From assembly GCF_003144195.1 (NCBI RefSeq), contig NW_020290007.1, positions 67,556 through 131,555 on the forward strand: a stretch of DNA of 64,000 bases, written 5' to 3'. The notes under the pieces were generated by a model. It saw only the letters and a list, made by a program, of their open reading frames with translations. It did not search any database and was not told the DNA's origin. Source of the DNA: Ceraceosorus guamensis. Lineage: Eukaryota > Basidiomycota > Exobasidiomycetes > Ceraceosorales > Ceraceosoraceae. This document shows positions 1 to 64,000 of this stretch, in pieces. Positions within the stretch are counted from its first letter, which is position 1. Every line of letters begins with the position of its first letter. The position numbers were made by a program, and so were the translations under genes.

Positions 1-250
1 ATACGCCGCGGAGAGCTGCCTCCATATCCTCGATGGATATCTCCTGTCCGACCTGCTGACGAGACTTGGAGCCTGATAGCTGCTTAGCAGCAACATAATC
101 GTCACCAGTGCCTGTCTCAGAGACCGAGGGGAGCGCCGGAGAGTTAGGTAGAGGCGATCCTGTAGCTGAGGCAATGGTCCTTTCGGCACCTCGACGCCTG
201 GCGCCCGGGGGCAGTGGCCTGGCGTGCGGCTTGCTGTTCCCCAGCTCCAT
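1..250 (-). CDS. N-terminal part of an unrecognised protein, cut by the window edge
   Basis: An open frame starts at an ATG at 250 and stays open to the left edge, giving 83 codons (MELGNSKPHARP... to ...IEDMEAALRGV). The protein start is basic and rich in Pro, Ser, Arg and Gly, and looks disordered. No domain is visible and I do not recognise it. It is divergent from the SCAP gene at 1408 and would share the 1.1 kb interval between them as promoter. The start codon is inferred from the first ATG of an open frame. The gene could continue through introns beyond the window. Confidence 0.5.
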   Translation of the reverse strand, partial: MELGNSKPHARPLPPGARRRGAERTIASATGSPLPNSPALPSVSETGTGDDYVAAKQLSGSKSRQQVGQEISIEDMEAALRGV

Positions 251-988
251 TGCGAAAGTGAATTCTTAGTTGATAACGCCCAATGATCGGCTTGGATGTT
301 GGGATGTGTGAAAGGAAACTAAGCTCACAGAAAGCCGCTCCCAAGGAGAGCGCGACATTGACCCCGTAAGGAAGCGTCAACAGGAGGTAGGAGACCGAGT
401 CACGAGTGTCGGTGTTACGAGAATAACACCCAGCCCCTCATTAGACTCGTGACTAACCGAGCAAGGCTTGACCTAGGGCGCCGCGACTCGCATCATCCCC
501 GGACTGGCGAGATGCGGGGTGTGCCATATGAGCCGCACGGGCATCTTCGAGAGCTCGCTCCACGGATGGCTCATCAGAACGATTATTCTCGACCTTTAGC
601 TTCAGGAGTGCAAAGCGGAGTCGCGTCGTGCGCCGCGAGTCAGCCCTTATAGGTGACATCGCGACAAGGATCATAGCTTAGCTCAAGACTAGCCAATTGG
701 AACCGTGTGGACGAGATCACGCTTGATCATGGAGCATCGTAAGCCTTGAGCACCACAGTCAAGAGTCGTGGGTGTGAAGCTCTCATCACCTGATCATCGT
801 CCTCCAGTCACGAGTCAGCGTCATCAGCGGCGCTTCTCAGCTACGCGGGGCGTGCTTCGAACGCGTGCACATGAACACAAGCATCATCAATCATGTCCTC
901 CCGCATGCTGGACGGACGACCTGCATGGCGCTGGGTGGGTCGAGCGTGGCTGCAAGCTGCAAGAGCAGTCTTAGCGAGGCGAGGCGGT

Positions 989-1021
<33 letters not shown>

Positions 1022-1407
1022 CTCGTGACTGCTGCGTGCATCTGCTCGGGTCATCGTAGCCGCACCACAACAGGCTTTCCTGCATCGGGTTGCACCTTCC
1101 CGTCATCTTTCTGACCTCACCTTCTTTGCAAGCGGCTTCTACGCACCTTCAATTGGCGCTGTTGACCGCACAAGCAAAACCGTCTGCGCTCATCCGATTT
1201 GCATAGACTCAAATACTTCGGTCGGGTGGGCTGTGCAAAGCGTTGGTGGTGCCTTTTCCAGCGTGAAGGAAGAAGCACTGATCCTCTTACCAGCAATGCA
1301 AAAGAGCGCAAGCATCGCCTGCACTCGACAGCGCACACAGCTGAGCTGATCAGCCTCGCCACGCTTTCTATACCTTTTGCCCAGTGCAAAACACTGGTGC
1401 GGCCAGC
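251..1407. other. Divergent intergenic interval with a GCAC microsatellite
   Basis: About 1.15 kb between the partial left gene and SCAP. It holds three exact copies of the 10-mer AGTCACGAGT or its complement (398-407, 806-815, 1021-1030) and a tetranucleotide GCAC tract at about 990-1022. No convincing gene was seen. Small open frames across the tract encode Thr-His-Ala-Arg repeats and are repeat artefacts. Confidence 0.6.
990..1022. repeat. (GCAC)n microsatellite
   Basis: About eight uninterrupted GCAC units run to roughly 1022, immediately followed by the 10-mer ACTCGTGACT. The tract lies about 390 bp upstream of the SCAP start codon. Confidence 0.85.
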
Positions 1408-4400
1408 ATGGCGCCATCTGCCGATGGAATGAACTCATCAGAGTCAGCACCCCGCCGGCGAGCCGACTCGCAGCTCTCGCCTCCACCAACGCCCACAATC
1501 ATGTCACTCAATCAGCAAAGCCCCGTGGACAAGGGAGAAGGACCTAGCAGACTAGCACCTCCATCGAGCCCACGAAAATCCAGCGTCAGTCGGACCGGCG
1601 CCGCCTTGCCGATCGAGGCATTCCTGCCAGGGAGTCCCGCCTCTAGCCCCACGGCATCCATGAGACTTTCGAAGAGCGGTCTGGGCTCGCTCGCCTCTCA
1701 CCATGCACTCTATCCACCGCAAGCTGCACCCCAGGAGGCATTCCCGCGTGCCAGAAGGAGGCCCAAGCGCTCATCGCAGCGCAAGGAAATGGGTCTACCT
1801 GTCATACGCAACGTCTCACGACTCTCCGCCAAGATTTCCGCTCGGGTGGAAAGATTGTTTCGCAAACATGGAGCCAATGTGTCAAGACATCCAATTCGGA
1901 CCCTACTCCTTTGTTGTCTTCTCATCACCTCACTCTTCTACCCTGCAGCTGGCATATACCTATGGTCATCTCAGGGCGGCCCAGGAATAAGCCGCAGCGA
2001 TACGTCGAGCGTGTGGCGGACACTTTCTACCCCACTGCTAGATTCTTTCGCTTCCTCTGGTCGAACTCATCACAACTCACTAAGGGATTTGCGAATGGTG
2101 TGGGATGACGCAGCAGACCTTTTTGCTCAAGATCCGCGAGACTGGATGCCCGAGCGCCATAAGGCTCGCCCACCGAAATGCGCTCGTCTGGAGCACGTCC
2201 TATTCACGACAGATGACGTTATGAGAGGAGAGGCCGGAAGGCGAGGCGTCCTGGAAGCGCCTGTTCTGAACTCCGCATACAGACTACAATCCGCCTTGGA
2301 GACACGGCTGAAGTCAGTCGGAGGGGAGAATACCCCGAGGTGTATTCAAAATCTGAGCGGGGCATGCCTCACTTTGGGGCCTCTCGACTACTGGCCTGAG
2401 GGCTCATTTCCTCTGAAGGCGGATGCCCAGGCTAGCACCGAGCTTCTCGCATCCTCAGTCAATCAGTCTGCGAGGGGTGTTCCTGTTTCTCTAGAGACTA
2501 CCTTGGCTGGTCGATCGCACATGTTCGCACGCAATCCTCGCGCAGAATTTCTTGCCTTCAGCTTTTGGCTAGAGCAGGCTCAATGCGGCAACACCACTGG
2601 CAATGAGCACGTCAATTTCCGCGCTCTCCTTTCGGACATCGCAATCGGTACGCGCATAGTGGAAAGCGAGCACCAGACAGCGAAGTCGGTGTTGGTTCGA
2701 GTGAGTGCCGGACGGTATTTTGAGAAACCTAAACCTGTTGACCGTCAGATAGCCGTGTTTACGAGCTTACCCGTCCGCTCCGCGCTCGTGTCACAGTTTG
2801 CACCGGACAAGCGCACTCCTCGAGCACATCAGATCATGCTTGCTTTGGGCTACTTGGGGTTCCTGCTCTACATTGGCCGAGGCTTAGTGCGAATGCGCAA
2901 GGTACACTCACGCTTTGGTCTGGCTTTCACCGGGTTCACCGAGCTGCTCATCAGTATGATTATGAGCGTAAGCATCTGTGCTCTTTGCGGCGTTCGTTTG
3001 ACCGCCGTGCCATGGGAAATTCTCCCCTTCGTCATCGTAGTAGTCGGATCCGAAAACATGTTCGTCCTAGCCAACGCAATCGTGTCGACCCCGATCAGTC
3101 TTTCAGTCGCCTCTCGCGTCGCCGCTGGCCTAGGCGCTGCGGGCGTGTCCATTGCGGTCACTGTGCTGAGCGACGTGCTCCTTCTCAGTGCAATCGCCAT
3201 GCTCGTGCATGTTGCGGCTGTGCGCGAATTCTGCATTTTCGCCATTTGCAGCCTGCTGGTAGACTTTGTCATGCAAATGACTTTCTTCGTGACGGTATTT
3301 AGCATCGACTTACAGCGACTGGAGCTCGCGGATCTTCTTGCTCAAGGTGTCCGCAGTGTAGAGCAGGACAGGCCGCTCGCAGCGGAACAGGAAGCTGATG
3401 CCTCCGCAGCACAAGCGACAGCCCTCTCTACACGTCGAGTGGCGCACAAAGAAGAGCAGCGCACCGGCTCATTCATCAGAATGAGCTGTCGCGCAGTATG
3501 GCGAGCTCGCACGGCTCGGACAGCCAGCTTATCGATTCTCTTGGCTGCTATGTTCGGCTTGTACCTTTACTATGGAACTGGATACCAGTCACAGGATCTG
3601 TACGGGCCTAGCCTCCCATTCGCGGACATACACGGCGTCTCAGCTTCCTTGCCCACGCGCAGCACTTTGACTAGCGCTCCCCGATCATCCAACGCCGAGA
3701 CAAGGCTGGAGCCCACTGATGGCGTCTCGGATCCCTTTGATCCGCTGGGGCATCTATCGGCCGCCGAAAGCTCCTCCTCGGATGCGGCACCATGGTGGAT
3801 GGATTCTCCCTCCGCTTCCTTCTGGATGTCTCTCAATCCAGACGGAGCGCCTCATGTTCGCGTGGCCGTCGAGCCGTGGTCGATTGTGTCTCTGCGCTCC
3901 GCCAAGGGTGCAACTCCGCAACACACGCGCAAACTGCCTTTCGCTTCTTGGGCTCTCTTCCGTCCTCGAATCCGCGCCATCATCTGGTTCCTGAAACTGT
4001 CTGTCCTCCCAATAGGAGGAACGACGGGGCTACTTTGGATCCTGCTCTTGTATCTCTTGAAGGACACCGAATTGCTAGATGCTCAGCGTGACAAAGGCAC
4101 CATCAGCGAAGAAGAAGGCGAAAGCGATGTATCCAGGTCAGGTACCAACTCCCTCAATGACGACTCGATCGATGTCTCCTTGACAGCACTCACGGGAGTT
4201 CACGCGACGGATATCATCTTGACCGATGCAGATGGCTCATACATAGCTAGCGTGGGCATCGACTCTTCCATCATTGTCTGGGACACCAAAGCGGCCAGCA
4301 GGAAGGTCCGCACACACCGCATTACTGTCCAATCTCTTGGGGGAACAGACACGACTGCCGTCACTTGCGTCGAGCTGAGTGCATCTGATGAACTGCTGGC

Positions 4401-5997
4401 TGTCGGACAACGCAGTGGCTTTGTCACGATCTACTCGCTCGCATCGCAGCAGGTAACCCATCGCTGGCAGCCAACGACTGGCCCGGTCCAATTGGTGACA
4501 TTCTCACGTAGCGCGATGCGTGAGTTGCGCGTCACATCTGCGCACCGAGATGGATCGGTCTGGACGTGGCTAGATGCTCCGGCACCTCAATGCGAGCCTT
4601 CCGTGCAGCCTCGTTTGGACACCAGCTGGACAGCTCAGCGCTTCCATCACAGTTCGTGTTACTTCGCGCTGTCTGCCCCGAATCGCCAAATTGAGGTGTA
4701 TCACATTGGTACGCAGGGTGTGGCGCCCGTCTCCACGATCCCTGGCCCAGCAAATGGTCTGGTGCGAAGCCTAACAAGCGCGGCACCTGGCCATCAGGGA
4801 TTAGCGCCCGAGTCGGGGGTCTCCTCCTTCCTTGACGACGTTGATGTGGTCCTCAGCGGCACATCCACCGGCACAGTGCAAGCCTGGCAGTTGTCCACTG
4901 GGAATCTCATTGGTCAAACCGCTCTCGCAGACGGACCGGTCCAAGATCTCTTCTGTATCTCAGACCATGAGCAACGCAACCAGCCCTACGAAACTTTCGC
5001 TGCTGTCACGCAAGCAAAGGTCACTATTTTACGTCTGAGCAATGGACAAGTGCTAGCCTCAACGATGTCAGACTTGTCGCCTGGCGCGCCCACTTCATCT
5101 GCTTCGCGTCCCTCTCCACCGAGCTCTTACCGACGGACGGCGAGCGAAACAAGTGTGTCAGGTGCAACATCTACGTCTTTGCCTCGCCCGCGCCACGGAT
5201 CTCGCCCTCCATCTGCCGGCGGCTCAGAATCCGGACATGAACTTGTCGTGGGCAGACCTCGCGCACCTAAGGGCTCCTCTGAATCAGGGTCTCAGGATCA
5301 ACCTGAGATTCCGACGCACTTCGACAATTTGACGGTTGTGATGTGCTTGCCTTGTCATCGTGGCAGTGCGGTAGTCCTTCGGACCTCGGGCGACAGCTCG
5401 CGCCTGGCTGGCGTCCGAAGACGACGCCGAAGCGAAGAAACAAGCACTGGCACCGGAGATAGTCGGGGCTCCTGGGAATACTGGGAGCTGGAATGTGCGG
5501 AGTTGTCAGAAAAAGGCTCGTCCCAGTCCTTGAAGGTCAGGACCTGTCCTATTGATTTGGAACGCCTCATTACAAGCGATGAGAGGTCACCGAGCTCGGC
5601 TGATTCGGACAGCGATGAGGATGGCTCGCGGCGGCTCACACCTCACGCTTCTCGGCGAATCGAGTCTCGCAAGATCCATGTCGCAGCTCGTGGCCCAAAC
5701 GCGCTGCTTTCTTTTGCGCGCGTCTCGCTCATCAAATCTGTAATCCCCGTGACTGGGTTCGCTGAGAGGGCATCTGACGAAGCTCTGTTGCAATCCTTGG
5801 CTGCTGTTCGCGAGCGGCGTCGATCGCTCGTCATTGCCTTTGGCAATTCTTTGGCTCGACTTTCGATCGCAAGTCCGCCCCATCCTCGGGCTGGCACATT
5901 CGGTAGCGTCTCCTCAGCAACGGCCTTCGCCATGCACCCAGCTTATGATCGACCTTCCTCCACACTCATGCGTCGTCGTCGCTCGCGCTTCGAGTGA
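1408..5997 (+). CDS. scp1: SREBP cleavage-activating protein (SCAP/Scp1), sterol sensor
   Basis: A single open exon encodes about 1,529 residues. The start is the first in-frame ATG (GCCAGCATGG). A disordered Ser/Pro-rich N-terminus precedes a membrane segment near residues 160-185, then a lumenal loop. A sterol-sensing domain spans about 477-634: five or so hydrophobic helices, with VVVGSENMFVLANAIVSTP and ending in SIDLQRLELADL, as in SCAP. Two further hydrophobic segments lie near 708-725 and 865-885. A C-terminal WD40 region begins near 930 (ASVGIDSSIIVWD). In known systems SCAP escorts the SREBP transcription factor from ER to Golgi when sterol or oxygen is low; membrane SSD plus cytosolic WD repeats is that architecture. 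The YIYF element of animal SCAP appears here as Tyr-Ile-Gly-Arg. A Patched- or HMG-CoA-reductase-type SSD protein is unlikely because of the WD repeats. Confidence 0.9.
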   Translation: MAPSADGMNSSESAPRRRADSQLSPPPTPTIMSLNQQSPVDKGEGPSRLAPPSSPRKSSVSRTGAALPIEAFLPGSPASSPTASMRLSKSGLGSLASHHALYPPQAAPQEAFPRARRRPKRSSQRKEMGLPVIRNVSRLSAKISARVERLFRKHGANVSRHPIRTLLLCCLLITSLFYPAAGIYLWSSQGGPGISRSDTSSVWRTLSTPLLDSFASSGRTHHNSLRDLRMVWDDAADLFAQDPRDWMPERHKARPPKCARLEHVLFTTDDVMRGEAGRRGVLEAPVLNSAYRLQSALETRLKSVGGENTPRCIQNLSGACLTLGPLDYWPEGSFPLKADAQASTELLASSVNQSARGVPVSLETTLAGRSHMFARNPRAEFLAFSFWLEQAQCGNTTGNEHVNFRALLSDIAIGTRIVESEHQTAKSVLVRVSAGRYFEKPKPVDRQIAVFTSLPVRSALVSQFAPDKRTPRAHQIMLALGYLGFLLYIGRGLVRMRKVHSRFGLAFTGFTELLISMIMSVSICALCGVRLTAVPWEILPFVIVVVGSENMFVLANAIVSTPISLSVASRVAAGLGAAGVSIAVTVLSDVLLLSAIAMLVHVAAVREFCIFAICSLLVDFVMQMTFFVTVFSIDLQRLELADLLAQGVRSVEQDRPLAAEQEADASAAQATALSTRRVAHKEEQRTGSFIRMSCRAVWRARTARTASLSILLAAMFGLYLYYGTGYQSQDLYGPSLPFADIHGVSASLPTRSTLTSAPRSSNAETRLEPTDGVSDPFDPLGHLSAAESSSSDAAPWWMDSPSASFWMSLNPDGAPHVRVAVEPWSIVSLRSAKGATPQHTRKLPFASWALFRPRIRAIIWFLKLSVLPIGGTTGLLWILLLYLLKDTELLDAQRDKGTISEEEGESDVSRSGTNSLNDDSIDVSLTALTGVHATDIILTDADGSYIASVGIDSSIIVWDTKAASRKVRTHRITVQSLGGTDTTAVTCVELSASDELLAVGQRSGFVTIYSLASQQVTHRWQPTTGPVQLVTFSRSAMRELRVTSAHRDGSVWTWLDAPAPQCEPSVQPRLDTSWTAQRFHHSSCYFALSAPNRQIEVYHIGTQGVAPVSTIPGPANGLVRSLTSAAPGHQGLAPESGVSSFLDDVDVVLSGTSTGTVQAWQLSTGNLIGQTALADGPVQDLFCISDHEQRNQPYETFAAVTQAKVTILRLSNGQVLASTMSDLSPGAPTSSASRPSPPSSYRRTASETSVSGATSTSLPRPRHGSRPPSAGGSESGHELVVGRPRAPKGSSESGSQDQPEIPTHFDNLTVVMCLPCHRGSAVVLRTSGDSSRLAGVRRRRRSEETSTGTGDSRGSWEYWELECAELSEKGSSQSLKVRTCPIDLERLITSDERSPSSADSDSDEDGSRRLTPHASRRIESRKIHVAARGPNALLSFARVSLIKSVIPVTGFAERASDEALLQSLAAVRERRRSLVIAFGNSLARLSIASPPHPRAGTFGSVSSATAFAMHPAYDRPSSTLMRRRRSRFE

Positions 5998-6389
5998 TTA
6001 CGCGAAGCAAAGCGTGACCTTTTCAGAAGCGCACATAAAAATACTTGTCCGACCGACTCTGCCCATCACTTTTCATCCTCAAAACGTTTCGCCATGCGCT
6101 CGCTTCCCCATCCGCCAACGCACCGAGCGCCAATTTCTATCTGCGCCGGCCTCCGCATCCTGTCCTCTTGCGTTACACGTGACTAGCATGTACGCTGTAT
6201 ACGAACGTAGCTCCTTGCACATGTACCGGCTGGCTTGGCCTATTACCTGCACATGTGTTTCCACGTGATGCGTCAACGACACACTGCAACCAATTGCTCT
6301 GTCAACAGAAGGGCTAGGCTGAGAGTTTGCATTTGCACACGAGCACTCGAAAGCATCAGTGAGTGCGATCGCCGCTGTACACCTGCGAG
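5998..6389. other. Convergent 3' interval
   Basis: About 390 bp between the SCAP stop and the zinc-transporter stop. It should hold the two 3' UTRs. No gene or repeat was recognised. Confidence 0.5.
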
Positions 6390-9300
6390 CTACCTGACGG
6401 AGCTTGTGGACCTGGAAAGGGACATTGATGCGCCGCTTGTGCTCGCGCTGAGCGGTGCGGCGCGCTCGAGTTGTATGGCCAAAGTGTCCAGAGCAGGCAA
6501 GCGCTTCCTTAGGACGGATTCTACCCGGGCTGCTAGAGCCTCTGGTGAGACGACGGGCGGCCATTCTGCATGCGATTCGCCGGCACCGTTCATTTTGGGA
6601 GAGGTGTCGCCGTCCGTCAATGCTTGAACAGACGGCGCGGCCGTGCTGAGTTGCAGACGCTGCGGTTTGTGTGACCTGAGAGTCAGCTCGCCGCAGAAGC
6701 CTGAACACTGGAAACCAGATGCCGGACTCACGATGGATCCAACGAGCTTCTCGGCATCTTTAGGCCAGAAGCGCGGCTGTGAGAAGGACTCCAGCCCCTC
6801 GACATGTTGCAGCTGGCAACGATGGGCGAGGTATAAGTGGCTTCGCCTATCGCACTGTTGAGACGATCAAACGCTCACCTCTTGTAAGGCATTGACCACG
6901 TCACGCTCTTGTTCGTCTGGAAGCTCGAGGCAGAGAATGCGACCGGCATCGACCACCAAAGGAATGACAGAAGCCGTAATAAGAAAGGCAATGAAAAGGG
7001 ATGCGATCGGATCGAAGCCAGTCCATCCGAACCACTCGATAAGTAGCGTGCTGATAATAACACCGACACTGCCCATCGTATCTGCCATAACATGCAAGTA
7101 GACACCCATCATGCTATCAGCAGGGCCAATTTGCAAGACATCGGTTAGCAAGATAAAACTAGCAAAGACATTTGTTAGCCGTGTCACGTACTTGTGGGAG
7201 TGTCCGTGTCCATGGCCGTGATCATGATGAGAGTGTCCGTGTCCATGGCCATGGTCGTGCGAATGCTTTGCAAGCGAAGGTCAACTTTGATCAGCGCTAT
7301 GGGCTTCTCGATCGAAGTCTCTCATCACCGACTCACATCATGAGAGTGAGAGTGGCCATCGTGCGAATGGCTGTGGTCGTGGTGACCATGAGAGTGCCCA
7401 TGGGAGTGACCATGATGATGGTGATGATGGCCTGATGACCGACGCAGCGGGTAAGTCGTGTGATCCGCGACAGCAACGAGCGTGCGTCTATTGACGGGCA
7501 GCACACTCACCGCCCATTGCAAACATGCCAAACAAGTTGACGCCAAGACCCATGCCAGAGACGATTAGGAGTTGCAAAGTGTTGTGCATCTCTGGTGGGT
7601 GCATGATTCTCTGAATCGCCTCGAAGACGATGAACACCGAGATCAGGATGAGAAAGATGCCATTGGCAAAGCCGCTCAATGTCTCTACGCGAGAGTAGCC
7701 GAAGGTGAAGGTAGCGTCCGTCTTCCAGGATGCCATGACAGCAGCGAACAGGCCCATGCCGATGGCAGCGCAATCGAAGAACATGTGTATGGCGTCGGAT
7801 ATAAGACCAAGACTGTTCGTCCAGACTCCCCACAGAAGCTGGACACCCATGAAGGCCAAATTGAGCAAGAGGAATTGGAAGATCTTCCTCGAGTCTTCAG
7901 CTGCGTAAATGACGGAGACAGTGTGCTGCGCGGTAGCTAGGAACGCTCGTGCTGATGCACCTAGCTCTGATAATGCAAACGCATCAGAACCCGTGCGCTT
8001 GTGCTTTCCATGCGAGGAGCGATCTGCGCTTGGCATTGACGCAGAAGACGCGTCTTCATCCGCATACACGGGCGAGGTACGAAGGATCGATCGCATGCCT
8101 GAGACAGAGTGATACAAAGGCGTCAGTTCGATTGAAAGGACTGGGCCTTGAGATCTCAGCAGCGTCAAACTCACCCCATCCGACGCATGACGCCACGAGG
8201 ACATTCCCAACTCCGATGGACAGTCCAAAACCAACTCTACCGACTGCCATGACTGCTCCCACTGCCAGCGGCCAGCCTTGAGCCACCCGAGCGGCTGCGT
8301 TGGAGTGCGGTTCCAGCGCGGCTCCGACTAGCGGATCCAAGATTAGTGGACCAAGGGCGAGTAGTGCATAAGCTGCAAAGTGCCCTGTGACAGGCGAGCC
8401 ATGCAGCGACGTTGGCGAGGTGTGGAATGATGGCGAGAGCGATGAGAGGGTAGGGAGGAGTGGAAGGCCCTACATCGAAATTTAAACCAATCAGGCAAGT
8501 TCGCTGCATGAGCTGCTGATAGCTAGCCTTGGGCATACACGTACTCACAATAAGCCTGCCGAACAAGCCTAGTGGGAGCAGCACAGCAGCAGCAAGCACG
8601 CAAGCCAGGACGCTCGCCCTCCTTCGACCCCCAGCTTCGGCGCTGGCCGAGTGAGCCGCCCTTTCCTTTTCCAGAGTCATTGCAGCATAGACAGCTAGCG
8701 CTGCGTGTCCCACGAGCACTGCAGTGGGACTGTACTGCATTGCATCCGCTTCCGCCTGGGCGCTGGCTGCTCTCAGAGCACTGGGACTGGCCAACCCCAC
8801 TGGCCGAGTGTGCCTCAAAGATGGCGGCAAGTCGGAAAAGTCATCTTCGAAGCCGCCAAAGAGGGAGCTCTTGTTGCTTTGTACGGCGTGCATAATCCGA
8901 GTCTCCGGCGAGACGGAGAGTATGTTGATCAAGAACGACACAACGAGAGCTCCGAGCACGGCGTAGCTTCCGTAGGACTGAGGACGTAGGCATACTGGAA
9001 GGGTGAGCCACCCCAGAAACCTATGCGCATATCGCCCTTCCTCGGCTCTTACCCACCTTGGATTTGATAGACCTGGCGAAGTCTCCTGCCCAAATTTCGC
9101 AGAACTGAGTGAAGATGATGACGCTTGCAAGCAATGATGGACAATTCTTGCCGGTCAGTGACTGCTGCGTATGCCGATGTACCATTATAGGCCAGACTCA
9201 CGTAGTTGCGCTAAGACGCTGCAAGGCCACCAGCCAGACGAAGAGCTGAGCAAAGAGAACTGCAGCCAGTATGCCCAGCCTTTTCGGCAGCACGAGCATA

Positions 9301-9761
9301 TGTGGATCGCTTCTTCTCAGCGCAGGAACCCATTGCCACACTCTGAACCACGAAGCTTGTCCGATCGCGGCTATGACGAAAACGATAGCAGCTATTGCCC
9401 AAGGTCCACCTGCTCCCTGCACGGACGCAGCCGCTTGTCGTGTGCTTGCAAAGATGGACTCTCCGTCTACTGGACTTCCCTCCGAGTTTGAGCCACTCGG
9501 CATGGCCAGCGGTTCGTGCGTCGACTCAGAATGCTGTTTGAGCAACCAATGCCGAGCCAAGAGGGCGGATGAAGCGAGAAGCGTCTTGTCCAGCAGAAGA
9601 GCGAGCAACAAGTCCGTCGGCACGCTGGTAGCTAAGGAAGGCAGCGTCGAGGGCGTGGGAGCATGCGACATGTGAGTCGGCCTGCGACTCCGAGCGGTTG
9701 GCTTGCTATTGATCGAGGCAGCGCTCTCGACGTGAGCAGTAGTGCTCATCTTGGGCTGCAT
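6390..9761 (-). CDS. MSC2: Msc2-type zinc transporter (cation diffusion facilitator, SLC30 family)
   Basis: Ten exons: 9202-9761, 9057-9123, 8549-8977, 8175-8469, 7511-8098, 7337-7431, 7192-7265, 6879-7113, 6732-6812 and 6390-6659, giving 897 residues. The introns are 66-79 nt. Several N-terminal hydrophobic helices precede the six-helix CDF core, which begins near residue 524. Both transport-site signatures are present: SDAIHMFFDC (HxxxD, about 548) and HVMADTMGS (HxxxD, about 712). Between them a His-rich loop of His, Gly, Ser and Asp residues spans about 647-703. The cytosolic C-terminal domain is recognisable (ESFSQPRFWPKDAEKLVGSI). Yeast Msc2 and its S. pombe relative are of similar size and load zinc into the ER or secretory pathway, commonly as a heteromer; location here is inferred from the family. 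The start at 9761 is the first plausible ATG, with another at 9749. Confidence 0.88.
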
Positions 9762-10682
9762 GACCAGCTTCGACAGGGAACAGCGCGTGAAGGTGTGCTT
9801 TTGCTGTGTCAGTGGGACCGTCTGAGCCCCTGAAGGCCAGCTGGAATTGTCGAAAAGTGGCCCTTGCTGTCTTTCAGTTGAGATGCGAGCAGTGACGAAA
9901 GGAAGGATGAGGTGGGTGTCACGGTTGCAAAGGAGTGTGTGGTGCGGTGATACTGCTTCTGACCACGAGCCGGTTGGTGTGCCTGAACAAACTTGTGACC
10001 GGTAGTGACGGCGAGCAGTGTCAAGGACCTGCCGTATTGTAGAACATGACAAGAAAGTCTTTCCTTTTGGATGTCAATGCTGTGCCTCGTCGCGAATATA
10101 CGAGCAGGACATGGGGTCGCGAGGGAAGGCACGTACCTACAGACGAGACAAACACGCAGCAGGGCAGCAGCCGGCTTGCCGTGTTGTGCCGCCATGCACG
10201 TTGTATGGCGCCAATCGCTCACCCAGCAGAATGCAGGCAACCGCCGAAGAGGTTGCCTACTGCCGGCTGCCACTTGTGGCTCTGCTGCTGCTGCTGCTGC
10301 AACATCAACGAGTGATCTTGCATGGCAGCGCTTAATGAGTCGCACGGGGCGCCTTTGCGGGACACTTCTCGCACGAGAGACTCAAGAAGATCACACAAGT
10401 CGTACTCAATCCTGAATGTGAACCAAGGAAATGTTCGCGGTCCCGTGGAGCAAGGCTGAGGCGGTGCGAAGACCGTTCATCGCATTCGCCCCATCTCTCC
10501 TCGCTCACTTCAATCGTCCCCAAGCGCCGCATCCGGCCAAGAATAGGGCGACTGTTGGAATTCTGCTTAGCTGCTCACCACCGAAGTGCCAAGGATTGGA
10601 AGCGTAGGACCAGTGTTCAAGACAGGAGGTAGCCATTCGCCCTCACATACCCTTTATCTGCCCTTGTGATCGCACCGAGACC
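9762..10682. other. Divergent promoter interval, zinc transporter / prefoldin
   Basis: About 920 bp. It contains a short CTG-rich run near 10280-10300 (ctgctgctgctgctgctgc). Open frames here are short and show no family motifs. No gene is called. Confidence 0.5.
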
Positions 10683-11511
10683 ATGTCCGGGTCAGGGCAA
10701 ATCGACGTGGGCGATCTCACACCACAACAAGTGAGTTGGTCGAGTTATACTACTCACACGTCGACCTCATCCCTGTCCGGGAAGACGGGCGCAATTCGCC
10801 ACCTCAGATAAGGCACAAAAAGCTAAATGCCACACCTTCATCATCTTTCAGCTCCTCGATGTGCGGCAACAGCTCACATCAGAGCTTCAGCATCTAACAG
10901 CATCCTACGGCCAACTCAAGGCAGCTCAGCTCAAGTTCAAGTCATGTCTGGATAGTCTGGAAGAGATGGGTTCCAAGGCGGAAGGCAAGGAGAGCTTGAT
11001 CCCTCTTAGCGCCAGTCTTTACGTCCCTGGCAAATTGAGGAATACGCAAAAGGTCATTGTGGATGTAGGCACTGGGTATTACATCGAAAAGGTGCGTAGA
11101 TTGGTTTTGTCATGCGGCAGGGAGAGGCAGCGCGAGGATCAGGTCATGACGTATGCACATCGCATACAAGGTTGACAATTGACCCCACTTCACCTGGCAG
11201 GACATTCCCAGTGCTCAGAAAATGTACAAGGAGAAGATATCGTTCGTTCAAAAGTCACTGGACGAGCTGCAAGCTACCATTGTTCGCAAAGAGGACAACA
11301 TGAAGGTAGTCAGGGACGTCTTGACAGTCGTGAGTCTGCTCTCATTTGCTCCCGTCGAGGCATTGTCACGTGACGCTTTGTGGATTAGGCTCATCAGGCT
11401 GACGAGGTGTCTTGCGCCGGCTGTCTCTCCGGACAGAAAGCAGCTCAGGCGAAGCAGCAGCAGGAGTTGCAGCAAAGGGAACAGACGGGGGCTCCCTCTC
11501 AGACGTCATGA
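10683..11511 (+). CDS. GIM5: Prefoldin subunit 5 (alpha-type)
   Basis: Exons are 10683-10730, 10852-11091, 11201-11329 and about 11398-11511, giving about 176 residues. The protein has the alpha-prefoldin layout: an N-terminal coiled coil (LDVRQQLTSELQHL), a central beta segment (IPLSASLYVPGKL, then VIVDVGTGYYIEK) and a C-terminal coiled coil (AQKMYKEKISFVQKSLDEL). Prefoldin is the cytosolic hexamer that delivers nascent actin and tubulin to the CCT chaperonin. The last acceptor is uncertain: acceptors ending at 11388, 11397 and 11436 all keep the frame and differ only in how many residues precede the Gln-rich tail (KQQQELQQ). The first coding exon is only 16 codons. Confidence 0.9.
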
Positions 11512-11880
11512 ATTGCAATGCTCATATCATTCCGACAGCTCGCGCTTGACCGAACGCATGCTCGTTGCGTGACATTGCTACCAAACCCCTGAAAGCTCGA
11601 TCACACAGACCGTCGCCGTAGCAAGGGCTAGTGATTCGCTGCGAGCGCCAAGACTGCCGAGAGCATCGTTTCAGAGTGGGGGCTGTTGTACGTGGACATG
11701 GCCACAGTGACGTGTTAGCTTGGGGCCGATTTCAGTCGGTTAAGATCGGTTAGTCGTTTCGAGAGGGTGCAGGGAAAGTCGAAAGGTACTAGGGATGCTG
11801 TGAAGAGCCATGTGATGTAAGCTAGAAGGAAGGCACTGTAATGAAAGACGCAACGCGAGTGAGGAGAAGAATGTGCTGGT
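11512..11880. other. Convergent 3' interval
   Basis: About 370 bp between the prefoldin and PHD-protein stops. Nothing beyond likely 3' UTR sequence was seen. Confidence 0.5.
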
Positions 11881-14800
11881 TCATTGGCTAATGTCGAGAA
11901 TATCCTCAAAGTCCATGTCGATGCCGAGTCCTGCAAGTTCGCTGCCTGATGCCACGCGAGCTTTGGATGCGTGCTGAGCTGGACCAGTTGTGTGCGATGG
12001 TGCGGATTGCCCTTTTGTCCCGTTGGTCATCGAGCTGGGTGCTACTTGACGTTCCAGAGGATCTTTGGTGCTGCTGGAGGTAAGGCTCGCCAATCTCTTG
12101 GAGCTAGACGGTGTTGCAAATACGCCTCGCAGGCGAGGGCTGCCAGTAGCAGTGACGGAGAGGCTGTATTCGTCGTGAGTAGGCGTCCTGGGCAAGGGGC
12201 TGCTGGATGGCAGCTCGTCCTCGTCACGTTGACCAGACGAACGTCTTGCGCTCCTCCTCACTGACGAAACGTTGGTCCCTCTAGAGCGCTGTGAGAGGAG
12301 TTCGGGAGTGTGAAGAACGCTGCTGGAACCGAATCTAGCGCCAGACGTGGATGTGCTTGGTGACGGCAGCAGCCAGCTGTGGTGCTCCTGGTGCGAGCCT
12401 CCATCTTGCAACCGGTCACCGACGCTTGTCGAGAAGGCGAGGGACGGCAGACCAACGCCATAGTCTGAGTCATCGTGAGTGTGTACAGCCGAGGAAGGAT
12501 GCTTGTGTCCTCCGAAAGCTGTGCCGAGCAGCCCCGTGGTAGGGGGGGTGCCAAGCCAAGGTGCGTGGGAATTGCGGCGCTGGCTGGGCGACGCAAGCGA
12601 GGCTCCGGCACCGGAGGTAGATGGCTGACTCCACGGAGAAGAACCACCTATCATGAGCCTCGAAGGGGTCGAGAAGGGATCGTCTGGATTGTAGTCGCCC
12701 TCGACGGGTCTGCTGTGACTTGTTCCGTAACGCGCCCGCGAGCCGCTGCTTCCGCCGCTGCTGCCGTGGAGCCGCGACGTCTTCGCATGGCGGCTAGGCG
12801 TCGCGAAAGCGGAGGTAATCACGGCAGGGCTGGGAGTACGCGCTGGCCTCTCGCGTCCTGCCTCATTGACACCTTGGCTCTTCGTCGTCTCGTCGCTCGA
12901 GGCATGGACATGCCAAGTATCGTCAGCATGCTCATGCGTGCTCCAGCTGTCACGCGGCAGCATCAGGTTAGGAGTGCCAAACGGATCGTCCAGCGCAAAG
13001 GTGGCAATGCGCCGACGATTTGGACTGGGGCTTGCTGGTGCATCGCTGTGTGGGTCGAAGCTCTTGCGGTCAAGTGGCGAGGCTGGCTCAACGTAGTACG
13101 AGCCAAATCGAGCAGCGCGCGTGCGAACGGCAGGCGCAAAAGTTGCGGCAGTACCTGTCGATGAGCCTGCCGCCGTCGAAGCACCAACTGTAGCGGCGAA
13201 CGACTGCTCCCGCTCGCCACGCGTGTGGTACGAAGCAAGTCGTGGGCTGGGTGCCAAAGCCAGAGCATCGAAGCGCGTGCTGCGCAGTGCTGCTGGGCTT
13301 TCTGTGGGATGGGCAAACACGGGCTCTTGCTGGCTACGTGCAGAAGCCTGCGCTTCCTGACTGAGCTGCTGCAACAGGCCCTCGAGCGGTGTGCTGTTGG
13401 CCGAGTCTCCGAAAGAGAATCCGGTCGAAATGTCATCGGGGTCACCCGGGGAGGCGTTGTGGAGATAGCCTTCGCAGCAGCCATCGCAGTACCACTCTTC
13501 GTCTAGGTCGTCTTCTGAAGCGATACCCAGACAGTACAAGTGGTACCAGCTGTGACAAGCGTCACACCGGACCATGGCGCCCAAGGTCTCCGCATGACCA
13601 CATGAACAGCCTATGATGGATGGCGAGGCCGCAAGAAGAAGAGCATCCGTCGTCCTTGCGCTAGGGGTCAACAAAGCCGAGTCCGGTGCGCCTCTCGTAC
13701 CAGCACGCAAGGTGTCCTTGCTTCTCGAGCTCTTTTGCCTCGCGTCTTTTGCGGTCGAGTGTGCGATCGCAGTGAGTTCAGCTTTGGCAGCAGCAGCTTG
13801 GGCCAACTTCTTCTCGAGCTTCTTCCTCGAACGAGATGACCGTCCTTGAGAGTGCTTGGATCCGCTGTCTGCCTTCCGAGATCTCCTGCGAGGCGACACA
13901 ATACCTTGCGGCTGGGATCTCATGTCGGGCATGGAGTAGCTTCGCGCCATTGCTTCTCGACGTGCGCGATCGCGCAAGGCTTTAGCCACCATGGGATGCT
14001 GGTGCTGATCCTGAACTCGCAGGACCTCTTCGCGTTTGCGCTCTCCATCGGCGTAGAACGCATCGGCCAAGACCACATCGGAGAGGATTTTGGATTGAGG
14101 TGCTGACGACGCAGCCTCGTCGTCTCTTCGCTCAAGCCAGCGTGCGATACCGCCCATTCGACTGTCCTTCTCGTCCCTGCCGAGCGCGTCGCAGCACAGC
14201 TGGGGAATATTGTGGGTACTACCCTCGCTCGTGCCCGGTAGTTGTGCGTCGATGCCCGGTCCAAGGCCTTGACCAAGCTTTGGCAGACTCATCTCGCAAC
14301 TCGGAGTCTGCGTGGGAGCCTCAGCTTCGGCAGTAAGAGCTGCACTGGCAACGTGGCCTTTGCGGGGGCTTTGCGAGGACTGCATCCTGGCTATAGCAGG
14401 TGACGGTGAACCTCCAAAGGAGCTGGCAGGAAAGTGACTGGCAAGACTGAAGCTTGGGCTTGGGACACTTCGGAGACCAGTGCTTTGAGAGCTCGGCGTC
14501 TGCGTTGGTCTCCGCTTTGAGCTGGTAGGTGTGCTGTTACCAACCGCCATCGAAGGGGTTCCTTGCATCTGCGCAGCAACCAAAGGGCTGACTATGAGGC
14601 GGCCGCGTCCGGGAACCTCAACCGCGACAAGGGCTGACTTTTGTTCAACTTTGGGTATCTTGCTGGGTGAGGCGGACGTAAGTCCGTCACCGAAAAGCAG
14701 AAGATGATCGAAACGCGGAGTTTGCGATGCTTGTATGGCAGTGTGAGGTTCGTCTGCGCTCATCAGAGAGGTTGGTGGCGAAATGATTCCGAGCGCGGCG

Positions 14801-15276
14801 GCTTCGCGAGCTGAGGGCCCTGCTTTGTAGCCATTGAGCCCTGCAGCAGCCCATCCGCCAATGTCGACAAGTGTAGGGGCGTTCTCATCGCTAGAAATTT
14901 GACCGTTGCGCCGTTTGCGAGGTGTGACGTGATTGTTGTGAAATTTTACGTCTCCAATGCTTTCGCTGCGTCCCCTTCCCAAGGATGGATTTTGCTGTCG
15001 CTCGGTGTTCGAAGGTCGCTTCTCTAAGCGTGGCACCGTGGTGGGCGCCATGGAAGGGGGCGGAGTCCCCCAAATATCCACGCCGGCCATTCGACGACCT
15101 CTGCGGGGCGTGTGAAGTATGTTGTTAGAGGGTGAAGAAGTATTGTAAGAATTTTGAGCTTCTTCAGGATGAAGCGCGAGATGGCCACGGTTGGGTGGTG
15201 TGCGATACGGGTCCACCCTGTTGAAGGAGACTGAAGGGCCTTCAGCAGCGTGTCGTGCTAGTGCTGCTTCCATCAT
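11881..15276 (-). CDS. PHD-finger protein, probable chromatin reader
   Basis: An uninterrupted frame of 1,131 residues opens at two adjacent ATGs; an in-frame stop lies about 50 nt upstream, so the start is well placed unless a 5' intron exists. One PHD finger lies near residues 552-600 with the full Cys4-His-Cys3 set: CSC, CDAC, WYH, YC, then YCDGCC. Just upstream is a Lys/Arg- and Ala-rich stretch (RSRKKLEKKLAQAAAAKAEL). The remainder is long, low-complexity and Ser/Thr/Pro-rich, with repeated TP and SP dipeptides that would suit proline-directed kinases. PHD fingers usually read histone H3 tails, so a nuclear regulatory role is inferred. I cannot assign it to a named complex. Confidence 0.8.
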   Translation of the reverse strand: MMEAALARHAAEGPSVSFNRVDPYRTPPNRGHLALHPEEAQNSYNTSSPSNNILHTPRRGRRMAGVDIWGTPPPSMAPTTVPRLEKRPSNTERQQNPSLGRGRSESIGDVKFHNNHVTPRKRRNGQISSDENAPTLVDIGGWAAAGLNGYKAGPSAREAAALGIISPPTSLMSADEPHTAIQASQTPRFDHLLLFGDGLTSASPSKIPKVEQKSALVAVEVPGRGRLIVSPLVAAQMQGTPSMAVGNSTPTSSKRRPTQTPSSQSTGLRSVPSPSFSLASHFPASSFGGSPSPAIARMQSSQSPRKGHVASAALTAEAEAPTQTPSCEMSLPKLGQGLGPGIDAQLPGTSEGSTHNIPQLCCDALGRDEKDSRMGGIARWLERRDDEAASSAPQSKILSDVVLADAFYADGERKREEVLRVQDQHQHPMVAKALRDRARREAMARSYSMPDMRSQPQGIVSPRRRSRKADSGSKHSQGRSSRSRKKLEKKLAQAAAAKAELTAIAHSTAKDARQKSSRSKDTLRAGTRGAPDSALLTPSARTTDALLLAASPSIIGCSCGHAETLGAMVRCDACHSWYHLYCLGIASEDDLDEEWYCDGCCEGYLHNASPGDPDDISTGFSFGDSANSTPLEGLLQQLSQEAQASARSQQEPVFAHPTESPAALRSTRFDALALAPSPRLASYHTRGEREQSFAATVGASTAAGSSTGTAATFAPAVRTRAARFGSYYVEPASPLDRKSFDPHSDAPASPSPNRRRIATFALDDPFGTPNLMLPRDSWSTHEHADDTWHVHASSDETTKSQGVNEAGRERPARTPSPAVITSAFATPSRHAKTSRLHGSSGGSSGSRARYGTSHSRPVEGDYNPDDPFSTPSRLMIGGSSPWSQPSTSGAGASLASPSQRRNSHAPWLGTPPTTGLLGTAFGGHKHPSSAVHTHDDSDYGVGLPSLAFSTSVGDRLQDGGSHQEHHSWLLPSPSTSTSGARFGSSSVLHTPELLSQRSRGTNVSSVRRSARRSSGQRDEDELPSSSPLPRTPTHDEYSLSVTATGSPRLRGVFATPSSSKRLASLTSSSTKDPLERQVAPSSMTNGTKGQSAPSHTTGPAQHASKARVASGSELAGLGIDMDFEDILDISQ

Positions 15277-18200
15277 GGTTGCAGCTGGCAGAGTAGGCGT
15301 TGGAAGGCGGAAGGGGAGTTAGTGCGATCCACTTGGACTGGAAGCTCAAGGCTTGAGCTCTCGTGCGGCGCGCGATCCCTCTACTGCAAAATCCGCCCTG
15401 TGCGAGATGTGCGCCGTGCTTCTGTGGTGACAGAAGCTTCAAAGCAATCTACCTGGAGCTCTGAAGTGCACGTTGAGCTAGATTCTTGAGCTGGCAAAAC
15501 GGCGTGGCGAGGTGTTGCGAGGTTGCAGGCTGTCCGCGCAATGGCTGCAGGAAGTGTCTGGACAGGGTGGCTAAAGTGTCAGCGCCCTCGCTAGAAGCAG
15601 GAAAATACGTGGAATGACTAATGAGACAAAGGAGCGCCGAAGTACGACATGACTTGCCGGCAGACATGTTTGACATGCCAGCTCAGCATGTCGTTGACGG
15701 ATGCCGATATGTGCTCGTTCAGACGCAAGTAGGAAGCGAACACCGCGAGATCTGTTCAGACGACTCCCGCCTTGGCGCAACAATTGCAATCGAGCACGAC
15801 ATTTCGACCTTTTGCGGTACTCGCCCCTTTGCACCACACACCGATGTCTCTAGATCACCGTCGTTGCCCTCACTGTACCAAGTTGCTGTACTCACGGACT
15901 GCTTTGCGCTTCCAAGGAGTCAGGCTGCCTTCCAGCTGAAGATGTGGAAGCTCGAATCTCGCGCGCTGCGGTGAGCACGGCAGGGGAAGGCCGGGCAATC
16001 GACTGATGTGCTGCTGAGAAGACGTAGCACAGCAGCGCCGAGTGCTTGGGAGAAGTGGGAGGCCAAGGTGCTGTATTACGGAAATGCTGAGGTGTTAGGG
16101 AGGGCTGCGAGTGACTATGCTTGTAGTGGGTCGAGGCAGGAGCCCTATCCTAGAGGAGACCCACTCCCTTGAAAGATCCACCTTTCCTAGGTCTTATCGG
16201 GCTCTGTGCGCTGGTTGTGGATGGTGGATACAGCAAAGTGTCGTGTATGTTGCTCTGCCTGGCAGTGCAGAGTCAAGATAGAGGAGCACGCCGTCAGCTG
16301 CTAGGCTTGGCTAGGGTGGATGGATGCGGTTGTGCAGTGCAGTGGAGAGGTACCAATGGCGAAGAGTGAGTCGCAGAGTGGAGAGGTGGAATGGGTCGAC
16401 GCTTCCCGTAGGTGCTGCACATGGCCCATATAGCACGCTCGTCCGACTCACAACTCGACTGATCCAAATGCGCGCGGGCAACAAAACTTGATCCGTGCCG
16501 TGGCCAAGGACTCGAGGGAAGGTCCTGCACAGCATACATTGCAGCTGTACGGTTAGGTACAGTCAAAGCACGGTACGGTACGGTAGTCAAGCCGGCACTG
16601 CTGCTGATGCCCATGCCCATGCCCATTTGCCTTGGAGCGGAACTTGTCATTTCACAAATTCAAGCACAGCAGCGCCACGCCTGCATGAACCCGCATAAGT
16701 CACATCACATCCTCTTCGCCGGGCTCGTCACATCTTGATCAGGGAGGCCCGCAAGACATTGAGTGATTGCTGTCTCGGCACCGAGGTTCTGCCAGGCAGG
16801 CCCTCTTCCACAACGGCTAGCTTTGTAGGCTTTGAACACCTATCTCTCCATTCTGCATTCTTGATTGCAAGTCCCTTTTTGACGATCTTTGACGAGGTTT
16901 ACGATACTTTTCCCGGAATTTGAAGCGGCTCAGCTTCGTCCGGCGATCATTCGAAGCTGCACTACCCACCCGCTGCAACATGCGCATCTGCAGCAGAGGA
17001 TCATCAGAGTGATGTGCTCTCTTTGGGATGAGACCCTGATCGTTGCGTGTGAGTGCTCGATGTGTTGCATCGGCGCACGGTCAGGTGGGGAGCGGAGCCT
17101 CTCTAGTCAGGCTATGGAACGAGCGAAGGCTGAGATAAAGATGTATAGTTCGGCGTAGATTTCAAAGCAGCACCTCCGCGACCAGCAGCCAGACGAGAGC
17201 TGCGGTCTGTGGGCTCTTCTTCTAGGATATATGCTGCACCGCACTCGAGCTCTCTAAGCGCACCTTATGCCGAGCTCGTTCTCCGGTCATGCGCTTTCGG
17301 GGAGCGCGACCCACATCCTCGTTGGTCCGCCAAAGCTAGGCAATCCTCGAGACTAGTCCATCATGTGAGACTCTGACTGTACTGTACGCGATGAACTCTC
17401 ACGAGTCTACTCAACTCCCAGCAACGCAGACAGCATATCAAGGCGTTTCATGACGCAAAGGCTCCACTTCAATGCATCCACGTGGTTGCAAGCAACCGAT
17501 ACTGTATATCCATTCATCACAACAGACTTTTGCATCGCTCGATGCATTGCTGGCGCATCTCGAAAACTTTCTTGCATCACATTTAGAAAGTAGGTGTGAT
17601 GATCGCCTCTTCCGGACCGAGCGGTCACGGGCGGGTCCGGCATCATTCAGAGAGTCCAGCCTAGGCTAGCCTTCAGTCCTAAAGGCATCGCAGCTGCCCT
17701 GAGCCTCTGGCAGCCAGTCTAGAATGCGTACACTCACAATTAGGTGCCTCTATAGCTCGTGTCGCAGCCACATTCGTGATGCGTAGCGGAGGCAACACGA
17801 TCGGCTGGGGGGGTCTAGAACTACATACTCATAGCTCTAGGACACACCGAGCATCGAGGCTGCTAATTTCACTCTCGTTGAATCTGATCCATGTCAGGGA
17901 CTGCGAGTGCTCGGCCTCCTCTCAAGCAAGCTGCTGCTAATGAGTAAGGAAGGGGCGCCACAGACACCGTGATTGCTGAGGCAGCGCCAGCGTCGTCTCT
18001 AGACTTTCTTCCCAGCTCACGTTCGGTCCAACTCCACTCGAGAAGATGCAAGGAGGTGAATGTCGCCTCAAGCGTCTGCTACAGCCTGAAGAGTACTTTT
18101 GTCCTTGCTGCATGGGAATCTTTTATCCGGCACACGAGCAGTGTCTCGCACAGCAGTCGTTTAGCGCGCAGCAGAACGCGAGCGGCCACCTCGCTTCAGG

Positions 18201-18883
18201 CACCGCGCCCCGAGTGAACAAAGCTCATCGATCCTTCCCGCACGAGTTGGACCCCTGCAGATTATTCGCGTCGCGTGTTGCTGACGCGACGCGCTTCAAT
18301 TTAACGCTCCGCACACGCCATCGCAGTTGAGTCTGTCTGATCATGAGGCGTGTGTCAAACGCAACGTGTTAATCTTGAATGGCCGTTTGGGAAGCTCCAT
18401 GCAGCGGACTCCCATCGACGTGCATCGCTGGTGGAGCGCCTGAGCGATCGGATTGAGCATATCATATCACACATGCGAAAGCAGGGTGATGCCTTCTGCA
18501 GTCACACACATTTGTCTGCTTGTTCGTTAGACACTTAGTTCTCCTCTGCACTCAAGAGGCTCATCAATCGTAAACAATCTTAAGACCGGCCGCGAGCTGA
18601 TGTGACTGCGAAGTGGCTCATGTCACGTGATATTGCCGCTGACCGAGCGTTGAGTGCGGCGAAGCCACGATTTATGACGTGCATACACGCTCTTCCTTAT
18701 CTTGCGGGGCTAGACTTCGCCCTGCGGTCCGATTGAAATGGTTTGCCCACATTCATCACGAGCTTTGATGGCGACGACATCCACTGTTCGCGACGCGGCA
18801 AAAGTCACACAAGGCTCTGCAAGACGAACATACCCTACAGCCTGGGGTGCGAAGGTTAGGGTGCCAAGCGTATCTCGTCCGCG
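15277..18883. other. Large divergent gene-free interval (3.6 kb), PHD protein / urease
   Basis: No gene with supporting motifs was found. Minor repeats are visible: three copies of CCCATG around 16609-16630 and three of ACGGT near 16566-16580. A 94-codon open frame from 18046 encodes a Cys-containing peptide (FCPCCMGIFYPAHEQC) but has no other support. The urease-proximal end carries a GATA-type site at 18696-18701. Long 5' UTRs or non-coding transcripts could occupy part of the interval. Confidence 0.5.
18696..18701 (-). promoter_or_regulatory. Candidate GATA-factor site upstream of urease
   Basis: CTTATC on the plus strand is GATAAG on the minus strand, preceded by A, which fits the HGATAR consensus of fungal AreA-type nitrogen regulators. 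It lies 183 bp upstream of the urease ATG. Urease is commonly nitrogen-regulated in fungi. A single 6-mer is weak evidence. Confidence 0.3.
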
Positions 18884-21755
18884 ATGCACCTGCTGCCCAG
18901 AGAGCGGGACAAGGTCCTTTTGCATCAAGTTGGCGCGCTGGCTCAAAAACGCCTGGCGAGGGGGGTGAAGCTGAATCAGACCGAAGCCACAGCACTGATC
19001 GCGACTGTATTGCAAGAGAGGATACGAGATGGCACACACAGCGTCGCAGAGCTGATGCAGCATGGCAAGACACTCTTGGGTCGCGACCACGTGCTGCCCG
19101 GAGTACCCGAATTGCTGCACGAGGTCATGGTGGAGGGATGCTTCCGCGACGGCACATTCCTCGTCACGGTCCACGACCCCATCTGTACGCCGACCGGCTC
19201 GCTCGCCGACGCCCTCTTTGGCAGCTTCTTGCCGGTTCCCAAGCAAGCGTTATTCCAAGAATATGCTCCACCCCATCACGTGCCTGGTGCTTTGGTCGTC
19301 CTCGCAGGCGCAGCTCCCATCGTGCTCTGTCCAGGCAGAGACCGCATCTCTGTCCGAGTGACAAACACTGGAGACAGGCCAATCCAAGTCGGCTCGCATT
19401 ATCTCTTCTCGGAGACCAACCGGGCCCTGAGATTCCCGCGTCTCAGAGCGGTTGGGTATCGCTTAGACATCGCTGCCGGCACAGCCGTGCGCTTTGAACC
19501 GGGAGATGTGCGCACGGTAGGCCTCGTCAGCGTCGCAGGCAGTCGTAAGCTCAGTGGGGGATGTGGCATCCTAAACGGTGATCTCTCTGCTGTTGCCGAC
19601 GATATTCGGCGTGATCCCGAGGGCTTGCGCGCTCGCATCACAAGCTTGGGCTTTCTCGACGCGCCTGCTGAAGAGTACGCAGCTCTCGAAAGTCAGCCTC
19701 CGCCCCGCCCGATGCAGCTCTCGCGTGCCGCTTACGCAGCTTTGTATGGACCAACAAAGGGCGATCGAGTCAAGCTTGGGGATAGTCCATTGTGGATCGA
19801 GGTCGAACGAGACATGTGCAGCTATGGCGACGAGTGCAAATTTGGAGGTGGCAAGGTGCTGCGCGACGGGATGGGCCAGGCCTCGGCTCGGAAAGACGGC
19901 GAAACGTTGGATCTAGTCATCATCAATGCGCTCATCGTCGACTGGTGGGGCGTCGTCAAGGCAGATGTCGGAATCAGGGAAGGTGTCATCGTTGGCATCG
20001 GCAAAGCGGGCAACCCAGATATCATGGACAACGTGACGGAAGGAATGACTGTAGGGAGCACTACAGAGGTGATGGCTGCTGAGAATCTCATTCTTACAGC
20101 TGGTGCCATCGATGCGCACGTTCACTACATTTGTCCGCAGCTCATCGAAGAAGCGCTGGCGTCCGGTATCACCACTCTGATTGGTGGTGGCACTGGCCCG
20201 ACCTCGGGAAGTTCCGCCACCACTTGTACTCCGGGCAGAGATCAGCTTCGCGCGATGCTCCGAGCCACTGACCAAATGTGCATGAACTTTGCGTTCACTG
20301 GCAAAGGCAACGACAGTCATCCAGACGGTCTGAGAGATCAAATACGCGCCGGATGCGCAGGTCTCAAGCTGCACGAGGATTGGGGCACAACTCCGTCCAC
20401 AATCGACTCTTGCTTGACCGTTTGTGATGAGCTGGATGTGCAATGCAACATACACACCGACACGCTCAATGAGTCGTCCTACGTCGAAGACACTATCGCG
20501 GCCTTTAAAAAGCGGGTCATACACACCTACCACTCAGAAGGTGCTGGTGGAGGGCACGCTCCCGACATCATTCGAGTGTGCGGAGAATCTAACGTGCTTC
20601 CTTCCAGCACGAATCCAACCAGACCTTACGCCTCTAATACGCTTGATGAGCATCTCGACATGCTCATGGTATGCCATCACCTGAGTCGAAACATCGCCGA
20701 AGATGTTGCATTTGCGGACAGTCGAATTCGTGCCGAGACCGTGGCAGCGGAAGACTGCCTGCAGGACTCTGGAGCGATCTCGATCATCTCTTCGGACTCT
20801 CAGGCGATGGGAAGAATAGGCGAAGTGGTGTCACGCACTTGGCGCACGGCTGCGAAGATGCGAGAAATGACTGGTCCGCTCAAGGACATGACGCAAGGGC
20901 AGGATCCGCCAGATGACGACGGCCGCGACAATCAACGTGTTAAGCGCTACGTGTCCAAGTATACCATCAACCCGTGAGTCATGGTGCTGATGCTACTTTC
21001 AACCATGTCTGATGCGCTGATGCCCCTTGCTCTGCTTTGTCCTGCCGGTCGATAAGTGCCATCGTGCACGGCATGTCGCATCTCGTAGGCTCTGTCGAGG
21101 TCGGCAAAGTTGCCGATTTGGTATTATATCGGCCCGAGAACTTCGGCACAAAGCCCGAGATCGTACTCAAGGGCGGGCAGATTGCGTGGGCGCAGATGGG
21201 AGGTGAGTTACCATGAAGTTTCTTTACGCTCGCCTCGAGTGTCAGGCTGACGAACATCGTGGACCCAAACAGATGCCAACGCCAGCATTCCAACGGTCCA
21301 GCCGATCTTCGGAAGACCCATGTTTGGTTGGCATGCAGGGCAACACAATTCGATTGTATTTGTCAGCAAAGCATCCATCGACGAAGGTGAGGACTTGACG
21401 ACTTGCTCCGTGTTTCACTGATGACGTTCGATGGCCTGACCAAGTCCGTCTTGTGTGTGTGGCTAGGCAACATAGCATCCTACGATCTCAAGAAACGCGC
21501 CGAGGCGGTTCGAAATTGTCGCAACATCAGCAAAAGGGACATGAAGTGGAATGATGCGCTGCCCAGGCTTACGGTGGACCCAGAGACGTGAGTACGGGGA
21601 AGTGCGAAGAGCGGTAGCGATCCTGCGGGGCATCGTCCGTAACCGACGTTTTCCTTGCTTTTTTCTTCAGTTACGATGTGACAGCGGACGGAGAACTCTG
21701 CACAATCGCGGCATCGACCTCGTTGCCCATGACACAAGCCCAGCATCTCTTCTGA
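18884..21755 (+). CDS. URE1: Urease (nickel-dependent, single-chain fungal type)
   Basis: Exons 18884-20973, 21057-21202, 21273-21386, 21467-21587 and 21671-21755 give 851 residues, normal for fungal and plant ureases in which gamma, beta and alpha subunits are fused. The start [17 protein letters not shown] matches the family N-terminus. All visible active-site elements are intact: [10 protein letters not shown], the carbamylated-lysine motif [32 protein letters not shown], the flap sequence [14 protein letters not shown], and an alpha-subunit C-terminus ending TQAQHLF. The enzyme hydrolyses urea to ammonia and carbamate in the cytosol and needs Ni and accessory proteins, which are not in this window. 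It is convergent with Mss51, with only 186 bp between the stops. Confidence 0.96.
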
Positions 21756-21941
21756 GCGGCTCAATTATGCTGGTGAAGCTTGCCGCACACCATCCCTCTC
21801 TACGGCCGTCGGACTCAACGAAGGCGCACGAAATGTTTCCCCTCTCAATAGCCACAGACGCATCTGCTTCTCATTGCGCGCAAGTGTCTCATTAGCTGCG
21901 AGACCCGCAATTACGACGAAACGAACAGTGGAATACGGAGC

Positions 21942-24029
21942 TCAATTTTCTGCTGCGCTTTCCTCTAAGCGGTCCATGAAGCTCGCACGTCGCGGGTTGA
22001 TATTGTAGGTCTTTCCACGCACTGCCCAGATGCCCCAATTAGCCTTTACAGCGACGCGGGGGTCGAAGTCCGCTGACGGGGAATGGATGGAAAATGTGTC
22101 AGAAGTCATCACAGAGCCACTTCGAAGATCTGCAGTTCGCTTTGGACACTCACCGATGACCCATTGTTGACTTGCAAAGGTGTTCTCCCCGGGAGTGATC
22201 AGCCACTCGAACTCTCCCATCACACCTTCAATGCTTTCGAAAGCGAGGACGTCCCTCTCGATGTCTGCAGGGCTGAAGCCCGTGGCAATGAGGGCGCACT
22301 TGGTGCTCAGGATGTTGCCAATGGCTCTAGCCCACTCCGCTTGTGCCTGCACGACCGGCGCGCTCACGACTGATGTGAGGCCAGGATCGGCTGCGCCTGG
22401 CATAGCTGGGGCGGGTTCAGCGGAAGGAATTTCTCCGCCCTCGGGCGCAGGTGTACCTTCCGCGGCTCGGAAAGGCATCGATCTGCTCCCAGATCGCGTC
22501 TCTCCCCTGCTCTCTTCTTCCTGCGCACTCTTGGCGTAATAAGTCTCCCTGGCGGCCTTCATCTTCTTCTCGTCCTCCCTCTCTTCCGCCTTTGCTCTTA
22601 ATGCCTCTTGCACAGCTAGCTGAGACGGAAAACCAAAGCCTGGCGAGAAGGCGAAAAAGACGTCGGTGTATGGGTCGAAAGGTTCCAATTGAGCGTGCAC
22701 ATCTTCGTAAGGAGCTTGCAACGTCGTGATAGTCAGTCCTCTTGAGACGACCACCGTACTGCTAGGCACACCGTAGCGGCTCTTGCGAGGCTGTTGAGAA
22801 GGTCCCGTCACGTATGCGCTGTCCTTTTGCTGATTGGGGACAGCTTCTGGGCCGATGAGAAAGACGTGAAAAGCGACGCCTGGGAATATGTATTGCAGCT
22901 GATCCCAGACTTGAGGTGGCAGCGTAGACTCTGCTCGAGCTCCGACAACGATGAGGCGAACGACGTCCAGCGTGGGCTTCTCGCCAAGCTTGGGGTGCAA
23001 GGTCTGTCTCAAGGCTGCACCGAGGATGGGTACGAGCCCGCGAATCAATGGTCAGCGCGATCTGAGTTTGAAAGAATGCCAGTCCTTGTCTCACGAGACT
23101 CCACCAAACACTCACCAACCATGCTTCGCAAACCTTCGTGAGTCAGCCGCATCGATCTCCTGGTGTATGGACTGTTCTCGTGCAAAGCTCCAGCAATCGT
23201 GGTCGGAAAGGTCAACAACCTGGTAACGTGCCTCCTCGGCCTGTCCGTCTCTATGGAGTTGTGATTACGAGTGTAAAAGTAGACGTCCCAGGAGCTGAAA
23301 TTGATGACTTCCTCAAAGCCCTGGTGGGCTGCAAACGCACAAGATCGCATTCGAGCGCGTGAGCGGACCGAAGGAACGATTACCTTCATTGCCTTGGCTT
23401 TCACTGTACTCACCGGGCAGCTTGAACTCTGCAATATCCCTGCCGCTCCTGAGATCGTGCTCGTCCTCATTGGCCTCTCGCAGCCTAGCCATGTATTTGC
23501 CCTTCTCCGTGTCCAGCTCCCACTCCCCTCTCCCTGCATGCGTAGGCCAGCCAGAGACGGGGCATTCGTACGCTACGAGTTTCCTCTGACCTTTGGTCAA
23601 AGAGTAGGGACAAGGAGCTTGGCTTCGCACCCTCTCTCCTCTCGCTCGCATGGCAGGGATGGGCGATTTGGACAGAGGGTGAAACAGCTCGTCTTGAGAC
23701 AAGATTGGCTGCTTTGAGCGTCCTTGCTTGAATGGATCCTCCTCCTCTCGTGACGTCCTGCGTCGAAGCCATGAGAGGAAAGTCCGTCGCTGAGCTTGCG
23801 GCGTGGGTTGCTGATCAGCTCGAGCGCTGCCGTACTGCAAGATCGACGTTGGCCGGCGAGCGTGCGCCGTCAGCGTCGCTGCAGACAAAGTCGACTGCCA
23901 ACATTCTCGTCCGCTCCCCGATCGATACGTCGGATTGCTCACGCGTCGATATAAGAGTGTGAAGCCAATGGTGTGCCTGCCCTGGGCAGCGCCGAGGCGA
24001 AGCGAGTTGGCTATTCTCGGGGTGGACAT
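21942..24029 (-). CDS. MSS51: Mss51-like mitochondrial COX1 translation/assembly factor
   Basis: Exons 23414-24029, 23116-23328, 22154-23014 and 21942-22072 encode 606 residues. The N-terminus is Arg/Ser-rich with few acidic residues, consistent with a mitochondrial presequence. The conserved core is clear: CPYSLTKGQRKLVAYECPVS, RLREANEDEHDLRSGR, INFSSWDVYFYTRN, LHENSPYT, VALRQTLHP and FHVFLIGPEAVP. In yeast, Mss51 activates COX1 mRNA translation, binds new Cox1, and senses heme through Cys-Pro motifs. Here both Cys-Pro pairs remain, but the expected second cysteine of each zinc-finger pair appears to be serine. The last intron (22073-22153) is 81 nt and has no in-frame stop, so retention would insert 27 residues. 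The ATG at 24029 is chosen because no earlier in-frame ATG was seen. Confidence 0.88.
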
Positions 24030-24644
24030 GCCGCGTGTAGTCTGAAGCTTGTACCGGCGGGCAGTCGTTGCTTCACGTATCCGCCACGTCGAGGTCAGGT
24101 CGAGTCGACTTCGCTGCACGCTTCACTCTGACTAGGTCACGAAAGGTCACGGGTGTGCGAATGGCGAGGGAGAGCTGATTGTAAGCCAAGGCTGCCACGT
24201 ACGAGCGATGCTTGCCCTTCATTCACGAACACGATCACGAATCCAAGTGGAGAGAGCAGCAGGGCGCGCTGCGATTTTTGCATCTTCGCGCGCCATGCAT
24301 GCAGTCACGGGCGCACGCGCACGCATGGATGTCTGCCCGCCTTGGTCGCTGATGAGGTCAGGAGCGTTGATGCACGCGCGGAGAGCATACCCTGCAACCA
24401 CATGGAATGATCGCGAATTCGATGTTCACACTGGTCCGGGCGTTCGAACGGACCTCAGCCACCTCCTCAATCGTCTCCTTGCCAGCAAGCGGATCTATTG
24501 CGGCTTTGTGGAAAGCTGATAACATCTCGGCTCCTGCCTGAAACGTTATAGCGGTAGGCAGCAAGCTACAAGCATCTGTTTCATGGTAACCTCATCGTTT
24601 TACACGTCGCTATGGCTGACTTTGCTATACGTCGATGATCGGCT
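24030..24644. other. Intergenic interval between two minus-strand genes
   Basis: About 615 bp, serving as Mss51 upstream region and Pre5 3' region. It contains degenerate relatives of the intergenic motif (ATTCACGA and ATCACGAAT near 24223-24243). No gene was recognised. Confidence 0.5.
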
Positions 24645-25885
24645 TTACTCCTCCATCGCCGTCACATCTCCTTCCGTAGCTTGACCACCGGGTGCGCCAG
24701 TCCCATCCCCAGGTGTGGCGCCAGTAGTCGTGGAGACGGCAGGATTAGCTCTAGGTGAGAGCTTTTCCAAGAATGGTCTCAAATCTTCTCCCTCGATGAT
24801 CTTGAACTTCTCGGCCGTGCGAGCCGATGGATCCGAAGCATCCGCATCTGCTCCTGGTCCAACGATAGAGAGAGAGACTGCATCCAATTCCAGCTGTGGG
24901 CGTCGTGTGCACGATGCGGTCAGCGTCGCTCGAAGCTTGCGTGTCTCAGCACTCGTGGCGCCTGGCTCACCTCTTTGCCTTGCTGCAACGTGTCTCGCAA
25001 TGCATACAATCCCTCCATGATGACCTCTTCTCTGCTCAAATCCTCAAAGGTATCCACCTTTCTCTCCAAGTAGGTCTTTGCACTTTGAGATCTTGCTCCT
25101 AGAGCCATAGCGTAGTACTCGAAGCAGTTGCCTGTGGGCGAAAATTCGTACAGGTGTGCGCCACTTCCGTCCACTCCTGCCACCAAGAATCCCACACCGT
25201 ACGGTCGCTTGCCGTACTGCATGGTGTTCAGTTGAGCACGGTCTGCCAGCGAAGAGATAAGACGGGAGACCGGAAGGGGACGACTGTAAAGCAATCGAGA
25301 AGATAGCGCCAATTGCCTCATGTAGTTGCTGCGAGCGTGACCAAACGTCCCTCCTCATCAGTCCTGCTCCCAATGTCTCGTTGCTCGGCATGCCCAAGCT
25401 CACCTGAGAACTCTTGCATCACTGGTCAGACCGGCAAAAGCGATTCCGACGTGATTGTCCACCCTGAGCATCTTGTTCTGATGGCTAGCCAGCTCCGAGG
25501 GCGCTCGCTTGAGAGCCACGAGAACAGCATGAGTCTTGCTCCTCAGTCCGACGACTGCTGATCCTTGCTTGACCGCCTCCTGCGCATACTCTACCTGATG
25601 CAGACGACCCTGCGGTGAGACTGTACGACAAGATTGTCAGCCTCCTCGACATGGGAAGTGATGCGCACACTGACACTACTTACAGACGGTGTTGTCCGAA
25701 TCGTATGAGCTGCCAGAGCGTGTGCAGGACCTGTCAGCCTTGCTCTGACCGAAAAGCGAGCCTCCCTGTCGTCACTCACTTTCGAAACTGTTGGCGACCA
25801 GTGCGTGTGGATGCGTGGGGAGTGAGCGGTGCAAATTCGATTAGCAGAGCGCGAACGCCAAAGGAGAATGGACCTCACTCACCAT
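24645..25885 (-). CDS. PRE5: 20S proteasome alpha subunit, PSMA1/Pre5 type
   Basis: Six coding exons: 25883-25885, 25780-25787, 25684-25709, 25404-25620, 24971-25328 and 24645-24893, encoding 286 residues. The joined start reads [18 protein letters not shown] followed by [12 protein letters not shown], the proteasome alpha signature. Later motifs identify the PSMA1 branch: [44 protein letters not shown]. Alpha subunits form the outer rings of the 20S core and have no catalytic threonine. The architecture is unusual: the first coding exon is the ATG alone, and the next is only 8 nt. The frame and family fit make this reconstruction strong. The Gly/Ala/Thr-rich C-terminal tail ends in EE. Confidence 0.93.
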
Positions 25886-26381
25886 CGTGGCTCAAACGAT
25901 GCGGCTGTGCACGGATTGTATACTCCGGGTCGTCAGTGTGAGCAGCTCGAACTTGTGCGACCAGCTCGAGAGGCGATTTGCTGTGAATCGCGGATGATGG
26001 TCGACTTTGGGGTATGGAAGCGCAATAATGTCCTTGTCGGGGCTTGCCATCAGCAATCGTGAATCGTGAATGTGAAGTAGTGAATCGTCGTCGTGGATTG
26101 TGGGAAGCAAGACGTCCGTGCGGCGCTTGCGCGGCAGGCGCGGTTACCCCCGCGCGTTCGAAGTTGTCACGTGAACACAGCGGGCAATGGTCGATCTTTG
26201 ATGCGCTCCGACGTTGAGCGAGTCAGGAGAGTCAGTTCGGATGAGTCTTGACGAGTCTGCTTCGCGATCAAGTTTGGTAGTCTTGAGTATCATCGACCGG
26301 TTCATGTGCGTAGCTACGACGCCTACCTCTTCAACCGGATCGCAAGTCTGACGAAACTGCTACGCAAAGGCTCTTACGACG
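25886..26381. other. Divergent promoter, Pre5 / Atp23
   Basis: About 500 bp. It carries a run of related repeats, AATCGTGAATCGTGAAT at 26054-26070 followed by a further GAATCGTCG. No TATA box was evident. Confidence 0.5.
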
Positions 26382-27725
26382 ATGGGTGGTGCCACTGAGC
26401 CATTGCGCAATCGTGAAGATCTGCCTGCCGGATTCGAAGCGTGGCTGGGGGCATGCCGATCCGCAATGAGCGCTTCCTCGCCCTGCGCGAGCACTTCGAG
26501 GCTAAAAGTGGATGAGGCCGAAGATAACTCCAAGCGCTGTGCACGCTTCTCCAACGCCTCGCTCAATGCCGCGTTCCCATTCCGCTCGTCCATCGAGAGC
26601 ACCGCGCCTGCACCGTCTGCAGCCAAGGAGCACACCTTCGCAGAAGTGTTGGACAAGCATGGAGCGGTCACTTTGGACCCTTGGTCGCAAGAAAGGGAGA
26701 CGGATAGAATGCGCAAGGATAGAGAAAAGGTGGAGCAGTGGAGAGACGAGTTGTTCAAAAGCAGTGGGTACAACTGTGGAGGAGGCGGACAGAGCGGCAT
26801 GAAAGGCGCATCTCCTCTGCCGTCGTCGCCCCCACCCCCCCCCCCCCCCCAAACCTGTGTTGACGCCGCCGCTCCTTGATGGCACAGGTCCCATAATTCG
26901 CTTCATGGTCAAGCACCTAAGCATCGTCGGATGCGCTCCCGAGTCTCAACGCCCCGGTCACATCCCAATCGTCTTGGCGCACTGCAGCGAAGCAACAGCT
27001 GGCGGATTTTCGCCCCATCTAACTCGCAAGGAGGAATCGGCATTGATGATCTGTGCAAATCACATCAACAGCAAGACGCACTTGGAGCACACTTTTGCCC
27101 ACGAAATGATCCATTGGTGGGACCACTGCAGGTTCAAGGTGGACTGGAACGATCTGAGACATCACGCTTGCACAGAGGTCAGCTGAGAAGGAGCCCGACT
27201 TCGGTGCTTGTACGGCATGAGACAAGCGCAGCGCTGATTCGAATCCCTTTTCGCCATCTCGCTCAGGTCCGTGCAGCCTCCCTCTCTGGCGACTGCAGCT
27301 TCTGGAGGCAACTTGCTGCACCTGGTTTCAACTTCGTGAAGAGGCATCAGGTTCGTCGCTCAGCTGTTGCAATCGCCGAGGCAACCCTCCCATCTCACAT
27401 CCTTGCACTTCTACTTCCATCGCAGAGGTGTACGAGGCGTCGAGCTATTCTAAGTGTTGAAGCGCATCCTAGGTGTACAAGTCGGGAAGAAGCCGAGCGA
27501 GCTGTGGATGTGAGTCCAGTCGACGCAGGCAGTCAGTCAGTCGGTCATCGATCTCGGTGCAGCCTAGCTGAACGGCGCGTGACCGCACTTGTTCTCGCAG
27601 GAGGTGTTCAGTAGCTGCTTCAAAGACACGCGGCCTTTCGATGAGGTACGTGGCTGCCGTGTACGCTTCCATGACGACGCATACCTGCTGACTGGCGGCT
27701 CTAATCTGCGTCTCAGATCTACTGA
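26382..27725 (+). CDS. ATP23: Atp23 mitochondrial inner-membrane metalloprotease
   Basis: Exons 26382-26763, 26888-27177, 27267-27350, 27426-27509, 27601-27645 and 27717-27725 give 297 residues. Near residue 199 is [16 protein letters not shown], containing the zincin motif HExxH (HEMIH), followed by [17 protein letters not shown] and the conserved end [11 protein letters not shown]. Atp23 matures Atp6 and helps assemble ATP synthase in the intermembrane space. The join at 26763/26888 restores [18 protein letters not shown], as expected for the family. The last coding exon is only Ile-Tyr-stop. The first intron contains a long C homopolymer that could be misread as a frameshift in the gene. 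The N-terminal 110 residues are poorly conserved. Confidence 0.92.
26834..26850. repeat. Poly-C homopolymer inside an Atp23 intron
   Basis: A run of C residues interrupted once by A (about 26829-26850) lies in the 3' half of the first Atp23 intron (26764-26887), upstream of a GTTGAC branch-like sequence. It may act as the polypyrimidine tract. Its exact length may be an assembly approximation. Confidence 0.8.
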
Positions 27726-28071
27726 TTCCAGGTGATAGAAATGTACGACGCTGCGGATATCAGATGCCATATTCGCAACGCATTGATTGCTCGCGTGCGT
27801 GTTACACGCCGATGCGACACTGAAGCGCTCGGTCGGCGGTCTGCGCGAGGTGTAAGTAGACTCTTCTCTACAAGTATGGCCACGAAGGTGCTGAGATTCA
27901 ATAGAGCCGGGGAGAGGATGACCTGAAGCAGAGGTGTACAGGCAGGGTTTGAGAACACATCGACGGTGTGAGCTATTCGAGTCGCTTGCGAGCTGATCGG
28001 ATCTGATGGTACAAGAAGGGGCGAATCGATTGCTGGAGATGGGTCGAAGGCGCAAGGCAAAGTCGTCGCGC
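27726..28071. other. Convergent 3' interval, Atp23 / aquaglyceroporin
   Basis: About 345 bp. Only short, unsupported open frames were seen. Confidence 0.5.
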
Positions 28072-29871
28072 TCATGAGACCGAAGCGGGAAGCTGGTGTC
28101 GACTGGTGCTGGGCCATTTGACTCTATTCCATCGCCAGGGTCGGTTGAGAGGACTGTCACCGCCTGTGTAGATCAATGCATCGTAAAGGAAAGCACCGAC
28201 TTGAGCACCGACGACTGTGGCGAGAAGAGGAGTCCAGGCAAAATAGCCGGCGTTGAAGGACCAGAGACCTTGGTAGCCGACCATGCTGAGCATCATGCGA
28301 GGTCCCCAATCACGAGCAGGATTGACACAGTAAGCGCTCTGCCAGCCGAGTGTAGCACCGATGGCCATGATCACTTTGGATGGATGATGAGGAAGACAAA
28401 TTGAGCCATAGTGCCACCCATGCTCGATCTCAGTCCAAGAAATCCACTCACGCCACATCAATATCAAAGGAGCCATGCCTTCGGGGGGTGGCGTGTTGTT
28501 GCTGTCTCCCAGAGCAAAGACGACCGCTGCGAGCACAGCAGTGGCAAATACCTCGTTGTAAAAGGTGGTGATGCGAGTGGACTGGGTGCGCAAAAACTCG
28601 GCCGGGTACGTGGTGAAGAGCGCGGCCGTCGTTTCCGTTTGCATAGGGTCGACGATTCGAATGGGCACGACGTAAAGGCCGTATATCATCAGGCTGCCGA
28701 CGAGCGCACCTGCCATTTGCGCGCAAATATAGACGGGTACTTTGCGCCACGGAAAGCGCCTCCAAACGGCCAGCGCGAGCGTAAGTGCTGGGTTGATGTG
28801 TCCTCCCGAAATACCTCCTGCAAGCGTCACGCCGAAAAGGACACCGAGACCCCATCCAAAGCTGATGGACAGGTAGTCTCCCTTTGCGTCGGATGCATCG
28901 TAAAGCTTGCTGACCGTGACTTGCACGTTGATGCCGTTGCCAAATATCATGAGAACTGCAGTGCCCAGAAACTCTGCAAAGGGCTCGCGAAGCTGGGGCG
29001 CGGCAGGCGAGAGGGTTCGAAGGGGTCAGTGGGTGAGCACGGCAAGTCTGCTACCGCTCATCGCTTACGTGGTAACGCCACTTGGCCCAAAGATTTGGAA
29101 ATTCGTCCTCATCATCCTCATCCTCGTCGATGATCGCCGCGTTCATGCCGCCTCTTGCAGCGACTTGGGGCAGAGGAGCATCTGCAAAACTAGTCTTGCC
29201 ATCCGTCGTGGCACTTCCATTTCGAGATTTGGAATCCGTGGTGTTGACGCCGAGTTGATCGCTCTGATCGATGGCGCGAAGTTGGCTCTGGAGTTCCTGC
29301 GTGTTGGCAGCGATCTGCTCAACTTGCTCCTTGTGGCCTTCATGCGCGAATGTCACTTCTTGACGGACAATGTTGCGAAGCTGGTCCAACAAAAGAGCTG
29401 TACCCGCATCGGTGTGCGCCGGAACACTGCCTACGCGGTTGGACTCGTGCGATACACGACTGGGTGCCTTGGACGTCGAAAAGGCCTGCGACAGACCAAC
29501 GGGATGGCTCTGCAAGGCACGACGTGAGACTACTGCGTCAGTTCATCCGCCGCCAGGCTGGTCAAGCACCATGCAACGATGATGGCTCGCGCGCCACTCA
29601 CAAATTCGTGGCGCTCGGTTTTGGGCGCTTGCTTCGCCTTTGCTAAGCTGAACTTCAGCGGCTTGACGTAGTGCTGGCCGGTACGCTTGTCTTTGATCAC
29701 ATGGGCGTGCTTGGGCAGCTTCTCGTGCGCTCCGATGGCTTGCATTCCTTCCACTGCCTTGACAGCAAAAGATCCGTCGATTGGGGTTGGCAAGTCTACA
29801 TGCTCGGCGAGCTCATTCGCAGCATGCAAGGACGCGGCGGATCCGCGGTCGAACGAGGAGCGAGCCGACAT
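28072..29871 (-). CDS. Aquaglyceroporin (MIP family)
   Basis: Exons 29602-29871, 29069-29509, 28452-28992 and 28072-28373 encode 517 residues. A long cytosolic N-terminus of about 235 residues carries a basic segment, a Gln-rich helical stretch and an acidic cluster (DEDEDDEDEF) before the channel begins at LREPFAEFLGTAVLMIFG. Both pore motifs are canonical: GGHINPALTLAL (near 286) and CVNPARDWGPRMM (near 438). The Asp after NPAR is typical of glycerol facilitators rather than strict water channels. The long N-terminus fits the fungal Fps1/Yfl054-type groups. The product should move glycerol and other small solutes across the plasma membrane in osmotic responses. The start ATG at 29871 (AAAATG) is the first in-frame ATG. 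Confidence 0.9.
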
Positions 29872-32800
29872 TTTCGCTCTGCTCGTCGAATGTGTACCTT
29901 CCGCTTGCTCCTTGGATTTGTATGCTCCGATTCCCTGGAGCACAAAGCTGCAATTTTCTGGTACGCGCGCTTCGCTTTGCTTGCTTGCTTGCTGCGAGAG
30001 GACTGCGCCGCTGCTGTTGTGGGTGTGCACCAGCCGGCGAAACCGTGTCGATCGATCGGGCGGAGTTCGGTGGGATTCTACGCGCTGCGAAGTCGAGTCT
30101 GGGCGTTGGCAACGGCTATATTCACAATTGCGGCGAGTCCATTCGCCGATGGAGTGGAATGGAGCTGGCAAAGTCTCCCGACGTTGGCAGAGGAGGTTGT
30201 GGAGAGCGTGGAGGAGTGCGGAGATGGGTGGTCGATTGTGGTGAATTGGACCAAATTATGAAGACTCGGCGGGGTCAAATGGAGGAATTATGCCCTGTCG
30301 GGTAGCGTCGACCGAGCGAGCGATCGAGTTGGACCGATCTGCTGTCGGGCGAGCGGGCTGCGTAACAGTTGTGAGTATTCTGCTGCACTTGACTGCAGAA
30401 GAGAGGCAGCTTTTTATGCGGCCTTATGAACCGCATCCAGTCAGTCAGTCGATCGTGAGTCCTTTGGTGACGCTCCGCTCCGCTCCTTCTTTCCTCCCCA
30501 CCCAACTCCGGCACAATGTGCAGCCGAGGACCGTCATGGGAGGAATTGGGCACAGGCAAAGTGGCCCTGCCTTGCCTTTTCGCAGCAGGCCAACACAACA
30601 ACCCTTCTCCCAAATCGTAGTTGCCAAGCACTAGCGTGGATGCTCGGTGCGCCTCTCACACTCGTGACTTCACTTCTTGCTCCCTCCGTGTTGCCCTTTC
30701 ACCCGTTGTGGGTTGCACATTCATCGTAACCGGACTCCTTCACAAGCCACGCGGGGACGGAGCTCTCACAAAGCAATCCAGAATCGAGAAAGTGAATCTG
30801 AATGGAAGACTCGGATGCGCCACCGGCGACTTGCACTTGACGGGTGCGCGGGTGTGCCCCCGTTATACTCCTCCTCCTGTGGCGGGCATGTTCGCACGTA
30901 CGTTCACTGCATTACTTGCCGCGCTGTGGCATGATTGCGACGCACAGCTATAGGATTATTGCTGCTGCAAGTGTGAGAGCCCCGCGCACCAGGACACGCA
31001 CGGCATAATCGCTCCAAAAGCTGCCACCCTTGGCGTTTTCGGAAACTTACTGACGGGAACCGGTGAAGGGTATGTAGGGCGCAGTCGACTGCCGCAAGCC
31101 CGGCACGGCTGGTCACGAGCGATTCCTAATCGTCACGGCTCGTCGTACACGTCTTGCACGAAGGACAAGCGCTCGTGTCTAAGGACGACTCAGAGCTGGG
31201 CAAAGTGACTCAAATTTTCGTAAGTGTGACTTGCGATGCAGTCAGTCAGTGGTACGCGCGCCTGATGGATGCTGTCTCGCTCCGGAGAAACCAAGCGATC
31301 AGAGAGAAGCAGCAGGCGAGTCAAATACTCTCGCGGTCAAGCAGAAGAAATAGCATAACCATCAGCTGACCCTTTGTACGCGGGAAGGCGAGGGTTTAGA
31401 GAGACGCCTATTCGCACCGTCGAGCATCAAATGCGCTCTCGCTCTGCTGCTTTTCTGCGGCTGGACGTTCTCTCCACAGCATGCAAAGGACATTTTAATC
31501 GCGCTTTTACTGAAATTCACCGAGCCCTTAATTCACGCGTCGCGGGGCAGGCAATGCAAGGCTCAAGACCTTTCGTTATGATGAGTATCAATCTGGACCG
31601 CAAAAAGCCACACGGAGTGCATGATTCACGATTGTACCGCCGCTGCTAGGTATCGAGTGAGTCTGTCTAGCCATGTGTGGATATGATCGATCTGAGCATC
31701 GGCATTAAAGGTCATTCTGGGCAAGAAGAGCGAAAGGTCGAGGTCCCTCTGCGGGGGCAGGCACGCATCGACCCCCCTCCTCTGCGTCACGCTGACTCTT
31801 GACTCGACGTCCTGACCGCCGCGTATCCGCACACGCCCTGCGTGCGTGGCTACCGTACACATACAGTCACGATCGAGTACGCGTCAGCTTGCCTCGGTAG
31901 ATCTTTGCTGGACCGGAAAGCCGTAAAAGCCCTGCATGTCATGGTGCAGCTGCGTGCATGCACGCTCTCTGCTTCTGACAGCTTTTGACTGATGCACTCA
32001 AAGACTCAGAGTGACTCAAGATCCATCACGACTGCTGCTGCGCTGCATGCATGCATGCATGCAATGAGCATCCAGTCGCAGAGCCCCGCGGGCATTTTAC
32101 CGAATTCGCCGAATTGGCCGGCTGCGCGCGCATGTGTGCCGTACTCACTGCACAGTTAATTCTTGCTGGTGCTCCATGTTGTTGTGCTGGGCTTGGTTGG
32201 CGGTGCTTGGCTTGGAATCTTATTGCAAGCGGGGAACGCGTATGGATGATGGGGTCCTCGCTCGATCGCGATATGCGAGCCGAGCAGCGTGAAGCAAAAG
32301 TTGAACTCGCGACTCGTCATTCACATTCACATTGTCCCCGAAAGGCCATTTTCTCCATCTTGTATAGCAGCATATATGCATGCGTCTCGATCTGCATGCT
32401 AGCTGCTGCATGGCGACAGCTGTCGTTGATTGACGTGAATCAAGGTCACGTTCTGACTCGGTTTCATACCAATCAAACCCCCCAAATTGTGGCGTCGACA
32501 AGGAGTTGCAAGTCGGCGACGCTAATCTGCAGCAGAATTAACATGATGGCGTGCGCGACAAGGCAACTAATTAAAAGCGTAACACGCCTTGGCTCGGGCG
32601 TTGCATGGGCACAAGCAACTTGATGAGACTCGAGAGCAAATCAAGCTCCACTGACACTCATGACTAGCTCTGACTCGCGACGACAACGATCGACGTGAGA
32701 CTCGATGGCTTGACGCGGCGATTTCAGTCACGAGTGGGCTCATTCTGAGTTCTACCGTAGGTCTAGCTCCCACACCCGCCCCGCTCCTCCAGCCTGGCCC

Positions 32801-33709
32801 ACGTCTTCAGATCGAGTTTGAGTGAGAGGCACAACTCGAGGGCCTCCCTCTGCAAGTCATCGGCAAGAGCTCCGGTGCCTTGACCAAGTCAAGCAGACGC
32901 CAGACTTGCGTCATACGGTGGCTGATGGACGTCGATGTGGAAGCCGCAACCCTGCCTCCCCTTTGTCCGCCATTCCGCTGGCCCTTTAGGGCGCGAGGCG
33001 AGAAGAGAAGAAGAGCGCATGCACCACACTCGCCGTGTTCGGCGGCAGAAGGCCGCAGACACGTGTAGCATGCTCATCAGTCATGAGTGGTACTTTCAAA
33101 TCTTAAAAGTGCAAATCAAACGAATGGATAAAGTAGCGTCAGCGAGAGGAAGAGGACTGTTGCAGCTCACGTGACTTGGGATGGTCCAACACTCTTGACT
33201 GCAAGAGGCTTATTGCAATAATACAACAACATCTCCTTGAAATCTTCACCTTGCATGCCTTCAATATGATCTGCTCTATAGCATTCACTCATCCTGCCTT
33301 CGTGCAGAGTCGCAGATCAAGATCCAAAGCTCTCGGAACACGATGCATGTGTCTGTGATACTGCCAGCCGAAGGCTCACAGACATGGCCAAGCCAAGGTG
33401 GTGCGGGAGGCGAGCAGCCGAGTCAACGTCATGACAGGCGGGCGAGAAGATGCAGGTCGACCGTTGTCCGTTGGATGAGAGTCAGGGCCGCCAAAGACGC
33501 ACGATGCTGGCTTCATCGCATCTTGGCACACGACAACACCGGCAATCTTGCAGGTGCCCATCTGTCGAGATGTGTGCAAATACGCAACACCACTTGGACA
33601 GCCAACGTGCATGTAGATGAGCATCCAAACTTGTGCTCATCCGAGCAGCCTGTCAAGTGAACCTGTCAGCCAGCTAACATTTCGAAGGGGTGCAGCGAGA
33701 AGAATCGTA
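29872..33709. other. Large divergent gene-free interval (3.8 kb)
   Basis: No gene with family support was found. Visible simple repeats include GCTTGCTTGCTTGC near 29980, CAGT repeats near 30437-30450 and 31239-31250, and GCATGCATGCATGCATGC near 32044-32062. Two exact copies of the 10-mer occur (30660-30669 and 32726-32735), plus several variants. A 190-codon frame at 32051-32623 begins in the ATGC repeat and looks fortuitous. Confidence 0.5.
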
Positions 33710-34722
33710 ATGAGCGCATCCTTTCTCTCGTCCTACTCTGCACCGCGACCATTGCTTGAAGAAGTGACGACCCCACAACATCACGACTTGACGAATCCTA
33801 CGAATCCAGACTGCGAAGCTTTGCTCTCGCGCTCGCGCTCGCACTGCGCAGCTCCGGCTCCACCAACCTTGGCGCATACATCTCACACCCTCACCACTTT
33901 GCACTGTCGGGGAGGCTCACTTCCACAAAGCAGCAGCATGGCCAATCTCAGTCTCACGACTCTGGTGGAGCTCGCGCTGCTCACAGATGCGACCATGGCG
34001 ATCGGCGTTCGCGTGCCATCTCTGAGCACACACCCGGTCGAAGAACAGCTGGAAATCTTGCGGCAGATCCACGTTCCGCCTCGAGAATCCTCAAGGCAAC
34101 ACCTCTCCTTCTCTCGCAGAGCGTCTTTGTCGGGTCAAGAGGTGCGTGCAAGCAGCGTGACACTGCTCCGAAGACACAATTCAGTCCGAAGCCCTTGCTG
34201 ATTTGACCCATGATGATGTGTCGCTGCTTGATTCCTCAGTTCGATCGCGAAACTTGGCAGCCGTTTCATCTCGAAAGAGTGCCCGAGATGGATGAAGACG
34301 TAGAGACGACTGTCAAGCCAGGAGCTCGAAAGCTCTACGAAGAATGCGACCTCGACGAGAGCAAATGCACCCCGTGTGGCGCTTCTTCCATCAAGCACAA
34401 GCTTAGACTGGGCACTCGACGCTTGCTCGTGAGCAAAGCGGATGTGCAAAAGGTGCTTCAAAGGCTGCGACTCGAAGTCGGTACGTTGGGGCAACGATGC
34501 GTGCGGAACAAGTCGACCTCAGTGGGCGGCGTGCAAGAGGACACGATTCGAGCACGAGAAGCTACGTTGGCTGCTATCGAGCGTGCTCATCAGAGCATCG
34601 CGCCATTCGTACTTCCGGGATCCATGAGCTCGAGCAGCATCAGCAACGTCTTTGAACAGCTTAGACGCGATCTGGATGGTCAAGCACCTGCTCAGTTGCC
34701 CAGGTCCCAACACGGCATCTGA
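33710..34722 (+). CDS. Unrecognised protein, two exons
   Basis: Exons 33710-34141 and 34240-34722 are joined in phase 0 across a 98-nt GTGCGT...CAG intron and encode 304 residues. I do not recognise a family. The first half is Ser/Pro/His-rich with a hydrophobic stretch (LSLTTLVELALLTDATMAIGV) and a helical segment (VEEQLEILRQIHVPP). The second half has FDRETWQPFHLERVPEMDED, a CTPCGASS pair of cysteines, and a predicted helical region (SKADVQKVLQRLRLEVG; EATLAAIERAHQSIAPF). It is convergent with the flavoprotein gene. An intron consistent with its neighbours and amphipathic helices favour a real gene. An upstream ATG in the same frame at 33617 is possible. Confidence 0.55.
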
Positions 34723-35165
34723 GAGCGCTTCGGCGTCAGCGGCTCTTTTCGTAAAACATTGCTGACCAAGTCTTCACTTCTGAGTAAGTCTGTCAATGAA
34801 GAGGCTGCGGAAGTGGGGTGACAGTGCACGAGTGGAATGCATCCCTTACATTGTGCGCCTCCAGCCTTCTATTCAGGACCTGCGATCGAAATCCTACAAA
34901 TATCGCAAAGGCTGGATCACCGAGTCCCAGGACCACCCATACGCAGACATGCCTGTCACTACCTACCTCCATGCCTCGACGGTCTTCTTCTTTTGAAACC
35001 CATGTAGAGATGCTCGACTCTGCACTCTCTGCGCTGCATCACGACTCTTTGTAGAAATGCCATTTTGCAACGGGTAACAAAGACTTTAGCGTGATGCCAA
35101 CGCCTGACGAAACGGGCGTGGCACCGACTCTGTTATGCTCTCGTGGTGCAAATTTAGCCAGGCAA
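34723..35165. other. Convergent 3' interval
   Basis: About 440 bp between two stops. Nothing recognisable. Confidence 0.45.
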
Positions 35166-38131
35166 CTAGACTTCGACTGGCAGCGTCTCGAAGCCGAAGT
35201 GAGTGAATCCAAGGTGTGAGGCGTGATCACTTCCGCGCGACTCCGTGCCCACGTCCGCTTTGCTGCCAATCGTGCTCTTTCTGTCTTGGGATGGGAGGAC
35301 AGTGCCGGACAATAATGCTGGGCTCGGTGGAATGCCGAGAGAGAGCTCTCCAAGACGCACAGCAACCCTCTCCGCTGCTTCTCGCATACCGCCAAGATTT
35401 CCAGCTGCAGGTCCGATCTGTAGCCCAGCAAGCGCACCGACGACTTTCAGGGATGAGGTGTTGGGAGAGTGTGCGAATGTTTGTGAGGATGGACGAGGAG
35501 AGAAGGTGCAAGATTTCGGGGGATTCGCTCGCACTCACAGAACAGTGGCACTTCTCTGCCCCACTGCAAGCTGTCCGTCAGACACGGCAAGCCTCCCGCT
35601 TCGGGCAAAGGATTCGCCAGCGCAAATGCCTTGGCAAATGGTAGAGCAGAGAAGCCCTGCTGACTTCCCGTCGCACAGACCATAAACGCGGCTCGTACGC
35701 GGTGCATTTGCACCTCTGGCTCTTTGTGAAGCTCGCAAGCGTCGCACTTCTTGCGAGGAAGTGGCATTTTGGTGCAGAGCTTGAGATCCCACTGACCATA
35801 TTGCTTGTCATAGACTGCATCGTCCACCTTAGTGTGCGTGCGAATCGTCACCTTGCCTTGCTGCTCCAGAGCGCGCAATCGAGCCGCCCAGGGTGGTGTT
35901 ATCGAGCCTCCTTGACGCGCACATCGCACCATGGCCAACCGTGTAGCTGCATCTTCCTCTTGAAAGAAACGCATCTGGATAAGCAGCGCGACGATCAGAA
36001 AATATGACCCATCTTCCGCTGTAGCAGAGGATGCCCTCCTCTTACTTTTGCAAGATTCGCATATCTGCCCATCCATTCCAAGCCAATGTCAAAAGGCTTG
36101 ACTGGGAGCGCAGGCGGTGTCATGATCAGTGTGCAGATCGCGCAGTAATCTGCGTACACCGAAGCGTTTTACGAACCCTTCATGTGGCCCCTCATGATGA
36201 CCTCGACGTGGTCAAAGCCGCGACGAAGCGCGAGATCGGCCGTTTGTCTGGGGAAGTATGCAGCATCGGGGCAGCGTGACATGAGCTTGCTGCGCTGTCG
36301 ACTCGATTTCAGACCGAACGGAAGGTCTTGGACTCACGCAGTGGTCAGCCCGCCCCCGACGATCACGCAAGTCTTGCCTCGCACTTTGGAGGCTGCAGGA
36401 GGGAATTGGTACGAGGGGTTGAAGATGGCACTTGAATGACACCAGCCATCTCCAGCGCATGACGGCGACTGGGGGCGCGTGATGAATTGCGGTAGAGCTG
36501 GACCACCAGCCATTCCCAATGCGCAGACGACTGGTCGCGAAACCCATCAGTGAGGGTCAGCTTGCCTGAAAAATGTCAAAGCACGAAGCCCCCCTCGCAT
36601 TTGCTCACCAGCTTTAGAGCCCAATTGAGAGCCGTCTTCAGTCTTGATGCAAAATCCTTGCATGTGGTCCCAGCCCTCGACGTGGAGTTCTCCCCAATGC
36701 AGCTCGGACACCTCACCTTTAGCCAAGGTGATTGGTGATGATGCATTCGTTTGAGCTTTAGAAGCTGAATCAACGCCGCCATGAGGGTGGCCATTGTCGC
36801 CTTTCCAAACTTTGTGCGCGTCGCGCCATTCCCCATCCAGGCCATATCTTTCGACCACCTCCTGCTGCACGAAGCTGCAAGAGAGTTGGGCAGCAATGTC
36901 AGTAGTCGCAGCAATGCTCGCTTCATGCTGCCATGTCTGCACTCACTCTCGAAAGAGCTTGGTGGATGGCACGTGATAGTCCTTGCGGTCGCGCTCGTTG
37001 ACTGCTGGACCGATGTCGCGCAGCATCCTAGCATAGCCCGCTGTCGCATCTATGCCTTGTGCACTCGTCGCGTCGATGGCAGCAGGCTGACCTGCAGAAT
37101 GAGCTTTGCCTTGCCTCTTTTGCCTGCTCTTGATGCGATGCTTCGAAATCTCCTTGCCCACACAATTTGCAATCTCTCTCAAGCTGTAGCCTGGCGGAGC
37201 GACGTGCCGATGATGATGCTCGGCGCGCAAGCTCTCTGCAGTCTCTCCGTCTTGCCTTCTGCGCTGCCTTCGTTCGGCACGAGAGGGTTTTGTCAGGCTG
37301 CCGGATGCGTTGTGGTCGGCGTCGGGGCATGACGCGCATCCGTGTCTCTCGGCAAAGGCCAGCAAAGCATCCAAATCTGCTGGTGCAGGGTGAAAAAATA
37401 GCGGCGATCGAAGGTGTTCGAGCTGCAATGCTCGGAAAGCGTTGTCCCACTGCTTCATCCAACCGCCCAGGCGATCGATGACGAGAATGCGCATCAAACC
37501 TTGACACTCGCAATCTCGATCATCATCACCATCCGTATCAGCAGCAGCAGCAGCTGCTGCTGCTGCCCTGCTTCCGTAGCCCGACTTGTCGTCTGCGGTG
37601 CTGATCACTCGCTCAGAGCCACGGGCGCGCGTCTTGATGGTGCGTGCGCGCGAGATGTTACCAGCTTTGCCAGACTTTTTGAGCCAATGCAAGTGGCGAT
37701 GCTCGTCTTCCGTATAGATGGCGCTGTGATGGGGGAGGCGAAGAGCGGGTCAGTTGGAGCGACGAGGGACCTTGGGCTCCGTGGCACCGGCCCTACCCAC
37801 GCTGGACGTTCTTCCAGCAACCTTGCGACTAGCGCTAGCGACGCGGGTCCCTGTGTGGTTGAAAGCGTGAGCATCGTACGGGAAGGCAGTGCTGAAAGGG
37901 CAAGATGCCTGATTGCTTACTCACTGCGCCGATGACGATGAGATCGAAGAATGCATGCTCAGGAAGCGTCATTGGAGAAGCGGTGGCTGGGTCGCGCCTG
38001 CAAAGAGGTACTGAGCTCGAGGCTAAGGGAAACGAGGGAGGTGGAGTCGAGGCAGAAGGCTCAAGGCCGTCGTCTTCAGACACAGCGATGCTCAACTCTG
38101 TCGGGGTGAGTCGATGAGGGCGAAGCGTCAT
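35166..38131 (-). CDS. FAD/NAD(P)-binding flavoprotein, SidA-like monooxygenase fold
   Basis: Nine exons: 37925-38131, 37801-37850, 36947-37723, 36609-36874, 36338-36530, 36177-36247, 36046-36101, 35539-35974 and 35166-35443, giving 777 residues in one frame. The FAD Rossmann motif DLIVIGAGPASLALVARLLEE is at about 62-82. Then comes VIDRLGGWMKQWDNAFRALQ with HLRSPLFFHP, a second dinucleotide motif CVIVGGGLTTAQTADLALRRG near 485, MRGHMKVKPFDIGLEWMGRY, and a C-terminal GALAGLQIGPAAGNLGGM. This order matches fungal flavoproteins related to ornithine/lysine N-monooxygenases. The substrate is unknown, and no siderophore synthetase lies nearby. A poly-Ala tract (about 9 residues) and an Arg/Lys-rich linker interrupt the FAD half. 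One donor is GTTCGT, weaker than the others. Confidence 0.82.
37539..37565. repeat. (CAG)5(CTG)4 inverted triplet repeat
   Basis: Five CAG units (37539-37553) run directly into four CTG units (37554-37565), forming a nearly perfect self-complementary block. Read on the minus strand it encodes the poly-Ala run of the flavoprotein. Confidence 0.85.
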
Positions 38132-39746
38132 GGTGGAAGGGGAGCCAAGGCGGAGGAAATCACAGCAAAAGGGCGCCCACTTGATGCCTCCTCAGAGCGC
38201 ACGGTGTGATCCTTACCACTGAGGCGGCTATCAGGCCTTTGCGATGCTCTGGGAGTGGATCAGCTCCCGCGCAGATCTCAGCATCTTTATTGACACGATG
38301 TGCAGCCTGCACCCCCCAGAAGAGATTGAGACCGAGACATAGGCTTGACAGCCAGCAATGCTCGACCGCTGGCGCCCATGCAGAGCACCGTGAGCGCTGT
38401 GTAATTGACTACGCGGCATGATGACCCGCGATGTTGAGCTTGGTGACAGACGACCAGCCACTCACTGCTTGCTTGCTTGCGAGCAGCAGGCAGCAGGCAG
38501 CAGGCAGCGATGTGTGACGCAGGATGCCTGTCTGTCTACACGCGCTTGAGGATGGCCGCCTCTCACGTACCCCATCTCGATCGTGTCTGCATCAGCATAT
38601 ACGTCGACAAGGTGAGATAAGATGAGCGAGTACCTTCGTGGTCAAGGCCCACCGTCGAGTAGGCGCTGTATGCATGCTGCTGGACGGAATCGAGAATGGC
38701 GACAGGTGAACGTCCCGGCAGTCTGGCTGCTTTGCATCTCCATGGCAGCATCACCAAGGCTTCCATCAACGCAGCTTGAGTCGCAGTTGTGACTGGAGGC
38801 GTAGCAAAACCAGCAGGTCATCCGGCCCTCTGTAGCGGGTACCTCATCAGTTACCAAAGCTTGACTATGCGCGAATCAGCATCGATCGCGTGGTGGGCCT
38901 ATGCCTATTCCGGGCCTCGTTCCTGCCAGACGCACGTGATCTGATATATGGGTGGTCGTCTTGAATTCAAAACCACGATTCGTGATTTGTGTAAAGCGTG
39001 CCTCAAAGCTCGAACCGTAGATGCTTGCTGATGCGTCTATCTTCGCTATCACCGCTTTTTGAATAGGTCTCGCCGGGAACAGATGGCGCGTGGGAGCAGG
39101 TCATTCACGAATTCGACGCATCCATCTTCATCGGTCAGGTCATCTTAATCAAATCTACGCGTGCCTGACCGCTCACGCATGCGCGAGCGTTGATTTCAGC
39201 CGCGTTGGATCACTCTCTGACTCCGCATGCACCATAGCACACTCACTTTGAACCACGTGGCTCGTCGGACCGATCGTTCGGTCTCTACCGCACGAGTGCC
39301 AACGCGCGGGCACGCCCGGCCGGCGCGCATGATATATATGGTGTGCACGCGCACAAGGCACGCGCTGCCAAACCACGCACCAGCGGCGGCAGCAGCAGCG
39401 ACCAAACAGGTGAGCGCGATCTCAAATTCCAGCTTCTTGTCGCCGCGGGCGAGATTCCTCAGGTCAGTGTGGTTATACACGCGCGAGTCAAGACGAAGAC
39501 GAGGGAGGTAGCACAATCAAGAATCCAATTGGTATTGGTCCATCCACTCATCAGATTCGCAATTCAACGCACGTGTGACCGCGACTACATCACCCCTCGC
39601 TCCTAGAGTCGACACTCAAGACTCCTCGCGCCGTCACTCTACACTTTTCAAACCACGGCTTTGACGCGACAACTTGGCAATCCGCACCGAAACCTAGATC
39701 CTATCGCGTCGCACGGGCACGGGCACGGGTCCACAATCGCTTCATC
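38132..39746. other. Divergent interval, flavoprotein / Qcr9 (1.6 kb)
   Basis: No gene was recognised. It contains GCTTGCTTGCTTGC and a 7-bp tandem (AGCAGGC about three times) near 38466-38505, variants of the intergenic motif at 38971-38990, a short TA run at 39329-39338, CCAAT boxes at 39525-39538, and three GGGCAC units at about 39709-39728 just before the Qcr9 start. Confidence 0.55.
39525..39538. promoter_or_regulatory. CCAAT-box cluster upstream of Qcr9
   Basis: CCAATTGG (39525-39532) contains a CCAAT on each strand, and a further ATTGG follows at 39534-39538. It lies about 210 bp upstream of the Qcr9 ATG. CCAAT is bound by the Hap2/3/5 (NF-Y) complex, which controls respiratory-chain genes in many fungi. 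Binding here is an inference. Confidence 0.45.
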
Positions 39747-40534
39747 ATGGCTTCCTTTTCCAGCGCCATTTACAACACGCTATTCAAGCGAAACTCGGTC
39801 TAGTGCGTTTGCTGGCTCATCAGCTTGGCCCTTTCCATCATCAACGCCCTTCTCGCATGCGGATCCCACTGACCAGTGCACTTCCTCACGTTTTTGCTCT
39901 CTCCCCCCTCACTCTTTCAGCGTGACCTCCATTTTTGCAGGCGCTTTCGTGTTCGGAATCGCCTTTGACGCTGGCACACAAAGGCTCTGGGACGCCCACA
40001 ACAGAGGAGTGAGTCTACTTCGCCCTAGCTTGATGGATGCTTCTCAATTTTGAGAGGTCTCGCGCTGCTGCTGCTGGAAGGCCAGGGGCATTCAGATGCT
40101 CGTATCGCGTGCAAAGTTCCTGATTGAGCAAGGTACTGCGGCTGCCTGATCAGGTGCTCGATGCAGGTTCGACCAAGCTCTGGCACAGCACGCGCGAGGA
40201 ACGAGGGGATCAAATTGAGGATGCCAGTCCGGCGGCCAAGGCTGCTTTCTGCATCAAGCCCTCGTCGACGCTACGAGAGCATCATTAGTGATGGTCATCA
40301 CAAAGCCGCACTTGTGCTTCTTCCTTTGACCTTTTTCTGCGTGTTTACGATCATTGCTGTGCTGCTTGCTGACGTCATGTACTTCTCTGCATTTCCCTTT
40401 TTGCAGAAGCAATGGAAGGACATTCGGTGCGTCAGATTCGATCAAGGGAAGCAATAGCATGTTTGGTCCAAGCTGACCCCTTCGCTGCTTTTGATGTTTG
40501 CAGTGACAAAGTCGCTCCTTCGGATGGCGAGTAA
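39747..40534 (+). CDS. QCR9: Cytochrome bc1 complex subunit 9 (Qcr9)
   Basis: Four exons, 39747-39802, 39921-40008, 40407-40426 and 40504-40534, encode 64 residues, the usual size for this subunit. The start MASFSSAIYNTLFKRNSVYV leads into one membrane helix (TSIFAGAFVFGIAFDAG), then TQRLWDAHNRGKQWKDIRDK, the family pattern. Qcr9 is a small inner-membrane subunit of respiratory complex III, near the Rieske protein. The third exon is only 20 nt. The second intron is 398 nt, several times longer than most others in the window. It is convergent with the Zn2Cys6 gene. Confidence 0.93.
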
Positions 40535-40788
40535 TTAGCGGATCTGGAAAGGAGACCAAAGGCCCTATTCCACACCGTCATTGAATACGATACGTCGCAC
40601 ACGCAAATTGAACTGCGCGTCTTTGGACATGCAGGTCTCATGGCAAAGCCAGAACCTTCTCCTCGCCTTGGAAGTATACATGCGCCGTTGGGTCTTTGGA
40701 GTCTTGTTACACGCCGCATTCGGTACATCAGGCGAGCAGCGGCGCGTAAAGGGTATTGGGGACATATATATATTGCAGTACAACGGCA

Positions 40789-43700
40789 TCATTGGCCAGT
40801 AGAGATGCCGGACCAAGGCGAATCGGCAGCATCGTCGAAGCCGAGCAGGGGGTCGAATCCGAGCGGAGCGTCCATTGCAGAGGGCACTGCATTATTTTGG
40901 AAGTCCATGGTATCTGAAACGCCAGCTTCTGGGAGCGCCCCGCCAGCTACTTGTGGTCCAGCTGCTGTTGTCGACAGGCTTTGCAAACCGAAGGGGGAGG
41001 CCAGAAGAGCTTTGCTTGCAGCTAGACAATTGCTCACTTCCTCTTGCATAGGGATGGTTATAGCCCACGAGTCCGACATGGCTTTCAAGGTCTCGTGCGC
41101 TTCTCGCACCCGTTGCCAAATCCTCTCCAGTCGCTGAAGACGAGAGCCGCCAGATATGACGCTTTGACCGGCGGCGCCCGTCAAGTCGCTTCCGTGATGA
41201 CCTCCATTGAATTGGCCGTCTTGCTTAACAGCAGGGCTCAGGGCGGCTGCTCCCTGCCCGGAAAGCAACAGATCTCGGGAGTACGATGCCGGCATTTGAC
41301 CTTGTTGAGGTCTGCGAGGGGGTGTGTTCGAGTCGTCGTTCTCCTCTGTGTCCCCTTCGCCATCAGGTGTGCCGCTGATTGCCAGCGCTTGCATGAGACA
41401 GACGAAAGAGATGAGGACGAAGGAACAGGCTCCAAAGGGATTCGGTTGAGGGTCTTTGCCTGCATGCCTTGATATTTCGAGCAAGCGTTTGGAAGCGTGG
41501 ACGCAGCGATCGAGACTGAGGCGCGGCAAGAATGGTCCACGTTGGTACAGCTCCTGGGTAGACGACGACGCTGGTCCTATCTGCTGCAAATTCGCACCTC
41601 CTGATGGATCGTCGAAGACGTCTGGCATCGGCACCTGGCACGCGGCCATTGAGTCTGTGGAGTCGTTGACGCTATTCAAAAAGCACAATTTGCGCTCAAA
41701 CAGCTGTAGCAGGCCGTGGGTGTGTCAGCGAGGTTCAAGATGATCGCTGTTCGCCACACGAGAAGTCTGCAACGCACGCTTGCTCCCTGGAAGGCTTGTC
41801 CAATGCTGTAATGGAAGACAGGTGTGCAGGACACATCCGTTGGGTTATCTGCGCTGCGAGAGCACCCCTTTGAAACGCGAGCGACTTACTGTAGTGTTAG
41901 GGAAGAGGTGTAAAGCTGTATTGCAGCACTGCTCTTCAGATACGCAACGAGACCATCCTCCACCTCTTCGGCAGAAGCGTTTTGACGCGCCCCTGAGCTT
42001 TGTCGAGAGTGGTTGATCGCACCTCCCAGGTCCGCGCCTGGCTCCTCAATGGCTTTGATCTGTTCTTGGAGGCTGGCGTCGATCTCTTGCATGGACTGCA
42101 GGATGTCCTGCTTCGTGGCGATGGTCGGCAAGCTGGAAAATGCTGCAGGGATGACCTTTGTCGGCCCCCCGCTAGCCGAAGCAGGAGTGTTTGCACTCAG
42201 CGGTGACCCAGCTACCGCGTTAGCTGGTGAGGCAGGCAGCGTCACTCCACCTGGCCCCGACGTTTCGACCTCGGCCAGATTCTCTTCTTGCAACCGCGAA
42301 AGCGCCAACACTCGATCTTGCACAAGCAGAAGGGCCTGCAAAGAGCGCACATTGCTAGCCCAAGCTGAGGCGTCTCTGCATGCTGGCATGTCGGTGCGGA
42401 CGCGCGGATCGTCTGCTCGGATTGTTGGGGTACGAGCCGTGTTATACCTGCATGAAGAAGCGTAGGTCAACATCCAAGCCTGTAGCCTCGGTGCTAGTGT
42501 GACAGATCGACTCACGCGCTCCACATCACTAGGCTCCACACAGTCCACCACACCCTGCGTTTCATCTGTCCTATCTCTCCAGGCTCGACGCCAGCAAAGT
42601 AGTGCTTTGCAGCGCCTTCAGCCCCAAGCCCTATTTGAGGTCCGGGTGTGCCGGAGCCCGTGTAAGAGGCTGATAGCACCTGGTGATAGCCTTTTGACAT
42701 AGCCAACCCTAGCGCTTGATCGGCTTTCAGTCGCGCTTTCAGTGCCCTTCCTGAGCCATACTGTCGATGACGCGGGAGCAAGTCGGCAACAAACGATGAG
42801 TTGACAGCGAAAGGTCCAGAACCGACGTTTCATGACTCACCTCGTAGATGGCCAAGGTGCAAAGCGACTGACAGACCTCGAGCGTGAGCGCCTCCTTCGT
42901 CATTTGATCCTCATCTCCCTCTAGCCGCTCCAAGATGCTGTCGATCCCTTCAGTAGCTTTGCGCTCCCACCAGCTTGTGAGGCCTCGCAAACGGGCATGC
43001 TTCTCTGCGCTGCCAAAATTAAGTCCATGTTGTCCGCTTGTGGGGACCGCAAAGGGTTGTTGCATAGACGAGGACTCTCCTCTCAGCAAGGGCAACAGAG
43101 CTCGGAGGGCATGCAAAAAAGGAGAAGAGGCTGGCATTGAGCCGCTGAGCACGGGAGTGAGCCTAGCGGGCGAGACGAAGACCGGAATGAAGCGGTATAG
43201 ATATCGGTAGTAGTCTGCGAGCAGAGACTGTGCCCCTTCGCCCTCATCGGACTGAGCCAACGTCATAGGCATCGAGTGCGTTGCCGAAGGTTGCCCTCGC
43301 GCTTGATGAGCAGATTCACCTCCAAAGAGCGGGGCAAGGCCAGAGTTCGCAGCAGCAGCTTGGGGCTGATCTTGCCATGACATGTTGGAATGCGAGCCGC
43401 CTTGGTGCGGCATGCTGCCTTGCGCAATGGTAGGATACTGTCCAGTCTGCTGGTCCGGTGCTCCATACGTGGCTGACATTGAGCTGAGTAGCTGCTCCAG
43501 CTCCTCGTTGCCCATCGTGCCTTCATTGCCGCTCCAAGCTGAGGGTCCCGCTACGTCTTGCCCATCAAAATTCATGTCAGTCTGGAATGGCCGAAGCTGC
43601 GGAACCTGTCCCGGCACTCGAACATCGCTGGGTAGGTCTGATAATGCGAAAAGCTGCTCCAAATGCGACTCGAGGGAATTTGCCGCTGACGGGTCGAGTG

Positions 43701-44299
43701 CAAAAGTGATGTGCGTTAGTGGCGGAAGTTTGGCGTACTGCATCCACTCTCCAGTGCCAGTGACTCACTGGATGATGGAGCCTGTTTTGGCTTCGGCTTG
43801 CCGCCACGCCTGCTGATCGTGTATATGCAGTCATCGATTCGCCCCCTAGCTATGCAAGCAGCGCAAGGGCATTTGCCATTGCAGCGCGACTTCCTAAAGG
43901 CAGTGACAGCAGGATCGGACGCCCCATCACGAAGGTGGCATCATCAGCATGCAGCACACGAGACGTGCTCCCATTTGAATGCGAGATTCGTCTGCTCTGC
44001 TCCACTCTCTCGCTTCCTTTGATCGTCACTCACCTCGACCGGCAGAAAGTGCAGGCAGCTTTGGCTGGAGGTTGGGCCACCTTGCTCTCCTTCTCCCTCC
44101 TTTCCGCTTTATTCTCCTTCGACTCTCGCACAGGGCCAATGTTTGATTTGGCCTTGCTCTCCTCCTCCTCATCCGCCACATCCTCCATCTTCACTTTGTT
44201 GGTGGTGTCGCCTACTGAGCAAGATGGTGATGTGGACGCTGATCGATTGGGTCCATCGGGAGAACGTGACGGGCCGGCTTGTTCTGGAGCTTGTTGCAT
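40789..44299 (-). CDS. Zn2Cys6 fungal transcription factor
   Basis: Seven exons: 44034-44299, 43769-43893, 42841-43685, 42516-42760, 41890-42447, 41778-41805 and 40789-41703, giving 993 residues. The DNA-binding domain is assembled across the first intron: CTFCRSRKSRCNGKCPCAACIARGRIDDC with a following basic linker (SRRGGKPKPK). The Cys spacing fits a Zn2Cys6 binuclear cluster, with one extra Cys in the loop (GKCPC). Upstream lies an acidic, Lys-rich N-terminus. The centre resembles the fungal-specific transcription factor domain (LLADYYRYLYRFIPVFVSP; MKRRVWWTVWSLVMWSAYNTARTPTI). The 28-nt sixth exon is supported by phase agreement on both sides. Targets cannot be read from the sequence. Confidence 0.87.
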
Positions 44300-45555
44300 T
44301 GTCGTGTCTCGCTGCGCATCCGAGAGATCTCTGTTCTGTGCAGGCTCGATGCTCCAGAGTCTGAATTTGCGCCTCGCTTGGAGACGATTTTGTGTTACGA
44401 GTCACGAGTGCTTGCTGTCGGACGCAGGAGACGAGTGGAGGTGTCCTGAGGCTAGACAAGGATAGCTGGAGTGCAGAGCGGGCATGCAAGACAACTTGTC
44501 AAAACGGCAACCTCCTTGCGGATCGGATGGCGGGCATGAGCTTGGTGCGTGGTGATGCAAGCTGCAAAGCGGCAGTTTTGATATGATCGTCAGTCTGTGT
44601 ATCTGTAGTAGTAATAGTCACGAGTGTCACTCTCGAATCAGTGCATGCATGGGATGTGGGATGCAAGCTGCTCGCAATTCGACTCATGCAAGAGTTGAGT
44701 CTCTAGTCTTTCGCTCGTCTCGCGCGACTCCGCAAAGGTGATGATGAGATTCGATGGTAAATTGTGAAATGCGCGTGTAGACACCGCGGTACCACTGATG
44801 CTTGTGCCGCGATCCATGCAACTACTCATGGCTCGCGACGCGCCCGGGCGCGAGATCTCGGCCCGCGGTGCCTATTCGTGAGTCGCTGTCGAATGAACGC
44901 ATCACATGCTCGTGATTCACGCATTCAGATTGATGCACATAGGTCTTGATGCGTGATCCGTATTCACATTCTTGTTTCAGATCACTTAAACGTGCACCGT
45001 TCGGAACCCTCGCAATTCGAGCCGCAACCCCCCAGCTTTCGAGTTCAGTTTGTGAGACGGCAAGCCCAACTATATTCATCCACGAATTATAAGAGGTGCT
45101 GGCGAGATTTACTGATGGGAAGCCCCACGCGAGACGGACGCGTAGATATATATATATATATATACGGGCGCTTGATCAAGGCGCAGCTATAGGAGAGCCA
45201 GTCACGCGCGCAGATTGGTCAGCCTGCATGAGCGGCGCCCGCTTGGGGGGGCTTTGCGCGCAATCGCGTGCGCCAGCAGACAAGAGGGTCCGCGATGAAA
45301 TATGGGGCGCTTATTGTCTTATTGTAGCAGATCGCACACGCGTAACGCTGATCCGCAATGCATTCATTCGAGTCGTGAAAATCGTCAGGAAGCGCGTTAC
45401 GTACATGCAGAGTCGAACGTCAAGTGTGTGACCAGCAGCGCGCGATGTCCGTCGAAACAGAGCAACAGGGCACGCACCACGCCTCCAAGTCGCTGCTAAG
45501 ACACCGAGCGCCAAAATACCATCCTACCAATCAAAAGTGTTGCAATGGAGACGGC
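44300..45555. other. Intergenic interval, Zn2Cys6 gene / sedolisin
   Basis: About 1.25 kb. It includes two exact AGTCACGAGT copies (44400-44409, 44616-44625), related CGTGA elements near 44877-44920, and a TA dinucleotide tract at about 45146-45166. No gene was recognised. Confidence 0.55.
45146..45166. repeat. (TA)n tract
   Basis: About ten TA units (GATATATATA...TACGG) in an intergenic stretch 3' of the sedolisin gene. Shorter TA runs occur near 39330, 40764 and 63189. Confidence 0.85.
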
Positions 45556-47328
45556 TCAGAATAGTTGAGCAATCTTGGGCCAAGTCGGGGTACCCCAACC
45601 AGATGGAGCATCCCAGCCAGCGGCCGTGGGGAAGCCGTTTGTCGTGCCATTGCAATTGTAGCTTCCACCGCTAGTGACGTCGGTGAATGCACCAACTGAG
45701 GTAGCGTTGGCGTAAATCTTCGGCTGAGCCCATCCGATCGGGCTTTTGCCTGCCACTCTGCGCTGGTCATTGACAAGCGCCAGGATAGAGGCGAAGAGAG
45801 GCGCCGAAGCTGAAGTGCCGGAGACGGCATAGAGCGAACCTCCAAGGACGACGGCGTACTTGCTGCCCTGCGCAGAGACATCCGGGAAGAAGCGGCCGCT
45901 GCTATTGTACATGCTGGCTGCGGAAGATGGTATGCTGCTCTTGTACGCATTCACCACACTGCTCTGGTATGAAGGCGTGCTGAAGATGTTTGAAGATCCA
46001 GCGGAGGAGGAGAAGCCAGCCAAGGAACTATTGGCCATCACCTCGGTGTCAAAGCTTTGCGTCGCTCCAACCGAGAGGATATATGGACAGCCGGAAGGAT
46101 ATGAAGGGCTAAAGGGAGGGCACGTTCCGGAGCGCGATGCCACGCCGCGATCAGCAGAAGCGACGACGATGGTGGTACCAAGAGCAGTGAGCTTCTGTGC
46201 AGCGTTGCACATGTCTTGGGCTGCCGCTGCTGTGAATTGAGACTCGTCGGATGCGTAGGAGATTGAGATAACTTTAGGCCGGGTAGTCGAGTTGAAAGAA
46301 GTACTGAGCAGATCGTTGAAGGTCAGAAGGAACAGGTCTCCGGTGCTTTGGCTGTTGCCTTCGGCGATGAATTGACTCGTAAGAGGATAGGTCTGGGAGG
46401 ATACGATTTCAGTGTCCAGCATCGTCTCTAAGCCAGGTTTACTAGAGTTGTTTGTCGCGCCGTTCCTCAAAATTACAGGCATATTGTAGTACGTGGCTCT
46501 GCTCTGAAAGTTGTAGTTGAACACCTGCAGATCGTTCGCACTGAAATATTGGTCGATCATACCGATGACCGCAATGTCAACGCCAGACCCGCCCGTAGCA
46601 TTGTAAGCTCCTTGACCGTAGTACGCCCTCAAGCAGTCGGGCTTCACCAGGCTTGTGGAGCAGCTTGACGGGACAGCGGCCCTTCGGTTGAGGGTTTCGC
46701 TATTGACCGCTTCCGCCGGGATTGTTCCAGCTGAGATGGACTGAACTTGTCCGAAGGTAGCCAGCGGGTACACATCGGAGATGAAGGGCGCTACGGTGTC
46801 TGGAATCGAGAAAGCCTTGGTGCGCGGCACGATAGGTCCTCCAGACAATTGCCAATTGTCGAAGCTGGTCGAAAAAAGTCTTGCCACGGTACCCACCGTC
46901 GACTTGACGGTCACCGAGTCTTGATAGCGAGACCACGTCGCAGCACTTGACGGAACTCCGTTTATGGTGAGGAAGAGCTTGACGGCGTTGATCGCCGCTG
47001 CGCTAGGCGTCGCATATTGAGCAAGTTGGTCTTCCGTGAGCCAGGGGCCATCGCTGCTTGCGATCGACTGCATGCGGCTAGTGAGCCCTGCCATGTCGCT
47101 CTGTAGCGTGATCGTAAAGGTGAATGCATCGGAAGTCGATGCTGAGCCAAGCTGCTTCCAGACCGACGGAATGTTCGATGGGGCAGAACGCGAGCTTGAA
47201 AGGATACTTTGGCCCATGAAAGCATCCAGCAAGCCGCGAGCCTTGGCATCAGCGGGTGCCGCCTGCGTGTTCGCCACGATGGCCAAAGCCACCATCACCA
47301 GCGTGAGCAGCTTCTTGGATGCGAACAT
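45556..47328 (-). CDS. Secreted sedolisin (peptidase family S53)
   Basis: One exon encodes 590 residues. A signal peptide is visible (MFASKKLLTLVMVALAIVANTQA, cleavage probably after Ala). A pro-kumamolisin-type propeptide covers roughly residues 30-190, with LTEDQLAQYATPSAAAINAV and the family VTVKSTVGTVARLFSTSF segment. The catalytic domain has the Glu/Asp pair in GLETMLDTEI (about 298-307) and the nucleophile in SGTSASAPLF (about 503-512). A downstream Asp lies in FTDVTSGGSYNCNG, the likely calcium site. Sedolisins are acid-active endo- or tripeptidyl-peptidases, secreted for protein digestion. There are no introns, unlike many neighbours, and a TATA box precedes it. Confidence 0.93.
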   Translation of the reverse strand: MFASKKLLTLVMVALAIVANTQAAPADAKARGLLDAFMGQSILSSSRSAPSNIPSVWKQLGSASTSDAFTFTITLQSDMAGLTSRMQSIASSDGPWLTEDQLAQYATPSAAAINAVKLFLTINGVPSSAATWSRYQDSVTVKSTVGTVARLFSTSFDNWQLSGGPIVPRTKAFSIPDTVAPFISDVYPLATFGQVQSISAGTIPAEAVNSETLNRRAAVPSSCSTSLVKPDCLRAYYGQGAYNATGGSGVDIAVIGMIDQYFSANDLQVFNYNFQSRATYYNMPVILRNGATNNSSKPGLETMLDTEIVSSQTYPLTSQFIAEGNSQSTGDLFLLTFNDLLSTSFNSTTRPKVISISYASDESQFTAAAAQDMCNAAQKLTALGTTIVVASADRGVASRSGTCPPFSPSYPSGCPYILSVGATQSFDTEVMANSSLAGFSSSAGSSNIFSTPSYQSSVVNAYKSSIPSSAASMYNSSGRFFPDVSAQGSKYAVVLGGSLYAVSGTSASAPLFASILALVNDQRRVAGKSPIGWAQPKIYANATSVGAFTDVTSGGSYNCNGTTNGFPTAAGWDAPSGWGTPTWPKIAQLF

Positions 47329-49546
47329 GGTTGCTGCGGCTGATGCGCGATGCTTATGGCAGACTTGAGCGCAGTGAGGGCAAGGTGGATTGAGTGAGAT
47401 GTTTCGTAAGAATCGTTGCGAGAGAAGAACGTGAAAGACCAGTCTTAGGGACCAGAAGGTGAGGAGTGAAGAAGGAAAATGGCAATGTAGTTGCGATAAT
47501 GCTCCTTTATAGGTTTTCAGTGCGTTGTGACCATGACATACCGCCTGCCGTGCTACGGTTTAGAGTTGCGAAGAACGAGTGGACCTCCCTCGTTAGGCAA
47601 GTTGTTCGAGCTGATGATTGTCCCGTGTCGGAGGGTGTGCCTAATAGCTTGCAGAGCGCAAACCTTGCTTGCTAGATGGTGCGGAAAGCGTGAACAACAT
47701 CTCCAGCGCTTCGTGGCTTCATCAAGCTTCTGCCGTATGAGGAAAGCCAAGCAACTCTAGCCAAGGGCCGACGCTCCAAGTAGGATGGGAGCGCATGGCC
47801 ATTCCTCCAAGCTCAGAGGTCCCATCCATCGTTATGGTTGCAGAGCATTCAAAAGCTAGGTGGTGGTGTGTCTGCGCTATACAAGCTTTAGCGTTTTGAC
47901 TGCCCACCATCCTGAAGCTATGTGTGGCGCTGAGACCTAGGACGTGAATGTGAAGGGTGGCTTGAGAAGTTCACTTGACATGTGCTTCCAGCATTGCAGC
48001 CAGCGCCATCTTTCTGGATGTCCACGCGTTTCAGAGCAGATCGCCTCCCGAATAGCGGTAGCGGCTGGTACCTTTCCTGTTCTAGACCTATCTCATTGTC
48101 TCCAAAAGCTTGACTGCCGCTCGGCATAGGCTTGGAGGGGAACCCAAAGTGCGGACCTTCATATGCAGGAACCCAACTTGAAGTCGTGAGTGATCCTTGG
48201 GCGAGTAAAAGCGACAAGCGCCTCAGCAGCGTACCAGAACGGCAGCAAGTTTCGAGCTACCGTACAAGTGCACCCCACGTAGCTCTGCGGAGCGTACCGA
48301 AGCCGCACTGACGGACCCGGAAAAGGATAGAGTGGTTGCCAGAGTAGCCCCGCTCTTTAGCCTCGGGAAGGTCGAAAGTCCGGACGAGGAACGAGCCGAG
48401 AGCCTTGCTTCGCAGCGCAGCGTCTCAGAGGCCGCGCGCCCTGCTGCCGTGATGAGCGAGCTTGCATGCAGCAGCAGGCGTGCGCATGTGGCTGCTGATT
48501 TTCCAACTCCCTCGCTAACTTGCTGCTGCCGCTTTGCTCCGGGACCGACTCGCGGAGGCCCCCCAGAAGTACCTTGCTTTCACTGACCTACCCAACAGGG
48601 AAACGATGGTGTCCTATATCAGCCTCTATAGCAACTCCTCCACCAAATCGATGTGATGCCGCGGATAGGTTCGTGCCGTTTCGCCGCGTTCGCGTTTTGA
48701 ATTGCATCGTGATACGTGTCTCGCTGCTACTGTAGGTACCGGTACTACGCGTGCCTGCCGCAGGCTCGCCGTCGGGGCGCGTAGACGTTGGGTGGCTGCG
48801 CGGGACAAATTCAACGTAAAAGGTGGCTTGATTGATGCATGGATTCACGATGTTCTTGATTGGGCACGCGCGACATACGCGCGCGCGCGCGTCATCGTGC
48901 TCACGCTGACTTGTGAATCAGGAATCCAAAGCGCTGGGGGAGGCAGACTGTATGTGCCCACTTCATTCACGATTGCTCTCGCGGCTGCGAGCATTCGAGG
49001 ACATGGCTTCGTGATGCCTTCCTGCAAAGCGCACGCAAAGTACAGCAGCATGGTGTGCAACAGTGGATGTGAACGCCGTTCCTGCGCGAAACGTACGACT
49101 TCAAGCGGCTTCACTCGATCCGCATCACGTCGGCCTCGTGTCTCATCAACAAGGCTATTCTAGAAAGTCTACCAAGCTCAGCGCTGCAATCCTATGCGAC
49201 GAGACTGGAAAAGCTTGCGAGATCCAAGAATTAGAAGTGCGCGACAGGCGGCCTGATCTTCAGGCCCGACCCTCTTCCACGCTTACCAAGTCGTGCTCCG
49301 CACTCCGTTCCGAGACAGCAGGCACTTCCATCTGCATGCGGCTCGAAACCCGCAATCTCAGAGTCAGACGCCAGGCCAGGTCTCAAGAACGCGCTTTCAG
49401 GTTTGGATCGTCTACTATCAATGACTCTATCGCACACACAGCACTGCGTAGCTCGCTACTAGTGCCTATCGAGATGATTGATTCTGCGCATCGCAATCTT
49501 TGGCGAGCGGATCGTGACGCGAGGCGTTGTGGCCACGAAGAAAGTC
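47329..49546. other. Intergenic interval, sedolisin / RecQ helicase (2.2 kb)
   Basis: Both flanking genes are on the minus strand. No gene was recognised. A TATA box for the sedolisin lies at 47506-47511. ATTCACGAT variants occur at about 48842 and 48964, and a CG-alternating stretch (cgcgcgcgcgcg) near 48880. Confidence 0.5.
47506..47511 (-). promoter_or_regulatory. TATA box of the sedolisin gene
   Basis: On the minus strand the sequence reads CCTATAAAGG, about 180 nt upstream of the sedolisin ATG, a plausible distance for fungal promoters with a moderate 5' UTR. Confidence 0.5.
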
Positions 49547-52500
49547 TTATACATCTGGGAATTGCTCATGTAATCGAAGATTGATGTTGTAGTTGTGGCG
49601 CTTCGCGACGGGGGCTCGCTGAACAATGCTCAAAGGCATCGCCCGCAGCCCTCCACCTCCAAGACTGGCCAAGACAGCGTTTCGATGATCATTGGGGGCA
49701 GCAGCTGTCTGTTTGACTTGGGCGCTGCTATCTCTGCGTACGCTTGAAGTAGCGCCTGAGCCCGAAGCGCCTCCTCGCGCTTCTCGATTGGGATATGCAA
49801 AGCTCGCCAGATCTGGGGGTGGCATGCTGGAATTGTTGATGCTCTGGCTCAAGCTGCGCTTCTGGTAAGTCGTCGTCTGAGACCTGGCGTACTTTTGGCA
49901 TACTTTTAGTAAGGACGTCAGCAACTCCATGCTGCACTTTTCGAGCGACTCGATTTGCCTCAGCTTAGCGAGGGTGTCGGGCAAGAGGAGAGCAGCTTCA
50001 TACAGCACATCGTTGGTGACGAGACTTTCGGCTGGCTGCTTGAGCTGTCGCGCTACCTTTTGGCGAGCAACTGTCAGCTCATCGTAGCATGGCTTCCAAT
50101 CCTCCTTCGCTCCTTTCTCGCCCAATGCAGCGCGTTTCGCAGTCGCAGTCGATGAGTCAGCTGCTCTCACGGCACTGATTGATGGAGCAGCTTTACCTCT
50201 AGCACTTCGGCTGCCGCTAGGCTGGTCAACGACCGAGTTGTCCTCCTCGCATGACTCGATAAGGTCTTCTTCTTCTGCGGCTCGACGTGCGCGAGCTTTA
50301 GAGCTTGCGATCGGTCGCTGACGGTCGGTAGGCAAGGTCCGCTCTTTCGTCTGTCTCTTTGGCGATTCGTTCGGACTGAGGGGCATGGCACTAATGTCGA
50401 ATGGATCGGGCGCGTACTCAAAATCTGCATCGCTGAGCTGCTGTCTTGCTCGAGCTTTGACCCGGCTTTTGCCTTGCGGCTGATTTGCAGGTGCTTTGCT
50501 GGAGGAGCCAGCCTTGCTTGCGGGTATCCTGGCGTTCTTTTCGATCATCTCCAGCTCCACTCTGGCTTGACCTCTGAGCAGCGCTTCGGCTTTGCGACCC
50601 AATTTGACGTAGGTGTTCGTGAAGCCCATGCGATTCTTGACCTGCACCTCGGTTAGATATGTCTCGATCACGAGTCGTTGGAACAATCGTTCCACATCGC
50701 TTCTGGAACATTTCGAGCCCTCACCCCAGCCTTCTACCTGGTGATGACCGCGGCTGGTGACAGTCTTGGTGGTAGCGCCTCGAAACACGTCGCCGCAATG
50801 GATTAGGGTGATGTTCGCTCTGTAGTCTTTCGCGAAGATGTTTTGGACCATTCGGACTGCTTGCTGTGCAAGCTCGGTCACGTCAGTAATGACTGTGGAG
50901 CCACCTGAAGTGTTGCCTGTCTGAGCTGTGCAATTGTCGCACGTGTTGTGGCAGCTCTCCCTGGGGAATACCTCGCCAAAGTATTGAAGTACCTGAGACC
51001 TTCGACAGTCGGTTTTGTTCATGCAGTAGGTGATGACCTGTCTCAGATTACCTCGCTGTTGCTCCTTCTGCTCGCGCGAGCCAGGACCTTCCTGTATCTG
51101 CTGGAACAAGCTGGACGTGTCCTTGTACGCGAAGTATAGCACACATGTAGAGCTCTTGCCATCTCGACCAGCTCTTCCCGTCTCTTGGTACAAGCCTTCT
51201 AGGGTTTGTGGAAGGGTGTGGTGAATGACTACATTCGTGTGAAAGAATATGTCAGCGTATGCTTAACGGACCGAGGACATCGAAAGCTTGCAGTCAACGC
51301 TTGAGACTCACCAAAGCGCACGTCGGACTTGTCGATGCCCATTCCGAAAGCAATCGTCGCTACGATCACCTTGAACTCTCCCTTCTGCCATCGTTGTTGT
51401 ATCGAGCTGCGGTCCTTCTGATTCATGCCTGCATGGTAATGCTGGGCTTTGACTCTAAATTTTTTTGTAAGCTTGTCGGCCACCTCTTCGCACGCTCTGC
51501 GGCTGTGGCAATAAACAATGCCGCACTCGTGCATGTGCGATGCATTGATGAAAGAGGCGATGTCTTCCAGCACGCTCTTTCCTTTCTTCTCTCTGACGTG
51601 GTAATGGAGATTTGGTCGATTAAACGACTGCGACAAAGTCTTGCAGCCCTTGATGCGCAGATTGGTCACGATGTCCATCTTCACGCGGGCGTTGGCCGTT
51701 GCAGTCATAGCCATGACAGGAACACCAGGATACTCTTCCTTCAGGCACCCAAGCTCTTGATAATCCGTGCGGAAATCGTGACCCCATTGGCTCACGCAGT
51801 GAGCTTCATCGACCACAAAGCGGGCTAGGCGTTTGCGTCTGTGCAGGTCAGACAGGGCATCTTGCAGCTGCCTTCCCTTTCGGATCATCTCGGGAGTGAC
51901 GTAGAGCAAACGGGTCATGTCCTTGATGTTAGAAGGGAAGAGCATAGAGAGCGTCGCTCTGCGCTGTTCGTCCGTCTGACCTCCGCTACCCAAGAACATG
52001 CCAGCTTTGATATTGAGATCCAAAAGATTGTGCACTTGATCTTGTATCAACGAGATCAGCGGCGAAATGACGATGGTGACGCCTTGCGTCTGACCAGAGT
52101 CTATCAAGGCAGGCAGCTGAGGAACTCACTGACATGTGAGCGCACGGGAATTAAAGGTGATCTGGGCTCAGCGTCGCTCACCTGATAGCAGAGGCTCTTG
52201 CCGCCTCCTGTAGGCATTAGGCAGAAGACGTCTTGCCCACCTAAGGTCGCATTGATCGCCTCCAATTGATTGTTGCGAAACTCAGACAAGTGAAAGGTGT
52301 ATCGTAGTGTGCGTCTCACATCCTCGCTCCATGGAAATCTCATCTGATCTGCAGCTTTCTTGGGCGACTTGTGTCTCGTGCTCGTGGCAACCACAGATAT
52401 CAAGCCACGGTCTGGTTCATCTGCAGTCTGGACGGCGTCATCGCTGGAAGCCACAACGCCATCGTCCACATCTGGCGGAGACGCGGCTCGAGCAGCTGAT

Positions 52501-54094
52501 TGCACAACGACCGAGCGGTGCTCGTCGATTTCAAAGTCTAGGCCGCCATGCTCGAATGGGCGCTGCTGATGCAGCCCCTCTGCCACCTGTGGACGATTTG
52601 GTCCAGGGATGGCGGTATCGATCATCATGTATGCGTCGTCTGATAGCGAGTCGTCGAAGCCGAGCCCTTCGTCTTCTAAGTCTTCCATCTCTTCATCTGA
52701 TGGGAGCAACTCATTCTGGTCTAGACCGCCATTCCCTGCGGTCCTTGACACTTGCAAAGCTTTCTGCTGCTTGGCCGGAGACGCCGCCGCATCGAAGTAC
52801 TCTTTGGACGCGTCTTCCTCATCGTCAGGTTCTTCATCGTAGTCAGGCAAATCCGCTTCGTCAATGTGTAGGTCGCGCCTCATCGGACGGTCGGCAGACG
52901 TAGACCGTGCTGTGCACTCCGTGGGAGGGCCGCCGCCGCCGCGCGCTCTTGCGGGCATGCCTGGAGGGGCGAGAGTCTTAGATAGTCTTGGCCCCTTCAC
53001 TGTAGTGGAACGAGGCGGGCAAGGAGACGTCTGTGAGAGTGTGGGTATCTGCTCTGAATCAGCTCCGTCCGAGGTGATTGCTGGCGCCCGAAGATCGATG
53101 GCAGCCGCGCTGGATCTGGCAGGATGCGTAGCAGCGGAGTTCGTGACGTGTGCCAAGCCTTGCAGCTGTCTAGCATCTGAGCTGCTGTTCCGCAGCTCAG
53201 CATCACTGCTACTTGGCTGAAGAGACCGGCGTGGACTAGTAGAGCGCGGAGAAGCCTGGCCAGAATTTCTTTCGAGCAGGGCAGCCTTGATCTGCTGTAT
53301 TCTCGTCGTCAAGAAGTCTCTGAAGGCAAGAGTCGTATGACACTTGGGACGTGAGCAGCATGACAAGGGGCGTTTGGCTGGAGAGCGACGCACCTTTGCA
53401 TCCTCAAGAAGGCAGGGTCTGTACCAAGCTCGGGTTCGGCACCTTCCATGAGCTCCATCAGCGTTTCCATGACGTGATCCTTGTTCTCCAGACTCGTCTG
53501 CAACATCTGTTGAAGCTCAGCTCTGGACTTGTGAGCCAGGTCGTTTGGACTAGAGCCTGCCTTTGTGCTACTTGAGGCTGCATGGTGGCCAGCAGGTGGA
53601 GGCTTGCAGCTAGAAGTGCTGGTACTTGCAATACTGCTGCGCGCACGAGGCGTATGACGGACTACGAGAGAGATATGCACCGTAGTGAGCGAGAGCGAAG
53701 AGGGTCTGTGAGCAGCAATATCTGACCACTCACGCAGATTTGGGGTGCGGGATCTTGCAGTGCTGCTACTGCCAAGCATCGCGAAGCCCACATTCTCTTT
53801 GTCATTCTCTTCCTCTCCATCCTCCTCCACCTCTGTACTAGACTTCGAGACGCGCTGAGCTTTGGGACCCGCCCCTTTTGCAAGAGTCGATGGCGATGCC
53901 ATGCGATGTGCAGGTAAGCCGGTATGCTCAAAAGGCCTCTTCAGGCTCGTCGCAGATCTGCGCGGCGAACTGCGTAGTGGTGGACTCTGTACATTTGCAG
54001 CAGTGGGCATGAAAAGCCCCGGAGATTTACGTGGAACGGCGTTGTGTTCGGGGGTCTTGCCTCTTGCGCCACCCTGCCCCGCTGTCAATGACAT
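49547..54094 (-). CDS. SGS1: RecQ-family DNA helicase (Sgs1/BLM type)
   Basis: Exons 53734-54094, 53394-53661, 52182-53319, 51312-52116 and 49547-51228 encode 1,417 residues. A disordered N-terminus of about 520 residues contains acidic runs ([16 protein letters not shown]), as in Sgs1/BLM where such regions bind partners. Helicase motif 0/I is [20 protein letters not shown] followed by [13 protein letters not shown]. Motif II with the RecQ loop is [17 protein letters not shown] (about 690). Motif VI is [10 protein letters not shown] RecQ zinc site follows ([13 protein letters not shown], about 930-955), then the RQC winged helix and an HRDC domain ([14 protein letters not shown] to [11 protein letters not shown]). 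The protein unwinds recombination and replication intermediates with Top3 in the nucleus. The ATG at 54094 is the first one in frame. Confidence 0.95.
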
Positions 54095-54324
54095 GACGAG
54101 GTACAGCAGCGAGCCTACGAGCCGAGGACGCTGAGAGCGCAACTCATCTGCGTGTCCGGCGAAGCTCGAGGGGAGGAGGTTAGGCAAGCTAGGCTGATGT
54201 ACGTGTCAGTCAAGCCAGTCCGAGTCCAGCATTTGGTGATGAGAGAAGATGACAAGCCTGGTGTTGTTGTGTCGCACTTGGAACTTAGCCGCGTGGCCGG
54301 GGATGCTGTAAGTCAAGAGTATAC

Positions 54325-54400
54325 AGTCACGAGTGTGAGTCATGAGTCTTGAAGTCACGATCGAGACCAACACTCGTGACTCACGACTCACACTCACGGA
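54325..54400. repeat. Cluster of AGTCACGAGT/ACTCGTGACT elements
   Basis: Exact copies sit at 54325-54334 (AGTCACGAGT) and 54372-54381 (ACTCGTGACT). Between and after them are diverged copies (GTGAGTCATGAGTC, AGTCACGAT, TCACGACTCA). The block alternates orientation and lies just upstream of the RecQ gene. Confidence 0.75.
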
Positions 54401-55119
54401 TGCGACGCGCTCAGCAAGCTTCACGCGCATAGCATCAGCAGCCTACATGCAGCATCCATGCACACGCAACGCAGACAACACGCGCCACGCGAATGAGGCC
54501 GCCGCGCGCGCTTGCTTGCGTGCGTGGCAGCATACGAGACATCGCATCAGAGAGAGATTTCCAAACGTGAAACACAAGCTTGTTGTCCGTCGAGAAGATT
54601 CTGCTGAAAGCTGAGCGTCCCACCGCTCGCAGTCAGAGAGTTAACACCGAGTCGGGTGGTCATGCGGTTACCACTCACCCAGCAGCCGTCGCGGTGCTCT
54701 TCTCTGTGCTTCATGAGGAGGCACTCATCGTGGCTCACCTCTCCAAAGGGTTTTTTCTACTGCGCCCGCCTCTCTATACGTGTGCATTTGACTTGCGATT
54801 GTGACTCTGACTACGATTTGTTGCATGCGAGATGGGAATGTCCTCATTCGTGGTCCCTTCCTCGAGCCCGGCCGAACTTATGGCCGAATCGGGTCGAGCG
54901 ATCCAGACCACTGTCAAAGGCGAAGTTCCGCAGGAAGTCTCGCGACGATGATCGAGTCGTTTTAAGAGTAGCACGAGCATATTCGCGGTCCATGAAGTTT
55001 TCCATCGCCTTCAAGTTGGATGAAGTGTGCCTTGCAGGTGAATGCGACATTCGTGATTTACATTACAGGTGACACGGCCGAAGAGCGAACCCCGAAAGAC
55101 TGATGATGATGAGAGGACC

Positions 55120-55145
55120 GCGACTCGCGACTCGCGACTCGCGAC
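55120..55145. repeat. Tandem CGACTCG array
   Basis: Three to four head-to-tail copies of a 7-mer (CGACTCG) run without spacers, a C-to-G/T variant of the ACTCGTGACT element found elsewhere in the intergenic DNA. Confidence 0.7.
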
Positions 55146-55945
55146 CACTGGCTGATGATGGAACTCGTGACTTTCGACTCTTACTTGACTCAGGACCGGC
55201 GACGATGAGCAAGCCTTCGATGGATGCTATCTGCAGCGGCTATTTAATTATGCCCATCCATGCATGCACTTTCAGGCCGAGTCAAGATTCAGGCAGGCGA
55301 CTGGGCGCGTTTTAAAAGTGGTCCAATGATGCATGTATGTATAACATCTGCGTGCACAATCTTGAATCAAGAATCTTGAAAAATCTAAATAATGATGCAA
55401 GCCCCTCTGACTCAAGAATCTTAATTCCGAATGCGCCTGTCGCGCTCCGGGCCGGACCATTTAATCAAGGGTGCAAACGGCTTCAGCAGTCGTGAGTCTT
55501 GAGTGATTATTCGCAGCAGTTGACTCGGTGTTAAGCACCCGGCTCGCCAGCAGCAATCGTATGCCATGCACTCGCGACTCCCAACTCCGTTTCACGGCGG
55601 AGCTGAACTTGATTCGTGATCCAGCAACTGACACACATTCAGATGGACACACTCTCACTGGTGACTACTCATCATGAATATATAGCGGGGCAATCGCAGA
55701 CCATGACTAGTCGTGTGGGCAGGTCATCCGTATGCGAGCAATCGGAAGGGATGGCGCCACATCCGGCCGTTACAGTCCGGGGATGAGCCCTCGCGGTTCA
55801 TCAGCAGAGAGTCGCGAGTGTAGAGGCTACCTACCTGCAGCACAGACCACAGATCTGGGCTCCAGCTGCAGCAGCGTTGTGTGGCTCTTGTATGTAGCGC
55901 CCACGGGTCGCAAGCCTCATCAAGATTGACTATGTGTGTTGTGCG

Positions 55946-55951
55946 TATAAA
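55946..55951 (+). promoter_or_regulatory. TATA box of the AIF-like gene
   Basis: TATAAA within GTGCGTATAAAGTC, 177 nt upstream of the ATG at 56128. Pyrimidine-rich sequence (CCCCCTTCTCCC) follows, as is common near fungal transcription starts. Confidence 0.5.
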
Positions 55952-56127
55952 GTCGCACCGCCTTCCAACTTCGTCTCCCCCTTCTCCCTTTCCATCAAAC
56001 AACATACACGCCTCCTTGCCAGTACCGCTCAGAGATCCGCGCACACTGTCTAACCAGCTACGCCTCCTTGTCAAAGGCCGGCACTTTCGCATCCCCAGCA
56101 GCACTAACAACACTTTGCGTTTTCAAA

Positions 56128-57489
56128 ATGTCAGAAATCAAGAACATTGTCATCATCGGTGCCCTCACAGGCGCTCTCCTCGCGCGAGCATTGGAGAAGT
56201 CCTTGCCGCCCACCCATCGTCTTGTCCTCATCGGTGAGCATCCAGACGCGGTGCCGAGACATGAAGTCAGATTTGGGTTGTGTCTAGCGAGTCTCCTCCA
56301 ACATCCAAACACTTCGTGGATAACAACGCGCACATACATCTAGCCCGTAGCTGAAATCTTGATTCTGGTTCCCTTGCCCTTGTGTCACAGAGAAAAACGA
56401 GGCTGCCTTCTGGCCCGTCGGAAGCCTCAGAGCTGCTGCACTGCCAGACTTTGAGAATAAGATCTTCGCACCCGTGGCTGGTTTCTTTCCCAAGGACTCC
56501 AGACACATTGCACTGGGATCGACTGAGGTGACATCGCTCGGCAAGACCAGCGTCACTATCAGCAAGCCTGCCGAAAGCCTCTCTGGCGTGACGGAGATTC
56601 CATTTGCCTACGCCATCATCGCCACCGGTTCGAGCTACGCCTACCCATCCCGTCCCGTCGCCGTGGATGTTGCGACATCCAAGGCTAATCTCAAGAAGAC
56701 GCAGGAAGACATCAAGCAAGCCAAATCCATCCTTGTGATAGGTGGTGGCCCAGTCGGCATCGAGTTTGCTGGCGAGGTAGTGGACCAGCATCCATCGAAG
56801 AAGGTGACGCTGGCCACGTCAGGTCCCGCTCTCCTCAGCCCTGCGTGGAAGAGCTCCCTGGCTGACAAGCTCGAATGGCAGCTCGAGAAAGCCGGCGTGG
56901 AGCTCATTACCAATGCCAAGGTCGACTTGCCCTCCGACGTGAAGACTGGCGAACTTCTTACCGAGTCGGTGTCTGTCAAAGCCGGCGAGAAGACTGTCGA
57001 GACAGATTTCATTCTGATTGGCACGGGCGCCAAAGCGAACGGACAGCTACTGCCTGCGGATGCCAAGGACCAAGATGGTCGGGTCAAGGTGGACCAGCAG
57101 CTTCGCGTTCAGTCAGAGACTCTCGGAGACCGATACTTTGCTGTTGGAGATATTGTGAGCGCGGAAGGCTCTGGAACCTTTATCAACGCTCAAAACCATG
57201 TGCCGGTCGTCGCTGCGAATCTCGGCGCTGTGCTCAAAGGAGGCAAGCCAGCCAAAGCATTCAAGCCGATGCTAGGCGTCCTCACCGTGCCGATCGGACA
57301 GAAGGCAGGGGCAAGTCAATTGTTTGGATTTGTTGTGTGAGTAGGACAGCGATGGAGACGACGAGCGGCTTGTTGCTGACTGGAGATACCTGTCGACATT
57401 GCTGCAGTGGGGAGTGGCTAACACCCATCATCAAGGGCAAGCATCTGTTCCTCTCGACGTTCACCAAGACCTTCTCATACGCCTTCTAA
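56128..57489 (+). CDS. AIF/FSP1-like NAD(P)H:quinone-type oxidoreductase
   Basis: Exons 56128-56233, 56391-57336 and 57408-57489 encode 377 residues. The N-terminal FAD-binding strand reads NIVIIGALTGALLARALEKSLP, then VLIEKNEAAFWPVGSLRAA. The NAD(P)-binding motif is ILVIGGGPVGIEFAGEV (about 148-164). The FAD-contacting segment is DRYFAVGDIV. The C-terminus (WLTPIIKGKHLFLSTFTKTF) is typical of the fungal AMID/FSP1-like group, single-domain flavoproteins that reduce quinones or act in stress or death responses. No clear mitochondrial presequence is present, so the location is open. The first dinucleotide motif departs from the usual GASxAG pattern. The ATG has a favourable AAAATG context. Confidence 0.88.
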
Positions 57490-57654
57490 GGCGCACCACT
57501 TTGCGCCTCCACACCCCCACTGCTTCAGCTTTCCGCCCTCTCATACCCCTCTCAAGTAAACCAGTCTTACGCTTACTTCACGTTGCAGCACTCGTCCTCG
57601 AAAGTCCTCTGTTTTCGGTGCAAATGTGTGGTAGACCGCATGATCTCGGCCGCT
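57490..57654. other. Short convergent interval
   Basis: Only 165 bp separate the stops of the AIF-like gene and its minus-strand neighbour, so the two 3' UTRs probably overlap. Confidence 0.5.
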
Positions 57655-58725
57655 CTAGGGGATTTTCATCTTGATTCGAGGAGCATCGTAGATGTGCAGT
57701 TGTCCCAAGCGCAATACAGGCGCCTCCCTAAAGCCCTGCGCTCTGTGCTCGGGTAAGGGCCAAGCATCTTCGACACGGTCAGTATGAGCCACTATCAGCG
57801 AAGGTTCCAAGGGGTCCACTTCGTTCTTGATGTGTGGGGCGCCGTCGATGTGCCCGTTTGGCCAAGAATGCGCGAGCGGGCCATGTGTGGACGGCTGTCC
57901 TTTGTGAAGCCGAGGAGGTGAAGATCTGCCTGGCGCAGGCTTGAAAGGTCTGACACGGTCTGCATGCCCTGTTTGAGGAGCTGTGAAGGTTTTGGACTTG
58001 CTCCCCAAACGCGACAAGCGAGCCGGGGACGCCATGCCTAGCAATCGTTCCGCTTGTCTTTCACGAGCGCGAGCTTTGGCCTGCAAGACGCGCAAAGGTC
58101 AGAGAACGTTGAACTCTTAGCTCGCCACCACTTTGCCTTTACTCGACCTAGCTGCCGTCCTCATCATCATCATGGGACTCACGATAGAATCAGGAGGTTT
58201 CAGCTGCATCAGAGCGACGGTCCTTGCTCCAGTCATGCCGCTCTTGCGACTCCTAGCTTCGTACAGTGCTGCCCGCCATTCCGATTTCGTGATCGCGCCC
58301 GTGTTGCGCACCTGCGGCTCTGGCTCGACAACGCGAGTATCTGTGCTGCTGCACTGGGCCGCATGCAACATTCGATACGAGGCCTTGGCGCACCGTACGA
58401 GCACCTGGCCGACAGTTCTCTTGCGCAGTCGCCTTGCTTCCGACGCCTGTTCTGTCTCGAGGTTGTTCCAGCTGCCATGCTCAAAACTTCGCGAGTCAAA
58501 GGCAGACTCTTCGCGACTGGCTTGCCTCAGGCCTGACTCCTGCGAATAGGTGTCGCTTCTTGACGATCTGCTGGCGCTCCATTTCCATGTTCGACCAAGT
58601 GCGAGCCTGTCTGCTAGCATCAAGGACATCGTGATTAGCACGCCAGCGCCTATTGCGCAGCCAGCGAGCCTATCGATAGCTGCGCGACGCTTCGAACGTG
58701 CGAAAGGCGCCGCGTCGCCATTCAT
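57655..58725 (-). CDS. Unrecognised protein with one N-terminal membrane segment
   Basis: Exons 58132-58725 and 57655-58080 are joined in phase 0 and encode 339 residues. The start MNGDAAPFARSKRRAAID is basic and is followed by a single hydrophobic helix (CAIGAGVLITMSLMLADRL, about residues 22-40). The rest is soluble and charged. Two stretches look structured: ARRLRKRTVGQVLVRCAKASYRML and KSEWRAALYEARSRKSG. The Pro/His-rich C-terminal half ends in HIYDAPRIKMKIP. A basic start plus one helix would suit an inner-mitochondrial or ER membrane anchor, but no family was recognised. The intron (58081-58131, 51 nt) uses GTGGTG; a donor at GTGGCG 3 nt further would add one residue. Confidence 0.55.
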
Positions 58726-60359
58726 GCTGATGCGATGGAAGGCAGAGAAAGGGGCGCGGTGTACTCAAGCTTGGCGTGCAGGCCGAGATGGTCATGGGGT
58801 GCGTTGAAACTGATGAACACGATGAGACAGACGACACTGACTCTGACCTTCACATCATAGCCATGATCGGCTACTTGCACCAACGGCTGGGTATGCGTGA
58901 ACTCTTGATCCTCTCCCGAATCGCTGATCTGTCGCAAATTGGATCACAGCTCAACGCCTGTCGCATCGACTCGAGCTATGATCATCTTTGCCACTTGCCA
59001 TTCACCCACTCTGCCTCGAGCTGAGGTCTGAAGCACACAGCAGCTGCTCGCCACAATCCGTAAACGACGCAGAAGCGCGCAAAAGTTCGCAATGGTAGCT
59101 TCGTTGAGATCGTCACTGTGGCAAAGGCGTTACGCGGACGTGAACAGCGATCTTGGCAATTAAGTCGTGACTTTGGCAAACGCGGGACGAGTGGGCGTTC
59201 GATGGAAACATCACTTGCTGAGTGCCATCAAACACACCCGAACACAGTCGTCCCGCGCTCGTTGCGCTTGGATGATTCGAAGCAAGGCTCGCACGGTGGG
59301 ACCATTGCTGAGACCTGCAACCCTCATGAGCAACTTTCGAAGGCTTGCCTGCTGTTCCACCTTGCCTTGATCTTCATCCACAGCAATTCAACTGATCGAC
59401 CCCACAGAGCAATGGGCGGAGCACCGACTCTCAATTAAACACGGAGCAGCAAGTGACCTCTGCCATGACGCGAATCGTGATGGACTTAGGTGACGTTGAC
59501 AGGCGCAAGTGCAGCACTTGCCACCCAACATTCTTTGAGTGACACGGTGGCGGGGATGTGGACGAATCAATCAGCAGCCGTGATGAGTGACGCGCGCGCC
59601 ACTGTCACGCGCGCCACTCACTGTGTAGATACTCGATCTGGGCCCATGCAGCACTCATCGAGCAAGTCAAGTGCGCTTTGCCACTCGGGAATCTCGACTG
59701 GCTTTGACTTGGCGCAAGGAGATGCACCCAAGCCAGTGAAAGGTCTCACGCCCTTCTGAGAGCTCGCCGGGATGTCCTGGTGAGCAGAGAGACCTGTCTA
59801 GTCGCTGGCAGCAGCAGCAGCTCGACAGTGCCGTACACATGGTCCACCCGCACTCCGCCATAACAATCCCATGCGCGCTGTGGTGACAGATTGCGTTAAG
59901 GCACCCAAGGAGACCCGAATCAAGATCTCAAGAGCTGGACCTCAGGCACTATCACGAGTGCGCCCACACTTGGGCGAGTCGGCTCGCATCGAACGATAAC
60001 AATAACGCGCTTATGTCATTGAGCCTGTATGGAAGATGTACAACGCTGGAACATGTACCTTCGCCAAGCTGACTTTCGCGAATGGAGGGTGAGGTCGATG
60101 ATGATGATGATGTTGCTGATGGTGATTACCAGGCCGGTTGTAGGTATGTAGGTGAGTACGCGAAACTGTGTGCGGGAAAGAAAAAAAGGACGGTGCAAGC
60201 AGATGTGTTGTGGTCTAGGCTCAGCCTTTTACGTAGACCAGAGGTGAAAGTGCGAATTGTCCGAGGGCGTACAGAGGCTACCATGTGCGGCTTGACACGT
60301 CGCGAATGCAACAACGGTCAAGTGCCTCTTAGTGCGGTGAGAGTGGTGTCAGGAGTTGC
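58726..60359. other. Intergenic interval (1.6 kb)
   Basis: Both flanking genes are on the minus strand. Only variants of the intergenic motif (near 59160, 59470 and 59955), a short CAGCAG run near 59806 and a GATGATGATGATGATG run near 60098 were noted. No gene was recognised. Confidence 0.5.
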
Positions 60360-61817
60360 TCAGAGCGCCAAACTAGCTGCCAGGGCAGCAGCACCGAGGA
60401 GCACAGTGAAAGAGGCGGCAGCGGTGGCTGGTGCGCCGGACGAGCTTCCACCGGTGGTCGCAGAGTTGCTGTTGCCCTTGCTAGCGCTAGAAGTCGCGCC
60501 AGCTTTGGCACTGCCGGTGCTTGTAGCGCTCTTCCAGTCACCGAGATCGTACTGAGCAGATCCAGCTCCTCCGTCAGTGACATTGACGAAGGAGTGGGTG
60601 GGCAAAATGTCCTTTGGCTTGGTGGGCTTGTCACCCTGAGCGAATTGGTTGCTGTACCAAGGCAGGTCCCACAGGTCAGGGATGGCACCGACGATCTTGT
60701 ATTGCTTGTTCTTCTGAGCGGCGTTGACGAGGGAGCCGGCAGCCTTGATGGCCTGATCGGTCGTCTCGTGTTCCAGGGTGATCACACCGTCGTTCTTGCT
60801 GCCAGACACCCAGCTGACTTGTTCCTTGGTGACCGTCTCGAGATCAGGTGCACTCTGCACGCAGGACTGAATCGAGGTCGCGGTACCGTGTCCTTGGCGC
60901 AAGCACCAGTCATCGGCGTCCTTCGTCCACAGCACGGTCTGCATGCCGAGCACGCGGGCGATCGCACGGACACGAGCATCAGCGTCTCCCTCGGGAGGAC
61001 GGAAGTAGGCAGGCACTTTGCCAGTCAGGTCGTAGATGATCTGTTGAGTCCATCCGAGATCTCCGAGAATTTCGAGGTCGCTCTTCGTCGACTGCAAGGT
61101 GTGACTCCAAGTATGGATACCGAGATGGGCGCTGTCAACAGCAGCCAATTGAGACATGACGTCGGGGGCCCACGCGATAGCGGAACCAATGAGAAAGTGC
61201 GTGGTTGCGATGTTCTCCTTCTTGATGAGGTCGATGAGCGGTGGTGTACCGTTGGGGGTAGGTCCATCGTCAAAGCCGAAAGCGAGGGTGCCCTGAGGTG
61301 CTTGCCAGATGTCACCGTCGTTGCACTTGGAGAGCGTCCAGGAGCATACAGCGTTCATGTCGGTGCCCTTGGGGTAAGCGATCAGACCGTCAGGAGTTTC
61401 CTTGGATGCAGGGATGTCGGGGATCTGACCAGCCTTCTTAGCCTTGTTGTACGCATCGACCCAGGCCTGAGGCAGAGAGCTAGGAGGTGGGACCTCTCCG
61501 GGAGTGGGGTACTTTTGGCCATTGCCAGATACAGCAGGCAAGGTGGCCTGACGCTTCTTGAGGGTCGCCTCATCGACGTCGCGAGGTCGAAGGTGGTCAG
61601 TGCCGAGAATACATCCGCCACGCTTGTCGTGCTTGTGCGTCAAGTCGTGGCTGCCGCTCCGAGCTTGAACCATGCGCGCGAGCATGTCCTTGTGGATGCC
61701 TGCTTGAGCGCCATCGCGACCGAAGAGATGACTGGCGGGCTCAGCCAGACTGGCAACGGTAGACGTGGTAGCCACGGCGAGAGAGGCCGCGATGAAGGCG
61801 GAAGATGAAAATTTCAT
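60360..61817 (-). CDS. Chitin deacetylase, GPI-anchored (polysaccharide deacetylase, CE4)
   Basis: One exon encodes 485 residues. A signal peptide is visible (MKFSSSAFIAASLAVATTSTVA). The NodB/CE4 domain spans roughly residues 170-370. Motif 1 is LAFGFDDGPTPNG with the catalytic Asp pair (about 182-183). Motif 2 is HTWSHTL with the metal-binding histidines (about 238). Motif 3 is the Arg-containing YFRPPEGDADARVRAI. Late motifs are WTKDADDW and ITLEHET. The C-terminus is Ser/Gly/Ala/Thr-rich and ends in a hydrophobic tail (FTVLLGAAALAASLAL), which indicates a GPI anchor. The enzyme converts cell-wall chitin to chitosan outside the plasma membrane, which in plant-associated fungi can also reduce recognition by the host. 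There are no introns. Confidence 0.93.
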   Translation of the reverse strand: MKFSSSAFIAASLAVATTSTVASLAEPASHLFGRDGAQAGIHKDMLARMVQARSGSHDLTHKHDKRGGCILGTDHLRPRDVDEATLKKRQATLPAVSGNGQKYPTPGEVPPPSSLPQAWVDAYNKAKKAGQIPDIPASKETPDGLIAYPKGTDMNAVCSWTLSKCNDGDIWQAPQGTLAFGFDDGPTPNGTPPLIDLIKKENIATTHFLIGSAIAWAPDVMSQLAAVDSAHLGIHTWSHTLQSTKSDLEILGDLGWTQQIIYDLTGKVPAYFRPPEGDADARVRAIARVLGMQTVLWTKDADDWCLRQGHGTATSIQSCVQSAPDLETVTKEQVSWVSGSKNDGVITLEHETTDQAIKAAGSLVNAAQKNKQYKIVGAIPDLWDLPWYSNQFAQGDKPTKPKDILPTHSFVNVTDGGAGSAQYDLGDWKSATSTGSAKAGATSSASKGNSNSATTGGSSSGAPATAAASFTVLLGAAALAASLAL

Positions 61818-64000
61818 GATGACCGTTCTCGTCGGCGAGCAAAGCTGACGTCGTATCCGGAGCTGAACGGGTGTGAGGCGTCAAGGGAAGTTTCGAAAGG
61901 TGTTGAAGCGTGAGTAGCTACTGAGTCGAGGTGTGTAGCTTTCGGAGGGGCAAGACTTGAGAAAGAGCGTGCAAGGACGATTTGGAATATTATCGCAGGT
62001 CGTGTGTGGAATTGATTGCAAGGGAAGGTGATCTAGTCTTGAATTGGAGGACGTGAGCGGGGGTGGGGGAGCTGAGGTGTGCCGACGAGCGGGGTGTGTG
62101 GTGGGGTGGACGCGGGCGTGATGGGCGTTGGGTGTGATTTATGAGACCCATCAGCAGCGGTCAATTGATGAAGACGACCGGTCCCAGGTACAGTTTGTCG
62201 CGGTCACCCGAGCAGCCTGCTCTCGATCGAACTGATGTGATGCTGACGCATGGGAAACTCGATCTGTACCGGTGTCAAAGGCATGCCTCTCTATTCGCGC
62301 TACAACGGTCGACTGATGCGAGCAGGCAGGCGAGTAGTGCCATGTTGCATGTGCAGGAAACTTGCTCGATCATTTGCGCGTTGGGCCTTCCATCTCATCT
62401 CACCGAGGCTTCGCGGTCTTCGCCGCCGCCACCAGATGAGTTGTATATAGCGGGTCGGTCTCTTCCCTAGTCTGCCTTGCTCACTCCGAGCACGATTGGC
62501 CGGCCGCGCCAAGTGCAGCGCAGTTCCACAACACAAAGGACAAGTGCTAAAAGGCGCGCAGACATGATGCGCGGTTGTTGCATGGGGAGGGACAGATGGC
62601 AAGGTCTTGTCTTGCTGCACCGCTCAACGGAAATCCGGGCCTGTTTATCCTGAGAGCGCGTTGTTGCACGCTGATACGCAAACGCTGACAGCCTGCTGCA
62701 GCTTTAGCAAGCTCTCACCTCGCGCGTGCCCGAGCGGGCATGAGCCGGTCGGTCCAACGCGCGAGGCAAGGAAGCTCCAAGGCAGCAATCACAAATATAG
62801 CATATGTGCAGCAACTGTAAGCAGCGCGTCACAAGGCTCGTGCGCCTCCTTCACAAGACCCTCGCAGCAGTCGCTCGCCCAAAAGATTCTGCAATCGTGA
62901 ATCTAGCTGCAGAAGTGCCTCGAGAGGCGACATGCTCTGGCGTGGCCCGTCCCTTTATCTGCCCTCTCCAAAAGCGCTTCCATGGAATGCCTTTGAGTGC
63001 GCGGGCGACCAGACCGATAGAATATAATAATATCAACACAAATTTGCGACCGCACATCTTCTACATTTGACATGATGGCGGCAGCAGGTCAGTGTCATGA
63101 GATCTGCTGGCGACCCCTGTCTGCGCCCACCCGCCCTTTTTGCGTTCCGCGCTCGCGTTCGGTATTGTAGTAAATGATGTGAATGATGATATATATATAT
63201 ATATATGATGTACGCGATGCAGCCCGACGGGCGGATACCGCGGTGACTGGCCTGCTGGCTCAGCGGGCCGAGCACGAGCGCGACGGCGCAGCAGCTATAC
63301 GAGAGCGTTGCACAAGTCGTGAGTGCTGGATGGGGATCGAGCGGGCTGCAGGCCTCAGAACGGCCTGCCCAACAGCAATACAGCAATAATCTCTTCTCGC
63401 TCTCACTCAAGACTGCATGATTTGATTATTGGACCTCGGTTCAACCTCAAATTCCAGGGAGAAGCCGTAGATGGTCGTGTCCCACTATTCTACTACTACT
63501 ACTGCTCCTACTCTACAACACCAATATTACGGTCTCGAGTCAGAGAGTAGACTCTTGACTGTTGACTGTAGTATGCAGGTGCGTCCAGATGACCGAGCGC
63601 TTACGCGAGCTTCTTTGAAGCTCAGACGCGCCCTGACAGCTTGTAAGTAAGGGTCCCATCCACTTACTTCTTGATTTTGTTCTCTGCCCTGTCTTGTGTA
63701 ATTCCTACCATTTACGACATACGTTCTTGATTATCCTTGACATCAGCTTTCGAGCCGTGACGTGTGCTAGCTCTTGATGTTCTCACATCCGACGCTGCTG
63801 GTGTGATGCGTCAATCTCGCTCCAGCTGGCTACACGCGACGCAGGGCCCCTGCACACCACCTTACCGGCGGTTCCATCTGACACGACGGAAATAAGCGAG
63901 CTAAAAAAAAAGGGCCGCGGTCAACCCTAGCTTAGCGCGCGTGGTTAGCGTTTCTTGCACCGCATCACGTCTCGTTTCTAAATCGAAACCACAGCTCAAG
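61818..64000. other. Right-hand gene-free end (2.2 kb)
   Basis: This is the upstream region of the chitin deacetylase and unassigned DNA to the window edge. It contains a TA tract at about 63189-63206, a TAC-rich run near 63489-63502 and motif variants near 62893 and 63317. No gene was recognised. Confidence 0.5.
63189..63206. repeat. (TA)n tract
   Basis: About nine TA units between GATGA and GATG, in gene-free sequence. Confidence 0.8.

What the first reader, a model, noticed from the sequence alone, without database searches (positions are those of the whole stretch)
398..55172. An exact 10-mer, AGTCACGAGT/ACTCGTGACT, recurs at least 11 times and only between genes
By eye I find exact copies at 398, 445, 806, 1021, 30660, 32726, 44400, 44616, 54325, 54372 and 55163, in both orientations. 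A random 10-mer counted on both strands would be expected about 0.1 times in 64 kb. Every copy lies outside called exons and introns. Diverged relatives (AATCGTGAAT, ATTCACGAT, CGCGACTCG) surround them and also fall in intergenic DNA. The element is close to a palindrome with a CGTGA core. It could be a binding site, a short mobile or replication-related repeat, or a nucleosome or insulator element.
Basis: seen in the sequence. Interest (0 to 1): 0.7.

Follow-up and report, generated by a model that had tools for sequence, protein, structure and literature searches.

The report
Rule-bound short repeats in fungal promoters
The repeated ten-letter word is real and is one spelling of a larger family, found about 15,000 times in this genome and, in the parts examined, mostly in front of genes, whose odd copying rule makes the sites look more like tiny insertion scars than ordinary switches, although what made them is unknown.

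Summary
In detail: all 11 copies are at the stated places, against 0.14 expected. Genome-wide the word occurs 2,222 times, its reversed control 60 times. It is one spelling of a rule family, A-X-T-C-N-N-G-A-X-T, in which X is the same base at both places and NN is mostly GT, AC, AA, TT or GC. Genome-wide there are 8,285 ACTCNNGACT and 6,920 AATCNNGAAT, but 928 mixed AATCNNGACT and 416 palindromic AATCNNGATT. The window holds 45 such sites, none in called coding sequence. In 304 kb, 18 of 19 divergent gene-gene intervals carry one and 1 of 19 convergent ones. The X=X rule also holds around CACGTG, at 38 of 50 listed sites. I know of no binding site that demands equal bases at dyad-related positions. 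A 3-bp staggered-cut duplication (ANT) around a short remnant gives it at once. I therefore favour insertion- or excision-like scars aimed at promoters (0.45) over a promoter-binding factor (0.35). No parent element was found, so the mechanism is open. Primers in three Ustilago maydis papers carry family words.

The parts
398..407 (-). exact 10-mer AGTCACGAGT, upstream of the SCAP-like gene 1345-5997(+)
   Evidence: gene family
445..454 (+). exact 10-mer ACTCGTGACT
757..766 (-). family member AGTCAAGAGT (core CAAG)
806..815 (-). exact 10-mer AGTCACGAGT
1021..1030 (+). exact 10-mer ACTCGTGACT, next to a (CGCA)n run
26055..26071 (+). two overlapping members sharing one AAT: AATCGTGAATCGTGAAT
30660..30669 (+). 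exact 10-mer ACTCGTGACT
32726..32735 (-). exact 10-mer AGTCACGAGT
44400..44409 (-). exact 10-mer AGTCACGAGT
44616..44625 (-). exact 10-mer AGTCACGAGT
54165..56412 (.). divergent interval between RecQ-helicase-like coding sequence (-) and a pyridine-nucleotide oxidoreductase gene (+), carrying 15 four-base-core members and one CTG-core member
54311..54388 (.). cluster: AGT members (cores CAAG, CACG, CATG) facing an inverted ACT pair (cores CGTG, CACG); includes exact copies at 54325 and 54372
55123..55139 (+). tandem pair ACTCGCGACTCGCGACT
55163..55172 (+). exact 10-mer ACTCGTGACT
55358..55374 (+). tandem pair AATCTTGAATCAAGAAT (same X, different cores)
55488..55504 (-). tandem pair AGTCGTGAGTCTTGAGT (same X, different cores)

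Best explanation
The sites are scars of a sequence-specific, promoter-directed insertion (or insertion-excision) process. A staggered cut at the trinucleotide ANT, with a mild preference for C before and G after, is filled in, so that AXT is duplicated around a short remnant: usually CACG/CGTG, CAAG/CTTG or CGCG, sometimes CACGTG, possibly CAG/CTG. Later events in an existing AXT copy give tandem arrays in which X stays the same while the remnant can differ. Shown here: the rule, the numbers, the promoter bias, the arrays. Inferred: the cut, the fill-in and the existence of an inserting enzyme. Not found: the element or enzyme itself. Some scars may since have been taken into use as regulatory sites.
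For: X equals X at dyad-related positions: 8,285 and 6,920 equal-X sites against 928 (A..C) and 416 (A..T) unequal ones genome-wide; 83 of the first 100 ANTCACGANT places listed (recounted) and 122 of 142 CACG/CGTG sites in 304 kb obey it. The rule holds at a second insert length: 38 of the first 50 ANTCACGTGANT sites listed, none of them ATT..AAT or AAT..ATT. Apart from X (and the two middle bases, whose allowed pairs come in both complements) the word is dyad-symmetric, as a target-site duplication predicts. X in the 200 four-base sites of 304 kb has the composition of any noncoding ANT (A .245, C .285, G .275, T .195 against .240.264.264.232). Of 24 overlapping pairs with two four-base cores, which share X by construction, 16 have different cores, so copying of a whole 7-mer does not explain most of them. 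The 127 isolated sites show G outward at the first flank (0.457 against 0.307), not the C that a decayed tandem array would leave. Excess of one-mismatch sites is even over the six fixed positions (12-19 each, bootstrap sd 6-8); transitions 55.5 (sd 10), transversions 38.5 (sd 14): compatible with neutral decay. Class, orientation and core show no concordance among neighbours 14-300 bp apart. Inserts of five bases that begin with C and end with G also show equal X more often than chance (25 against 8.3).
Against: No vehicle: no DDE_Tnp_4 or DDE_3 match in the genome (six-frame, best candidates only), none for Plavaka or Transposase_21, whose controls rang nowhere; no excess of inverted-repeat elements flanked by equal ANT in 304 kb (5 equal, 27 unequal). 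With canonical sites removed, equality of ANT lies within the range of other triplets at each spacing, so a broad spectrum of imprecise footprints is not seen, the five-base C..G inserts apart. Family words in U. maydis primers suggest an old, lasting family if this genome is another species, which fits function better than scars. CACGTG sites are nearly all of the A/T class (34 against 4), unexplained. Class concordance is raised at 14-1000 bp (170 of 304 against 153.5, p 0.038) and 300-2000 bp (164 of 275 against 139.2, p 0.004), among 15 tests. CAG/CTG is partly simple repeat (11 AATCAG-AATCAG overlaps). Promoter restriction is at least as natural for binding sites.
Confidence: 0.45

Rival explanations
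1. Binding sites of a very common promoter factor, or of two related factors, one reading ACTCNNGACT and one AATCNNGAAT; perhaps a general regulatory factor that opens promoters, with overlapping 7-bp arrays for cooperative binding.
For: Promoter-side: 1.49 per kb in divergent, 1.06 in tandem, 0.07 in convergent intervals, against 0.25, 0.20 and 0.15 for the unequal-X control; 2 of 200 four-base sites touch coding; restricted set of middle bases; about 15,000 sites, roughly two per gene if the genome has some 7,000 genes (gene number assumed); class concordance slightly raised at 300-2000 bp; family words in U. maydis primers.
Against: No additive binding model gives equality of two bases 7 bp apart for every base, and the same equality appears at 9 bp around CACGTG. 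The two classes show no concordance within promoters at 14-300 bp. Mismatches are spread evenly over positions, whereas binding sites usually have weaker edges (general knowledge). Density on the 5' side is spread over 2 kb, highest at 400-600 bp, without a sharp peak (264 kb).
Confidence: 0.35
2. Remnants of 7-bp tandem arrays that grow and shrink by slippage (minisatellite-like), with the 10-mer as the shortest visible stage.
For: 963 overlapping ACTCNNGACTCNNGACT places genome-wide against 3 controls; homogeneous arrays such as CGCGACT x3.9 at 55119 and several ACTCACG units at C3:473800-473844; 8 of 24 overlapping pairs have the same core.
Against: 150 of 173 clusters in 304 kb are single 10-mers, with no array residue in the flanks of isolated sites; 16 of 24 overlapping pairs have different cores; slippage should act on any triplet, but with these cores equal triplets other than ANT are 398 against 341.5 expected, while ANT ones are 400 against about 29.
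Confidence: 0.12
3. A compositional or assembly artefact.
For: None beyond the generally repetitive, CAG-rich sequence (word lists).
Against: 43-fold over a fourth-order Markov model trained on the same noncoding DNA (41 observed, 0.95 expected); reversed controls low (60 against 2,222; 50 against 6,920; 3 against 963; 0 against 45; but 1,038 against 8,285 for ACTCNNGACT).
Confidence: 0.01

Closest known systems
Excision footprints of cut-and-paste DNA transposons, e.g. Tc1/mariner type (recalled)
   Same: A short target duplication on both sides of a few constant end-nucleotides; fixed remnant; re-use of the target would give nested copies.
   Different: Target is ANT, not TA; about 15,000 copies with no inverted-repeat element in excess in 304 kb and no DDE_3 or DDE_Tnp_4 transposase found; remnants nearly confined to a short list.
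IS5/ISL2-type and PIF/Harbinger elements, 3-bp target duplications such as ANT or TWA (recalled)
   Same: 3-bp staggered duplication; ANT is, from memory, the ISL2 target.
   Different: No DDE_Tnp_4 transposase found in the genome; no excess of inverted-repeat elements between equal ANT in 304 kb.
HIP1 highly iterated palindrome of cyanobacteria (recalled)
   Same: Thousands of exact copies of one short word.
   Different: HIP1 is a true palindrome and common in coding DNA (recalled); this is promoter-side and direct-repeat in X.
General regulatory factor sites of yeasts, e.g. Reb1, Abf1 (recalled)
   Same: Common sharp promoter motif upstream of many genes.
   Different: Those have one sequence each; this demands X=X, occurs at two spacings and forms overlapping arrays.
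Cib1 element of U. maydis, T/CGACGTGGAAG or TGACGTGG (PMC6490947, passages seen)
   Same: A smut promoter motif with a CGTG core.
   Different: Asymmetric site without AXT duplication; a different sequence.

Membership tests
DNA-transposon excision footprint | Direct duplication of the target on both sides of the remnant | tested here: met
   X=X rule; that it arose by duplication is inferred
DNA-transposon excision footprint | Remnant corresponds to the ends of an element present in the genome | tested here: inconclusive
   no candidate element in excess in 304 kb of 23.8 Mb; four transposase families negative genome-wide, two of them with silent controls; other families not searched
DNA-transposon excision footprint | Empty orthologous sites with one target copy | not testable with these tools
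   no related fungal genome held; no self-similar DNA at E 1e-10 in 304 kb
Transcription-factor binding site | Promoter-side enrichment | tested here: met
Transcription-factor binding site | Positions contribute largely independently, usually weaker at the edges | tested here: not met
   positions 2 and 9 coupled; even decay over the six fixed positions
Transcription-factor binding site | Bound by a protein in vivo or in vitro | not testable with these tools
   no binding data held
Highly iterated palindrome (HIP1-like) | Perfect palindrome | tested here: not met
   AATCNNGATT 416 against AATCNNGAAT 6,920
Micro- or minisatellite | Tandem copies of one unit | tested here: not met
   150 of 173 clusters single; overlapping units differ in 16 of 24 pairs; a few homogeneous arrays exist

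The most novel reading that the evidence does not exclude
Smut fungi carry, or carried until recently, an unrecognised enzyme system that makes 3-nt staggered cuts at ANT in promoters and leaves CNNG between duplicated AXT copies, writing thousands of near-identical micro-insertions in front of most genes without a transposon being present; this would be a new source of promoter sequence in a eukaryote.
Probability: 0.25. Interest if true: 0.93.

Novelty: new variant of a known kind. Interest (0 to 1): 0.68.

Why it matters
About 15,000 copies of a rule-defined word lie in this genome, and in the parts examined they sit in front of genes. If they are binding sites, they would be among the commonest promoter elements of the fungus and have a recognition rule that I know from no other factor. 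If they are scars, promoters have been rewritten on a large scale by an unseen process. Either is directly testable with genomes of related smuts.

Tried and rejected
True palindrome or hairpin: rejected, palindromic forms are rare. Heat-shock (TTCNNGAA), GCN4/AP-1 (TGANTCA) and bHLH readings were considered from memory; the core set and the X=X rule do not fit. Inverted pairs 47 bp apart at 398/445 and 54325/54372: seen twice in the window, but close pairs show no fixed spacing; class-C pairs in the order G-form then C-form are 9 against 3 for the reverse order within 90 bp, too few to use. Mobile element with inverted repeats and equal ANT: none in excess in 304 kb. Related empty sites within the genome: no self-similar DNA in 304 kb at E 1e-10. 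Two separate regulons (class A, class C): no concordance at 14-300 bp, mild at longer range. Broad imprecise-footprint spectrum: not seen, except five-base C..G inserts (25 against 8.3). RNA families and tRNAs of the window: nothing relevant. Papers: word searches (24 of 26 listed, 5 papers, 3 papers; reversed control's words, 0 papers) and topic searches (25 of 165 listed, 19 of 20, 20 of 457). No listed title or abstract start describes the family. These cover only openly licensed PMC papers; I saw listings, and passages of six papers that answered a term search, none read whole.

Sample limits: noncoding statistics rest on C1:1-200000 plus C12:47556-151555 (304 kb of 23.8 Mb); searches used C1 plus the window only (264 kb), as did the ANT background. 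Gene calls are from a home-made HMM with no intron model. Intervals containing runs of N and gene calls under 300 bp were dropped before the interval counts, and only intervals between two called genes were counted (196 of 200 four-base sites fall in them). The four genome-wide counts with NN include any middle bases and thus some background; the mixed form (928) shows its size.
Full report
What was claimed. All 11 are at the stated coordinates. 100 dinucleotide shuffles of the window give a mean of 0.14 and never more than 2. None touches coding sequence called by an HMM trained on long frames of this genome. Introns were not modelled.

Genome scale. The window is C12:67556-131555 of a 23.8-Mb assembly in 199 contigs. 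There the word occurs 2,222 times (1,083 + 1,139), its reversed control 60 times. In 166 kb of noncoding DNA it occurs 41 times against 0.95 expected from a fourth-order Markov model trained on that same DNA.

The real unit. Simple repeats of period up to four aside, the over-represented 10-mers of this noncoding DNA are headed by ACTCGTGACT, AATCGTGAAT, AATCACGAAT and ACTCACGACT, with ACTCAAGACT, AATCAAGAAT, AATCTTGAAT and ACTCGCGACT further down, beside words of an AATCAG repeat. The rule is A-X-T-C-N-N-G-A-X-T with the same X twice. In the 16 combinations of the two X positions, the four equal ones have 84, 114, 114 and 84 strand-counts and the twelve unequal ones 6 to 18. Changing a fixed base at either or both places of a dyad pair drops the count to 17 or less. 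NN is AC/GT, then AA/TT, then GC; AT is rare and the rest are near absent. Genome-wide: ACTCNNGACT 8,285 (reversed control 1,038), AATCNNGAAT 6,920 (control 50), mixed AATCNNGACT 928, palindromic AATCNNGATT 416. Of the first 100 ANTCACGANT places listed, out of 9,748, 83 have equal X.

In the window there are 45 members with a four-base core, against 7 with unequal X and 0 reversed controls; 7 more have a CAG/CTG core, two of which touch called coding sequence.

Place. In 304 kb, of the 200 four-base members, 89 fall in 19 divergent intervals (1.49/kb, 18 of 19 intervals occupied), 105 in 45 tandem intervals (1.06/kb, 25 of 45 occupied) and 2 in 19 convergent intervals (0.07/kb, 1 of 19 occupied); the unequal-X control (41 sites) has 15, 20 and 4. 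Two of the 200 touch coding. Density on the 5' side is spread over 2 kb, highest at 400-600 bp (264 kb). So the family belongs to promoter-side DNA and is at background where two genes end. In the window the richest interval is 54165-56412, between RecQ-helicase-like coding sequence and a pyridine-nucleotide oxidoreductase gene, with 15 four-base members.

Arrays. Members overlap by sharing an AXT: ACTCNNGACTCNNGACT occurs 963 times genome-wide against 3 controls. In 304 kb, 24 overlapping pairs have two four-base cores; X is shared by construction and the cores differ in 16. Some arrays mix core lengths, for example AATCAAGAATCACGTGAAT. Yet 150 of 173 clusters are single.

Other inserts. Equal X also marks CACGTG: 7 sites with equal X and none unequal in 304 kb, and 38 of the first 50 genome-wide sites listed, with 8 mixed and 4 AGT..ACT (323 sites in all). 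CAG/CTG has 46 equal against 32 unequal, part of it one AATCAG simple repeat. With canonical sites removed, equality of ANT at each spacing lies within the range of the other triplets; five-base inserts that begin with C and end with G are an exception, 25 equal against 8.3 expected from the unequal ones.

What this means. A dimer on a dyad-symmetric site reads complementary bases at the two X positions, or does not care. Here the bases are equal, for all four bases, at two insert lengths, while the outer A..T, T..A and C..G positions and the preferred flanks (C before, G after) are dyad-symmetric. The simple way to get equal bases is to copy them. A 3-bp target-site duplication around a remnant does that, and the composition of X matches that of any ANT in noncoding DNA. 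The surplus of one-mismatch relatives is even along the six fixed positions, with transitions 55.5 and transversions 38.5, sd 10 and 14, compatible with unconstrained decay. Neighbouring sites 14-300 bp apart show no concordance in class, orientation or core. I rate this reading at 0.45.

Against it. There is no sign of an inserting element: no DDE_Tnp_4 or DDE_3 transposase, none for Plavaka or Transposase_21 although those controls rang nowhere, and no excess of inverted-repeat elements between equal ANT in 304 kb. Other transposase families were not searched. Remnants are nearly a discrete list. CACGTG strongly prefers the A/T class (34 against 4). Class concordance is mildly raised at 14-1000 and 300-2000 bp (p 0.038 and 0.004 of 15 tests). 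And family words occur in primers printed in three U. maydis papers: AATCGTGAAT, ATTCGTGATT and ACTCAAGACT (passages seen: PMC2219887, PMC7358432, PMC2631132), two of them continuing as arrays with constant X (AAT-CGTG-AAT-CGTGG-AAT and ACT-CAAG-ACT-CACAG-ACT). Two of the three primers lie in the downstream flank of the gene named in the paper, and whether they are upstream of the next gene I could not see; the third was used for reverse-transcription PCR. The first word search redone with reversed words found no paper, though reversed words are also rarer in this genome. Long persistence and promoter restriction are what a binding site would show, hence 0.35 for that rival.

Literature. Openly licensed PMC was searched by sequence and by topic; I saw listings, several of them capped. 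Passages of the Ros1 (PMC4917244) and Cib1 (PMC6490947) ChIP-seq papers and of a review on gene clustering (PMC10218983) do not describe this word. The likeness to U. maydis intergenic sequence is also my recollection.

Verdict. The interpretation should move from a near-palindromic 10-mer to a promoter-side family with a duplication-like rule.

Noticed in passing
C1:1-200000 and window, noncoding: TACCGGTA and ACCGGTAC words are enriched (8 against 0.63 and 13 against 2.25 expected), perhaps a second promoter motif.
   Followed up: no
window 19859-20153 (-): Rfam 5_ureB_sRNA match (76.5 bits) antisense to the urease gene at 18860-20977; in a fungus this may only reflect conserved urease coding sequence.
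   Followed up: no
window 54331-54395: Inverted repeat with 18-nt arms, 94% complementary, 29 nt apart, built from family members of both orientations.
   Followed up: partly
C3:473800-473844 of G000: Homogeneous run of ACTCACG units, showing that slippage also acts on the family.
   Followed up: no
window 1345-5997 (+): A gene with a SCAP-type sterol-sensing domain and WD40-like matches lies directly downstream of the first cluster of copies.
   Followed up: no
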